This document shows positions 1 to 64,000 of a DNA stretch of 64,000 bases, piece after piece. The position numbers and the translations under genes were made by a program. Position 1 is the first letter of the stretch. The number at the start of each line of letters is the position of its first letter. Under the pieces are notes generated by a model. It ran no database searches. It was not told the DNA's origin and was given only the letters and a program-made list of their open reading frames with translations. The stretch is from Gentiana macrophylla (lineage: Eukaryota; Streptophyta; Magnoliopsida; Gentianales; Gentianaceae), in the NCBI GenBank assembly GCA_026214975.1, contig CM047805.1:3844001-3908000 (forward strand), written 5' to 3'.

Positions 1-652
1 GTCTTAAAAATCAAAATCCCCACCCACATGAGCTCCGCTTATCAAGCGCAAACAACAAAAGTATTTCACTATCACTAACCCACGCAAAGTCACTAGTCGG
101 ATAGACTCGTGAGTTAATGAAGTGTTTCCATGCTCTCGGATGAGCGGTAGAGTGAAGTGGTAGAGTCGTAATTTTGATCGAACTCGAAACAAATACGGAA
201 AAGCTTCCATGGCATAGTTGACAACGTTAAAGGAGTTCCTAACGCCCTTGATATTCAAAATGAAGATTATGGATTTGATTGAAAATCGGTATTTCGTAAA
301 TATGATTGATAATATGAGGTGACAAGTGAATAAGTGTACCACTTAACGGATACAAGTTGTGACGGATCGACAAGATCGATAATGAGAGAGCGGAATAAAA
401 TTCCCTAACGATAGAAACATTAATCCTACCTCTAGGATTCCTTACAAACTTTCTCCAACCTCTATTCTGAATTAAATCCTTCCCTGACTGATCAATTTTT
501 TCGTAGTTGATACCCTTCTCAACCAAAATTGGAGAATTTGCAAACCTCGCATTCACCAATAAATTAACATTTGAAGCGCTAGACTCCGGGACAAAAACAT
601 CTAATGCCTCCGGATCGTATGAATTGACTGATGGTGATGACCGGTTTGACAT
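1..652 (-). pseudogene. Plant-transposon-protein-like fragment, copy B
   Basis: A frame starts at the ATG at 652 and stays open to 239, then continues only in other frames to the window edge. Visible motifs are ARFANSPILVEKG (about residue 35), GWRKFVRNPRG (about 65) and VSIVREFY (about 80). These resemble the N-terminal part of the so-called putative plant transposon protein, a domain common in the third ORF of plant retroelements. The same pattern occurs in copy A at 1188-2662 (GLDFDD, QWLDFANSRG, LVAEFYAVL). Function is unknown. It could belong to the same Athila-like element as copy A or to another, truncated element. Frame loss below 239 and the missing C-terminus make it a remnant. Confidence 0.5.
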
Positions 653-1187
653 TTTAGTTGAAACAGATGAAAATATTATAACAGATAGAAAGTTGAAAGC
701 TACTCAGTGAATTTGCAATTTTTTTACTCTCAGCTCTCTTTCCTTAAATGGACAAGTATTGAGAGTATACGTGGCTGCATATTAACACTCTCAATATGAC
801 TAAGCAGTTTTAACTCCCGGATCGGTCCTGAAACTGACCGGACCGGTCCGGCTTTAAGATATTTTTACCGTGTGAAGGTTGTAAAATTCAAGTTTGCTTG
901 TTTGTCTAATAGACTCAAGGCTATTAAAATTTATAAAGATTAATAAAGATTATCTAAATGATACGGATAAACGATACACGAACGACATACGGAAATATTT
1001 TTTAGATTTTTTTTTTTTTTGAAATATTTAAATACTATTAAAAATGATTAAATTTACTATTATGACATAAAACGATTATGAAAACGAAAAACTATTAAAT
1101 TAGCAAACTTAGTATTTAAGAAAGTTAAAATGCGGAAAATAAAATAAACAGACAGAAAATGTTTAAAACTAACAAAGTTGCTCAAAA
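653..1187. other. Non-coding spacer with a CCGGTCC-type palindromic motif
   Basis: No supportable gene is seen. The stretch is AT-rich, with an A/T run around 1005-1022. At 816-852 it carries a GC-rich double palindrome (CCCGGATCGGTCCTG followed by ACCGGACCGGTCC). Similar motifs occur at 11536-11570 and 20036-20072, inside the Athila-like element UTR and LTR. This supports reading the stretch as retroelement untranslated DNA. Confidence 0.4.
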
Positions 1188-2662
1188 TCAAATAATGTCA
1201 ACATCATCATCCTCAGCTGGACAAACTGGATCATTCAAACTTGGAACCGATGACGTAACTGGCTGTGGAAACGTAGTCGTGGTCCGAACTGAACTGTCGA
1301 GACCTATCGAACTCATACTTGACGTCATCCTTGCAAAATCCGAAAATCCTCCCCGCCTAGATGTAACAAAGACTCCCGAGAACTCGTATAAAAGACACCC
1401 TGACCACTAGACTGGCTTCCAAAAGGATTTGGCATATGATGAAAGCTCTGAGATGGTGGGATAGGTGCTATCCAATCTGGTAAAGTATATGGGTCAGATT
1501 GACAGGGCGGATAGGCAGTTTTATCGAAAGAAGGATTAAGATGCATCTGCTCATGTCTCAACATCCCTCTACGTAAATCATCACTCCACTGCCTACTCTG
1601 CTCAGCAAACAAAGCCATATTAGCCTGTCCTCGGGCTACATCTGACACTAAAGATTGAAACATATCGTATGTAATGGTGTTTGGGAGAGAAGTCTCGCCG
1701 CCGTCGAGAAAAAAGATGAAAATCTGGCTGGTGGAGGCGGGTGGAGGTGCACTACGTCTAACTATCGAGTCTATCGAACCCTCGGAGACCTCCTCCGGAC
1801 TAGGGCCTATCAGGACTCATCTCGCCATAGTTAACTTATCGTTAGATAGGAAAGGAACTCGATCTATGACATAAATCCGAAATAAAGCCAGGAAAGTACA
1901 TGTGACTCCCTGCCTTGGCAGTAACAATAAACTCGAAAACCCTTCTATACATAATTTTCCCCACATCCACCTTAATATCATGAATCATCGCCCAAGTAAT
2001 GCATAAATCTTCTTTACCAAAGCGGTGTGTTTGGTAGTGGGATAGAGAATATGGCTCAAAAATCTTTTGATTGCCCTCAGATCTCTAAAACACTTCCCAT
2101 AATTAAATCATTGTCCACCCACTCACTCAGTAGCATCAAACTCCCTCTCGAGCTCTCAGAGGCAATCTGCTCATACACATGCAGGATCATCTAATCTATA
2201 AATGACTCTGTAATCCTCTTCATCCGGAAAAACTTCTACCCCTAAAACAGCATTGATAAGTTCCGGACTAAAAGACACATTTCTAGATCTAAGGGGAATA
2301 GACTCTATCATACTATCCTCGGTGGGTGTCAAAGTAGACAGAACTGCATAAAACTCTGCCACTAAGGTAGTATTGATCTCTCTCTGCCCTCTCGAGTTTG
2401 CAAAATCCAACCATTGGCGTCTTGCAAAAATACGCCTAACTTCCTCTCCTAAGTCATCAAAATCTAAGCCTCTTTCCAACACAACTCCACATTTACTATA
2501 GATATTCTTATAAGCATTCTTAGCTTGAGGTGAAGTCAGAGCATAGCGACAAAACTAATGAGACTCTTCTTCCGGTGTTAAATCTTTAAGACCTACGACT
2601 GGTACTTCTATTGGAATATTAGGCTTTCGTTTCTTAGAGATTTTGCGACTAGATGAGGCCAT
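1188..2662 (-). pseudogene. Third ORF of Athila-like element (plant transposon protein domain), copy A
   Basis: The start is taken at the ATG at 2662 because it opens a basic N-terminus (ASSSRKISKKRKP). An in-frame TAG follows about 36 codons in, and the frame then resumes through CRYALTSPQAKNAY, VLERGLDFDDLGEE, QWLDFANSRG, LVAEFYAVL and SPELINAVLGVEVFPDEEDY. After the stop at 2171 the homologous block HTALVKKIYALL...VTAKAGSHMYFPGFISDLCHR appears in shifted frames (about 1850-2050). A C-terminal block runs 1663-1325, and an acidic tail (PAEDDDVDII) ends at 1188. The domain matches the putative plant transposon protein family. It lies 3' of Athila-like pol on the same strand, the place where Athila elements carry an extra, env-position ORF. 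The biochemical function is not known. It has at least one nonsense codon and two or more frameshifts. Confidence 0.6.
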
Positions 2663-2782
2663 TCTATGAATTTTGGAATAACAAAAGAACAACAAAAACA
2701 AGAAAAAAAAACAACATAAATAAAATGTCACAACACACTTAAAAATCCAAACAGTTGAAAATAAATCTAAAAATTATAAAAA

Positions 2783-4562
2783 TGTAACGCCCCGTTCCCG
2801 GATACCGAGCCCTTATCCGGAAATACGACGTTCGGCACATATATAAATAAAATTTAATTCATTTATATATGTAAGCCTACAATCAATACAATCAAAGCGC
2901 GCGGAATTTAAATGCTCGGGTAATAAATATCCATAAAGATACTAGAATAGAAAAAGGTACTAAAAGCTGAAAGTGTATCAAAACAATACAACTGAAGTCT
3001 CCCGAATAGTCCAATGGAAAGTACTACGAAATAAGAAGTAGAGATGAACACACGTCATCCCAAAGTACTATGAACAAAGTATAAAACAGTGCAACATATC
3101 CTGCGTAAATGAAAGTGCATAAAAATAAATGTCAAGCTCAGAGATCCTCCTCGGGAACATACTCCTCGTAATACTCGTACTCCTGTTCGCCTTCTCACCC
3201 CCAAGCACATACAACAGAAATGCACAAGGGGTAAGTATATAATACTCAGTAAGGAAGAGAAGTACGTTTAAGTTTAGAACATATAAGGTTGAACATTATT
3301 AGGTTTCAACTAAAAGGCAAGACAGACTCGATTCTACGCATAAAGGTTACATCTCCCAATATACCTAAACTGTAACTGCTTAGCTTATCTTTGTTACAAC
3401 ATGCTATCAAGGTGGGCGTGACATATTGAAATCTGAGGATACAATAACCCCGGAACGTATTGAAATCTTCAGGATACAATAACCGGTTCCGATAGTATGA
3501 ACATACGGCGATGCCTATAGGCCTGCAGGCCGATAGGACACTCACTTTGACTGTCTGTTCACACATCACGCTATAGATCTTCAGGATCTACCCAAGACCA
3601 CATGGTGTTTAATCTTTTATCTAGCAAGTTGTGTTATATTAGGTGATTAAGCGACCATCCTAGTTCATTTAGATAACAATCCTCATCGAAAGCTAAAGAT
3701 GAACAATTTGGAAGACCCGGCTCCAGGTGGACGCTTCGTCTCGAAGGACCAGGACGCTCGTCTAAAGGCCCTGGACGCTCGTCCAAAATAGTGGACGCCC
3801 GTCCAGACATCCCCTTTCAATCCTGTATCAAAATTTGCACCTCAGACGCCCGTCTGAAGTATCCAGACGCTCGTCCAGGTTTGGACGCCCGTCCAGAAAA
3901 CCGGACGCCCGTCCGACCTGGCGATTTTCCAGAAACTGGTTTAGCACATCATCGTATTCATCCGTTTTCCAAACAAAAACCCAATCTTTCCCGACCAAAA
4001 GCACTCGAATTAAACTACCACCCATACCAAAACATCAACCATTGTTTAGGCATCAAATTAACACAATTAAACCACTAATACAGCAAGGAAAGCAACACAA
4101 TTGTTATAAATTCAAAACTGAAAACGTAAGGATTTCTCCTTACCTTTTCTGCCTAAATACTCAGAATCAGATGTTGTGCCTGGTACCGATGCGAAGCTCT
4201 CGTCACGAGGATTCCAACGGTATGCTATGATCTGAAAACGGAAGAGGGCGAATGAGATATCAAGGATCTAAAACCGACGGTTTCAATGCCCAAAACAGCG
4301 GTTTCTCTTTTCTGAGGGGGAGGAGTGCGCCTGCTCCAAGATTCAGGGTTTTAGGAAAAATGATTAGGTTTTAGTATATTTCCGTTTATATACGACAACC
4401 TAATTATCATTTTAAACCGAATTTACTCCAATACCTCGAACAACCATTAAAACGAAACCGTTATAATTCAAAGGATTTAAATTCCAACTAAAAGGAAAAA
4501 GAATATTAATTACGTTTTGCAAAATGACACGTCCCGCCTTTTACGAAAGTCGGAATATTACA
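2783..4562 (-). repeat. 3' LTR of the Tekay/Del element
   Basis: This 1780-bp LTR is nearly colinear with 9473-11219, differing by many 1-3 bp indels. It carries a tandem copy of an ATTGAAATC...GGATACAATAACC unit (about 3423-3490). It also holds a cluster of GGACGCYCGTCC palindromes at 3727-3925 and a TATA box on the minus strand (4385-4392). Confidence 0.9.
3727..3925. repeat. Cluster of 12-bp GGACGCYCGTCC palindromes in the LTR
   Basis: About eight copies or variants of (G/A)GACGC(C/T)CGTC(C/T) occur in 200 bp, several as TGGACGCCCGTCCA. Each is a near-perfect short palindrome. The block is repeated in the other LTR at 10410-10573. It lies downstream of the minus-strand TATA box, so it would be in the transcribed R/U5 region. 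Confidence 0.8.
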
Positions 4563-4572
4563 TTCTCCCCTT
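4563..4572 (-). other. Polypurine tract of the Tekay/Del element
   Basis: On the minus strand AAGGGGAGAA abuts the 3' LTR, as expected for the plus-strand primer. The TAA stop of the integrase/chromodomain frame (4571-4573) overlaps it. Confidence 0.75.
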
Positions 4573-5107
4573 AAGTGGAGTTTCGTCCTCGAAACTCGAA
4601 CGCACTCAGTAAATCCAAAAACTCTGGGAAATCGTTGATCATATCACCCTCAACTTCCCAAGTTGCTTCCTCAGGTGTATGATTGCTCCACTGAACAAGA
4701 ACCAACTGAACCATCTTCCTCTTAATCATCTTTTCCTTCCTGTTCAGAATCTTAATCGGCTTTTCGTCATAAGCGAGGTTGTCCTGAAGTATCTCGGGAT
4801 CCACTGTAGACTCAACCTCTGTCTTCGTCAAACACTTCTTCAACATCGAAACATGGAAGACGTTGTGAACTCTGGACATTGACTCTGGCAACTGAAGTCT
4901 ATAGGCCAAAGGTCCAATCCTCTCCAGAATTACAAACGGTCCAACATACCTCGGGCTCAACTTTCCTTTCTGACCAAAACGCTTTACTCCTCTCATTGGT
5001 GATGCCTTCAAGTAAACACGATCACCAACCTCAAACTCAAGCGGTCTCCGTCTGACATCTGCCCAACTTTTCTGCCTATCTTGAGCTATCTGCAGATTCT
5101 TCTTCAC
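4571..5107 (-). pseudogene. Integrase C-terminus and chromodomain (Tekay/Del pol)
   Basis: 178 residues are open. The first half is the integrase C-terminal domain (FEVGDRVYLKASPM, GKLSPRYVGPFVILERIG, YRLQLPESMSRVHNVFHVSML). The last 60 residues are chromodomain-like (VQLVLVQWSNHTPEEATWE). In chromoviruses this domain is thought to guide integration towards particular chromatin. It ends just at the polypurine tract, the normal end of pol. Upstream integrase sequence is separated by frameshifts (5107-5304), so this is a piece of a dead polyprotein rather than a separate gene. Confidence 0.85.
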
Positions 5108-5303
5108 TAATCGAACCTCTCTTTGGCTTGCTCAACTAACTCTGGCCCGATGTCTGTTTCTCCCCAACATCATCCCAAAACAAGGCGCCCCTGCATCTTC
5201 TACCATACAAAGCTTCAAACGGTGGCATGCCTATGCTCGCGTGATAAGCTCGTTGTTGTAAGCAAACTCCGCGAATCGGGTAGATAATCTACCCAAGATC
5301 CGC

Positions 5304-6100
5304 CTACCTCCAAGACACATGCTCTAAGCATATCCTCAAGTGTCGGATAGTCCTCTCAGGATCGACCATGCGTCGAGGATGGAGTATTGTACTCAAATCC
5401 AACCGGTACCAAAAGCCTCCGTAAGCTCGCCAAAACCGATCGACGAACCTCGAATCCCGATCGAAACAATGGAGACGGAACTCATGAAGCTTCACTATAT
5501 TGTCCATATATAGTTCCGTCATCTTTGCCAAGGGCATATTCATCTTGAAAGGCAAGAAATGAGCCGACTTGGTTAATCTATCAACGATTACCCAAATAGA
5601 ATCATGTCCACCCTTCGACTTAGGCAACCCCGAAATAAAGTCCATGGTGATCTTTTCCCATTTCCATTCGGGATATCTAATGACTTAAGCATCCCGCTGG
5701 CTTCCTATGTTCAAACTTTCACTCTCGGCCATGACGTCACACTCTCGAAACAAACTTAGCAATCTCTAGCTTCATTGAGGGCCACCAAAATCTTTCTTTC
5801 AAATCCTCTGTACATCTTGGTGGAACCCGGATGCACTGCAAAAGCAATCTTGTGTGCCTCTTCCATAACTCTCCGTCTCAAATCTCCAACATTAGGCACA
5901 CAGAGACGGTCCTGATACCACAGATTTCCACTCTGATCCAACACATAGCCGACTGTAGGCTTCTCCCTTGCAAATCTCTTCAAATCAACCAAAACTGCAT
6001 CTTCGTCTTGCTTTGCTCTGATCTCATCCATCAACTCCGATCTAGCCAACAACGGTGCCGCAAACTGACGGTCCTCAATCGCTCAAAGCGCTAAAGCGCA
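5304..6100 (-). pseudogene. Integrase zinc-binding and catalytic core (Tekay/Del pol)
   Basis: Two open pieces are seen. At 5756-6052 is the region before and including the start of the integrase zinc domain (KFAREKPTVGYVLDQSGNLWYQ-like, RRRVMEEAHKIAFAVHPGSTKMYR). At 5304-5645 is the core start MDFISGLPKSKGGHDSIWVIVDRL. Within the core several short stretches have been replaced by out-of-frame residues: the usual HGVP...SDRD and FHPQTDGQSERT positions read as HEFRLHCFDRD and LHPRRMVDPERT. Such local, compensated frameshifts look like paired small indels. Activity is not expected. Confidence 0.8.
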
Positions 6101-6109
6101 AGTCATCAA

Positions 6110-7681
6110 CCCTCTTTGTGATAGCCTCAACACTGGGCTCTAAAACCACTGGTTTCTACTCAAGGCATCTGCTACTACATTTGCCTTCCCGGATGGTACA
6201 TTGAATGTCCAAGTCATAATCCTTCACGAACTCTAGCCATCTCCGCCGCCTCATATTCAAATTCTCCTGAGTGAAGAAATGCCTTAAACTTTTGTGGTCG
6301 GTGAAGATTCTAGCCTTGACCCCATCTGAGATAGTGCCTCCAAATCTTCAATGCGAAAACCACTGCTGCCAACTCTAAGTCATGTGTGGGATAGTTCTTC
6401 TCATGTACTTTCAATTGCCTAGATGCATAGGCAATGACCTTTCCTCCCTGCATCAACACACAACCTAGACCACCTTACTGGCGTCGGTGTAGACATCATA
6501 ATCATCGAACACCTCGGTAACGCTTAACATCTGGTCAGAGTTAACCTGTCCTTTAACAACTCAAATGATGACTCACACTCGGGTGTCCAATCAAACTTGG
6601 TGTTCTTCTGTGTAAGTCTGGTGAGTGGAGCGGCTATCCTTGCAAAATTCTTCACAAACTTTCTGTAGTAACCCACCAAACCCAGTAAAGCTCTCGACCT
6701 CTCAAATCGTAGTCGGTGTAGGCCAACTCTTAATCGCCTCAATCTTGGCCGGATCGACTGAATGCCATCACTGAAATGACATGACCCAAAAAAGCTCACT
6801 TGGTCCAACCAAAAGTCACACTTGGAAAATTTTGCATACAATCGCTCCTTCTTCAACGTTTCCAAAACAATCCGTAGATGCTCTTCATGCTCCGCCTCAT
6901 CCTAGAGAATACCAAAATATCATCAATGAAGACAATTACAAACTTATCTAGGTAAGGCATGAAGACCCGCATCAAATCCATAAATGCAGATGGAGCATTA
7001 GTGAGTCCAAAAGGCATAACAAGGAACTCATAATGTCCATATCTAGTACTAAATCCTTGTCTTCGGAATATCTGCCACTTTAACTTTTAACTGATGGTAG
7101 CCTGACCGCAAATCAATCTTTGAAAACACTTTCCGACCCTGCAACTGATTGAACAGATCATCTATCCTCGGTAGTGGGTACTTATTCTTGATAGTCAGAT
7201 TGTTCAAAGCCCTGTAGTCAATACACATCCGCATGCTGCCATCCTTCTTCTTCACAAACAAAACTGGTGCTCCCCAAGGTGAAGTACTAGGCTGAATGAT
7301 GTTCCTTTCTAACATCTCCTTGAGTTGAGCCTTCAACTCCTTCAATTCAGCCGGTGCCATCCTGTATGGTGCCTTGGCAACTGGTGCCGCCCCTGGGACT
7401 AGCTGTATCTCAAACTCAATGGCCCTGTCTGGCATGTTCCCTGGCAACTCATCTGGAAAAACCTCTGGATAATCTCTGACCACTCTAGTATCTTCCAACT
7501 TAGGCTTTGCTTGTTCCACATCCACTGCGTACAACAAGTAGCCCTCACATCCTTTCTGACATGCCCTGATGGCCTTGACCGCTGAAATGATAGGATGTCT
7601 CTTCTTGCTTGGCCTGTAAACGTTCTCGATAAGTCTTATCCGCTTCCCGGGGGACTCAAAATAACTCTCTTGGCCCTGCAA
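6110..7681 (-). pseudogene. Reverse transcriptase and RNase H (Tekay/Del pol)
   Basis: The RT part at 7049-7681 shows [15 protein letters not shown], the [19 protein letters not shown] block, [17 protein letters not shown] and [15 protein letters not shown]. The frame breaks just before the YLDD region (7049-6865). The connection domain continues at 6524-6865 (RLYAKFSKCDFWL, VGYYRKFVKNFARIAAPLTRLTQK, ECESSFELLKDRL). RNase H signs lie further down to about 6110, in mixed frames ([24 protein letters not shown] and RIFTDHKSL-like). It copies element RNA into DNA in related live elements. Here it is interrupted by several frameshifts. Confidence 0.85.
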
Positions 7682-7689
7682 TCCAAGTG

Positions 7690-9400
7690 AACATAATTCT
7701 TGGATAGCCGCCTATCCCAAGAATCACGTCAAAGTCCGAGAAATCCATAACCGTGAAGTCACTCTTGGGCGATGAGATCCAACTCGAACATCCACTTGTG
7801 GTATCATCTTAACCACCTTATTTACCTTGCCTAGGGGTGTAACAATCTCCATAGTATCTCTCAAAGGCTCCATAGGTAAATCTAGTTTCTAGCAATCTAG
7901 AGGACACAAAGGTGGTTGAAGCTCCTGTATCAAATAAGGCCTTGACTACTAGATTGCCTACTCTTATCATACCGAGATCACATCATCCTCTCGACTCAAA
8001 CTCTCTCGGCATCCATAGCAAACATCTCGCACTTGCTTACTTGGACTCGCTCTGCTAGGGTGACTGCTGAGCAATCGCTACCTGCGTGGACAATTCTCGA
8101 GTAATGATTACGCCGCCACAAAAGAAACAACTGAGGTAGCCGGTGGCCTAGCCGCCGGTGGAGCGCCAACCGGTGGTCTAGCCGCCGGTGGCTTTGATCG
8201 GCGATGGGGCACCAACCGGTGGTCTAACCGCTGCCTGTGTGGGAAACCTCTGAGCTCGCTCGGGCTGCGGAGCCCTCTTACCATCGCTTCGATCGGGTCG
8301 AAAGCTGCGTTTTCGACCCATCTGTAACTTTCTTTCTAAAGGTCTCGACTTCTAAAGCTTTATTCGGTGAGCTCGCCATATTCCTTCTGTCAAAGCCTAG
8401 CATGCCCGATCGAATCCCATATGCCAAACCCGCCCTTGTAACGGGCCATCTTTCGTTCTTCCACTTGCATCAACTCCGGATAAAATCTCCTAACTCATTG
8501 AACCGATTTGTATCTATGGGACACCGCTCATTTGATCACCTTGTCGAAGTTTTAAATCGGCTAGCCTTTTCCGCTTGTACCGTTCTTTGGAAAGTACTCG
8601 TTGTAGAACATGGCTTTAAAAGCCGCCCAATCTGCTACTTTACCGCTACTCGAACCGCATCTATCCAAGCCTCGGCCGAGCCCAAAAGAAAACCGACCGC
8701 TAATCGGGCCATCTCTGTCTCAAAGAACGCCTATATTCCCTGCAAGATTTCTCAAAACTTCGATCCATTCTCACCTTGGTATGTTCCACATTCCCATAAA
8801 ATCTTGCATACGGTTTCTCCTCACCTAGTGTGCCAATCCACTGGTGGTGCCGACTCAACAACCGGCCTAACTGGTGGGTAAACCGGAGGGTAACCATAAG
8901 GTATCTCTTTATTCTTCTTGAACCGGTGGCCTGAAAAGGTGATAGACCGGGGATAACCAAGGGTACTGCGTGGCTGCTGCCGATAGTAATCACGGAGCTG
9001 ATGCTCGGCTGATAAGGAGGATACACTGGTATGCTGCGGAGGATACGGCGGAGGGTCTGTGGGCTGCGAAAACCATCTTGAGGATAGCCTGCTGCGATTG
9101 CTCGTGTCACCGGTGGTGGATAGACAACCGTCCCCTCTGCCGATACTCCCCGACCTAGGTTGATACTGAAGAAGGCCAAAGTGAAGCCGCAGGTTAACCA
9201 CAGGTGGAGGAGGTGGTGGTGGAGCTCGATGTTGAACTCCTGCCCGGCTCGGGACGGTGTAATTTGTGCGAGGCGGCGGTGACAAAGCTGCGACGACCCC
9301 AGAGGTTTCACCCTCTCAGGACGTCGATTACCAAGAGCCAAAGTCCTCGATCTTGTGTTTCTAGTCATCCACGACAACCAAGAGAACCAGAGTGTTACTA
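7690..9400 (-). pseudogene. Gag, zinc knuckle and protease (Tekay/Del)
   Basis: The N-terminal gag is proline-rich (open at 8821-9285 and 8700-9377). The central retrotransposon gag signs (FYNEYFPKN, SRFYPELMQVEERKMARF) can be read at about 8380-8620 in shifting frames. A short CX2C zinc-knuckle start (CFFCGG) lies near 8120, next to GGTGG-rich linker DNA. The protease end (SDFDVILG-like) is near 7700-7740. All three parts are fragmented by frameshifts. No single start can be defended. The region just precedes RT, the normal gag-pol order. Confidence 0.65.
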
Positions 9401-9452
9401 AGGATCTAAAGATAAGATTGAGTTAAACTCAAGAATAGAAGCCTAAGGAACA

Positions 9453-9472
9453 CGTATCTCTCGATACCAATC
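9453..9472 (-). other. Primer binding site, initiator-Met type (Tekay/Del)
   Basis: Immediately inside the 5' LTR the minus strand reads TTGGTATCGAGAG, close to the usual TGGTATCAGAGC priming site with a one-base loss. Its position fixes the element orientation as minus. Confidence 0.7.
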
Positions 9473-11219
9473 AGTAACGCCCGTTCCGGATACCGAGCCC
9501 TTATCCGAATACGACGTTCGCACATATATAAATAAAATTTAATTCATTTATATATGTAAGCCTACAATCAATACAATCAAAGCGCTGAATTTAAATGCTC
9601 GGGTAATAAATATCCATAAAGATACTAGAATAGAAAAAGGTACTAAAAGTGAAAGTGTATCAAAACAATACAATGAAGTCTCCGAATAGTCCAATGGAAA
9701 GTACTATGAAATAAGAAGTAGAGATGAACACACGTCATCCCAAAGTACTATGAACAAAGTATAAAATAAAGGCAACATATCTGCGTAAATGAAAGTGCAT
9801 AAAAATAAATGTCAAGCTCAGAGATCCTCCTCGGGAACATACTCCTCGTAATACTCAGTACTCTGTTCGCCTTCTCACCCCCAAGCACATACAATGTAAA
9901 TGCACAAGGGTAAGTATATAATACTCAAGAAGGGAAGAGAAGTACGTTTAAGTTTAGAACATATAAGGTTGAACATTATTAGGTTTCAACTAAAAGGCAA
10001 GACAGACTCGATTCTACGCATAAAGGTTACATCTCCCAATATGCCTAAATTGTAACTGCTTAGCTTATCTTTGTTACAACATGCTATCAAGGTGGAACGT
10101 GACATATTGAAATCTTCAGGATACAATAACCCCGGAACGTATTGAAATCTTCAGGATACAATAACCGGTTCCGATAGTATGAACATACGGCGATGCCTAT
10201 AGGCCTGCAGGCCGATAGGACACTCACTTTGACTGTCTGTTCACACATCACGCTATAGATCTTCAGGATCTACCCAAGACCACATGGTGTTTAATCTTTT
10301 ATCTAGCAAGTTGTGTTATATTAGGTGATTAACTGACCATCCTAGTTCATTTAGATAACAATCCCTCATCGAAAGCTAAAGATGAACAAGCTGGAAGACC
10401 AGCTCCAGGTGGACGCTCGTCTGAAGGACCAGACGCTCGTCCAAAATAGTGGACGCCCGTCCAGACATCCCCTTTCAATCCTGTATCAAAATTTGCACCT
10501 CAGACGCCCGTCTGAAGTATCCAGACGCTCGTCCAGGTTTGGACGCCCGTCCAGAAAACCGGACGCCCGTCCGACCTGGCGATTTTCCAGAAACTGGTTT
10601 AGCACATCATCGTATTCATCCGTTTTCCAAACCAAAAACCCAATCTTTCCTGACCAAAAGCACTCGAATTAAACTACCACCCATACCAAAACATAAACCA
10701 TTGTTTAGGCATCCAATTAACACAATTAAACCACTAATACAAAGAAGGAAAGCAACACAATTGTTATAAATTCAAAACTGAAAACGTAAGGATTTCTCCT
10801 TACCTTTTCTGCCTAAATACTCAGAATCAGATGTTGTGCCTGGTACCGATGCGAAGCTCTCGTCACGAGGATTCCAACGGTATGCTATGATCTGAAAACG
10901 GAAGAGGAGCGAATGAGATATCAAGGATCGAAAATCGACGGTTTCAATGCCCAAAGCGGTTTCTCTTTTCGAGGGGAGGAGTGCGCTGCTCCAAGATTCA
11001 GGGTTTTAGGAAAATGATTAGGTTTTAGTATATTTCCGTTTATATACGACAACCTAATTATCATTTTAAACCCGAATTTACTCCAATACCCTCGAACAAC
11101 CATTAAACCGAAACCGTTATAATTCAAAGGATTTAAATTCCAACGAAAAGGAAAAAGAATATTAATTACGTTTTCGCAAAATGACACGTCTGCCCTTTTA
11201 CGAAAGTCGGAATATTACA
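9473..11219 (-). repeat. 5' LTR of the Tekay/Del element
   Basis: 1747 bp, the partner of 2783-4562. The minus-strand TATA box (TATATAAA) is at 11039-11046, so transcription of the element would have started shortly below it. It shares the palindrome cluster at 10410-10573. Differences from the other LTR are mostly single-base losses in GC-containing short runs. Confidence 0.9.
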
Positions 11220-12429
11220 AAAAATCATGAAATTGATAACTAGAGTAAACAAATTATACCTTATAATGAACAAAACGGTGAAAAGTGACTGGAAAAGTCG
11301 TAGAAGCCACCGGGATGAAATGGAGCTTGTGTTCGATCTTTTTCGAATTTTTCACTTGTGTTGAAGAGAGGAGAGTAAAAGAGGAAGAATATATGTAATG
11401 GTATAGTGTAATTTGTATTTTTGAAGAGAAAAGAAATTTTTTTGGGGATGGTGGTGATGGTGCGGTTCTTTGTTTGAAGAAAGAGAGGAGAAATGAAGAA
11501 GAAAGAAAGGTCCCGTCCCTTTTAGGTTAAATCGATCCCGGACGGTCCTGGATAAGGCCGGATCGGTCCGTGTGAAATTTTTATGAATTTTTTTTTATTT
11601 TTTTGGATTTTTGATATAAAACTTATAAAACTCAATAAAAACTTAATAAAAATAAAAAATAAAATTTATAAATTTTATAACAATTTCTCAAAATTTATAA
11701 AATCTTTATAAAACTTATTTAAAAGTTTATAAAAATTCAATAAATTTCTATTAATTCTTATAAAATATCTAAAAACTTAAAAAACTTTTTATAAAACTTT
11801 TATAAAACTCCATAATTTTATAAAGATCCAATTTTATAAAATTTTCAAAGTTATGCAAAAAACTAAAAACAATAAAAGACTTAAACTTACGGGGTTTCTA
11901 ATTCTTCAATTTCTATAAACTCCAGATTTCTAACATACCGTTCAAGCAAACTAAATCCTAGAAACGTAGCGTTTGAATTAAGTCTTGGAATTCCATCGGG
12001 ATTTTCGGTTAACCACATAATCGTTCCTTCTTAATTACATTCAAACACTCATTACGAGATTGAGTTATATTTTTCCCACATTGCCCACTGTGTGTTCAAT
12101 TTTTCCACAGATTCTGCACTTCTTAGAAACTTAGCCCTTCTTTTATCGAGCTTCTCGACGCACCATTACAAACTTCTTTCAATTTTTTCTCTCTCAACAA
12201 TTGCTTGTTCTTTCCAAAAACTAAGGCTTCTATAGTAAAGGCAATATCCCTATCAAAACCTAAATTTAAAAGTAAAACAAAAATTCCTAATCTATCTAAA
12301 AAGACATCCAGTTCTTTTACGCTCATCCGGTAAAAGACGAAACTAGTTTAGACATATAAAAGTAAAGATAAAACCACGGTAATGTGATACTTTCAACTTT
12401 TCAGATAATCGCTTTTTTTTTTTTTTTAG
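11220..12429 (-). other. Athila-like untranslated region between pol and the third ORF
   Basis: No convincing gene is present. 11580-11870 is an extreme AT tract made of variants of TTTATAAAA. 11536-11570 carries the CCGGTCC palindromic motif also seen at 816-852 and 20036-20072. A 67-codon frame at 12123-12326 (minus) has no recognisable domain. The DNA continues across the Tekay insertion into 2662-2777, the leader of the third ORF. Confidence 0.55.
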
Positions 12430-13662
12430 TCTTTTGGAGGGTCGATCAAGAACATCACTTCATTTATGAGAGAGACTTCTTCACCTTCCGAAATAGTTTC
12501 ACCCTGTGACCATTGGCTATAAAAGTTGTATTCCCATCGATTAGTTCAATGACTCCGGATTTATAAACTCGTGTTACTTTAAATGGTCCCGTCCATCTTG
12601 ATTTAAGCTTTTCCGAAACAACTTTAAACGTGAATTGTACAATAACACTCGATCACCTACATGGAACTCACGACTATAGATTCTCTTATCATGGAAGGAT
12701 TTCGTATGCGTTCTTGTAGATTCGAGCATTTTCATAAGAATCAAGGCTAAATTCTTCTAGTTCTCGTTAATCAAGTAATCTATGATCACCGATGACCTTA
12801 GGATCAAAATTCAGAAATCTAATAGCCTGAAGGCTCGGTGTTCTAACTCTACTTGGGAGATGACAAGATTTACCAAAGACTAATTTGTAGGAGAATGACC
12901 AATTGGAGTTTTAAAAGTCGCTCGTATGCCCATAACGCATCATCTAGTCTAATCGCCCGCTTTTACGGTTTGAGTCCACCTGTCTTTTCTATGATTCTTT
13001 TAATTTCTCTATTCGACACCTCTACCGACCACTTTGGTTTGCGGATGATAAGGTGTTCCTAACTTATGCGTTACACCATATTTTTCAATTAACTTAGTAA
13101 ATGGTCGATTGCAAAAGTGTGACCTCATCACTAATGATCGCCTTGGAATGCCATATCTAGTGAATATGTTTCTTTTAAGGAATCGTATGACAACCTTGGT
13201 ATCATTAGTGGGAAGAGCTTCAGCTTCTACCCATTTTCGAGACATAATCTACCATTACAAGAATAAATCTTTTTCCAACCGATATAGGGAAAGGTCCCAT
13301 GAAATCTATACCCCAAACATCAAATAACTCACATTCTAAAATAGGTTGCATAGGCATTTCATGTTTTTTTCGAGATATTTCCCCATTTTTGACATGATTC
13401 ACAAGATTTAACATATGTATACGCATCTCTATAAAGTGTAGGCCAATAAAAACCACATTGCAAGACTTTAAAAGCGGTTTTCCAACCTCCATGATGACCT
13501 CCCCGCCTCACGATCATGACAAAACGATAAAACACTTAAAATTTCATTATCAGGCACACATTTTACGATTATCCCATCCGAACATTTACGGAAAAGGTCC
13601 GGTTCCTCCCAAGAATAAAATTTTAAGTCATAAAAGAACTTCTTTTTCATTGCCAAGTCCAA
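12430..13662 (-). pseudogene. Integrase (Athila-like pol)
   Basis: Overlapping frames carry the whole integrase. At 13468-13662 are the residues before the zinc domain. At 13220-13492 is the core start ([27 protein letters not shown]). At 13009-13245 is the rest ([35 protein letters not shown]). The C-terminal part (HVGDRVLLYNSRLKLF-like) reads in mixed frames at 12430-12750. The usual HHFGGHFG-type zinc motif and the SDGGSHF motif are both disturbed by single-base shifts. A dead copy of the enzyme that inserts element DNA. Confidence 0.8.
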
Positions 13663-13862
13663 TGAGACGGAATGTAATCACAAAGTTAAGTAGTTAATGA
13701 TATCTCCAAACCAAGGTGAATTTTCCTTAGAAGGAATTCCTTTCTTTAATAACCTGCATGGTTGAAGGAGTATCTATTCTAAATAGTTGTTCATCAGAAA
13801 TGAATCCTTAATTTCATTCCCTATCTCTTCCTTAGTCTCCATTCTACTTAGATGATCTCACA

Positions 13863-15246
13863 CTACATTCTCACTTCCTTTTTATCTTTAATCTCAATAT
13901 CAAATTCTTGAAGTAGGAGAATCCATCTAAGAAGACGTGGTTTTGCATCTTTCTTACTCAGTAAATATTTCAATGCTGAATGGTCTGTATAAACTATTAC
14001 CTTAGAGCCAACAATATACGATCTAAACTTATCTAAGGCAAAAATCACGATAGCAGCTTCTTTTCAGAGTTGCATAGTTCAGTTGAGCTGCATTTAACGT
14101 ATGTGATGCATAGTAAATAGCTTTGAGAATTCTATTATATCTTTGACCTAAAACAGCTCCTACAGCTAAATCGCTTGCATCACACATAATCTCAAAAGGT
14201 AAATCCCAGTCTGGTGCTACCAATACTGGTGCAGTAATCAACTTCGCTTTCAGGGTCTTAAATGCTTCTTTACATTTACTATCAAAATTAAAAGGTACTT
14301 CTTTTTCAAGCAAATGACTTAGAGGTTTTGCTATCTTTGAAAAATCTGCAATAAATCTCCTATAAAATCCTGCATGTCCAGGAAATCCTCTTAACGTTCT
14401 TAGATTAATTGGTGGTGGCAATTTTTCGATTATCTCGACTTTAGCTTTATCAACTTCGATTCCTACTTCAGAGATTCTATGACCTAGTACAATTCCTTCT
14501 GATACCATCAAATGACATTTTTCCCAATTAAGCACTAAATTGGTATCCTCACAGCGTTGTAACACTCGTTCTAAGTGTAACAAACAGCCATTAAAAGAGT
14601 CTCCGTAAACACTAAAGTCGTCCATAAAAATCTCTAAGAATTTCTCAACCATATCAGAAAATATAGACATCATACATCTTTGAAACGTAGCAGGAGCATT
14701 ACATAAACCAAACGGCATTCTTTTATACGCGAAAGTTCCATAAGGACAAGTGAAAGTAGTCTTTTCCCTATCTCCTGCTGCAATGAAAATCTGTAAATAT
14801 CCTGAATAACCATCTAAGAAACAATAATACTTATGTCCACTTAAACGCTCCAACATTTGCACTATGAATGGAAGTGGATGATGATCTTTCTTAGTATGAT
14901 CATTTAGTTTTCTAAAATCAATGCACATTCGATATCCTGTAATTTCCCTTGTTGGAATCCATTCATTCTTATCATTCTCTTTCACCGTGAAACCTCCTTT
15001 CTTTGGTACAACTTGAGTTGGACTTACCCATTCACTATCCGATATAGGAAAAATTATTCCCATTTCTAATAGCTTAATAACCTCTTTCTTAACGATTAAC
15101 TGCAAATTTGGGTTGAGGCGGCGTTGCGGTTGAATACAAGGTTTAGCATCTTCTTTTAGAATTATCTTATGAACACAAGTCTCAGGGCTAATACCTCGAA
15201 TATCGGCAATCGTCCATCCAAAAGCTTTCTTATGCTTTTTCAACAT
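13863..15246 (-). pseudogene. Reverse transcriptase and RNase H (Athila-like pol)
   Basis: A long open frame (14029-15246, 405 codons) covers RT and the first part of RNase H. Motifs are GYRMCIDFRKLNDHTKKDHHPLPF, FLDGYSGYLQIFIA, TFTCPYGTFAYKRMPFGLCNAPATFQRCM and the active site IFMDDFSVYG, then LVLNWEKCHLMVSEGIVLGH. RNase H begins at FEIMCDASDLAVGAVLGQR. One indel near 14050 throws the frame, which then resumes at 13863-14048 ([29 protein letters not shown]). FMDD instead of YLDD and PYGTFAYKRMPFGLCNAP are typical of Athila. This is the best preserved part of the element. Confidence 0.9.
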
Positions 15247-15376
15247 TCCTAGTAATTGATCTTCTTGTTGCTCCGTTAAAGTTGATGAAATAATAAGCGG
15301 TAATAGATTATCAATTTCAAGAAAAGAATACTTGATTTAAAGGTAACGGTTTCAATTCCGATTCTTGGCGGATCTT

Positions 15377-15880
15377 CTATTGTGATTTAAGAATCGGTCC
15401 TTCTAGTTCTAACTCCAAATACTTATGCCATGGTGGTTTAAAAGTAAAACTGCCTTCGTTTAGAGTTAAGATTATCTCTTTCATTTCAATGTCTTCCTCA
15501 TCTTCTTTATAGATAGATAGAGTTAAGCATTCTTCTAATCTGTCTTCAAAAGTTGGTAACTGATTATCATAGACAGAATGAATATCTTCTATAAAAGAAC
15601 ATGATTTTGGTGATGTATATTGATGGTTCATAGCTTTGAAAATATTGAAAGCAACTTCATCTTCATTGACTCTCAAAATTAATTCTCCTTTCGAACATCG
15701 ATTAAAGTTCTCCTGTAGAGCTAGGAACGGACGCCCTAAGATAAGTGGCGCTGAAAATCCTTCTTCCATTTCCATAACTACAAAGTCTCTTGGAAAATAG
15801 AACTTGTCTACCTTAACCAATATGTCCTCAATTATTCCTTTAGGGTACTTAATCGATCTATCTCGCCATTTTGAGGTCAT
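15377..15880 (-). pseudogene. Aspartic protease region (Athila-like)
   Basis: 167 codons are open. KYPKGIIEDILVKVDKFYFPRDFVVMEME and LILGRPFLAL are the C-terminal half of the Athila-type pepsin-like protease; the DTG/DSG active-site loop would lie upstream (15880-16040), where the frame is broken. The following acidic linker (about residues 95-150) leads towards RT. In live elements it cleaves the gag-pol polyprotein. Confidence 0.75.
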
Positions 15881-16039
15881 TTCATCTTAGTAAGCTTTCC
15901 TATGCCTAGCTTTCTATAATCCTCATAAGACATGAGATTTATACTAGCTCCAAGATCACATAAGACCTTTTAAAGCAGAAATCCTCCAATTTCACATGGA
16001 ATGGTAAAACTTCCAGGATCTTTCAGTTTAGGTGGTAAC

Positions 16040-18406
16040 CTATGTCGCAAAATTATGAGAACATTCTTCATTTAGGCATATATTCTCATATTCCTCTAAT
16101 TTTTTCTTATTTGATAGAATATCTTTCAAAACTTTCCATAGGCAGGCATATTTATCGAGCTTCGATAATGAGGATATTAACATTAATATGACTAAAAGTA
16201 TCAAGGAAACGAGCATACTTACGATCAGTCTTAATCTTTTAATTTGATCTTTAGGAGGAAAAGGTAAAGATTCTAAATCTATAACTTGCTTTGGTTCCAA
16301 GTCATTCTCTCTTTTCCTTTATCCTTAAACTTTTGAGTATTACTTGATCGCCATGTTTTGAGTTCTTGAATTTTTCTTTTAATTTGTTCCCTGAATCAAT
16401 CTCTACTTGCACTCCTTGCTTTTCCTGTTTTTCATCCTTGTTTTCTTTATTTTCTATTCTAACATGTTCCTTAAATAGATTCCTTAAATCTTTATCCATG
16501 GGATCTTTCAAAATTCTAGGATTTTTATCCATTTCTCACCTTCCTTCTCAGTTCCAAACTTCTATTCCTTTTCAAGAAATTCTCTATGATTTCTTCTTCC
16601 TCATCAAGAAAGTCAAGTTCATCTTTAGTCTCTTCATTTTTATCTAAATCATTTTCTACTTCATTATTCCCGAAGTTTTCTACTCCATTACTACCGTAGA
16701 GTTTCCTACTTCTCGTAACTACAACATTTACCTCTCTTGGGTTTCTTTCAAGTACTTGGTAATCCTCCGGAGGTCTCATTGTTGTTACGTTCACCTTCCC
16801 TACTCAAATGATCTTCCATATTCCTTAATGAAGCTTCTATCGTTCTCATTCTGGTATCATGTCCATTCATAGATGTTTTCATTGTACTCATGTCCTTACT
16901 AATTGAACCTATAGAAGTTATCATTGTTTCCATATTCTTAGCTTGAGTAGATACTACACCCATCATATTTTCCATCAGTTTTTCCCATTTTTCAACCCCT
17001 TCTGCAGATTGAGTTGAACTCGAGTTCTTGGTATACTTTGAGTGGTATCTCGAGGATAGGATCTTGGTAATGATTGTAAATTCTGATTAGATGTATTTCC
17101 TTGGTAAACTTGATTATTATTCATATTTTTATACTGAACTGGATACGGCGGTTGTCCTGGCTTACTAGGGTTTTCTGACCATCTAAAAGTTGGGTGGTCT
17201 CTTCTAATAGCATTAAACGAGTTTGAGTATGCGTTATTCAAATTCCTATGCTGCTGAAGAAAACTCACCTCCTCTCTGGAATATCCTGTTGGTTCTTCTA
17301 TCCCTAATGACACATTATCATGACTTGAGTATTCAGTTGGAGTACTATTTTCTGAACTTTGATTCTTACCTTGTTGTAATCCATCAAACTTTCTACTCAA
17401 ATTCTCCAAGTGTGCTAGAACTTCCGTGTTTGACGACATTCTCCTCGCAGCAAAAGCTACTTTTCTAGTGCTAGAACCGGTTTCCCACATTCTGTTATTT
17501 TTGGAAATCTTTTCTATCGCATCGTAAACTGTTTGAGCTTCACTCATCATTAACGAACCACCACATGCATGATCTACATCTGCACGTGAATCTTTTCTTA
17601 GTTTCTGACGAGAAAAGTTGAATTTGCATATCTAAAGAATAACCATGATCGGGACAAGCTCTTAACAATTTTTAAACCTTTCCAGGCATTCCCAAGTGTT
17701 TCTTGAGATCCTTGTCTAAAGTTAGCAACCTCGACCTTTAATTCCAAATTCCGCCCCTGAGTGAAATATTGTTTGAAATTCAGTTTGAATATCTTCCCAA
17801 CTAGTTAACGAGTGGTGTGGAAGAGACATAAACCAATCTCGGCTCGTCCTTTTAGAGAAAAAGGAAACATAGTCATCCTTGTTAATTCCTTATGTGCACC
17901 TTGACTTTTGGTCAGATTGCACAGCTTCTTCAAATAGATAGAGATGATGATGTGGATCTTCATCATCTTCTCCTAGAAATTGGGCTCTTGCGTCAATTAA
18001 ACCAAAAAGATGAGACTTAATTTCGAAATTATTCGCTCCTTCATTAGGTAAAAGTATGGGATTATTAGTCTGGTTTCTCCTAACAGTTTGATCACTGATA
18101 GTCTTGGGTTTGGTGGATTGTTACGATTATTCTCGGTTCCGATCTTGATTGTTCCTATTATTCTCGATTATTATTAGGGTTAACGGGGTTTTGGCCATGC
18201 CTAAAGCATGATCTAGCCTCTGTTCGTTTGTTTCATCACTAGTTTCAAACCATTTCTTTATTTTTATTAGAAGATGATTCCGTTGGAGATTTTCCAAGGA
18301 GTCCTAAGCTGGTTTGACCACGTTTACTCTCTATCCGCAACTGCCTTTCGTAAGCGTTTATATCAGGCTTATAAGGAGTAAGTGAAGCTTTACCGCTTCT
18401 GGTCAT
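16040..18406 (-). pseudogene. Gag and gag-protease linker (Athila-like)
   Basis: The start is placed at the ATG at 18406 (MTRSGKASLTPYKPDINAYE). Typical Athila gag blocks follow in shifting frames: KSHLFGLIDARAQFLGEDDEDPHHHLYLF, RDWFMSLPHHSLTSWEDI and FHSGAEFG (about 17740-18040). AQTVYDAIEKISKNNRMWE, TEVLAHLENLSRKFDGLQQ and the proline/asparagine-rich FRWSENP...PPYPVQYKNMNNN block lie at 16975-17550. 16040-16975 holds charged linker frames (EENKENKDEKQEKQ). Gag forms the virus-like particle in active relatives. At least five frame changes make it non-functional. Confidence 0.75.
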
Positions 18407-18589
18407 CAACTAACGAAAATAAAAAATGCTCGAGTTTTAAAGAAGAAGAAAATTGGTACTAAAAGAAAGTAGATACCAACGAAAAATAAAAAAAGAAATG
18501 TGATAAGAAGAGTGTTGGTTTATCCTCGAGAATTTTTAAGCTAATACAAGTAGTAACCATAGACACAAAAAAAAAAATAGCGACTTTGT

Positions 18590-18607
18590 TCCCCGGCAAC
18601 GGCGCCA
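18590..18607 (-). other. Primer binding site of the Athila-like element
   Basis: The minus strand reads TGGCGCCGTTGCCGGGG, the PBS sequence widely seen in Athila-type plant Gypsy elements. It lies 7 bp inside the presumed LTR end (GACGTCA at 18615-18622) and fixes the minus orientation. Confidence 0.88.
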
Positions 18608-18935
18608 GAATAGCTGACGTCACCAAAACCAAGCCTTAGAAACGGCGTCAAGAAAGGGACAGACCTTTTCTAGGTTAGACGGATCCTAACCGGCAGTGTA
18701 CCGGGTCAAATTGTAGTGATAAAGTGGTGAGTCAGGTGTCGAATCCTCAGGGAAAAAGTGGTAATTCTTTTAAGTGTGGTTAAACACCAAAGAACTGCTA
18801 TTAACTCGATCTAAACCGCAATTTTATAACATGATTACTACTACTCTAACCAACATAAAATAAATGCGTAATTTAAAAGTTATTCTAATATAATATATAT
18901 AGATATATAAATATATATAGATGTACATAAATAGT

Positions 18936-18938
<3 letters not shown>

Positions 18939-19002
<64 letters not shown>
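18939..19002. repeat. (AT)n microsatellite
   Basis: About 32 uninterrupted AT dinucleotides inside the Athila-like LTR. The apparent isoleucine/tyrosine reading frame across it is an artefact. Confidence 0.97.
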
Positions 19003-19007
<5 letters not shown>

Positions 19008-20013
19008 TATAGATACCAATATATAGTTTATAGACTAGACTAGCCAAAGTATATGTAATCAATTTATTCGATCTTTTCAATTAATAGAATGTGTTCGATC
19101 TTCCTTTTATTAGGTCCAATTGAGTAAATGAAACGGTGTACTCCTAATGTCAACAATTCCTCCTCACACGAGCGTATGAAATTGTCATATGTCAAATTGT
19201 CATCATCCAATGTCCACAATCGCCCCATGCTAAACTTAGTTAGTCAAAACAGTACCGAGTATAAATCTACCCGGTAAAAGAGGTGATTCCATTTGTCGAT
19301 GGCGATGTTATTCAAGAGGCTCCGGTTGTCAAGCGGATCGATTTAATACAAACGGTGTAGTTTCAATTAAACTGTGATTTTAACATTATTAAGATCTCGA
19401 GTACAAATTTTAATAAGATTTGTTTTACTAGGACAAATCGCCTCGGTAGGAAATAAGATTCCGTTAATCGACGGCCATTTTTACCCTCCGGTTTTTCTAT
19501 TTTTACTCATATCCCGACTTCTCCGGTCGGGTTCATCGTCAGTTATATGTGGTATTCATCTTGATTGATTACTTCATTCGAATATGTTATCGTTACGTAG
19601 CGAAATAGAAAAAGATTCATTTTAACTCAATTTTAATCAATTTTATTTTAACATCATTCTTTTAACTAAAAGATCGAAATAATACGATTACATAACTTTG
19701 GCTAGTTATTAGATTTAGCCTAATAACATTATAAAAACTAAAAGAAGAAAATAACAAACACAAACATAATTATTATAGAAATTACCCGATTATAATCAGC
19801 TTGACTCGTAAATCGCTCTTTCCCGTGTATTCAACGATTTCAGCAACACCGATCTTCCGATAATTTCCCGAGCATTACTACGATACTACTACTACTACTA
19901 ATTTATTCCCGGCATAAGGCCTATTTACAAACTAAAGAAAAGAGGGGATAGAGAATATATATAGAATATGGTGTATATATATTGGTACACTCCAAATGAT
20001 CCCTGCTGCTTCC

Positions 20014-20023
20014 CTATATATAG
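20014..20023 (-). promoter_or_regulatory. TATA box of the Athila-like LTR
   Basis: CTATATATAG in a GC-richer context, on the side expected for minus-strand transcription into the PBS and gag. The motif is self-complementary, so its direction is inferred from the element. Confidence 0.5.
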
Positions 20024-20560
20024 ACTTTCCTCCTTCCCGGACCGGTCCTGAAAATTGGCCGGATCGGTCTGGTGTAATGATGACAATCATTACAGTTAGT
20101 TATAAGCATGTGAGCCCATGTTACCTCTAATCATCACAGATTTGTGTAATTATATATATAATTATATATAATTACACGATTAACTTCTAAAAATCGTAAC
20201 TTGAATTCTCGATATCGTAATGACATAATCGAACTTCCGTTGAAAAGCTCGTTGAATTCTCTACAACTTCCATCAAGACCACTTCTTCAGAAAACGCATT
20301 CTCGACAAGCCATTTCCAATACGTGTCGTTTTCGGGATTTTGTTATTAAAAAAACGACTACCCACTTGACCATTTAAATTGAGTGATGCTTTATAACTCC
20401 TTCCAACGACTTGAATTGACTTCAAAAAGTGTTTCTACGGGATTTCAGTTCATCTTAGGATTACGCAATGAAATAAACACAAAATACCCGTGTAAAATAG
20501 ACACAACACTCCGGTTACTAAAAACCGGTACAAAAACTACAACTTTTTACTATAAATACT

Positions 20561-20895
20561 AACTTTTACTACTAACTATACTAAACTATAAAGATTAATA
20601 TTTTATATCAATTATATCATAATTTCATATATTTTACATAGAATTTGTTCATAAAACATAATAATATTACGTATATTTAATCATATAAAAATAATACATC
20701 ACATACCTTTGGTTGTAAAAATATGCATTTAAAACAAAAAAAAAAAAAAAGAAATACAGTTATTTTACAAAGTTATCGAAAATTTAAACCAACACTAATC
20801 AAATAAACCAACATCAATCAAATATTTAAAGATAACAAAGAAATAAAGTTACTTTACAAAGTTATCAAATGTGTGTATCAAGTTGTATATGCGGT
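20561..20895. other. AT-rich DNA without a recognisable gene
   Basis: Low-complexity A/T sequence with an A-run at about 20737-20750. Nothing further can be supported. Confidence 0.6.
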
Positions 20896-21046
20896 GACAT
20901 CAATATCATTGCATCAATTATCTAATTGTAATTACAGTCATCAATGTCATTGCTTCAGACATCAATGTCACTGCAAAAGTCATCAATGTCCCCCATCGCA
21001 TCGACATCAATGTCACTGCATAAGTCGTCAATGTCACTGCATAAAA
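20896..21046. repeat. 21-bp tandem repeat array 1
   Basis: About seven degenerate copies of CATCAATGTCACTGCATAAGT, contiguous and without unique spacers. Because 21 is a multiple of three, all frames give heptapeptide-like repeats. Confidence 0.9.
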
Positions 21047-21268
21047 CCTAACAATTGCATCAGTCAGCTCTGCTCTTGTTTTGCATTTCTCCAAATGTGG
21101 AGCTTTTAATATGGATTGAATTACAAGTTTGGTGAAACTACAAAGACTCTTCACTATGACTCTTGTAATGGCCACACGTTGTTTGTGCCCTCATGATAAT
21201 TGGATTCATTGTGGAATCCCTCAATTCTTTAACACGATCTTGAATCATTTGACGATCTTGTTTAGCTT
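21047..21268. other. Unique 220-bp spacer between the two 21-bp arrays
   Basis: A non-repetitive segment splits the two arrays. It has open frames on both strands joined in frame to the repeats, but no recognisable domain. It may be a remnant of an exon that carried a coding minisatellite. Confidence 0.4.
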
Positions 21269-21541
21269 AATGTCCCTGCATCATTCATCAATGTCACTGC
21301 ATCGGACATCAATGTCCCTACATCAGACATCAATGTCCATGCATCAAACATCAATGTCACCGCATAAGTCATCAATGTCCCCAGATCGAGACATCAATGT
21401 CACCGTGATAAGTCATCAATGTCCCTGCAGATCGACCCATCAATGTCATGCGCATAAGTCATCAATGTCACCGCTTCGTAAATCAATGTCACTGCTAAAA
21501 TCATCAATGTCACTGCTTCAGACATCAATGTCACTGCATCT
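21269..21541. repeat. 21-bp tandem repeat array 2
   Basis: About 13 copies of the same unit (variants CATCAATGTCCCTGCATCAGA and CATCAATGTCACCGCATAAGT), with a few 22-25 bp units. They read as repeated TSMSLHQ/TSMSPHK in one frame. A T/C-rich tract follows (21575-21670). Confidence 0.92.
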
Positions 21542-21822
21542 TAAAAAAAACAAACAAACAAACATCAGCTCCAGCACTTCATTTTTTTTTCCCAGCGTTT
21601 TTTTTCTTTTCTTCCAGCGTTTTTTTTTCTAGCGCTTCATTTTTTTTTTCTTCTTCCTTCTTTTTTCTTCTTTATCCACTTGAAATTAGAATGTCCTTAT
21701 AACTAAATAAGTTTTCTTCTTAAAATTAGAATGTCCTTATAACTAAATAAGATTTCGGAGTGTCCTAAATGATCATTAATTCTCTAACGACGGCCTTATA
21801 ACTAATTTGCACTTATTTTAAT

Positions 21823-22037
21823 GTTGATTTAATGGTAAACTGGATGGTCCAGTTTTTTTATACGACTGGACCGTAGTATTTCCTTATAAGTTTTAGTTTG
21901 TCGCAAATTTTACGTTCCACCGCATAATAGGCTGCCCGTGGGTTTAATTTATTATTTTGAACATGGAATATCTTACATATTTTTCATGTTGTAACCAGTG
22001 GCGGACTCAGGAAAATTTTCCAGTCGGGACCAAATTA
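21823..22037. repeat. Direct repeat DR-1, left copy
   Basis: About 175 bp almost identical to 23356-23531, then a diverged stretch ending in a shared CAGTCGGGACCAAATTAGA. It contains a small palindrome (ACTGGATGGTCCAGT). It flanks a region that now holds a hAT element. Confidence 0.9.
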
Positions 22038-22214
22038 GACCAAGAAGGGAAGAAGGAAAAGGAAATAGAATGAGAAGGAGGAAAGGGTGGCGGAAGGAGG
22101 AGGAAAGTTGGAGATGGAGGTGGTTGGATGAAGAATGTAAGAGGGTAGGGATTAGGGAAGAACGGAGGAGATGACTAATAGAAAGATAAAATAAAAAAAT
22201 CCGTACGGTACATC

Positions 22215-23317
22215 TAGAGGTGGCCAAATGGTGTAACCGCCGGTTTTTCTAACCGCCGGTTTTTCAAACCGGTGGTTTGACGAACCGCCGGTTTGACGCA
22301 CCGCCGGTTTGAAAAACCGGCGGTTTACTGTTCAAAACCGCCGGTTGCCGGTTTGGGCCGGTTCCGGTTTGCTCCCAGTTCGCTCCCGGTTTGCTCCCGG
22401 TTCAGATCACGGTTCTAATCACGGTTCCGGCCACGGTTTTAAAATTTCATATTTTTTTTATTTTCATTTTTATATAACACTTATTATTTTCACTACAATA
22501 ACAAATTATTATTATTTTAATTATAATTATTAAAGCGAATGTAATATATATATTATTTTAAATAGATTTCTATTCGGTTTTAAAAATAATATTAATATTG
22601 TGTTATTTTATTTATATGTAAATAATGTTATTTTAAAAAATTATGTTGTTTTTCTTATATGTAAATTGTGTTATCTTTTCAACATCAGACGGTGGTAATT
22701 TAATTTTATCTCACATTATTTTTTATATGTAATCGTGTCGGATGACAACACATATAAAAAATCAAAGCGAATGTAGTTTCTAATTGTTTATGTTTTTAGT
22801 CTTTTATAGTTTGTTGTAATGATTTTTATAGTTATTTAAGTAGGTTTTAAGTATACTTTGATTATAAATGTTGTTTTATAGTTTCATATAGTTTTTTTTT
22901 TATAGTTTGTTATAGTTTTTTTTTATAGTTTGTTATTGTAGTATTTTATAGTAATCTTATGTTTTGTATTACATAGTTTCATATAATTTTTTAGGTTTGT
23001 ATATGGTTTTTTTTAGGTTAGTATATAATTTTATAGTATTTTTTAGGTTTATAATTTTTTAGGTTTTTTTTTATTATAGTTTTTATGGTTTATTTGTTTA
23101 AATTGTTTTTATTGCCGCATCCAGGAAAAAAAAAAAAAAAAAAAAAAAACTGTTGGGCCGGTTAAACTGGCGGTTCCGTTTCCGGTTCCGGTTACCAATA
23201 ACACAAACCGGCGGCAAACCGGCGGTTTTCGAACCGCCGGTTCAAAAACCGCCGGTTCCGGTTCGAACCGCCGGTTCCGGTTCGAACCGCCGGTTCCGGT
23301 TTCGGTTTGGCCACCTC
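22215..23317. mobile_element. Non-autonomous hAT element hAT-1 with AACCGCCGGTT subterminal repeats
   Basis: Ends are TAGAGGTGGCCAAA on the left and TTTGGCCACCTC on the right, imperfect inverted repeats. Near-identical 8-bp flanks (GGTACATC at 22207-22214, CGTACATC at 23318-23325) fit the 8-bp target duplication of hAT elements. Both ends are packed with AACCGGCGGTT-type repeats. The middle is AT-rich and includes a 25-base A run near 23125; no transposase is left. The interior matches the reverse complement of 27084-28466, so both are one family. Confidence 0.85.
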
Positions 23318-23355
23318 CGTACATCACATAAATCAAACGTTATAATTATTTAAAT

Positions 23356-23570
23356 GTTGATTTAATGGTAAACTGGATGGTCCAGTTTTTTTATACGACT
23401 GGACCGTAGTATTTCCTTATAAGTTTTAGTTTGTCGCAAATTTTACGTTCCACCGCATAATATGCTGCCCGTGGGTTTAATTTATTATTTTGAACATGGA
23501 ATATCTTACATATTTTTCATGTCAGAACCAGCCATGATTTCGTTAAAATTTTCCAGTCGGGACCAAATTA
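23356..23570. repeat. Direct repeat DR-1, right copy
   Basis: Second copy of 21823-22037, including the TTTTACGTTCCACCGCATAA and GTGGGTTTAATTTATTATTT blocks. It is followed to about 23800 by a short dispersed repeat with a CTGGGTCCGCCCC end, matching the reverse complement of GGCGGACTCAGG at 22003. Confidence 0.85.
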
Positions 23571-23800
23571 GAAAAAAAAGGTGAAAAAAAATTCATCTGC
23601 CAAGATTCCAAACCTGTGACCTATGGATACATAACAAAGCTTCTAACCAATTGAACTAAATTGATAATTACATTAAATATTGTCTGAAATAATATACATA
23701 CACAGTTTTAATATTACTAGAGGGGTATATTAATAACTTCGTCTGAAAATTCGAGGGGGTCCATGCACCCCACCCCTATAAGGCTGGGTCCGCCCCCACA
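23532..23800. repeat. Dispersed repeat ending in GGGTCCGCCC
   Basis: The right terminus (AAGGCTGGGTCCGCCCCC) is the inverse of GTGGCGGACTCAGG at 22001, an end motif common in plant dispersed repeats. The interior has the AACCTGTGACCTATGG and AACCAATTGAACTAA pattern often found in such repeats. Class is undetermined. Confidence 0.4.
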
Positions 23801-24062
23801 TTAATTTTGTCCCACTCGCAAACAAATAAACAATTTTTGTCGTGCAAATATTATTATTTTTCGTTTATGAATTATAGTGGTGGTGTGTATTATACAAGTT
23901 CACATGAAATGACTAAAAGTTCACATCAATCAACAATAAAACAAAACAATGCAGAGGCATATAAAAAAAAACTTCTTTTATTAATCATATAATTAATTGT
24001 ACATAACATAAACAACAAGGCTTATTAAAGCACTTCTTTTATTAACCATGTAAATCATGTAA

Positions 24063-24784
24063 TTAATTATACAAATAAAACAGGGCCTTGACATGTGGGT
24101 GAAGACAGTCGATTATTTGATTTGGCAGACCATTTAGCTCACTGTAACAAATTCGTACTTCTGTCACTACATATTGTTTAACTTTCTTATTAATAACTTT
24201 GCACCTTAGTTCAGTGTTATGATTGTCAGCGACTCTATTCATTATAGAGTGAATGTAATTAAAAGAAGTTTGTCGATTAGATTGTAAGCCAAATCTATAT
24301 ACTTTCGCATCAATGTTTATGGCATAATACAGTTTCATTGCCAGATAGAAATACGCAATTTGGTTTCTTCTGAATAGGGTATGACAACCATGTTCGTACC
24401 ATTCGTGACTCCAAAATCCATCGTTATTTCCAAATAGATTTGGCCATGAAATCATCATCCACTGACGAAGGTTGGGATCCTGCAGTATAGTAAATTAAAA
24501 GAATTCGATAGTAAAAATTATTCGTGATTAAAAATGACAAAGAATAGATATAGCTAATTCATTACATGGATTGGTGTATATGCATTGCGCGCAGGGCATG
24601 TAAGGCCAGCCACATCCTGCCATAGGCCGTGAACGGTGAAGTGTCTTATTGCACCGTTACAATATGTTTAGCGTGGTGGGCGTGTGCAACGGCCTGGTGG
24701 CCACTGCAGTGCTAATTTATAGCCATAGCCGTACAACGGTAATAGGATACACACGAAAACTAGGAATCCTGTTTGTTTCTGCAT
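24063..24784 (-). pseudogene. S-RNase-type RNase T2 gene, copy 1 (one nonsense codon)
   Basis: RNase T2 enzymes are secreted ribonucleases; the S-RNase class is the pistil determinant of self-incompatibility in several eudicot families. Exon 1 (24566-24784) encodes a signal peptide (MQKQTGFLVFVCILLPLYGYG), the conserved LALQWPPGRC block and active-site block FTVHGLW. An 86-bp intron (24480-24565, GT..AG, phase 0) lies shortly after HGLW, where S-RNase genes have their single intron. Exon 2 (24063-24479) carries the second active-site block FWSHEWYEHG, then CKVINKKVKQYVVTEVRICY and IIDC. Length, about 210 residues, is normal. A TAA at 24668-24670 interrupts exon 1. Relative to copy 2, a 7-bp loss near 24100 shifts the C-terminus and removes the last cysteine. 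A TATA box lies about 60 bp upstream. The call to RNase T2 is firm; S-RNase rather than S-like RNase is inferred from intron number and position. Confidence 0.85.
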
Positions 24785-24842
24785 TATGATAAGTTTTAAT
24801 ATTTGTGTGATAATGAGTAGGAATATGGGAATACTCCCCCTC

Positions 24843-24850
24843 AATTTATA
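24843..24850 (-). promoter_or_regulatory. TATA box of RNase T2 copy 1
   Basis: TATAAATTGAGGGG on the minus strand, about 60 bp upstream of the ATG at 24784. The same block, with flanking sequence, is conserved upstream of copy 3 (57590-57599), which supports a real shared promoter. Confidence 0.65.
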
Positions 24851-24884
24851 GTAAAGCAACCATGTATTAGAGTATCCCAAACTT

Positions 24885-25250
24885 TAATTCAGCAATTCGG
24901 ACCAAATCTGATTTGTTAGTCTCAAACCAATTGGAATAAAAGAAATCTATTAATGGACCCCTCTTTTAGCAAAAAGAAATTGTCACTTTAGAAATTTTTA
25001 TTGACTTGAAGGTGATGATATTGTAGTTAATTTCTTGATTCTGAACCACCATAAAATCACTATTAAAGTACTGATAAAGCGATTTCTTCTGATTGTATCA
25101 TGCTTAACTAATTAATTTTACTTGCTCGTATTGTTAGATCAACATTTCAAGTGTAAGCAAACATCTATCTATCTATCTATATATCTATACTAGTAATAGA
25201 CCCATACAATGCACGAGACACTATCAAATTGAAAAACAAATTATATAAAA
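24885..25250. other. Intergenic DNA upstream of RNase T2 copy 1
   Basis: AT-rich, with an (ATCT)n stretch near 25163-25185 and the phrase ACTAGTAATAGACCC...GCACGAG, which resembles ends of common plant repeats. No gene is seen. Confidence 0.4.
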
Positions 25251-25629
25251 TTAGGAGAATGAGGGAGAAGGACATAAATATTTCATCAATTGAGTAGAAT
25301 GACAGTCTTTTGAAACTTTGCATAAATGACAAAACTATTTATCCACTGTCAAAATTCACTTGTGTTCGAAATTCACTGTTTAAATTCACCGCCGAAATTT
25401 ACTGTCGAAATTCACTAATTATCAAAATTTATTGTCGAAATTAACTGATTTTCGGGATTCACCATTAAATTCAACGATTTGGGATTCACCTGGGAAATTC
25501 ACCGATTTTCGGGATTCATTGTTTGTCTTTTCTCGCTATAAAATTATGCGATTGTCATTCTTCCTATAAAAAATATGTGAATTTGTCGTATGTTACTTAA
25601 AAATATTTCAGATTGTGTCATTATATCTA
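25251..25629. repeat. 380-bp tandem duplication, unit 1
   Basis: Aligns with 25630-26010 over its whole length (AAATATTTCATCAATTGAGT, GACAAAACTATTTAT, TTCACTTGTGTTCGAAATTC). The interior is built of short degenerate copies of AATTCACCGATTTTCGGG. Non-coding. Confidence 0.85.
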
Positions 25630-26010
25630 GGGAATGAGGAGAAGGACGTAAATATTTCATCAATTGAGTAGAAGGACAGCTTTTTGAAACTTTTGCATAA
25701 AGGACAAAACTATTTATTCATCGTCGAAATTCACTTGTGTTCGAAATTCACTGCTTAAATTTGCCATTAAATTCAATTGTCCGAAATTCACTAATTTTCA
25801 AAATTCATTATCGAGATTCACCGATTTTCGGGATTCATCGTCAAAATTCATCGTCGAAATTCACCGATTTTGGGATTCACTAGGAAGATTCACCGATTTT
25901 CGGGATTCATTGTTTGTCCTTCTCGCTTATAAAAATTATGCGATTGTCCTTCTCCCTATAAAAATATAGTTAGTTGTCGCATTCTTAAAAATATTCCAGA
26001 TTGTGTCCTT
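25630..26010. repeat. 380-bp tandem duplication, unit 2
   Basis: Second unit, about as diverged as expected for an old duplication, with the same internal AATTCACCGATTTTCGGG sub-repeats. It ends near CCAGATTGTGTCCTTATCC. Confidence 0.85.
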
Positions 26011-26308
26011 ATCCCTAATTTTCCATTATATCTAATTTCCCATATAAAATTTCATAAAAAAGAAAACGAACAATCCATTATGATTGTCCAAAAATGAAGT
26101 CATCCAAAAGTGATTCCTCATATGCCGTGCATGGGATAAATGAACATAGCATGTGTTTTATAAAAAGTTTTCTTTTAAGGTTAAGAAGACAAAGTCCAAA
26201 TTTTCGGGAAGTTATTGTGTGGTGAGGGAATTTGTGGTGAAATGACGGGTGAAACGATCAGAACCACACAGTTTTAATACAGAATGAAGCTGTGTGGTGT
26301 GTGGTGTG
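26011..26308. other. Spacer without a recognisable gene
   Basis: Includes the phrase GCCGTGCATGGGATAAA (about 26115), roughly inverse to CCCATACAATGCACGAG at 25200. The two might be ends of a degenerate mobile repeat holding the tandem duplication; the match is weak. Confidence 0.3.
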
Positions 26309-26334
26309 CCACACGGTGTCTCCGCACCGTGTGG
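26309..26334. other. Perfect 10-bp hairpin with a 6-base loop
   Basis: CCACACGGTG, loop TCTCCG, CACCGTGTGG. Outside it GTGTGGTGT and ACACCACAC extend the inverted symmetry, giving a stem-loop of about 55 bases (26291-26345). It is not followed by a T-run, and no adjacent gene explains it. Confidence 0.8.
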
Positions 26335-26369
26335 AGACACCACACAATAATCTCCCCAAATTTTCTACA

Positions 26370-26859
26370 TGCGTAAAGTAATTGTCTGCTCACCCCATAT
26401 AAGAATGAGACATAAAAGTTTTATCAACTCGGGTTAGCCTTTTTAAACCAAGCGAGGATGACGGTCTAAGCAGTTGACCGGATCATTTATGACTCATTTA
26501 ACGCTACCAGGCTCGGGGTTTGGGGCATTATAAAATATTATCAGAGCCGACTATCAAACGGATCTACGTGTCACACAGTGTGAGGCGGTGGGGGCCACCT
26601 CTAGACTCCTCTATAGGGACGAAACTGAGACAAATTTTGGCTGTCCTGGCGAGGACGCTAGTCCCTTATAAGGGGGAGTTTGTAAAGTCTCACATTTGTA
26701 AAGTAATAGCCGGCTCACCCACACATGAGTGCTAGACATAAATACATTGTCAACTCGGGTTAGGTCTTTTAAACTAAAAGGAGACGACGGTCTAAGCGGT
26801 TGACCGGATCATTTATGACTTATTTAACGCTACATGACCAGAGGTCTGAGGACGTTACA
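26370..26859 (+). mobile_element. TRIM (miniature LTR retroelement), about 490 bp
   Basis: Direct terminal repeats 26370-26532 and 26681-26859 share TCAACTCGGGTTAG, GTTGACCGGATCATTTATGAC and TTTAACGCTAC. After the left repeat comes TATTATCAGAGCCGA (26536-26550), close to an initiator-Met PBS. Before the right repeat lies AAGGGGGAG (26670-26678), a good polypurine tract. The right LTR reads TGTAAA...GTTACA. The internal part is only about 150 bp and non-coding. This is the layout of a terminal-repeat retrotransposon in miniature, mobilised by proteins of other elements. No 5S rRNA-like motif is seen, so it does not look like Cassandra. No clear TSD was found. Confidence 0.7.
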
Positions 26860-27075
26860 ACATGTACACGCCTTATTAATCACCTCACACTACAATTGCA
26901 ACATAAATATGTGACGAGTTAATAACTAAACAACATAATTGACTGGTTTTACAAGGTTTTTGATGTGCGTCTAGAGGAGCTCTAATTTGGCGCGAGTATT
27001 TTAGCTAGCCAAATATATGGCCAAGTATGAGGTTGAGCTAGTCTTTTCTCCAAGTGATGGCGCTACCGAGCCTTC
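26860..27075. other. Spacer, nothing recognised
   Basis: A short AT-rich stretch between the TRIM and hAT-2 with no supportable gene or repeat. Confidence 0.5.
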
Positions 27076-27083
27076 CATAAATC

Positions 27084-28466
27084 TAGAGGTGGCCACGGTT
27101 AACCGGTGGTTTGTCAAACCGCCGGTTTGCCGGTTTGATATTTTTGGAACCGAAACCGGAACCGGAACCGGAACCGCCGGTTTGAACCGGATTTTTGAAA
27201 CCGGCCGGAACCGGTTAAAACCAGCCGGAACCGGAACCGGCTATATAAATATTTTTATTTTTTTTCCCCAAACTCTTCCAAAATTTTTGTATAAATACCA
27301 CCCATTTCATACAAAAATTCCTACACCAATCTCTACATTTCAATTCTTAAATCTTCTACTCAATTCTTACATCTTCTATTCAATTCTTTGATTATCAAGT
27401 TTGTTTAGTTGTTAAAAACAACAATCAAATTTACTTTACGATACCAATTTTTGAAGTTGTTCTGATTTAATCGTTACTTCAATACGGTTTTAGTTATAAG
27501 TAAATTTGGTTTTGTATTTTATTCAGCTAATTTTTTTACAAGTGTAAAAAATATTCAATTTTATAATCAAATTTACTTTACTTGACCGAAATTTGAAATT
27601 GTTCTAATTTAATCGTTATTTCAATTCGGTTTTAGTTATAACTAAATTGGTTAGTTAAATTAAAATTTTTTTATAACCATTATATGTAATTTAGATTTAA
27701 ATCAAATTTACTTTACTTAATTTTTTTTTTATAACCGTTATATATATTTTTGATTTTTTTCAATGCCAAGAAGAGGTGCATCAACACAAGGCAATCGAAA
27801 TGTTACTTTCCGTGATGATACGGTTGTGCCGGAATCGGATGATCTTGCTGGTGGCTATAGACCCCAATATTATACATATAAGAACCTTTGGACTATGATA
27901 AAACAAACATTTAAAAAACCTTTAAAAACTATAAAAACATATAAGAAGACTATAAAAGACTAAAAAACAACAAACTATAAAAGACTATAAAAGACTAAAA
28001 AAACAACAAACTATAAAATACGTAGGCAACCGAATTACCGGTACAAGCGTTGAAAAAATAACACAATTTTTTTTAAAATAACATTATTTACATATAAATA
28101 AAATAACACAATATTAATATTATTTTTAAAACCGAATAGAAAACTATTTTAAAAAATATATATTACTCTCGCTTTAGTAATTATAGTGAAAAGAATAATA
28201 ATTTGTTATTATAGTGAAAATAATAAGTATTATGTGAAAATGAAAAGAAAAAAAAATTATGAAATTTTAAAATCATGGCCGGAACCGTGATCTGAACCGG
28301 AAGCAAACCGGGAGCAAACCGGGGTAAACCGGAACCGGCCCAAACCGTAAACCGGTGATTTTGAGCGAGAAACCGCCGGTTTTTCAAACCGTGTTCGTTA
28401 AACAAAGCGCGTAAACCAAGATTATTTAAAACCGGTGGTTCCGGTTCCACCATTTGGCCAGGTCTA
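27084..28466. mobile_element. Non-autonomous hAT element hAT-2 (same family as hAT-1, inverted)
   Basis: The left end is TAGAGGTGGCCA and the right end TGGCCAGGTCTA. 8-bp flanks are CATAAATC (27076-27083) and TATAAATC (28467-28474), seven of eight identical. Subterminal AACCGGCGGTT-type repeats fill both ends. The right half is the reverse complement of the left half of hAT-1. A 66-codon frame at 27763-27963 (MPRRGASTQGNRNVTFRDD...) sits between the ends and may be a leftover first exon of the parent element, but has no transposase motif. 1383 bp. Confidence 0.85.
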
Positions 28467-28623
28467 TATAAATCCTTCTAACTCTATTTTGGATGAACCG
28501 GAAAAGCACACGTGGATAGATTCTTGTACTTTCTTTAGTTGTAATAATATTTTGAAATGAAATAAAAATTTCCTTGCTCATATTTTTGTCTATTTATTTT
28601 TCTACTACGTTGTATACATATAT

Positions 28624-29248
28624 TGACGGAGGTTGGACCAGTACCTCGCCACATGTCATCCCCACACTGATCCACCTATAAATGAAAATTGAAAGTCCAT
28701 CTTGAGCGACATAACCCCAGGATCCGAGCTATGCGGTCTCGGCTACTCTCCTCCGACCTCTGTAGATCGGCCGAGGCATAAGGTCAGCCTACCCATGTCC
28801 GACCCTATAGGTCCGCCTAAGTCCGCCTCGGACCGAATTCCCTAGGTACACGTTAGAAATCAGATAAATACAGAAAGAATCCAAAGTCATGACGATTCTG
28901 ACCCTGGCATTCAAATATAATCATAATTATCTCCCAGAATCAAGGATATCAAATCATCATTATCTCTTTCTTATGGACACAAAATTAAAGTCCAACATGG
29001 ACACGCTACACGCATTGCTAGGGCACAAGCCCCTCCTATATAAACAATCCCTAAGGAACTACGGAGACTTGATTCCAATACACTCATTGGATACATAGGC
29101 AGCTTGAGACACAATTTCTCAAATGCAGTCTAAACCACCATCAAACTCCCCCCGTTTCATATCACTTTTAGGGTACCACCTTGAACAGATTGTCACTCAG
29201 AGGAAGGCAACCACCGGATTTAATACCCGATGAATTCCAGCATCGTCA
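28624..29248 (+). repeat. 5' LTR of the Tat-like element
   Basis: 625 bp from TGACGGAGG to CATCGTCA, with inverted TGACG/CGTCA termini. A TATA box (TATATAAA) is at 29037-29044 on the plus strand. The outer end is set from the terminal motif alone, since there is no second LTR. Confidence 0.7.
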
Positions 29249-29266
29249 GTTGGCGCTAGAATGAGG
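29249..29266 (+). other. Primer binding site of the Tat-like element
   Basis: GTTGGCGCTAGAATGAGG directly after the LTR end CGTCA. TTGGCGCTAGAA-type sites are usual in Tat-lineage elements. Confidence 0.7.
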
Positions 29267-29441
29267 GCATTCCATTGGCAGTTTGTTTCACGATGGCATA
29301 TATGGATTTAACGCCACCTATGATCATCCAGGCAAGGAATCGGACTAAGAGCATATACACCATCTCCGGAGGACCCAGCAACCGGATCCTTGAAGAAGAA
29401 GATGACCCACGTGCCAACACTCTAGTACCTTACAAATAGCG

Positions 29442-30179
29442 GTGATTTTTTTTGTAGAAGTAGCCTACAACGCTAGAGATCTTATCCCCTTGACAATTAA
29501 CAACGATGGCCTCGTAATTAAAGCCATGGTAGGTGAGAATTTGGTAAGACAAATCAGTATCGACACTGGAAGCGCGGTCAGTGTCATGTACTACTATACA
29601 TTCCAATTGATGCAGCTAAAAGACTCTGAGATGTCGCCAACAACAACTCTATTGTTCAGCTTCTCCGGATCTCCCGTACGTCTCGAAGGTACGATTGTCC
29701 TCGCCACTACATTCGGTCGACCACCCAAGGGCCGAACTCTCTCGGTCGAATATGTTTTGGTCAAGGCTCCGTCTGCTTATAATGTTATTATGGGTCGGCC
29801 TCCCCTGATCAGCTTACAGGTTGTAATCCCACCCACACATAACAGTTTAAGGTTTCCCACCACCGAGGGCTCCGTAGAAATCAGAGGTGATGTAGATATG
29901 GTTAGGAGCTGCTATGCGTCCAACACAAATAAAGAAACAACGTCAACACAGGTGCTCATAGAGGAATTGCTCCCTGAAGATGAAGAAACCTGGTCCTCAG
30001 ATGACAAGGCAGAGGAATTTTGTCTATGGGAAAATCAAGCGGGTTTGACGAAAGATCGGTTCTTGGATCCCCAATCAATACAAACGATGGCTTGTGGATC
30101 TGCTAAAAGAGTTCAGGGATGTGTTCGCCTAGAAAATAGAAGACATGCCTGGTATGTCCCCAATGTTAGCTCTGCATAG
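29442..30179 (+). pseudogene. Aspartic protease (Tat-like)
   Basis: 245 codons are open. The active-site loop is IDTGSAVSVMY (about residue 40), followed by FSFSGSPVRLEGTIVLATTFG and APSAYNVIMGRP, the usual retropepsin fold of Tat elements. The tail leads towards RT (DRFLDPQSIQ). A frameshift around 30095-30180 breaks the VFAWKIEDMPGM-like link to RT, so this is a remnant. Proteolytic processing of gag-pol is the family role. Confidence 0.8.
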
Positions 30180-30184
30180 GCTGA

Positions 30185-30730
30185 ATGTTGACCCGAGCCG
30201 GAAGCCTGTTCGGCAAAAGAAAAAGGCATTTCGCCAAGGAACGAATTGATGCTATCAAGAAAGAAGTGGACAAATTGCTCCAAGCCGGCATCGTTCGGGA
30301 AGTGAACTACCCCGACTGGTTGGCAAATCCAGTCTTAGTCAAAAAACCGGATGGCAGTTGGAGGATGTGCATGGATTTCACCGACCTCAACCGAGCCTGC
30401 TCCAAAGACTGTTATCCACTGCCCAAGATAGACCGTATGGTAGATTCAACCATAGGTTTCGAGGTATTCGGCTTCTTGGACGCCTACAAAGGTTACCATC
30501 AAATAGCCATGGACCCTCGAGACGCAGAAAAAACCTCGTTCGTCACTAAGTTCGAACATACTGCTATAAAACCTTGCCGTTTGGCCTCAAGAACGCTGGT
30601 GCTACCTACCAAAGGGCAGTTAACGCAATATTCAAAGATCATATCGGCAGATGAATGAAAGTATACGTGGAAAACCTTTTAATCAAGAGCAAGTCCCTAG
30701 GACAATATTTAATCGATGTGAGGGAAGTCC
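30185..30730 (+). pseudogene. Reverse transcriptase fragment (Tat-like)
   Basis: Open at 30185-30658: KERIDAIKKEVDKLLQAGIVREVNYPDWLANPVLV, KPDGSWRMCMDFTDLNRACSKDCYPLPKIDRMVD, FGFLDAYKGYHQIAMDP and EKTSFVT. Then a frameshift, and the catalytic block appears as MKVYVENLLIKSK, with EN in place of the invariant DD. The frame ends at the junction with duplicated RNase-locus DNA near 30730. Inactive for three independent reasons: active site, frame and truncation. Confidence 0.85.
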
Positions 30731-30821
30731 TTTTATTAATCATATAATTAATTGTACATAACATAAACAACAAGGCTTATTAAAGCACTTCTTTTATTAA
30801 CCATGTAAATCATGTAATTAA

Positions 30822-31402
30822 TTATACAAATAAAACAGGGTCTTGACATGTGGGTGAAGTAGATTGACAGTCGATTATTTGATTTGGCAGACCATTTAGC
30901 TCACCGTAACAAATCCGTACTTCTGTCAGTACATATTGCTTAACTTTCTTATAAATAACTTTTCACCTTAGTTTAGTGTTATGATAGTCAGCGACTCTAT
31001 TCATTATAGAGTGAATGTAATTAAAAGAAGTTTGTCGATTAGATTGTAAGCCAAATCTATATACTTTCGCATCAATGTTTATGACATAATACAGTTTCAT
31101 TGTCAGATGGAAATACGCAGTTTGGTTTTTTCTGAATAGGGTATGACAACCATGTTCGTACCATTCGTGACTCCAAAATCCATCGTTATTTCCAAATATA
31201 TTTGGCCATGAAATCATCATCCACTGATGAAGGTTGGGATCCTGCACTATAGTAAATTAAAAGAATTCGATAGTAAAAATTATTCGTGATTAAAAATGAC
31301 AAAGAATAGATATAGCTAATTCATTACATGGATTGGTGTATATGCATTGCACGCAGGGCATGTAAGGCCAGCCACATCCGGCCATATGCCGTGAACGGTG
31401 AA
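30822..31402 (-). pseudogene. S-RNase-type RNase T2 gene, copy 2 (5' truncated)
   Basis: Very similar to copy 1 over 30731-31402, including its 3' flank. Partial exon 1 (31328-31402) has FTVHGIWPDVAGLTCPACNA; the 86-bp intron (31242-31327) is conserved. Exon 2 (30822-31241) has FWSHEWYEHG, and then TGC to TGA at 30963-30965 converts a conserved cysteine codon to stop. Beyond the stop the frame still reads EVRICYGELNG and IIDCQSTSPTCQ, giving the normal C-terminus with the last cysteine. Signal peptide and QWPP block are missing because the copy is fused to LINE sequence at the ATGTT where a solo LTR later inserted. The downstream side abuts the cut Tat RT. Confidence 0.85.
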
Positions 31403-31407
31403 ATGTT

Positions 31408-33126
31408 TGTTAGGTGTAGTGCTCGAAAGACAATTTGTGTAATTGTTTTTAATAATGAATGACAGAATTTTTGTCACCTTATTACTTGCTTTGTGCTTGT
31501 AAAGTAATACACTGCTGCAAACCCTAAGTATATCTGTATGTAACCACTTAACTCAGTGTATGGATTACGCGTGAGGATTGAGTTAGTGGAGATATGCTTA
31601 AACTGTTAGTCCGTGGTGAACTTAATCAGATTTTAGGGTCTCTTGATTAAAACACCAATAATGCGCCCAGAACGCCTTATGGTGTGATAGTCTTATCCGG
31701 ATTTGTCGGTGAAGAGGTACCTACGTGGGGCATTTATATATGATGGCATTCATATAGGATCGAACCGATTTAATCTGAATTTTCGATATAATTATGTAAT
31801 CGAGGAATCTTATTAAATCATTAGATGATCATATATGAATCAACCTTAATCCTGAGGTGATCATGAGTCTTTGCTTGTCCGGGGTAGTGTTTGATGTGTT
31901 AGTTACGGTTCACTTAAATATGTGTTCCAAGCCACTTCTCATTGGCACTATCTCAGGATGAGTGAGTAGTTTACGATTTTCATGGACATGGAATCCATTC
32001 CTTCCTGCGGGAAGTAGAGAGACACGATCCCCTTATTTGTTAGCCCTAAGAAAGTGATCGATCTCGGGAGTTCATATTAGACTAATTGATCACTAGTCGA
32101 TATGTGAACTAATTGATCATCGAGGGGTTAATGGTAAATAAGGATAAGATATTCGTGGTCGGGTTTACGGAGAAATCCCACTCGAGTGGACGATCTATGG
32201 AGGTTAATCCGTATGTAGTGATTATATCAATGGACGCTTATTCACTCATGGGTTGAGTGTAAGTATATATCTATAATTGGTAGAGTTCGGTTTAGGGTTT
32301 ATGGTGGCGTAATCCCGGAATTAATAATTAATGTACTTATTCATTCGATGAATAATTAATTATTGAGCCTTGGTTATAGGTCCATGGTCCCCGATGTGGC
32401 TTCGTAATTCGGACTAATAATCTTGTTATTTGGGCCTCATTGATAATTAATTAATTTGGGCTAATTAATTGATATGCATGAATATTATTTAGTTGGGCTA
32501 AATAATATAATACACATAAAAGACATTTTATGTGGGCTTTTAAACCCTAATGGTGGCGCCAATTAGTGTCTCTTTTATCACAAGAATTAATTTTCTTGTG
32601 TTATGGAAAATAAAAGATATTCTTGTTATATGATTGGTTGGATGACTTGTTATTTGATTTCCTATTGGTCAATAATATGTCACAATTATTCATTAAGGAA
32701 AATATCTTTTTATTTTGTTTAATTAATTAATCATTTAATTAATTAAAACTTGGAGACCAAGGATTTACTCTCCTATAAAAGGAGAGTTATTCCAAGTGTA
32801 AAAACACTTGAAAAATTTCGCCCCATATCAAATAAAAGAGAGGAAAAAATTAGTTTTCTTGTCTAGGGTTTTTTGGAAGAAGAAAAACTCTAAGTTTTTC
32901 TTGGTGTTGCATATCAAGGAGGTTCGTGTATCAAGAAGGGTGTCCACCAACCACCGTTTGGAGAACACATCGGAAGATCTTGGCTTCTCTTCCTACTATT
33001 GGTAACATGATCTTAACCCCCTTGTAGTAGTTTAAGTCCTTTAACTATGTATTGTGATATATAAGTCGTGATCCATCCTCTGCGCGTAGATCTAACTCGT
33101 TTAGATCTAAGAACCTGCATCCTTCA
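31408..33126 (+). mobile_element. Solo LTR, 1719 bp, TSD ATGTT
   Basis: Starts TGTTAGGTGTAG and ends CATCCTTCA, flanked by perfect 5-bp repeats ATGTT (31403-31407 and 33127-33131). A plus-strand TATA box (CTATAAAAGG) is at 32773-32782. No gag or pol is inside, and no internal domain follows, so it is the product of LTR-LTR recombination. The lineage (Copia or Gypsy) cannot be told from the LTR alone. The small open frame at 32808-33005 is transcribed-leader noise. Confidence 0.85.
32773..32782 (+). promoter_or_regulatory. TATA box of the solo LTR
   Basis: CTATAAAAGG within CTCTCCTATAAAAGGAGAG, itself a small inverted repeat. A classic U3/R promoter context, still present and possibly able to drive transcription into the LINE remnant downstream. 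Confidence 0.6.
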
Positions 33127-33131
33127 ATGTT

Positions 33132-34478
33132 TTCATAGATGATCTCCTTCTTTTGGGAGAGGCCAGTGAGGTTCAGGCACTTGTTATGGATGCAGTGCTG
33201 GGGGAGTTCTGTAGTGTCTTAGGATTGAAAATTAACACGGCTAAGTCAAAGTTTCAGACATCTCCTAACGTTAGTTTGATAAGATGAAAAACTATCACGG
33301 AGGCTCTTGAAATCAGCACACCCAAGATCTGGGGTCGTATTTGGGCATGCCTTTTCTCCAAGGCAGATTGAAGGTGTCATCCTTCTCCTTTCTAGTAAGC
33401 AAGGTGAAGCGAAAACTTATTTCTCTTGCATCTCAGCCGTTTTATACGATGCAAACCATAAAATTACCAGCTGGAACAATTTCTCATTTGGAGAAGATCT
33501 GTAGGGACTTTTATTGGGGATATACAGAGGGGAAACGGAAAATTCACCATATTGCATGACATAAACTGTGCCTTCCCAAAAATGGTGGAGGACTTGGTTT
33601 GAGGAATCTATCCAAAATGTATAATGCTTTTTTTGTGTGGCTAAATTAGCATGGCAATATATGACCAACAAGAAAGCAATATGGGTTGAGATTTTTAAAG
33701 CAAAGTACGGAGATATTCCTTTGCCCCTTAAGCAAGGCAGCTCGGTGGTTCGGAGAAGCATTCCAAGTGTGGCTCGTATCATTGATGATGGTTCTATATT
33801 TTCGAATGGAGCACTTGCTTGGAAAGACAACTCGAAGGGCCAGTTTACAGTTAGCTCGGGGTACTACCAGCAGATACATCTCTCAATTAGTACAAATGAT
33901 TCGATTTGGCAGGACATTTGGCAACTGAAAAAGACCTAATCGGGGAAACCATCTTATTTGGACTCTCTGTCATGATGCTTTACCAGTTTTTTTCTGAGGA
34001 GGCTTCACCGGTTAATAAGCGGCTATACAATTGCCAGGTTGTTCAATCAAGCATCTGGGTGCTGCTTGGAGAAGGAAACTGTGCTACATGCCTTGTGAGA
34101 TTGTGTGTGGCCCAAGGCCATTTGGATATGTTTTTAGAGCGCCACTGCAAACAAGATTTTTTCGAAGTTGAAACAACGTTGGAATGGATCAAAACAGCCC
34201 TGAAGACGGCTCTACCTCCCATGGGGACTGCTAAATTGATTTATGTTTGGAGGGAGATGCCGGAGGAATAATATGATATTTGGAGAAAGGGGCACTCGGC
34301 CCCCACCCCAGATTTTTATTGCACAAATGGTAGATTGGGCAAGGAATATTAGACTAGTTTGGGGCATAGAAGTACAATAGAAGCGAGTTTCATTTGCTGT
34401 AAAAAAAATTCTTCCATGTAATAGCTTCGGCTTTCAAGTATGAAATAAAAAAGATCGTTTCTCCAAAAAAAAAAAAGT
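33132..34478 (+). pseudogene. L1-type LINE fragment (3' part of RT and zf-RVT region) with poly(A)
   Basis: Begins inside the RT catalytic block as FIDDLLLLGEA (FADD in active relatives). It continues in broken frames with LGLKINTAKSKFQTSPNVS, LISLASQPFYTMQTIKLPA, ICRDFYWGYTEGKRKIHHIA and LPKNGGGLGLRNLSKMYNAF. The last open part (33637-33939) covers the zf-RVT-type C-terminal region (AIWVEIFKAKYGD, WKDNSKGQFTVSSGYY). A poly(A) tail ends at 34478. It is 5' truncated, as is normal for LINEs, and fused to RNase copy 2. Confidence 0.85.
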
Positions 34479-34479
34479 A

Positions 34480-35338
34480 ATGAAGTGAATAAAATAGTAA
34501 TATAACTTTGGGGAAAGGGGCCACAAGGACAAATAAGTTAACAAATCAGGATCAGAGGACAATTTCATTTTCTGGCGATTAAAAATGACACTTTCATTAT
34601 TAATGGACCTAAATACAGATAAAATAGAAAAGTGTTTTTTTAATTTTAGAAAAGGAGTCACATAAATACTGGCCATTAAGTTGGAGTAATTATAGAGATT
34701 TAAAGCTTCCCAAAACGGTTATCCTAGTTTCATATAGGGGGGCTTTATTTGCACCACAGCAAACCTACCGTTGTCACTACACTAAATTAAAAAAACCTTG
34801 TCATTTACTTTCACACCACAACTATTATTTCAACCTACCTTTGCACCACATTCTATTTACTACTACCAATTTATTGCCAATCACTATTTACTACTACCAA
34901 TTTATTATATTGTAATATCTCCCCTAAACACTTAAAATCTACAAAACAACCCCTCGTTAACACACAAAAATCAAATCTCCACAAAAAATTCATTTCTGCT
35001 CCAGCCTTCGCATTTGTCCAATTAGCCATTAGGTCTTCAACCCAACTCCTCCGTCGCCGCCGTTCTTCTTCCCGGCCACAGCCGCAGCTAGCCAGGTTAG
35101 AAGCTTTACTCTTCCAGATGAGTTATTATGCAGCAGGTATTTTACAGTGATACCAAATGGATGGTAGTGATGTATCCATGTCACACATACACACATCTAC
35201 TGTGTGTGAGAGATTGAAAAACATTTAATCACAGCTTTCCACTTGGTATCACCCTAAAATACCTACTGCACCATAATTTCTCTCTTACTCTTCCTCCATA
35301 TGTGTATTGGAAAAAAAAGCTGCAAACATTGTCTTCTG

Positions 35339-35376
<38 letters not shown>
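34480..35376. other. Gene-poor DNA with a possible TIR-element end, a foldback MITE and (TA)n
   Basis: At 34737 GGGGGCTTTATTTGCACCAC resembles the terminus of the UGT-capturing element at 54825, which suggests a second, related element. 34940-35100 looks like a gene 5' region (CTCCGTCGCCGCCGTTCTTC), but no long frame follows. 35340-35376 is (TA)n. The Copia element inserts at its edge. Confidence 0.4.
35122..35277. mobile_element. Foldback MITE
   Basis: About 38-bp inverted repeats: TTATTATGCAGCAGGTATTTT on one side matches the reverse of AAAATACCTACTGCACCATAA on the other, and TGATACCAAATGG matches CCACTTGGTATCA. The loop is about 75 bp. It is similar in design to 57679-57867. Confidence 0.7.
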
Positions 35377-35377
<1 letters not shown>

Positions 35378-35381
35378 TAGT

Positions 35382-36241
35382 TGTTGGGATAGGTGTCGTG
35401 TGTGGAGTGATTTAAGGAACTTATCCGCAATTAGCGGAAGTAATTACGGATTATTAAACTCGAGAATAAATAACTTGAATTAATCCGTATTATCTAAGAG
35501 ATCTAACAAAATAATTATATCTACACAGATCTAACTCAAACAAAGAATAATAAAATATGGTGTAGAAGATAAAGGACTAGAGATCAAACCGAGGCGAGTA
35601 GTTACTCTATCCTTAAGATAATTTGCTCCGGTATGGTGCCCACGGTAGTAGCAAATGTCTCCCAAGATACAACGGCTTTACGTCTCGGATTTAGAGGCAC
35701 TTCAAAAATCCGAGCTCCGGCGAACTTATATAGTGCTCCAACTTCTCTTCGACTCAAAATGTAGATGTATATGAGAGACTCTTTTTGTGGTGGAAAAGAA
35801 AAAGGAGGAAATTTGATGATGTAATTCTCATTCATATGGATCCTTTATATAGTGGAGATGAGGTTCCAATACTCGATTCTTATTGGCCGAATGACACAAT
35901 TTTCTTGTCCATCAAGACAAGTCAATAGCCGACTTAATTATTGTCAAATTAATTAATTATTTGTCGACTTAATAGGATCTGCCGACCTTAATAGGTGGAT
36001 CCTATTCATATGTGTAAAAGTCGATTCGGTTTTCCCGATCGCACGTATTTTACACCAACTTTAGGTATTAATTTCTCATTCACCCGATATCCGAATCCAG
36101 TGATTCAACAACCCACCATTATCTACCCCGTGAGTAGAATTTAATCATATAAACAACTCTCGATGATATACATCGGAGCCTATCCAAAATTAGCGCTAAA
36201 GTTGACCGTTTGACCTTGTCGATTCGGTTTTTTCTCCAACA
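35382..36241 (-). repeat. 3' LTR of the split Copia element
   Basis: 860 bp. Minus-strand TATA box (TATATAAA) at 35843-35850. Related LTRs are at 47743-48556 (its partner) and 56142-57386 (a diverged relative). A small frame conserved between copies (35602-35835) follows from LTR identity and is not a gene. Confidence 0.9.
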
Positions 36242-36252
36242 ATCCCCCACAT
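36242..36252 (-). other. Polypurine tract of the split Copia element
   Basis: The minus strand reads CATGTGGGGGAT immediately before the LTR start TGTTGGAG. It shows that this is the 3' side of a minus-strand element. Confidence 0.75.
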
Positions 36253-37712
36253 GAATGAAAATTAATGCACATGCAAATGCAGACTCAGAATTGAAGTCAG
36301 ACGGACAAATATTGCATCAGGAGAGGTAGCTTCTGGCCTTGAACCTGCCTTAGTGAAGTACTATCGGATTTACTCGGCTAATCAGTGAACTAGGTCTTGA
36401 ACTGTTCAGCCTTTAGTGTAAACCAAGACAATAGAACTCACACAATATTTCCCCTAGCACCTTTCGGTTCTCATGGTTGTGTCCATCTCGGCCCTGGACA
36501 ACACTTGGTTTCAGAAAGTGTTTTAGAGAATTCAAGCCTCAAAATCCTCACAGAAGCGGCCCCACTTCGCACTTACATAGGTGACCTCCTATCAAGGGTA
36601 TTCTGCCCTAACCCACTTGAATATCAAGCTATAGGAATCATTAAAAGCTAAGATTAACCTCACACCCTCTGCAGACAGCACTTTTATTCTCTCGAGAATG
36701 GGTAAGTCTTTGGGTGGTCCTACAACTTAGTTGTCCACTTTTGAACCATGATCTTGGGATCTCCGGTCAACATGGTTGGGTTGCTACTACAAGGAAACAT
36801 GCGTAATAGGCTTGACCCCATTCCGGTCATCAAGATTGACATCGATCTCTAGCTAAACCTTTTGTAAGTGGATCCGCAAGATTCTCCTTCGATCTTACAC
36901 AATCGATGGAAATCACACCATTAGAGATCAATTATTTAATGGCATTGTGTCTACGACGTATGTGTCGAGACTTACCATTATACATACTACTCTGTGCCCT
37001 TCCTATCTCGATCGACTATCGCGTGGTGTATGCTGATAGCAAATGCAAGTTTCGGTCAACATGGAATATTCTCTGAGAAATTCCTAAGCCATTCAGCTTC
37101 GAGCTATGCACATTTGTCTTGTATACTCAGGACACAACAACACCACCAATTGTGGATTTTTGTATCACAGTATCCTTCTAATACTGCTGGATATCGTAAT
37201 CCCAGACTCATAGTGTACTTCATGTACCTCAAACAACCTATTTAAGGCTTTCCAATGGTTATGGTCTGGATTACTCGTGAACCTACTGAACATGCTAAGT
37301 CTGGTCGTGTACAGTTGGTTATGTACATCAGACTTCCGATCACTTGAGAATATCTCAATTGAAGCACAGGTTCATCTCTATTCTTGACTAAGTACATACT
37401 TAGGTCAAGTGGAGTGCTCACAGGACTTTCATCAAAGACATTAAGTCTTTTTTAAAACAGACTCATGAAAATGAGTTTGTGACAACATAAGTCCACCAGA
37501 TACACTAGAGATCTTAATCCCTAGTATCACATCGGCAACTCCCAGGTCCTTCACATCGAAGTTCCTTGCCAGCATCCTTTCCGTATTCATGATACTCTTA
37601 TGAGTACTTCTCATTATTAGCATGTCATAGACATACTATCACATAAGTGTGTTCTTAACGTAGACATATATATGTCCTACCCACTTGACAACATATTGTC
37701 AAACTCGATATG
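36253..37712 (-). pseudogene. RT C-terminal half and RNase H (Copia)
   Basis: 37441-37623 is open and reads IMNTERMLARNFDVKDLGVADVILGIKI, the RT segment after the active site. Just above it FDNMLSSG marks the point where the CRM insertion interrupts the gene. In mixed frames down to about 36400 come an EAEWLRNFSENIPC-type RNase H block (about 37070-37110) and RSKENLADPLTKGLARDR (about 36830-36890), the usual end of Copia pol. Many stops are present. Confidence 0.8.
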
Positions 37713-37717
37713 CCATT

Positions 37718-38429
37718 TGATGTGATCCATGATGACATTCCCGACCCATTGGCACCTATGCAGCCCGTGGATCATTTGGTAGTTCGAGATGGGCCAATAA
37801 CAAGGCTCCAAAGGAAGCGGTTAAGGGAAGCTATGAACAACCTGGTGATAGAGACTTATTCGGAGTTCGGAGAGGCCGTGGAGACGACTGAGGTGCCGAT
37901 AGTGACACTCCTTCGTGCTGTCGGATGCCAAGAAGATTATATTCGAAATTGATTAAGTATCAGAATTATTTTATTTTGATTATTCAGCTTTTGGTGTTAT
38001 TATTATTTAATAAAGGTCATTGGGCCTAAGTAGGCTAGGGAAGCCCACCTATGGGGCGCATTTTTCCTAGGGTTTTTTCTAGTGGGAATTTCTCCCACAT
38101 TGCTTTTTAGCTTCTAGTTCTTTTGGTTGTAAGCCTATATAAGGCAAACACTAGTTTTTTATTTGGTACACAATTATTTTATGAGAAATCAAATCATTGA
38201 GTTATACTCAACCAAGTCATAAGGCTTGAAAATCACTTGCGAGTGAGAATTTTCTTTGTCGTAGAAAGTTCAACCCTTTGAGGATTTACCAGCATTGTGA
38301 GCATTTGTTGGGCGTTCTCTGCCTACGATTTAGTTGGATTACTAGGTCTAGGATCATTGGCTCGTCATTGTTCCCCTTAGTTACTTCCTGGGCAAAACAT
38401 CAGATCTGGTTCCAACCGGAATCACATCA
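37718..38429 (+). repeat. 5' LTR of the CRM element
   Basis: 712 bp. The first 235 bp are a copy of the coding sequence for the polyprotein C-terminus and therefore form a spurious open frame (37710-37952). TATA box TATATAAG at 38136-38143. Confidence 0.93.
38136..38143 (+). promoter_or_regulatory. TATA box of the CRM 5' LTR
   Basis: CCTATATAAGGC in a good context. The matching segment is deleted from the 3' LTR, so it can be assigned to the 5' LTR only. Confidence 0.7.
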
Positions 38430-39025
38430 GTTGGTATTAGAGCCCAGCAACTTCGGTGAGCAAATATCCCTTTTGTTCTTGTCTTCATCTCGTTTCATTC
38501 GTTTCTTATTCTTAAAAAAAAAAAAATTAAATTTATGTTCTTAATTGTTCCTGTTCGTTAATCACCCAGAAAAGGTTCAATCCCTGCTATTGTTTTCTTT
38601 TTGTCTTCCTGCTCTTGTTCCTGCGTTTCTCGTTTCCATTTAGCTGATATTTTCATCAATTGCCTTCGTCTGTGTTTCGTTGCTTACAAAAAAAAATTAA
38701 GAACAGCATCTACCTTTTTGCTAAAGTTCTTCCATAGCCTTGTGATCCAATTCCCAGCTATTATTATTATCATTATTATTATTATTATTATTTTGCCCAG
38801 CCGCATAAGAACAGAAGGAACGGCAAGGTGACCTAATTGATTTGTTTCAATTTGCTTGATTGTTATTAGTCGGCCAGGTGTTTTGTTTATTTTAATTTAT
38901 TCTATTTTATTTTAGTCGGCCCAAAAAAAAGAAAAAAAAAAGAGAAAAGAAAAGTGCTGCAAATTTGGACGTGAGCTTCACACCCCGGTGTGTCAAATTT
39001 CACACCTGTGACATTTTTGTAGTCT

Positions 39026-39060
<35 letters not shown>

Positions 39061-39365
39061 CTGCAATTGACGAAAATATCACACCAGTGTGTGAAAATTT
39101 TCACACCCGTAAAATACTACTGATCACCTAATTTCATTACTTCTTCCGTGCCTTTTGCTTCTCACCTTTCTTACTCACATTAGCAACTCTTCCCACACCA
39201 TCCCACTCATTTCTATACCTTTTCTCGGTCCGAACACCTAGTGTCCTTCTAGAGAGTCGGTTTTGCGTCTTTGTTTACTTTTGCTAGCTTTTACGGTTCA
39301 TTTGACAAGGGTACTTTTACGACATAGAAAGAGGGGAGTGTAAACACGAGTGATAGTGAGGCAAC
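38430..39365 (+). other. CRM 5' untranslated leader with PBS, simple repeats and CACACCGGTGTG palindromes
   Basis: PBS TTGGTATTAGAGCCCAG (38431-38447) is close to the initiator-Met type. Then come an (ATT)n tract (38760-38793), purine-rich runs (38920-38955) and a 30-base A run (39027-39056). Two related palindromic segments, CACACCCCGGTGTGTCAAATT and CACACCAGTGTGTGAAAATT, lie on either side of the A run (38980-39110). No gene. Confidence 0.7.
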
Positions 39366-40508
39366 ATGGTTGGTCGTGGTTTAGTTGTTGAAGAGGTAAA
39401 TGAAATTGTGGAGGCACAATTAAAGGAGAAGATCGACGAAGTGAGACAGGAGGTAGATGAGGCCATACAGGCGGCAGTGACACCTTTACGTGATGACATA
39501 CGTGAGATTCGTGAGACACTTGATACGTTGTTGACTGCGGTAAACCGAGGTGATGACGGAGGGGGTAGAGGTGGTAGAGGTGATAGAGGAGGTAGAGGCG
39601 GTAGAGGAGATAGAGGAGGTAGAGGTGGAGGAGGTGGACGAGCTCAGGCGTATGAGGAGTATGTGGCTCATGCGGACGCTGACTATGCAGCCGTAGAGGA
39701 TGCTGCGGTTGATAACAACATGCGACAGGTTAAGATGAAATTGCCATCGTTCAATGGTGCAAGTGATCCTGATGCGTATATTGAGTGAGAGAACAAACTC
39801 GAACAAATATTTGCTTGCAATAACTACTCTGAGGCGAAGAAATGCAGCCTTGCTAAGCTTGAATTTACCGGTTATGCGATGGTTTGGTTGACACAGATGA
39901 GTAATTCACGGAGGCTTCAGCACCTTCGGCAGGTTAGTACATGGGAAGATTTGAAAGTCGAGATGAGGAAACGGTTTGTGTCTGCTTCATACTTCCGTGA
40001 TTTATATCGCCGCTTACAAACTCTTACACAAGGCGATCGCTCCGCATACTATCACGATTTGGTTACATTACTTGCAAAGTCAGACCTCGACGAACGAGAG
40101 GATGTTACTATGCAACGTTTCTTAACGGGGCTACGTTTGGATATTGCAAATCCGGTTGAAGTCAAAGGTTGTGCAACGTTGGAAGAAATGTTACATGCGG
40201 CTTTGACCATTGAAAGTCAACTGAAGCGACAACGAGCAACCCAAGCTAAGTTTTCGGGAGGTAACACGTCTACTTTGCGTTCTTTTCCATATAGAGGGGA
40301 CAGCTCTAAATACCCTCAAACAGCCCCTACCTATGCCCCAAATGCACAAAAACAGCCCGCTATTTTACCCAAAGCGACTTACAAGCCGAGGGTAGATGAT
40401 AAGGAAAAAGTTGCACCATTGCCACCAAAGCCTACCCATGAAATTCAATGCCACAAGTGTCGTGGAATGGGGCATGTTCAGTCCCAATGCCCTTCTAAAC
40501 GCATTTAA
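39366..40508 (+). pseudogene. Gag with CCHC zinc knuckle (CRM)
   Basis: Start ATG at 39366. Residues 10-60 look like a coiled coil (VEEVNEIVEAQLKEKIDEVRQEVDEA). Residues 62-95 are an RGG-rich stretch encoded by GGTAGAGG repeats. VKMKLPSFNGASDPDAYIE runs into a TGA (39786-39788) exactly where related gags have tryptophan (a TGG to TGA change). The frame continues with NKLEQIFACNNYSEAKKCSLAKLEF, WEDLKVEMRKRFV and ARVKSDLDEREDV-type capsid sequence. The zinc knuckle CHKCRGMGHVQSQC is at about 40449-40490. The frame ends at 40508 and protease starts one frame over. Gag packages element RNA. Confidence 0.88.
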
Positions 40509-40510
40509 TT

Positions 40511-41475
40511 TTGTTGGTTGGCGAGTCGGTTGCGAATGAGTATGTGTCGGCTTCCGAGGAGGAGGAAGAGGCCGAATGGGAAGAGGAAGAAGGAGAAGAA
40601 TTGGTGCACGTGCTTGGTGGCGAGGTGTATATTCTAAAAAGAGCTTTGAGTAGTGTGGTGAAGATGGAGAATAATGACCAGAGGGAAAATATATTCCACA
40701 CGCGGTGTTTGATAGGTGGCAAACTTTGCTCGATGATCATAGACCCGGGTAGTTGTGCAAACGTGGTGAGTGCAGACTTAGTGTCACGATTATCCATTCC
40801 TACTACCCCACATCCCCGTCCATATAATTTGCAGTGGCTTAATGATGCGGGAGATGTTCGAGTACACCGTCAAGCACTTATTTCTTTTAGCCTTGGCAAG
40901 CTTGAAGATGATGTTTTATGTGATGTTGTCCCTATGCACGTGAGTCATCTATTATTGGGACGTCCATGGCAGTTTGATCGACGTGTCACATATGATGGTT
41001 ACTTAAACAGATACAGCTTAAAGTTTAAGGGGAAGAATTTTACATTCGTAGCTTTGTCCCCCGAGGAAGAACACAAGGATCAACTCCGCATTGCTGCAAA
41101 CCGTGAGCAAAACGAAAAAAATGAGGGAGTTATACAGTCGAAAACTAAAGCAAAAGCGACGGGAGAGAAAACCAAGAGGGTAGTGTGATTCAAGAGGAGG
41201 GTAAAAGAAAAGTTGAAAATAAAAATGTGAGGGAGGGAGCTCTTATACCATACGGGGGAAAAAATAAAGTCGAAAAGTTAAACGCAAGGGAGGGCGCCAT
41301 TAGTAGTGAGGGAGCTTCTCAAGTTGAAAAGAAAAAGGAGGCCAAAGTGAGAGGTAGTTTCTATGCGAGGACTAATGAAGTTTGCAATGCCATTGATTTG
41401 GACATGCTCCTCTCCTCTTTATTTACAAAGAGGCCGTCTCCCCCACCCTTCCCCATGTTTTCTAACCATTTGTAA
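40511..41475 (+). pseudogene. Aspartic protease and linker (CRM)
   Basis: Acidic N-terminus (SASEEEEEAEWEEEEGEE). The core reads FHTRCLIGGKLCSMIIDPGSCANVVS, with DPGS where D-S/T-G is normal, then LQWLNDAGDVRVHRQALISFSLG and VPMHVSHLLLGRPWQFDRRVTYDGY. A lysine-rich linker follows to 41188 and continues in another frame to 41475. A frameshift separates it from gag and another from RT. In the family the enzyme cuts the polyprotein; the DPG loop makes activity doubtful. Confidence 0.82.
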
Positions 41476-41502
41476 CTCCCGGATTCCCTTCCTAGTGTTG
41501 TT

Positions 41503-43644
41503 GTGTCTCTTTTGCAGGAATTTAGTGATGTCTTTCCCGAGGAGGAACCAAGCGGATTGCCACCATTACGTGGCGTGGAGCATCACATAGACTTTATTCC
41601 CGGAGCAGTGTTGCCTAATCGACCAGCCTATCGTGCTAATCCGGAGGAAACTAAAGAAATCCAAAGGCAAGTGACGGAGCTGTTGGACAAAGGGAAAATC
41701 CAAGAATCTATGAGTCCTTGCGCGGTTCCGGTAATCATAGTCCCCAAGAAAGGAGGTGAATGGAGGATGTGCACCGACTGTCGTGCAATCAATCAAATCA
41801 CTGTCAGGTATCGCTATCCCATTCCCCGTTTAGATGATATGTTGGATGAATTGTGTGGTGCTAAAATTTTTACTAAAATCGATTTGAAAAGTGGCTATCA
41901 TCAAGTGAGGATTCGTGAGGGTGACGAGTGGAAAACTGCATTCAAAACTAAATTTGGTTTATATGAGTGGCTTGTCATGCCTTTTTGTTTAACTAATGCA
42001 CCTAGTACTTTTATGAGGTTAATGAACGAGGTGCTTAGAGAGTTTATTGGTAAGTTTGTGGTCGTTTATTTTGATGACATCCTGATTTACAGCCACGATA
42101 TGGAACAACATATGAGCCACTTACGGGCTGTTTTGGAAACTCTGAGGGAAGTAAAGTTGTATGCTAACCTTAAGAAGTGTACATTTTTCTTGGATAGAGT
42201 TGTGTTTCTTGGCTTTGTTGTGAGTTCACAGGGTGTTGAGGTCGATAGAGAGAAGATCAAAGCGGTGGAAGAATGGCCCGAACCGACAAATTGTGCAGAG
42301 GTTCGTAGTTTTCATGGCCTTGCGGGGTTTTATAGGCGATTTGTCAAGAATTTCAGCACCTTGGCCGCACCCCTAAATGAGTTGGTGAAGAAGAATGTTC
42401 CTTGGCAGTGGGGTCCGAAGCAAAGGGAAGCTTTCGAATCTCTTAAAGCTCGTTTAATTTCTGCCCTCATTCTTGCTTTGCCTGATTTTGATAAACCTTT
42501 TGAACTTGAATGTGATGCATCGGGTGTGGGTATTGGTGGTGTTTTGATTCAAGAGACTAGACCAATTGCATACTTTAGTGAGAAATTGAAAGGTGCTCAT
42601 TTGAATTATGCCACTTATGATAAGGAGTTGTATGCTTTGGTTAGATGTCTTCAAACTTGGCAACATTATCTTCGACCTAGGGAATTTGTTATTCATACTG
42701 ATCACGAGTCCCTTAAGTATCTTAAAGGTCAGGGTAAGTTGAGTAAGCGATATGTTCGTTGGATGGAATTCATTGAATCTTTTCCTTATGTGATTAAATA
42801 CAAAAAAGGCCAGGATAACGTGGTAGCTGATGCATTATCTCGTAGATATACTTTGATTACTACCATGCAAACTAAATTTCTTGGTTTTGAATTTATTAAG
42901 GAATTGTATGCTTTAGATCCTGATTTTGGTGAGATATTTGCAAAAACTGAGCATGCAGCCGATGGCCATTTTTATAGGAATGAGGGTTTTTTGTTTCGTA
43001 ATAATGTTATTTGCATTGCCCAATGTTCCTTGCGTGAATTGCTGATTAGGGAGGCACATGGTGGCGGCCTTATGGGTCATTTCGGTGTTACTAAAACCTT
43101 AGACATGCTTAAGTCACATTTCTTTTGGCCTAAAATGAGAGTTGATGTTACACGTATATGTGATGCTTGTCTTGTGTGCAAATCGGCTAAGTCTAAGTCC
43201 GCCCCCCACGGTTTGTACACACCACTCCCTATTCCCACATCCCCTTGGACTGATTTGTCTATGGACTTCGTGTTGGGATTGCCTCGTTCAGCGAGTGGTA
43301 AGGATGCGGTATTTGTTGTGGTGGATCATTTTTCTAAGATGGCTCACTTCATTGCATGTAATAAAACGAATGATGCATCTAATATTGCTGATTTGTTCTT
43401 TAAGGAAATTGTTCGTTTGCATGGGGTACCACGTACTATTGTGAGTGATCGTGGTGTGAAATTTATAAGTCATTTTTGGAGAGTTCTTTGGCAGCGTTTG
43501 GGTACTCAATTGTTGTTTTCTACTGCTTATCATCCCCAAACGGATGGTCAAATGGAGGTGGTAAATCGAGTTTTGGGTCAATTACGCCCGTGTAGTGGTC
43601 CAGAAAAATTTGAAAAATTGGGAAAATTGTTTGCCATATGTTGA
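41503..43644 (+). CDS. RT, RNase H and integrase polyprotein (CRM pol), long intact stretch
   Basis: 713 codons without a stop. [37 protein letters not shown] and active site [12 protein letters not shown] (about residue 189). RNase [15 protein letters not shown] (about 336) and [23 protein letters not shown] (about 398), phrasing typical of the CRM clade. Integrase: zinc motif [13 protein letters not shown]...CDACLVCK (about 519-555), core aspartates in SMDFVLGLP (586) and VSDRGVKF (647), glutamate in QMEVVNR (682). After VNRVLGQL a frameshift near 43590 moves the rest to 43595-44365. All catalytic residues are visible up to the shift. The start shown is the first in-frame ATG; the native product is a longer gag-pol. 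Confidence 0.9.
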
Positions 43645-44365
43645 GTTTGCTTATAATCATTGTAAACATTCTGCTACTCGTTTTACCCCCTTTGAGGTCG
43701 TCTATGGGTTCAACCCAGAAACACCTTTTTCTTTGGCTCCTTTGCCCGCAGGTATGCATGCTAGCTTGGATGGTGAGCAGAAAGCGGCCTTGGTCAAGGA
43801 GTTGCATGCGGACGCTCGGCGGCATGTGGAGAATGCAACGGCTCGATATGTGAAGCAGGCAAACAAGGGCCGCAAGGAAGTTATCTTCGCACCCGGGGAT
43901 TGGGTGTGGCTGCACTTTCGCAAAGATAGGTTTCCCAAGCACCATAAATCTAAGTTACATCCTCGTGGTGATGGTCCTTTTGAAGTGCTAGAGCGCGTCA
44001 ACGACAATGCCTATAAGGTTGCTATTCCACCTGAGTGGGGCGTCTCTGGAACCATCAACGTCTCTGATTTGATGCCTTTTGACAACTCATACGATCTGAG
44101 GACAGATCCTTCGCAACCGGGAGGGAATGATGTGATCCATGATGACATTCCCGACCCATTGGCACCTATGCAGCCCGTGGATCATTTGGTAGTTCGAGAT
44201 GGGCCAATAACAAGGCTCCAAAGGAAGCGGTTAAGGGAAGCTATGAACAACCTGGTGATAGAGACTTATTCGGAGTTCAGAGAGGCCGTGGAGACGACTG
44301 AGGCGCCGATAGTGACACTTCTCGTGCTGTCGGACGCCAAGAAGATTATATTCGAAATTGATTAA
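43595..44365 (+). pseudogene. Integrase C-terminus with CR motif, ending inside the 3' LTR (CRM)
   Basis: Picks up the frame lost near 43590: [69 protein letters not shown] and INVSDLMPFD. From 44128 the coding sequence is also LTR. It contains GPITRLQRKRLREAMNNLV, the CR-motif region that replaces a canonical chromodomain in this clade, and stops at 44363-44365. In centromeric elements this C-terminus is thought to steer integration to centromeric chromatin. Confidence 0.88.
44119..44127 (+). other. Polypurine tract of the CRM element
   Basis: GGGAGGGAA directly before the 3' LTR start TGATG, and inside the coding frame. Confidence 0.8.
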
Positions 44366-44805
44366 GTATCAGACTTATTTTATTTTGATTATTCAGCTTT
44401 TGGTTTGATTATTATTTAATAAAGGTCATTGGGCCTAAGTAGGCTAGGGAAGCCCACCTATGGGGCGCATTTTTCCTAGGGTTTTTTCTAGTAGGAATTT
44501 CTCCCACATTGCTTTTTAGCAAACACTAGCTTTTTATTTGGTACACAATTATTTTATGCGAAATCAAATCATTGAGTTATACTCAACCAAGTCATAAGGC
44601 TTGAAAATCACTTGCGAGTGAGAATTTTCTTTGTCGTAGAAAGTTCAACCCTTTGAGGATTTACCAAAGATTATGAGCATTTGTTGGGCTTCTCTCGCCT
44701 CACGATTTAGTTGGATTACTAGGTCTAGGATCATTGGCTCGTCATTGTTTCCTTAGTTACTTCCTGGGCAAAACATCAGATCTGGTTCCAACCGGAATCA
44801 CATCA
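44128..44805 (+). repeat. 3' LTR of the CRM element, lacking the TATA box
   Basis: 678 bp. Identical in layout to the 5' LTR, except for a clean 34-bp deletion at about 44520 that removes the segment from TTCTAGTT to TATAAGGC, including TATATAAG. Both LTRs are copied from one template, so the loss happened after insertion. Confidence 0.93.
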
Positions 44806-44810
44806 CCATT

Positions 44811-46470
44811 GCTCTGACTATTATTCGAGCCACAGAGAGACTTGATAAGTCTACACACCTTACACTCTTGTCCTGGAACTACGAACCCCTCGGGTTGTTC
44901 CAAGTACATCTCTTTTTTAAACTCACCACAAACATCCATTTTAGGTTATAGTCTCCAGCTATACCGACGAGAACCCTTATATACACAATTCTCCTAACTG
45001 GTGAGTAAGAAGTCAAGGCCTTCTTTCTGTCGATACCCTCGGCTACCAACAATGCCTCACAATAAATCCACCAACCTTTAACTTCTTCTTAAAGATCCAC
45101 TTGCACTCGAGTGGTTTAATTCCCGGTGGAAAATCAACCAACACCCAAGTGTGGTTTTGCATGATGGATTTCTCTATTTACAGCCTCTTTCCAGAAAGGA
45201 GCTCTGGAGAAGACATTGCCGCAGCATACGTCCAGGGTTCGTTTTCTACCATATAGGTCAGAAAATCAGGACCATAAGACTGGGATATCCTAGCCCTCTT
45301 ACTGCAACGAGGTTCCTCAAGTTCTTGAGGATCACCCTCTTCTTCCGACTCATACGTCCGCTTGCTCATGCTTGTTTTATTTGTTTCCTTCTACGGAAAG
45401 AGATCTTCAAAGAACACACATTCTTAGACTCGATGATGATATGTTCATGTACATCATTGATGTCTGATTTATGCACCCAAAACAATAGGCACTAATGATT
45501 TTAGGTCCTATCACTCACTTTGGTTTAGGCACTTGACCTTAGCCAAACACCCCACATTTCCAAGAATCAGAGCTAAACCCACACGCCTTTCCACAACTCA
45601 TATGGGGTGTCATCCTTCTTTCCTGAAGGGATCTTGGTCAGAATGAATTTTGCTGAGATGACAGCTCCCCCCACAAGTTCTGAGATAAACTCAAACTTAT
45701 CAACATAGCATTCATCAACTCTTTTAGAGTTCGGTTCTTGCATGCAGCAATACCACTAGACTGATGTGTGTATGGTGTAGTTGTTTGATGAATGATGCCG
45801 GGCCCTAGCAAGACTCATGAAACAATACATCATATCCACCGCTACACTCACTACGGATACATCTCATCCGTTTGCTATGTTTATTGTCACCTTCATTCTG
45901 ATCACTCTCAAGGCATCACGAGCCTTATTTTCGCTTTTCAGCATATCAATATCTGGTGCTATCATCAATAAAAGTAGCGAGATACTTCTATTACCTCTAG
46001 ATTACATGAATCTAGAGGTTCTGTGTTCCTTTCTACCGGTCAACCGGTGAGTTCACCAATATGGCTTCAACACATACTTGACACTTGTGATTATGATCAA
46101 ATTTCAAACTCCATGTTCATGAATGAATAAACAGATTTGAAGTTTGCAAATCCTAGTTATAGTGTCACAAGCAAATATTACTCAAGCATGTAAGCAGATC
46201 TTAGAGCCAATCTCACTGGCTCTTTACGGAGCATCACTCTGTGCCCAACAGACAGTCTCACTGTCAACATACTGATCAATCCAATTTGATCATTCAAAGC
46301 ATCGTTCGTTGCACCACCGAACTTCTCCATCCAAGGGAGGAGATTAACCGGTCATTGGTGCTACGTCTAGTGCTACAATCGACACTTGTGTCACAAAAGA
46401 CACAGTCATATCCGAATACACCTCGATATATCCTTTCATTTTTATTCAACGAACAAAAATGGGGTCTCAC
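44811..46470 (-). pseudogene. Integrase and RT N-terminal half (Copia)
   Basis: 44757-44939 (minus) reads MDVCGEFKKEMYLEQPEGFVVPG and VCRLIKSLCGS, the start of Copia RT up to the CRM insertion. 45178-45369 reads RCSKRARISQSYGPDFLTYMVENEPWTYAAAMSS, the linker before RT. Around 45690-45760 NRTLKELMNAM and LSQNLWGE mark the end of the integrase core. Frames are broken throughout. A diverged second copy of about 45750-46450 is at 49585-50290. Confidence 0.8.
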
Positions 46471-46479
46471 CACAAATTA

Positions 46480-47742
46480 AAATCGAAACTTATTTTTATT
46501 TTTATTTTCCTCCGTCTATTTCCTTGCGAACGTGATTACAACACAGATCTCTACCAATTAATTAGCTGATATAACAAATCAACCCACGTAATTAATATAC
46601 AAGTTTCGGAGATTTCGTTCGATCTCAATCTCGTGTGTACCAAAAAATAGAACTGGGGCTAGAAAACATTAATCATTGCTGATAATACAACCTGTATAAT
46701 TACTTGTATTTTACAATTCCATATATCTTCCATAAAAATGCATTGAATTGGAATAAAATAATACACTTGTATCTAGCTCATTCAACTAAACCTAATATTA
46801 ATTAGTCGGCATATACAACACAATATGCATGCATACTACCATCAACAGAGCAGGGAAACACAACCATGCCGGAGATATTACCAAAAAAGACATGCCAGCA
46901 GTATACCCACCAATTCGAGTATCTGTTCTTATTATTTTTCATTCCAATCATTTATGATCGAACCAGAACCAGAACCAGAACCAGACACTTTACCTGTATT
47001 TTAGGAGAACAAAATCTCCGGGAAAAGAAAATTGTTGTCCTAATTAAACACACAGGCAAGGGGCCCACATGTCCCGACGATGCAAAAGCCCAAGCGATTT
47101 TCCATTCATAATTTAATGGGCAATACGAACGTATAATTGAACTCTGCATCTAAGTGCTATATATTAATTTTAATTGTTTCCAAGATTCTCACAAACAATT
47201 AAAAGAGCGATTTCATTCATCATATACTTGCATCATACATGTGAGTACCACTATTTTGTATTCAATCACTAGTCAACGCCAGTACGAAACATATATATGC
47301 ATGTTCCTACCGATTTTTTTTTTTTTTTTTTTTTTTTTTTCTTATGCAATGCATCTTCACCTTAATTGGATTATTTTCCGAAGAAAGTCATGGACAGTGC
47401 TAGTAAATATAGCAATGACTATACACGTTGAGTAGTATTTAAAGACCACAAAATTTAGTCAAATAATTGATATATTGCACATAAGAACTGTAAATAATTA
47501 TTTCATTCCCTTTTTATAGTTAACCACCTATATTGAAAACGTCAACAGATCAGCTCCATTAATGACAGAAAGATTCTGAGGGAGTGGATATGTTATTTAC
47601 TAGTAATATAAAGACTTCAACAATAAGAAGAGAACACACGCAGGTATCAATATTGATTTACGAAACCAATCAATTGTGCAACAAATGATAACATATCCAA
47701 ATCCAAACTATTAACAACACACGATAGAATTTGTCTTAAGCT
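46480..47742. other. Unrecognised DNA in the gag position of the Copia element
   Basis: Expected to hold gag and protease, but no gag, zinc knuckle or DSG motif is readable on either strand. It contains (CCAGAA)n at 46963-46985 and a T run of about 28 at 47313-47340. It may be an unrelated insertion that replaced gag. A short TTGTCTTAAGC/TCTGTCTTGCGC block beside the LTR is shared with 56125-56141 and is the likely PBS region. Confidence 0.4.
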
Positions 47743-48556
47743 TGTTGGGATAGGTGTCGTGTGTGGAGTTGATTTACGGAATGTATCCGCAATTAGCGGA
47801 AGTAATTATCTAAGAGATCTAACAAAATAATTATATCAGCACAGATCTAACTCAAACAAAGAATAATAAAATATGGTGCAGAAGATAAAGGACTAGAGAT
47901 CAAACCGAGGCGAGTAGTTACTCTATCCTTAAGACAAATTGCTCCGGTATGGTGCCCACGGTAGTAGCAAATGTCTCCCAAGATACAACGGCTTTACGTC
48001 TCGGATTTAGAGGCACTTCAAAAATCCGAGCTCCGGCGAACTTACATAGTGCTCTAACTTCTCTTCGACTCAAAATGTAGATATATATGAGAGACTCTTT
48101 TTGTGGTGGAAAAGAAAAAAGAGGAAATTTGATGATGTAATTCTCATTCATTGGGATCCTTTATATAGTGGAGATGAGGTTCCAATACTTGATTATTATT
48201 GACCGAATGACACAATTTCTTGTCCCTCAAGACAAGTCAATAGCCGACTTAATTATTGTCAAATTAATTAATTATTTGTCGACTTAATAGGATCTGCCGA
48301 CCTTAATAGGTGGATCCTATTCATATGTGTAAAAGTCGATTCGGTTTTCCCGATCGCACGTATTTTACACCAACTTTAGGTATTAATTTCTCATTCACCC
48401 AATATCCGAATCAAGTGATTCAAAAACCCACCATTATCTACCCCGTGAGTAGAATTTAATCATATAAATAACTCTCGATGATATACATCGGAGCCTATCC
48501 AAAATTAGAGCTAAAGTTGACCGTTTGACCTTGTCGATTCGGTTTTTTCTCCGACA
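47743..48556 (-). repeat. 5' LTR of the split Copia element
   Basis: 814 bp, partner of 35382-36241. Minus-strand TATA box at 48160-48167. The outer flank CTAGT (48557-48561) matches the flank left of the other LTR. Confidence 0.9.
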
Positions 48557-48561
48557 CTAGT

Positions 48562-49584
48562 TTCTTTTTGTACAATTTTAGTTTTGATCATTCATTCTTT
48601 GATTTTGATTCTCATATTTATTGCATTTTCTACTAACAATGTGATTCCCTTCACATTTCACAGCTCTTTGTGTTATACCAGGCAGTTCTCCTTTGGTTTA
48701 AACTTCATGATGCATTTTGAGAGAAGATAGAAGATGTTCTGCTTGTATCTTATCTTAACGAGGAAATATGCTGCAAATTGACACTAAGTGGTCGTGGATT
48801 AAAAAAAAAAGTGTTCCTTCAAGATTCTTAATGACTTGTTTGTTTATTCTTAAAATTGTTCCGTCTATTTTTTGTTGATTGACTATTACATGGACCAAAG
48901 TTGCAAAACATTTAAAAGATAAGAGACCGGTCAAACCAAAATCAAAGATAAATACTCACCGTTTTTTGGGAAAGATAAGGAGCCAAATCTTCTATTTACT
49001 CCGAAAAAGGGTGCGTGTATATGTTTCGTTTCCGTAAAAAAAAAGATAAAATATTGATTATATAGTTTTTTTTTTCGAAAAATTGATTAGTTGATATTTG
49101 CTTTTGAAATTTATGTAGATGAAGAAAATGATTATTAAGAGAAATTGATTAAATGAAGTATTATAATGAATAAAATAATGATAAATAAAATAGTGGAGTG
49201 TGTGAAGTAAAGTGATTAAATATTTTCGTATCTTTTAAAAAGAAATAATTGGTGATAAAAATTAGGGGCAAAGGTCCTAAAGGACAAGAAATGTGAAATA
49301 ATAGGAGAAAAGGACAAGATAATTTCTTAATTGTTTGTAAGGACAATAAGAAAATAGGTTGACCAAATTACCCTTTTCCTAATTTTGTTTCCCTACCATC
49401 CTTACACGGATTTTCTAAATTAAAAACATCATTTCACGATTTTTGCGCAATCGTATAACCTAACTGCAGGCAATCAGCCGCAAATCTTTCAAGAAAAATA
49501 GTGTTTTTCTTTCAACCATGTGGTCAATGCTGTTGGAAATAGAAAATCAAAAGGAATATGAACAACGAATTCAAGATAAGATTG
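48562..49584. other. Host DNA to the right of the Copia insertion, no gene recognised
   Basis: This was contiguous with 35376 before the insertion. CACATTTCACAG at about 48651-48662 looks like a splice acceptor, and exon-like sequence follows (to about 48760) without a long frame. 48980-49380 is AT-rich. Any gene here is non-coding or too degenerate to name. Confidence 0.4.
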
Positions 49585-50290
49585 ACTGCACAATACCACT
49601 TGACTGAGGTGTGTACGATGTCGTTGTTTGATTAATGATGTCGGGCCCTTAGCAAGACTCATGAAACAATACATCATATCCACCATCACAATCCCGTTTG
49701 TTATGTTTATCAACTTCATTCTGACAACCCTAAAGGCATCACGAGCCTTATTTAAATATGACAATATTTGGTGCTATACTCAATAAAAGTAACATTATAC
49801 TTTATCACCTCTAGTTTACATGAATCTAGAGGTTATGTGTTTCTTTCTACCGGTCAAACGGTGAGTTAGTCAACATGGCTTCAACACATACTTGACATTT
49901 GTTGTTAGGATCAAATTTCAAATTGGTAACAACTTCATATTCATCAATGGACGAATTGATTTGAAATAGTGCAAACAAGATTACTCAAGCATGTAAGGAG
50001 ATCTTAAAGCCAATCTCACTGCTCTTTACGGAGCATCACTTTTGTGCTCAACAGACAGTTTCAGTGTCAATATGCTGATCAATCTGGTTTAATCATTCAA
50101 AGCAATGTTTGTTGCACCACTGAACTTCTCCATCCAAGGGATGGGATTAACAGGTCACTGATGCTACGTCTAGTGCTCTTGCAGACACGTATACGTGTGT
50201 TACAAAAGACACAACCACATTTGGATTCACCTCGATGTATCCTTCCATTCCTTTTCTGTTCAGTGACAGAAGATCGACTTTATTTATCCA
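49585..50290 (-). pseudogene. Copia integrase fragment, diverged second copy
   Basis: Aligns with 45750-46450 (shared GCAAGACTCATGAAACAATA, GGCATCACGAGCCTTATTT, GCTTCAACACATACTTGACA, CTCTTTACGGAGCATCACT) with many substitutions and indels. Without LTRs and without an open frame. It is a relic of a related element, probably independent of the one to the left. Confidence 0.7.
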
Positions 50291-53200
50291 TTTGGTTCGT
50301 TTTGCAAATAAGATACTTATTTTCCGATCTTACAAATGAAATTGATAGATGGATACAATCACCACAAAGGTTGTACGGAACAATATTAATCTATGATCAA
50401 GTAACCACCCATATAATGTTCCAAGTATCTATATATAATATATAGACGAGTGCTTTTAACCCAATTACCCGTAAAAACCGACCCAAACCCACTATTGACC
50501 CTACTTAAAATCTTTGGGAAAAAAAAACATTCTTAAAAAAATTAACACGTTACGTAAAATACGCATCCTCAAACATCCGGCTCACGACTCTTAAATTCGT
50601 TTAAAATTGCGGCATCCAGTTCACGAAATCTCTCTAAAACATAACTAGCCCATTCAAATTCAAATGCAGATTTCACATTGCGATTCACGCAATCCTCTGT
50701 CCTCAATCTTTAATTCCCTACCTCCACCCTCTTCATTACCCTTGATTTTGCTTTGTCGCCACAGTTTTCACGGGAAGATTGATCACGCGGGTAATTTTTC
50801 AAATCTGTAATGCGTTGCAATGGTGGTTATTCTAAAATGTCTACTCTTTTTATTGTTGGCGTGGAATATTATGTTTTTGAATTTACCGATCTTCTTGCAC
50901 GCGTTGAAGACACATCGGGGAAGCTTCAATTTGGTTTGTAATTCAATGGATTATCCATACGATTTCTTAGAATTCTTGATTGTGTGTAGGAGAAAGGTAA
51001 TGATGCTTACAATTTTTATTTTACTTTCCTTTCTGTTTATTTCCTTACATTTTTTGCACTTGCCCGACATTTTGTGAATGGAGTGTTTATGAAATCATTT
51101 CATGTCAATTGATCGTTTGAAGCATGATTTTATTTGGCAAACTTTACACACCACGTTGTTCGTGTGTTGTTTTTCGAGGAGGAGCCGAGGATGCTATTTT
51201 GGCGATGCATATTTGTTGCCATTTGATATGCACATCTGTATAGGATGCTTCTTTGGGTTAAGCTTCATTGTCTTTTAAGGATGCCTATTTGCTTTACATA
51301 ATTGTTTCGGTTGCTTCAAATGTCTTACTTTTTATGCTTGAATCACCACACAAAATGATATTCCCGGTGATAATGATGACGAAGAGGCTGCTTGCAATAT
51401 CCCGCATTTGCTGAGGGGTTGGCAGCTTAACGTCAAACCGCGTCATTGACATAATGATGGCGTTTTCATTGTAAAGTTTATTTGTACTCAAAATGGTGGT
51501 ACTTGAAATCACATTGTTTGCTATCTGCTCTGTTTGCGCATGAATGCCACTCACTTTTCAAATGCTAAGTAATTTTGTTTCTTAGCATGATGGATAAATG
51601 TGGAATCTATATCCATAAAAATAAGTGAAATGATGATCTTTGTTTTTTAAAGTAGTTTGGGTCATCTAAATGATTAGAACCCATATAGCATTTGGTAGTT
51701 TTTACATGAGACTAAAAATTCCTACATTTCCTCCTTCTTCTATGCAGTTGTTTTCATGGTTTTGTTTTGGTTTATATTATTCGGAATGAGTGATGGTAGC
51801 TTGATTTGGATCTTTTACTTAGGCTTTCCGTGTCCGAGCCATTGGTGGTTTCTACTCTTGGTTTATTTCTTTGGTAAGATGTGTAATGTTGCTTCTTGCA
51901 TCTTTGGCTATTGTTGTAGGGTGGTGATCATCTATGACCTGTCTCCGAGCCGTCGGTGCTTCTCGCTCTTGGTTTATTCTTTGGTAAGATGTGTGATGTT
52001 GCTTCTTGCATCTTTGGCTAATGTTGTGGGGTGTTGATCATCATGACCTGTCTCCGAGCCGTCGGTGCTTCTATTTGTTGGTTTATTTCTTTGGTATGAT
52101 ATATTATGTTGCATCTCTCATCTGTGGCTATATTTGTGAAACAGATCATCTATAATTGAGGCTTTGATACTCTAAATTAAAGTTTTAATCAATGTTCCAT
52201 GGCGTGGTATGGCCTACAATCGGATGATCAATCAATGCTTGACCAAAAGTACCAAGAGCAAGTTTGTCTTTTATGTCCTTTTAAAAATGCTCCTCAAAAA
52301 AAAAAATATCCGTTCTATGCCGGGTGGGCTTAGTTGTGTTGATGGAAGCAAAATTTTGATAATATCAAACCATTCCAAAGTGCATGGTTGTTCACGGAAA
52401 TCTGGGACTTTGAGCAGATCACAAAGTTTACCTTCATTTAATGTACTTTTGCTTTTTATTTTACATATAATGTGTATACATATTTTTTTTTTCTCTTTGT
52501 TCAATTTTTCAATAATATTTAAAGTGTATCAAGTCTGTTCCGTGAAATATTCAAGTGGATGATTTAGGTAAGGTGCATTAGCTTCACAAGAAATGCCACT
52601 GGTAGCTTTATTGATCATTTTGATATATGATTGTGGGTTCACCTACGCATCAGCAAGACAAGGGCCATTCCTATAAATCTTTGTGTATGTAAAATGAAAT
52701 TGCTCTGAAAATTTGTTTTTTGATTTTAGATTGGAAGAGACATACAAGCTTCTATGGGACACTATAATGTGAGCTCAATGATGATGCTCTTGCGGTATGT
52801 AAAAAGTCGTTTTGCGTCTACATTGGTTTCCTTTCCCGTAAGTTTCTACATTTTCTTCCGTATTTCAAAATTCTCGATTTTCCTTAAATTTTGCAAGAGT
52901 CTATTTCAAATAATTCAAGGACTCAAGGGCATGCTATATTGTGGCTAGCTTTTTCTTCAACATTCTAATCAAGTTTGGTTTTGCTTTTCATAATGTAGTT
53001 AAATAGCTAATAGTGTGACATGTGTGTGTGTGTGTGTTTTTTTGTTTTAGTGTTACTTTTTAGGTTTTCATGTTTCTTAAATATTTTACTTGAAAGTCAT
53101 TTGTGTGCATTCTTATCAATTTTACCAAAATTTTACATAGCTTAATCACTGTACAAACATGTAGTAGGAGTATCACCAGAAAAATCGGTTTATAATGAAT

Positions 53201-54816
53201 CCATACGCATTCATTTCGGGATAAGAAGATACGCCTCTTTTCAGATTTTGGTATGTATGATTGTGCTTGGATCTCACATTTACATTAAGTCACATTTAGC
53301 AATTTTGTGATCTTTGATATGCATGTGTGGGGACGGGCGGTGGATTGTGTACTGATGCACTTATATAAACATACATACACACACTTAATATGATTATGCA
53401 CTCTTTGGCAAGTTTCCAAATGCTTTTGTTTTTGAAGGTTAGATATCGAAGAATTGCAGTTATGTTTAGAACTATTATACCTACATTAGCACAGGTTGTT
53501 GTGATGAACTAGGTGATTGATGGATCTATTGAAAACTTTAGAACACCTCCGGGTTTTATTTTATTTTAATTTTTTTTCCGATTGTAATAATTGTATCCGT
53601 ATCCATATCATGCTTAAACTTTTCTACATACAATGCATCATCCACCATTCTTATATTTTTGGATTACCTCTGGTGTGGGTTGTTGTTGTTGTTGTTGTTA
53701 TTATTATTATTATTATTATTTTTATTTATTTTTTTTTTTATATATTTTTTACTTCATTCAATTTGGGAATAAGATGATGAAATAGTGTTATGTTGTACAT
53801 TTTGGTGATTATGTTGCATGTGTTATTGTAACAAAAGTTCGAGCCAATTGATTCCTTACGGATAGAATTTCAGTTTTATATGATGTATGAGGGTTAAAGG
53901 AAACCAATCTTCATTTTGGATTTCATGATGATTTTCCTTTCGACTTGCAAAGGTGTTGATTTGTTATTCTTCAGCACATTCGTCATCAATGTTAATCTTT
54001 GAATGTTACGACCGCAACAAAATTTACACAACTAATGACGTAACATAGTTCTATAGCTAGGGCATTTTTTAGCATAAGCTTCTGATTTATCTTCAGGGAT
54101 GTATTAAATAGAAAATCAACATGATAGACATCGGAGATGGACTGGACAATATGTGGTTTTTTTGTTTTAATTTTTTTTTTTCAATTTATTTTAGAGTGGT
54201 TAACCTACAAATTACCCATTCCGGCTTGGATGTTGCGGCATCTAAGCATATTGATGGTAATCAATGTTTCTTTTTGATTTTGTATTGTTACTTCTTTTAA
54301 GCTTAATATATCTGTGTTGTGAACAAAAGTATTCTTTTTTTTTTTATTCTATGTTCATTAGTTAATTTTTCAGTGCATTGCATTGAGTTTCGCTATTAGT
54401 ATATTATATTTCCAAGCATAATATTATTGTCATCTTTTTCCTTTTATACAGAGTTTCGAAAAGGAAAATTAAAAATAAAACATTCTCAAACAATTACCAT
54501 GTGATCAATCAACATCAATGGCGTGGAGAATATTAATTACATGAATCATTCTAATTACATTAATGTAATTACATCTTGTTTGCAAAGGTACAAAGATTTG
54601 TAAGATCTTATATTTATTACCCTATGACGAAAGATCACCCGGTCAATGCGGAGAAAATCATTAATTCCCACATTGCATGCTCTAAATTGCAACAGATTTT
54701 CATCAACAATTATTTATACAAACAAGGAAAGTTCCTTACAAAAATAATTGGTCCAAAACTTATATTTGAAGAAGCTCTTAAACATGCGATATAAGTTGTT
54801 GAATATTTGCTACCCA
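50291..54816. other. 4.5-kb region with no assignable gene
   Basis: Read on both strands, this region gives only short frames. 50640-51080 resembles a transcribed 5' region with a short frame (50820-51077). 51294-51554 (minus) and 54576-54794 (plus, HPVNAEKIINSHIACSKLQQIF) have no domain I know. A TCTATATATAATATATAGACG start at 50428 resembles a Helitron 5' end, but no matching CTRR hairpin end was found. 51836-52140 is a 110-bp tandem repeat. 53680-53725 is (GTT)n(ATT)n. Confidence 0.4.
51836..52140. repeat. 110-bp tandem repeat, about 2.8 units
   Basis: Units start at 51836, 51947 and 52056 with GAGCC(A/G)T(T/C)GGTG. Shared blocks are TTGGTTTATTTCTTTGGTA and GATGTTGCTTCTTGCATCTTTGGCTA. Periods are 111 and 109 bp; the third unit is the most diverged and incomplete. 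Confidence 0.9.
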
Positions 54817-54824
54817 AAATTTTT

Positions 54825-56084
54825 GGGAGCATTTATTCGTACCCCAGTCAATCTACCACTGCACCCCATTAATATGAAAAAGATGAAATTTATTTGTTGC
54901 ACCACACCAAATATTTCATAGTTTCTCGATTTACCTTTACACCTCTAAAGTTAAAAAAAAAACACTATTGCCAAACTTTTTTAACTACCCACAGATTCTA
55001 ATATTATCATTTCCTCCTCCAAAACTTTTGAATTAACAAAACACCCACAACCCATAAAAAACCGTCCTCCCTCCTACACTTTCCCCCTTCCTCTTCTTCT
55101 TCAACTTCACCTTCATAACTTCATCTTCTTCGATTTTTCTTTCTTCATTCATAAGATATTCAATCTCTAAAAAGTAAAAACACATATTTTCCATCTTTTC
55201 TCCCATTGATTAACAAACCCTAATTATTTCCTCTCCTACCATACAAATGGCTACACCGCCCATAAACAAATAGCAAAAATTACAAAGAAAAGAAGATTTT
55301 ATCCATTAAACCGTAAATCTTGGTACAGTCATTTTTTCGTCAAGGCCATCTTTTCCCATACATAGAGTTATGCAAACGCTTGTCATCTTATCACAATTGC
55401 AAACATATACTTATACTCCCTACAATCTCTCGCGTTCACTCCGCCACCCCTTTCTCAAGTAATCGATATACCCAACCCACCATCGCCGCCAGAACGTATG
55501 GTCGAGGGGAGTTCGACCCGAACCCAAACTGGGTCGAACTATTTCACAATCAGCCGCACAAGAAATTGAGTGAAGGGATTGAATATTTTCTAGATGAGAG
55601 TGGTGACCCAACTCGTGTTTTACGTAATTGATGTGATGATGAGCAGGAGCAAATAGTTTTTCAAGAAATTGGGGTTGCCCATAGTTTCTTTTTTTTATTA
55701 CTGGTGTTTGTAGCTCTACTTTAATTATGCAGGTTGGGTTGCAAAAGTGGAGGAGATGAAACTAGGTCAGACCCTAATATTTGATGGATTACCCACCAAT
55801 ATGGCAACCATGAGCTGTTCGGAGGTGGTGGAGATGGTGAAAATGGGTGGTGGAGATGGTGATTGTATTCATTTATTATTATGGAAGTGTTGGACTAAAT
55901 TGTGCTTTAAAAGATTGGTGTGTAAATAGTTAAAAATGTGCGGTAAGGTAGAAAATTGGGTGTAAATAAATACCAAAAAAATTAAAAATTCAGTGTGGTG
56001 CAAATGTAGATTTGAATTTTAAGTGGGGTGTGGGATGTAGAGTGGTACAGCAGTAGATTGAATGGGGTGCGAATAAAAGACCCC
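54825..56084. mobile_element. TIR element (Pack-type) carrying a captured UDP-glycosyltransferase fragment
   Basis: Terminal inverted repeats of about 35 bp: the left end TTTATTCGTACCCCAGTCAAT matches the reverse of ATTGAATGGGGTGCGAATAAA at the right end. A perfect 8-bp direct repeat AAATTTTT flanks it (54817-54824, 56085-56092). TIRs start GGG, unlike the hAT elements nearby; the length of the TSD and the captured gene suggest a Pack-MULE-like element, though 9 bp is more usual. 1260 bp. No transposase inside. A similar terminus occurs at 34737. Confidence 0.78.
55318..55830 (+). pseudogene. UDP-glycosyltransferase N-terminal fragment (captured)
   Basis: Plant family 1 glycosyltransferases move sugar from UDP-sugar to small molecules. 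55320 on reads SFFRQGHLFPYIELCKRLSSY, the acceptor-side N-terminus. After a frame change VIDIPNPPSPPERM is readable (about 55457-55500), then LSEGIEYFLDESGDPTRV. After another change come VFYVIDVMM and FFKKLGLPIVSFF (about 55612-55695), then GWVAKVEEMKLGQTLIFDGLPTNMA (about 55737-55810). That is the first 200 or so residues of a roughly 460-residue enzyme. The UDP-binding PSPG box is absent. Several indels and stops are present. It lies wholly between the TIRs, so it was most likely copied into the transposon from a host gene. Confidence 0.8.
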
Positions 56085-56141
56085 AAATTTTTCTAAGGTA
56101 AAGGACGAAAGTTTAAAACACACGACAATCTGTCTTGCGCT

Positions 56142-57386
56142 TGTTGGAAATAGGTGTCGTGTGTGGAGTAATTTATGGAACAGATTCGTAATTCACGGAT
56201 TTCATTACGGAAATTAAATGCAGAAATAAACAACTCAGAAATAAAATCTAATTTTATTATTTAGATCTAACAAATTAAAGCAATTATGGTGCAGATATAA
56301 TAAATTAACAGAGCTATATGATAGATCTAATCAAACACAACTATTACTATATAGATCTAACAAAATATGCAATTACAGATCTGACTTAAAACAATAGAGA
56401 AATCAAAGAACATTGCATAAATAAAGACAAACCGATGCGAGTTATGAAACTTTTTCCTTAAGACAGATTGCTCCGGTATGGTGTGCGCTTCACGGTAGTA
56501 GAAGAATCGCCTCCCAAGATACAACGGCTTACGTCTCGAATTGAGATGCACTTCAACAATCCAAGCTCCGGCGAACTTACTGCGTGCTCCGACTTCTCTT
56601 CGACTCAATAACTAGAACTATATGTTTAATAGTATGTGGTGGAAAACGCAAGAGAAGACTAAATGCCTCAACCTTCATCCTTGGGGTTCTTTATACAGTG
56701 GAGAGGAGGAGCCAATGCTTGAATGTGATTGGCCAGAACATGTCATTAAAGTCGGCTGACTTTTCCCCTTGGAAAGGAAACTGGGCCAAAAATTTTAATT
56801 AAAATTGGTCGACTATTTCCCTCAAGGAGACCATCTAGGCCGAAATTAAAAGGTTAATTTCGGACTAATCAAATCCTCTGATTGGTCGGATGATGCGTCG
56901 TCTGAATTCTTATTGGTCGAATGACTCAATGAATTCTAATTGGTCGAATGATACAATCACATTCCAAAATTAATTTTATGGTTAATTTCATAAAGAAATT
57001 TTGTCTAAAAAAGTGCCTTTATGAAATTAACCATAAAATTTCATAAGTCCTCCCTCCTGCACAAAAGTGCCTTGCCCTTTGGGTACATCCATAAGAGACA
57101 CACTAGCTCTTATCACTTGAGTTCCCAACACTCAAATTTCCAATATGGGAGAATAGGGTGATGTCCTCTCTTCAACTCTCATCTCCTACATATTTTCTAC
57201 CAACTTTAGAAATTAATTTCTCATTCACCCGATATCCGAATCGAGTGATTCAAAAGTCCATCATTAACTACTCCGTATGGAGTATTTAATGATATCATTA
57301 ACTCTCGATGATATACATCGGAGCCTATCCGTAACTAGCGCTAAAGTTGACAATTCAACCCTTTAAAAAAGACTTTTTCTCCAACA
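56142..57386 (-). mobile_element. LTR related to the split Copia family, third copy
   Basis: Ends TGTTGGAAATAGGTGTCG...TTTCTCCAACA match the LTRs at 35382 and 47743. It shares the TTGCTCCGGTATGGTG, CCAAGATACAACGGCTT and CTTCTCTTCGACTCAA blocks but is longer (1245 bp), with an extra 300-400 bp in the middle. The bases left of it (ACACACGACAATCTGTCTTGCGC) resemble the internal flank of the 47743 LTR. So it may be the 5' LTR of an element whose inside was lost, not a simple solo LTR; flanks do not form a TSD. It cuts RNase T2 copy 3. Confidence 0.78.
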
Positions 57387-57506
57387 GGCTGTTGACTTGG
57401 GGGTGTGTAGACGCCCAGTGGCCATTGCACTACTACTACGTCGGTAGTACTGTAGTAGTAGGATGACACAAATGAAGATTAGAAATCCTGTCGGTTGATC
57501 CTGCAT
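57387..57506 (-). pseudogene. S-RNase-type RNase T2 gene, copy 3 (5' end only)
   Basis: Minus-strand start ATG at 57506: MQDQPTGFLIFICVILLLQYY is a signal peptide aligned with that of copy 1. A frame change follows and VVVQWPLGVYTPP represents the conserved QWPP block. The LTR at 57386 ends the gene. Upstream, TATA box and leader match copy 1 (GAGTAGGAAT, CCCCTCAATTTATAG). Active-site blocks and exon 2 are absent. It shows that the RNase genes were once a same-strand tandem series over at least 33 kb of present DNA. Confidence 0.75.
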
Positions 57507-57589
57507 TATGAAAAGCTTTAGTATCTTAAGTTTTAATTAGTACTAGTATATTTGATAATTATGAGTAGGAATGTGCAGGGAATCCCCTC

Positions 57590-57599
57590 AATTTATAGG
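57590..57599 (-). promoter_or_regulatory. TATA box of RNase T2 copy 3
   Basis: CTATAAATTGAGGGG on the minus strand, about 85 bp upstream of the ATG at 57506 and matching the promoter of copy 1 at 24843-24850. Confidence 0.6.
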
Positions 57600-58556
57600 A
57601 ATCACTCTGAATTGTTTGTTTTTTTTTTTTTTGTTAGGGCCGTATAATACTATTCATAAAGCAATATCTACGAGAGATTTTATGGTGCAATGGTTGTAGG
57701 AAGGTTATATCAAGTGGCATACATTAGAGCCTGGTATACATTAAAGTCTCTTATTTTTACTCTTTTTCATTTAATACACTTTTATCGTGTGTGAGAAGTT
57801 AGAAATGAGTGGTTGTAATGTATACCACTTGATAAAACCTTCTTACAACGGTTGTAATTTAAAATTTCACTAATACCACTTGCGTTAGATACTTTAAATA
57901 ATTTCAAAACACGAATATTGATACTGCACCATATATAATATTTTTTACTCTTTAATTTTTTTTTTTACATTTACCGTCTTCATCTTGATTTTGTAAAATT
58001 TTCATTTATATCTACCACATTATATAAAATAGAGAATTTAATGCATTTTATTTTTTTTATAGATATTCTGAAAAAATAGAAGTAATCTATTTAAAACTCT
58101 AAAATAAAGTATACAATCTGAAGTGAGTGCTCTGAGTACAATATATACTTAACTGATTTTGGATATTAATGCAAATAAGGTATATGTATCCTCAAAAAGT
58201 GTTTCTATTGTTTTTTAAATATAATGATCATTATTTACACACTTGGCACATGTCTATACTCTATACAATCTATATATATACACCCTTGCCCCAAACTTTC
58301 CATTGCAATCTTTTTTTTCTTTGTTGTTGATAAAATTCCAATCCTACTCTATCCCTGATTTTGCTCAACTAATTAATTAATTCACAAAAGGAGTTGGTTG
58401 CCGGTGATCACGTTGTGGATTCAAACAAACAAATTTCTTCTTAATCATATCTTCTTTCAGTAATTTGTTGCGCTTCTTTCTTATACCACACATTAGCTTT
58501 TACTAATTCATATCATAATAATTGCAGCAGATCGAGACATTCAAACTAAGTCGACG
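57600..58556. other. Divergent upstream region between RNase copy 3 and the F-box gene
   Basis: AT-rich intergenic DNA. Contains a foldback MITE (57679-57867) and T runs. No other gene. The F-box leader may include a splice acceptor (ATAATTGCAG at about 58518-58527), suggesting a 5' UTR intron, which is uncertain. Confidence 0.5.
57679..57867. mobile_element. Foldback MITE upstream of the F-box gene
   Basis: Inverted repeats of about 45 bp: ATATCAAGTGGCATACATTA at left matches the reverse of TAATGTATACCACTTGATAA at right, and GGTTGTAGGAAGG matches CCTTCTTACAACG. The loop is about 90 bp. Same general design as 35122-35277. Confidence 0.75.
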
Positions 58557-59400
58557 ATGAATCGTCTGCTGGACAAAGGTCATGTAAATGTTTTTCAGAT
58601 CATATTTTTTCAGATCCTATTGAGATTGCCTCTGCGATCGTTGCTCCGATTCAGATGCGTCTGTAAATGGTGGTGTGAGTTGATAGACAGTTGTGTTTTC
58701 AAGGACACGTATCTTGCTCTCCGACGTGCCATGGCCGTAGATGATCAATTAGTCGGCTTAAAGACTATGTTAGTTAGCGATATTCCTTACGAGGACATGG
58801 GTCGCGTTTTCAGAATCGAGGATCCTAATGATGAAGAATTGAGGACATTACATAACGATATGAGCCGCGGTATTTCTTCGATTTCTGTAACTTGTTGGTC
58901 TGGTGATTACCAATCCCTTGCCCTTTATGCTTTGGCTCCATCATCATTATGTAATGATTTTGAGATATCAGGTAATTACTCTTCTCCGATTAGGATTATC
59001 AATCATGTTGATGGCATAGTTTGCTTTATTAATGGAACTAATTGGTTCGATATAACTCTAGTAAATCCTGCTCTTCGAGAAATCAGAAAACTCCCTATCG
59101 CCGTGTTTGATCTTCTTGGTGGAATATTTAAACGCCACGTACAAGGGGTCGGATTTGGATATGATGATTCTAGTAACGAGTATAAAGTGGTTGTAATAGT
59201 AACCGTTTTTGAAGAAGAAGATGACTATGTATCTCCTTATAAACACATAGGGATAGTGTACCATCTAAGCACAAACTCTTGGACAATATTGGATGACATG
59301 TCTGAATTCGTGTCCCAGCCTTTTGTATGTTTTCCTTATGAAGAATCCGTCTTCTCCCATGGATCCCTCTGTTATAAAACGGATGGAGATAACTTCAGAT
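58557..59400 (+). pseudogene. SLF/SFB-like F-box protein gene, 3' end cut by a Copia LTR
   Basis: F-box proteins are substrate adaptors of SCF ubiquitin ligases; SLF/SFB members recognise S-RNases in pollen. The frame from ATG 58557 gives about 281 native residues. The F-box (about residues 11-52) reads VFQIIFFQILLRLPLRSLLRFRCVCKWWCELIDS, with the first helix altered from the usual LPEDL start. An FBA-type region (about 140-270) has IRIINHVDGIVCFING, TLVNPALREIRKLPI and VQGVGFGYDDSSNEYKVV. It is intronless over this length, like SLF genes. The frame runs into the LTR at 59401 and ends after three LTR-encoded residues (CKK). Full-length relatives have about 390 residues; the rest would lie beyond the Copia element, outside the window. 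The N-terminal two thirds has no stop, so the insertion may be recent. The SLF assignment is by resemblance and neighbourhood; other FBA F-box proteins remain possible. Confidence 0.75.
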
Positions 59401-59903
59401 GCAAGAAATAGAAACAGAAGCAATCAAACATAAACAATCAAAGGAGAAAACAGAAACAAGAAGAACACAGATTTAACGTGGAAAACCCCTCAGTGGGAGA
59501 GGTAAAAAACCACGGGCAGAAAAGAGATATTTTATTATGCAATCGAATTTTACTGATTTCAACACACACAGATAATGAGACAACAATCAGATTTATAGGC
59601 ACAAATCCCTAAACCCTAGCCGCCAGAATCTTTTGTCGATTCGCCATAAATACCCTTACACGTGTCCTCCTTTTAATGACTTTCAGATAGGCTTGCCACA
59701 TAATGTAATTAGCAGATGTGGGGGACCTGCTTTGATTCAGTACTCAGCAGACTGTCACCCTGCTGATAGTCACCCTGCTGAAGCCTCAGTAGACTCCACC
59801 CTACTGATGCACAGAATTGAATACACTTCTCAGCTGTCCATCACACAGCTGAGTCTTCAGATTGGTTCCACCCAGATGCAGAGTTTAAGTCACTTTACTG
59901 ACA
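59401..59903 (-). repeat. 3' LTR of the second Copia element
   Basis: 503 bp between TGCAAGAAATAG and TTTACTGACA (plus strand). It contains the AACGTGGAAAACCCC and AAAACCACGGG phrases common in plant Copia LTRs. The left flank TCAGA (59396-59400) would be the target duplication; its partner is outside the window. Confidence 0.82.
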
Positions 59904-59917
59904 AATCTCCACCTTGA
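59904..59917 (-). other. Polypurine tract of the second Copia element
   Basis: The minus strand reads AAGGTGGAGATT immediately before the LTR start TGTCAGTAAAG, the standard Copia layout. Confidence 0.85.
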
Positions 59918-60040
59918 CTTCAACTCTCACTAGAGTCAAACAGATTGCATAACCAGATGTACTTGTACCAGATGCATTCGTCAATGCCAGATGTACTTGT
60001 ACCAGACTATCTCCACAGCATCCACTCCACTGATCTGCCC

Positions 60041-61250
60041 TCAGTAGAGTTTCCAGAAACAGATTACAAGCTTTGAATATTCAGGAAGTCCAGGCAAAGC
60101 CGAACTTACTCTCCGAATCGGTTTAGTGAACATATCGCCAGGATTCTCCTTTGTGCCAATTTTCTTCACTACAAACCTCTTCTCATTTCTCGTAAAATGA
60201 TGATACGACATCAATATGCTTGGTTCTCTCATGATGAACTCGATCCTTGGCTAAACATATTGCACTTAGATCGTCACAATATATATCACCTGATCCTCGA
60301 TGCAACCCCAAATCATTGACTAGCCCTTCAACCGGACACCTCCTTAATCGCTTCAAGAAGAGCCATATATTCTCGCTTGATGAGTTGATAAGGCTATCAG
60401 AGCTCAAGAGTAGCTTTCGGTGACCACCGCATTTCCCAATGTAAACACATAACCCAGTCATTGATTTTCTCATCGTCAACATCACCGTGATAATGCAAGA
60501 TCACAAGAACCTGTGATCGGACCAAGATATCACCACCATAAATGAGACCAACATCAATTTGTACCTCTCGTGTACTGAATATCCTTTTAATGACTTTCCA
60601 GTGTTCCTTTCGTGTTGAGCCATAAACTGCCGACAACACCGATCGCTCGAGCAGATCAGGCCTAGTGCATACCATGGCATACATCGATCGCTAACCTGCA
60701 CTAGCATAGGGGAACTTTGACATATGCTCCTTCTCTTCATTGATGTGAAGCATAAGCAGCAGACAAATGAACATTTGATGCCATAGAGTATCTATTGGTT
60801 TTTGCAAGAGACATCCCAAACTTGGCCAATATCTTCGCACATAACCTGCTTTGAGACAAGAACAACTTCTTTCGACTTCTATCTCTCCGGATCTCCATCC
60901 CCAAGATTTTCTTGGCAGCACCCAAATCCTTCATTTCAAATTCAAGATCGAGAAGGTTCTTGATTTTGAACATCGACTTCCTTGTCTGCAGCCTATCAAG
61001 ATGTCATCCACATACTGAGGACAAGATAGATATATGATCCATCTTTCAAATAGATCAGAGTAAACACATGATCATATGGACTTCTGTTATAACCTGGTGA
61101 AGCATGAAACTGTCAAACCTTTTATACCACTGCCTTGGAGCTTGCTTCAAACCATACAATGATTTCTTCAACTTGCAAACATAGTTTTCTTTGCCAGGAA
61201 CTTGAAAACCCTCAGGCTGTGTCATGTATATCTCCTTATCCACCTCACCA
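60041..61250 (-). pseudogene. Reverse transcriptase and RNase H (second Copia)
   Basis: From 61243: [46 protein letters not shown] (early RT). At 60737-60973 comes LEFEMKDLGAAKKILGMEIRRDRSRKKLFLSQ. At 60397-60684 is MYAMVCTRPDL, and at 60183-60485 the RNase H end (SDSLINSSSENIW, EGLVNDLGLHRGSGDIYCDDLSA). At 60041-60232 is NEKRFVVKKIGTKENPGDMFTKPI. The YVDD box is lost among frameshifts at about 60985-61030. It is a fragmented version of a standard Copia RT-RNase H. Confidence 0.85.
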
Positions 61251-61605
61251 TGTAAAAGCGGTTTTCTACATCTAATTGCTCAAGTTCCAGATCTCTTTGT
61301 GCCACCATTGCTAGTAACACCTCGATTGAAGTGTGTCGACCCTTTGGTGAAAATATTTCATCAAAGTCAACCCTTCCTTTTGATTGAATCCTCTTGCAAC
61401 CAAACGTGCCTTATACGACCCCTTCGCTTTGTTATTCCTTCCTTTTCTTGAAGATCCATTTACAAGTCACAACCCCTTGTCGTCAAGAGTTGTTTGACCA
61501 ATTCCCAAGTCTGATTCTTCAATAATGACTCCATTTCATCTCCCATGGTCGCATGCCACCGAGATGCTTCAGACATGTCACTTTGCTTCCCTGTAAGTAG
61601 TAGGT

Positions 61606-62900
61606 TCAAAGAACCTCTACTTCTTCAAAGAACTTGGAGTGCATATCCACCAAATCATCATATCCATATCTCCTTGGAGGTATCCCAACATTAGATCTTC
61701 TAGGCTCTTTGGCGCCTAGACTCTGTTTGATCAATGTTTGTATGGACGCCTCGCTTGAGGTCTCGCAGAGACCGGCTTGGATCAGATTCGGTTCATTATC
61801 CGGATCAAGATAGTGTTGATTTGGATCCACCGATTGTTGCATATCAAGAGACTCCACCCAAGCTCCACCTGTTTCTCAACACTATCAGATTCAAAGATCG
61901 GTTTCGCACTCGGTAGACCTCTCCACTCGATGAGTTTAACATAGAATTTTCATCAAACACAACGTCCTCTCATTGAGGATTACTCGGACTCTGCTGATGA
62001 CCAAATTCTATATCCTTTACTCCATCACCATACCCCACAAACACTCCCTTCTTGGCTCTTGGCTCCAACTTCCTTCACTAACATGATAGTAAGTCAGATT
62101 TCCAAAACCCTTAGAATCGAGTAGTAGTCACAGGCTTGCTCGACCACATCTCAAATGGTGTCTTGAGATTGATTCTGTGTGAGGACTCCTGTTGATTAAG
62201 TAGCAAGTTTGTCTTAACCTTACGCCCAAAATCTCCTTGATAAACCGACTTGAGAAAGCATACATCTTGCCCTCTCCGAAGAGAGTTTGATTCATCCTTT
62301 CGGCTACACCATTCTGGCGAGGTGTATTCCTTACGATGATGATGTCCGGCAATACCTCATTTGCACAAAATGAATCAAAATCCGCCCAGCCAGTAATTCA
62401 GCACCATTATCTCAGATTTAAGCTTCTTGATTTTCTTGCCTAACTGATTCTCCACTAGGGCCTTCCACGCTTGAAGTTCTTGAATGCATCACTTTTGTTC
62501 TTCATCATCACCACCCAAGTCATCCTTGAATAGTCATCTATGAATGACACAAAGTATCTGTGACCACCCAATGACTCAACTCTTGATGGACCCAAGTGAT
62601 CGAATGGATATAATCAAGTGTTGCCTTTGTATTGTGCAACCTGGCTGAGAATTTACTTTATGCAACTTCCCAAACACACAATGTTCACAAAAGTCCAGAT
62701 TCTTGACCTTATATCCCCAAGAAAACTCTTGAAGAAAGAAAGAACTCAGATACCCCTTTCACCCATGTGACCAAGTCTCATGTGCACAAATTGAGTCTCT
62801 TTGAGATCGGTGAATCTGCCGAGGATGCAAAGAAGAGAAGTCTGATGAGATCCTTGTAATATATACAAGGTTCCTCTTGATGCCTTTGAGGACTACAATC
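61606..62900 (-). pseudogene. Integrase and linker (second Copia)
   Basis: 62128-62352 reads NTPRQNGVAERMNQTLFGEGKMYAF, the catalytic-glutamate region of integrase, followed by LINRSP. 61606-61857 is the post-integrase linker (EPRRSNVGIPPRRYGYDDLVDMHSKFFEE), which precedes RT. Integrase core and zinc-domain signs continue towards 62900 in mixed frames. Non-functional by frameshifts. Confidence 0.78.
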
Positions 62901-63016
62901 GAATCTTTAAAGACATTCAAATTTGCCCACCTTCACCTTGAAATTGAACCCTTGTCATCCCAAGAGATCGAGAGATACCAAATTCTTGGTCATCTGTGGA
63001 ACATGTCTTACATCTT

Positions 63017-64000
63017 TCAGTGTACAAAATTTACCATCCTCTCGCCCTTAACTTTCTCGAGCCAATTCCACAACTTTGCAAACCTTCTTTGTTGGCCATA
63101 TAGATTTGACCACCATCTATCTCGCTTCATAAGTGAAAACCACTCTCTGTTTGGACAAATATGGTAGGATGCTCCAGAATCAAGTATCCACACATCATTG
63201 TGGTGTGTAGAATCCCCCGCAACTAGAACCGAGATCCTCATCGATTGCTCAAGAGCCAAAGTCAGCTGTGCTGCGAAGTGCCTTCCCGCTGCTTTCTTCT
63301 TCCTTGGACAATTGGACTTCCAATGTCCCTCGCTTCCTTACAAAGAATTACAGACATCAGTAGACTTAGGACCTTTGGACCACGACTTTTTTTCTTCTTC
63401 GTCCATATCCTTTTCCACTATTCTTTGCTAGCTACTAGCCCAATGGCTTTGACCTGTCTGCATCAGCAGACCTTGTGTCTAAGCTCCCCTGGCATGTAAG
63501 GCGGACCTCACATCCTCTAAAGCTCATCATGATCCTTTCCAACTATGAAAGATCGCACAAAGTTTTCATATGATGCCGGTAATGACACCAACAGGATTAG
63601 GGTTTGCATCTTCATCTTCAATTTTAACATCAATATTCCTTAAATCAAGCAATATTGTGTTCACGGGTCAAGATGTTCCTCGGTGGACTCCTTCATGCAT
63701 CTTCAAATGAACAACCTCTGTTTCAACAACAACTTGTTGGTCGGTGACTTGGTCATATCTGAGGCTTTCAAGCTTTTTCACAACTTGGGCTGCGGTGTCT
63801 TCCTCAAAGAACCTCGGTGATAACATCATCGAGATAAGCACAACATGATGGTTGAATGTGCTTTCTTCCGTGATGGCATAATCTGGCCGCACTGTATTTG
63901 GTTTGTCGGTTAAAGGATTCCACAAACCTGCTTTGTTTCAACAAAGTGCACGATCTTGATTTGCCACAGCACAAAAGCGTTCCTTCTGTCAAATTTATCG
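63017..64000 (-). pseudogene. Gag and protease (second Copia), partial
   Basis: Protease: NDVWILDSGASYHICPNREWF (63017-63259) with an intact DSG. A gag zinc-finger remnant reads like GHWKSNCPRKKKAAG (about 63280-63330), its first cysteines disturbed. Gag: VVKKLESLRYDQV and LLVSLPASYENFVRSFIVGKD (about 63510-63925, two frames). The N-terminus of gag lies outside the window. Confidence 0.78.

Follow-up and report, generated by a model that had tools for sequence, protein, structure and literature searches.

The window, by which we mean the whole 64,000-nucleotide stretch of DNA analysed (positions 3,844,001 to 3,908,000 of the contig hereafter called C1), is probably part of a type-1 S-locus or of a paralogous S-like locus of about 4 Mb (C1:0.77–4.77 Mb), a reading that follows from the clustering of RNase with F-box genes, from the intact basic RNase within that cluster, and from a linkage of the two gene types beyond chance. 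Type-1 (S-RNase/SLF) S-loci occur in the Solanaceae, Plantaginaceae, Rosaceae, and Rutaceae, and many flowering plants reject self-pollen through loci in which RNase and F-box genes are arranged in this way. We would tentatively give decidedly less than an even chance to the proposition that the cluster still works as an S-locus, or did so until recently, and is not an S-like paralogue. The first-pass annotation had offered a similar either/or, namely an S-locus haplotype or a degenerated S-like locus in which only dead RNases were left: the 4-Mb cluster, in which the RNases are basic, have one intron, and lack pattern 4, and in which the F-box genes are of the FBA type and intronless, sustains that pair of readings, but its last element fails, in view of the intact RNase at 4.08 Mb.

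As that annotation had stated, the window holds three RNase T2 copies with common coding blocks, all on the minus strand, as pairwise matches and Pfam confirmed (Table 1); exon 2 of copy 1 matched the Pfam Ribonuclease_T2 model with an E of 4.7e-13 and 50.1 bits, the cut-off being 26. Copies 1 and 2, which are 95.7% identical over 652 bp, both contain the announced 86-bp intron, in phase 0 and 3' of the HGLW block, and the catalytic motifs of the window copies read FTVHGLW or FTVHGIWP, together with HEWYEHGC. The promoter block ascribed to copies 1 and 3 was likewise found, being TATAAATTGA followed by G-rich bases, which block the intact RNases of the genome keep. All three copies are dead, through premature stop codons, the deletion of a few bases, or truncation adjoining repeats: copy 1 carries an in-frame TAA at 24668–24670 and lacks, close to its 3' end, 7 bp that copy 2 has; copy 2 has a TGA at 30963–30965 and an exon 1 without its 5' part; and copy 3 breaks off at about 57394, where an LTR-like repeat adjoins it.

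Table 1. Features of the RNase/F-box region, in window coordinates.
Feature	Position	Strand	Details
RNase T2 copy 1, pseudogene	24063..24784	minus	exon 1 24566-24784, intron 24480-24565, exon 2 24063-24479
Core promoter block of copy 1	24834..24851	minus	TATAAATTGA plus G-run; common to copy 3 and this genome's intact RNases
RNase T2 copy 2, pseudogene fragment	30822..31411	minus	exon 1 remainder 31328-31411, intron 31242-31327, exon 2 30822-31241
LTR-like repeat pair	35381..48556	not assigned	K2P 0.030; DNA separating copy 2 from copy 3
Ty3-like element nested in the preceding	37718-44805		own repeat pair, K2P 0.030
LTR-like repeat adjoining the end of copy 3	56143..57394	not assigned	bounds by eye
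RNase T2 copy 3, relic	57395..57610	minus	TATA block and signal-peptide start (ATG at 57506); frame shifted relative to copy 1
F-box gene (SLF-like), intronless, 5' part	58557..59369	plus	nearest relative: intact 443-aa gene at C1:3,475,451, 93-95% identity
LTR retrotransposon, Copia type, inserted in the F-box gene	59370..64000 in window	minus	Pol_BBD match 63017-63337

Between copies 3 and 1, identity is 73.9% over an 88-bp stretch (E 2.6e-7) and 78.0% over one of 59 bp (E 1.1e-5). Blocks of the repeat at the end of copy 3 are 82–84% identical to the repeats at 35381–36241 and 47742–48556, with an overall K2P of 0.39, and at the by-eye bounds of that repeat no matching target-site duplication was seen. 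As to copy 2, a repeat starts at 31412, exactly at its 5' end, and is 84% identical over 1,631 bp to DNA at C1:178.9 Mb, while on the 3' side lies a reverse-transcriptase frame (30185–30658; RVT_1 E 1.2e-9, first half of the profile only). A piece of 0.6–0.7 kb thus set between a repeat and a cut reverse-transcriptase frame, along with a copy 3 that stops at an LTR-like repeat, would suit the view that transposons picked up the RNase pieces and scattered them, which would make their neighbourhood meaningless; but copy 1 still has its promoter block and its intron with the exons on either side, and the relics plus one intact gene are concentrated alongside F-box genes, and we consider such a capture very improbable.

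The F-box constituent of the putative S- or S-like locus is represented in the window by a gene that was split by one LTR-element insertion. The Copia-type element measures 5,296 bp, runs to C1:3,908,665, is flanked by a CCCTC target-site duplication, and has LTR ends TG..CA; the 3' part of the F-box gene restarts at C1:3,908,666, which position is 666 bp past the window, and the last codons of the window frame (to 59411) lie inside the LTR, the F-box part proper stopping at 59369. An intronless F-box/FBA gene 1.05 kb from copy 3 and divergent from it had been announced here: the spacing (from 57506 to 58557, or 1,051 bp), the divergent orientation, and the F-box (Pfam E 1.8e-5, above the cut-off) were all borne out, but the window frame gave no match to Pfam FBA, and the broader F-box-associated model TIGR01640 reached 36.9 bits over its first half, just under a cut-off of 37.9. 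A homologue search with the F-box protein returned two homologues at E ≤ 0.001 (29% and 28% identity), neither a named SLF. We also considered a joint duplication of copy 3 and the F-box gene with the F-box gene at 3.48 Mb, for which no support emerged, the similarity to that locus starting at window position 58282, beyond copy 3.

The search of the window's own 1.79-Gb genome placed the window in the ~4-Mb cluster of RNase and F-box genes already mentioned. The first-pass annotation had advised scanning the flanks for more SLF genes and an intact S-RNase, and related F-box genes and one intact RNase were found there. Related F-box places number 13, of which seven are intact and full-length (416–443 aa), one is open without the F-box start, and five are broken, that at 4.767 Mb being judged from its search row alone. 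Among the six intact paralogues scanned, all matched F-box and TIGR01640 and five matched FBA_1; a PDB search with an intact paralogue returned no match at E ≤ 1. The dN/dS values of the F-box genes, ranging from 0.27 to 1.13 in 66 pairs and being at least 0.48 in 65 of them, may reflect relaxed constraint. As regards the RNases, 22 of the 68 rows obtained at E ≤ 0.1 lie at C1:1.2–4.77 Mb and are mostly relics, the groups at C1:1.20 and 1.70 Mb being more than 200 kb from any F-box cluster. Among those read, one RNase T2 gene of the cluster is intact: located on the minus strand at C1 ~4.0804–4.0812 Mb, about 172 kb past the right end of the window and with an intact F-box gene some 23 kb away, it has an ATG, a single intron at the same place as the window intron, and the motifs FTIHGLWP and DEWTKHGC. 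The unplaced contig C759, which matches the F-box locus beside this RNase at 96.7% over 3.35 kb, may represent another haplotype. The claim that all RNase copies were dead holds for the three in the window but not for the locus.

The available excerpts of three sources (PMC4451870, PMC4438004, PMC12033343) characterize S-lineage (class III) RNases by at most two introns, a basic pI, and the absence of pattern 4. Copy 1, the 4.08-Mb gene, and the genes at 123 Mb each have one intron, and pattern 4 occurred in none of the five RNases tested from the lineage. With signal-peptide cut sites being assumed, the pI fell within the basic range of 8–10 in copy 1 (9.32, stop dropped), the 4.08-Mb gene (8.76), a relic at 4.50 Mb (8.82), and the gene at 123.099 Mb (8.15), but was 7.03 in the gene at 123.066 Mb; uncut, the two 123-Mb genes gave 7.54 and 6.49. 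The internal control, a class I gene on C13, had three introns (from tblastn pieces), a pI of 5.03, and the pattern 4 CPSNNG. In a tree of class I RNases, the genome falls among asterid rows, closest to Oldenlandia and inside none of the starred sets. The lineage possesses an RNase T2 domain with CAS I and CAS II, according to the Pfam match in copy 1 exon 2 and the motifs; its CAS II, though, is HGC, with the C directly after HG, versus HGTC in the Momordica protein MC1 and in class I, and the residue before HG is E in copies 1 and 2 versus K in MC1. Candidate stretches for a class III motif are FTVHGLWQDV / FTIHGLWPNG and WPNLFGN / WPDLAGD. Finally, an SLF is described as a protein that combines F-box and FBA, is encoded without introns, and is linked to an S-lineage RNase, to which description the paralogues answer, the cut frame in the window passing the F-box cut-off only.

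Used as the only query, exon 2 of copy 1 gave no candidate homologue; with an alignment that included a piece of MC1, 620 proteins were obtained at E ≤ 0.001, the best 120 being listed, and 25 went into the larger RNase tree. In the trees, built on a reference set without class II and asterid S-RNases, the lineage formed a clade of its own on a long stem, outside the S-RNases used, and class I formed a separate clade with supports of 99/100 and 100/100. A grouping of the RNases with class I, which had been named beforehand as contrary to the S-locus reading, was consequently not seen, although neither that grouping when forced (p-AU 0.149) nor a forced one with the Prunus S-RNases (p-AU 0.087) was rejected. 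The great length of the stem, which lies outside the references compared, and the HGC in place of HGTC are consistent with RNase T2 and F-box genes having been amplified together in this lineage for some other role—defence or stress—and never in self-incompatibility, as are an RNase array without a linked F-box match (C1:67.9–68.1 Mb) and F-box arrays of the same class without RNase rows (C1:40–43 and 55–56 Mb). We nevertheless deem that explanation unlikely, the single intron, the basic pI, and the missing pattern 4 being S-lineage traits and the RNase/F-box linkage recurring far above chance.

The RNase and F-box clusters indeed coincide beyond chance: with the top 34 F-box rows, five of the 15 RNase clusters coincided with F-box clusters against an expected 0.08, and with the best 150 of 200 F-box matches seven of 15 did so against 0.22, in a placement test whose assumption of independent clusters duplicated loci do not satisfy and in which the window's locus itself supplies two of the five linked clusters. 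The other ten RNase clusters were unlinked in the stricter count. These counts are based on 48 of the 68 RNase rows, leaving out two class I rows (E < 1e-3) and 18 rows with E ≥ 1e-3, and 137 of 1,766 first-look F-box candidates were scored. Of the 20 best F-box rows, 16 fall in the two clusters with open RNases. The cluster at C1:123 Mb comprises two open RNases, whose DNA is 98.0% identical over 4.6 kb, one of them basic like the 4.08-Mb gene, plus F-box genes, so that the window's cluster is not the sole candidate; the basic pI of that RNase makes the contrast between the two clusters smaller and an acting S-locus at the window less likely. That C1:0.77–4.77 Mb is no more than an S-like paralogue—with any functioning S-locus being the 123-Mb cluster, or RNase-based incompatibility having been lost in the species—comes fairly near to an even chance without attaining it. 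RNase relics near F-box matches on C3, C4, C6, and C819 agree with such a paralogy, and the excerpt of PMC8774079 records duplicate S-like loci after genome duplication, as well as RNase/F-box linkage at loci not shown to govern incompatibility, including monocot class I loci. Against it, the longer 123-Mb RNase (123.066 Mb) is near neutral and the basic one (123.099 Mb) is without its last 17 codons, and the intact F-box genes among those read are two at 123 Mb versus seven at C1:0.77–4.77 Mb.

If the window's cluster were live, then by analogy with the S-RNase/SLF system the pistil would be expected to produce the intact basic RNase, which would then pass into pollen tubes; the linked F-box proteins would serve in pollen as subunits of SCF ubiquitin ligases that neutralise non-self RNases; and the window genes would be remnants of older duplications, which low recombination may have let persist. 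On a narrower proposal, which we regard as rather improbable, C1:0.77–4.77 Mb would function as the S-locus in a plant lineage for which RNase-based incompatibility is not yet on record; its pistil RNase would be a divergent one without the HGTC form of CAS II, and the deeply diverged, dead RNases of that haplotype would be fossils of former S-specificities. An S-locus here would constitute one more case of RNase-based self-incompatibility, with several generations of RNase birth and death in one haplotype, and would bear on the origin of new specificities; an S-like locus would be another duplicated, decaying copy, and would bear on the loss of incompatibility. In either circumstance, one RNase gene (C1 ~4.08 Mb) and seven F-box genes are singled out for testing the question.

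Compared with a type-1 S-locus, the cluster is alike in its linked one-intron RNase T2 with basic pI and no pattern 4, in its many intronless F-box/FBA genes of ~1.2–1.3 kb—the length also given for Rosa SLFs in the excerpt of PMC9527601—in its large, repeat-rich region, and in having one intact RNase among several F-box genes. It is unlike in the many RNase relics of one haplotype, in an RNase lineage distant from the S-RNases compared, and in the HGC for HGTC. The S-like locus on Antirrhinum chromosome 7, as described in the PMC8774079 excerpt, similarly links an RNase to broken and intact F-box genes, S-like SLFs in that instance, but covers 33 kb and has two such SLFs, of which one is a pseudogene, versus ~4 Mb and 13 F-box places here. 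With respect to the Gillenia 'Mal S-locus', as far as the excerpt of PMC12033343 extends, the genes are those of Rosaceae and the SFBB genes three, versus far more F-box places here, and a Copia element surrounds a partial S-RNase there, whereas an LTR element splits an F-box gene here; the two loci are nonetheless alike in their several full-length and partial RNases and in F-box genes standing in tandem with RNase remnants, which in Gillenia are partial S-RNases in tandem with the SFBB genes.

Six-frame reading and a Pfam scan of the window placed an RNase T2 exon (E 4.7e-13) at 24063-24494 of the minus strand, and bore out the three RNase T2 copies with common coding blocks and, in copies 1 and 2, the 86-bp intron that the first-pass annotation had described: copy 2 is 95.7% identical to copy 1 over 652 bp, the introns of the two differing at 1 of 86 sites, and copy 3 matches only in the TATA block and the start of the signal peptide (73.9% over 88 bp; 78.0% over 59 bp). 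Copy 1 carries an in-frame TAA and is without 7 bp present in copy 2, which copy in turn contains a TGA and is missing the first part of exon 1. The 5' end of copy 2 coincides exactly with the start of a repeat that shares 84% identity, along 1,631 bp, with DNA at 178.9 Mb of the same contig (C1), and on its 3' side stands a reverse-transcriptase frame of which only the first half of the profile was matched; copy 3 ends at an LTR-like repeat whose flanks showed no matching target-site duplication. Between copies 1 and 2 dN was 0.041 and dS 0.028 (124 codons, the stop codon excluded), values that fit an absence of constraint. By K2P distance this duplication (0.032) is close to two LTR-like repeat pairs of the window, at 0.030 each, so that the copying and the transposon activity look similar in age. 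The window genes are relics, most likely with no present role.

The window also contains an inverted repeat of ~81% identity flanking copy 1 (22212-22653 and 28054-28469), an array of 21-bp units (ATCAATGTCACTGCATC-like; 20922-21561) partly within a long open frame, and a direct repeat of ~1.75 kb around retrotransposon-like frames (2784-4562 and 9474-11219; 95% identical, K2P 0.034), which repeat is perhaps an LTR pair.

The intronless F-box gene previously annotated was recovered by the same scan (plus strand, 58497-59411), though as the 5' part only of a longer gene. When we read 6,000 bases past the window end and compared them with the intact 443-aa F-box paralogue at C1:3.476 Mb, the likeness ended at window position 59369 and restarted at C1:3,908,666, the 3' part being open as far as the stop. 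The two parts are separated by an element 5,296 bp long, flanked on each side by CCCTC and bearing LTR ends TG..CA; the gene is therefore split by a single LTR-element insertion. We called the element Copia-type because of a Pol_BBD match at 63017-63337, a domain that we take to mark that type; its second frame (60183-60500) had no Pfam family above the cut-off. F-box and TIGR01640 scored above the cut-off in all six intact paralogues scanned and FBA_1 in five, and in a tree of 18 rows the nearest relative of the window gene was the 3.48-Mb gene (support 100/98). The LTRs of the element (window 59370 to C1:3908665) are a K2P distance of 0.125 apart. The insertion should be younger than the separation of this gene from the 3.48-Mb paralogue, yet between that paralogue and the F-box flanks the distance is only 0.017-0.022; the mismatch would be explained if gene conversion had acted between F-box paralogues or on one LTR.

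The window occupies C1:3844001-3908000 of a 1.79-Gb assembly. A search of this assembly with the window F-box, in which 137 of 1,766 candidates were scored and whose counts are thus lower bounds, gave at least 13 F-box places at C1:0.77-4.77 Mb. With copy 1 exon 2 as the query, 68 rows, some of them class I, reached E<=0.1; C1:1.2-4.77 Mb accounts for 22, and there we read the window copies and the rows at 1.21, 3.92, 4.08, 4.36, 4.50, 4.55, 4.71, and 4.77 Mb, leaving out partial rows at 1.204, 1.209, 1.702-1.712, and 4.118 Mb. Among the rows read, the 4.08-Mb RNase is intact: it opens with an ATG and a signal-like start, has a single intron at the corresponding place, contains FTIHGLWP and DEWTKHGC, and closes with a stop. 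It lies ~23 kb from the intact 4.06-Mb F-box gene. The earlier claim that all RNase copies are dead thus holds for the three in the window but not for the locus. The loci at 4.36 and 4.50 Mb are duplicates, each a dead RNase with an F-box gene beside it; identity between the two is 99.4% for the RNase stretches and 97.3% for the F-box stretches. Over 3.35 kb the unplaced 108-kb contig C759 shares 96.7% identity with the 4.06-Mb F-box locus beside the intact RNase; it is possibly the other haplotype.

Positions of RNase copy 1 in the window and of the F-box genes of the locus on C1
Feature	Position	Strand	Remark
Copy 1, exon 1	24566-24784	minus	intron 86 bp
Copy 1, exon 2	24063-24479	minus	
F-box, intact full-length (7)	0.97, 3.48, 3.60, 4.06, 4.50, 4.69, 4.75 Mb		
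F-box, open, short at N-terminus (1)	3.96 Mb		
F-box, broken (5)	0.77, 3.83, window, 4.37, 4.77 Mb		4.77 from search row alone

For the linkage count, 48 of the 68 RNase rows were grouped into 15 clusters and compared, at a distance limit of 200 kb, with 100,000 random placements. When the top 34 F-box rows were clustered, five of the 15 RNase clusters had one of these F-box clusters within the limit, against 0.08 expected, two of the five being parts of the window locus; with the 150 listed F-box rows the number was seven (expected 0.22). No random placement reached either count. No F-box cluster comes within 200 kb of the RNase groups at C1:1.20 and 1.70 Mb. Among the genes read at C1:123.02-123.20 Mb were two open RNases, one dead RNase, and two intact F-box genes along with shortened ones. 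The loci at 123.066 and 123.099 Mb are 98.0% identical over 4.6 kb of DNA, the RNase of the latter being 17 codons shorter; over 180 codons their dN is 0.017 and dS 0.018, and the C-terminal ends and the pI (7.03 vs 8.15) differ. RNase relics near F-box matches occur on contigs C3, C4, C6, and C819. The F-box search, a lower-bound count, gave no row near the RNase array at C1:67.9-68.1 Mb, and none of the 68 RNase rows (E<=0.1) lay near the F-box arrays at C1:40-43, C1:55-56, and C10:99 Mb. The former array (67.86-68.13 Mb, L035-L039) comprises mostly dead copies of the window's lineage, and 14 of its rows entered the linkage count. Among a group of related F-box genes at C1:125.4-125.6 Mb lie two very weak RNase rows (E 0.013 and 0.066), which did not enter that count.

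S-lineage RNases are characterized in PMC4451870, PMC4438004, and PMC12033343 by two introns at most, a basic pI, and the absence of pattern 4, a class I motif. Copy 1 (pI 9.32), the 4.08-Mb gene (8.76), and the 4.50-Mb relic (8.82) have these features; the shorter 123-Mb RNase has a pI of 8.15, and the longer, at 7.03, falls outside the pI limit. A class I control gene on C13 differed as expected (pI 5.03, CPSNNG, three introns). Judged by intron number, pI, and the missing pattern 4, the gene structure thus points to putative class III (S-lineage) RNases. In the trees the lineage formed a single clade (100/100) that stood apart from the class I clade and had a stem of 1.2-2.1 changes per site; the C1:63.5 Mb RNase did not join this lineage. 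Neither the Prunus S-RNases nor the MC-like RNases included nested with it, and the AU test rejected neither its grouping with class I (0.149) nor that with the Prunus S-RNases (0.087). The best PDB sequence matches were chains of the Momordica RNase MC1, then S3-RNase, before RNase LE. At the second catalytic motif the RNases of the lineage (window 24063-24784 and 30822-31411; L047, L031, L032, L033, L034, L036, L043, L050) read HGC, the C directly after HG, vs HGTC in MC1 and the class I genes; within the 68-Mb array some of the dead ones deviate there, and copies 1 and 2 have E where MC1 has K.

The gene content, the gene state, and the linkage of the locus we have established. The suggestion that the window represents an S-locus haplotype or a degenerated S-like locus is supported in part: the clustered RNase and F-box genes and the S-lineage gene structure favor it, and in the trees the RNases did not nest within the S-RNases included; we regard an S- or S-like locus as quite probable, and an acting S-locus as somewhat doubtful. 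By analogy with the established S-RNase/SLF system, the intact RNase would act in the pistil and the F-box proteins in pollen. We judge the locus to be ordinary in kind and informative in place.

Loci of large size have been described elsewhere: in Solanum the S-locus measures 17 Mb, and in Antirrhinum a pseudo-S-locus of ~2 Mb contains 37 SLFs (PMC6784882). According to a 2025 review, the S-RNase/SLF system has been kept in Plantaginaceae, Solanaceae, Rosaceae, Rutaceae, Cactaceae, and Lysimachia (PMC12403065), and a putative S-RNase has been described in Coffea (PMC3120821). In its RNase remnants the window locus resembles the S-type loci of Gillenia, where such remnants were published before (PMC12033343), and S-RNase-like sequences, pseudogenes among them, have been tabulated in Rosa (PMC7881130); because of these precedents, the relics by themselves are no novelty.
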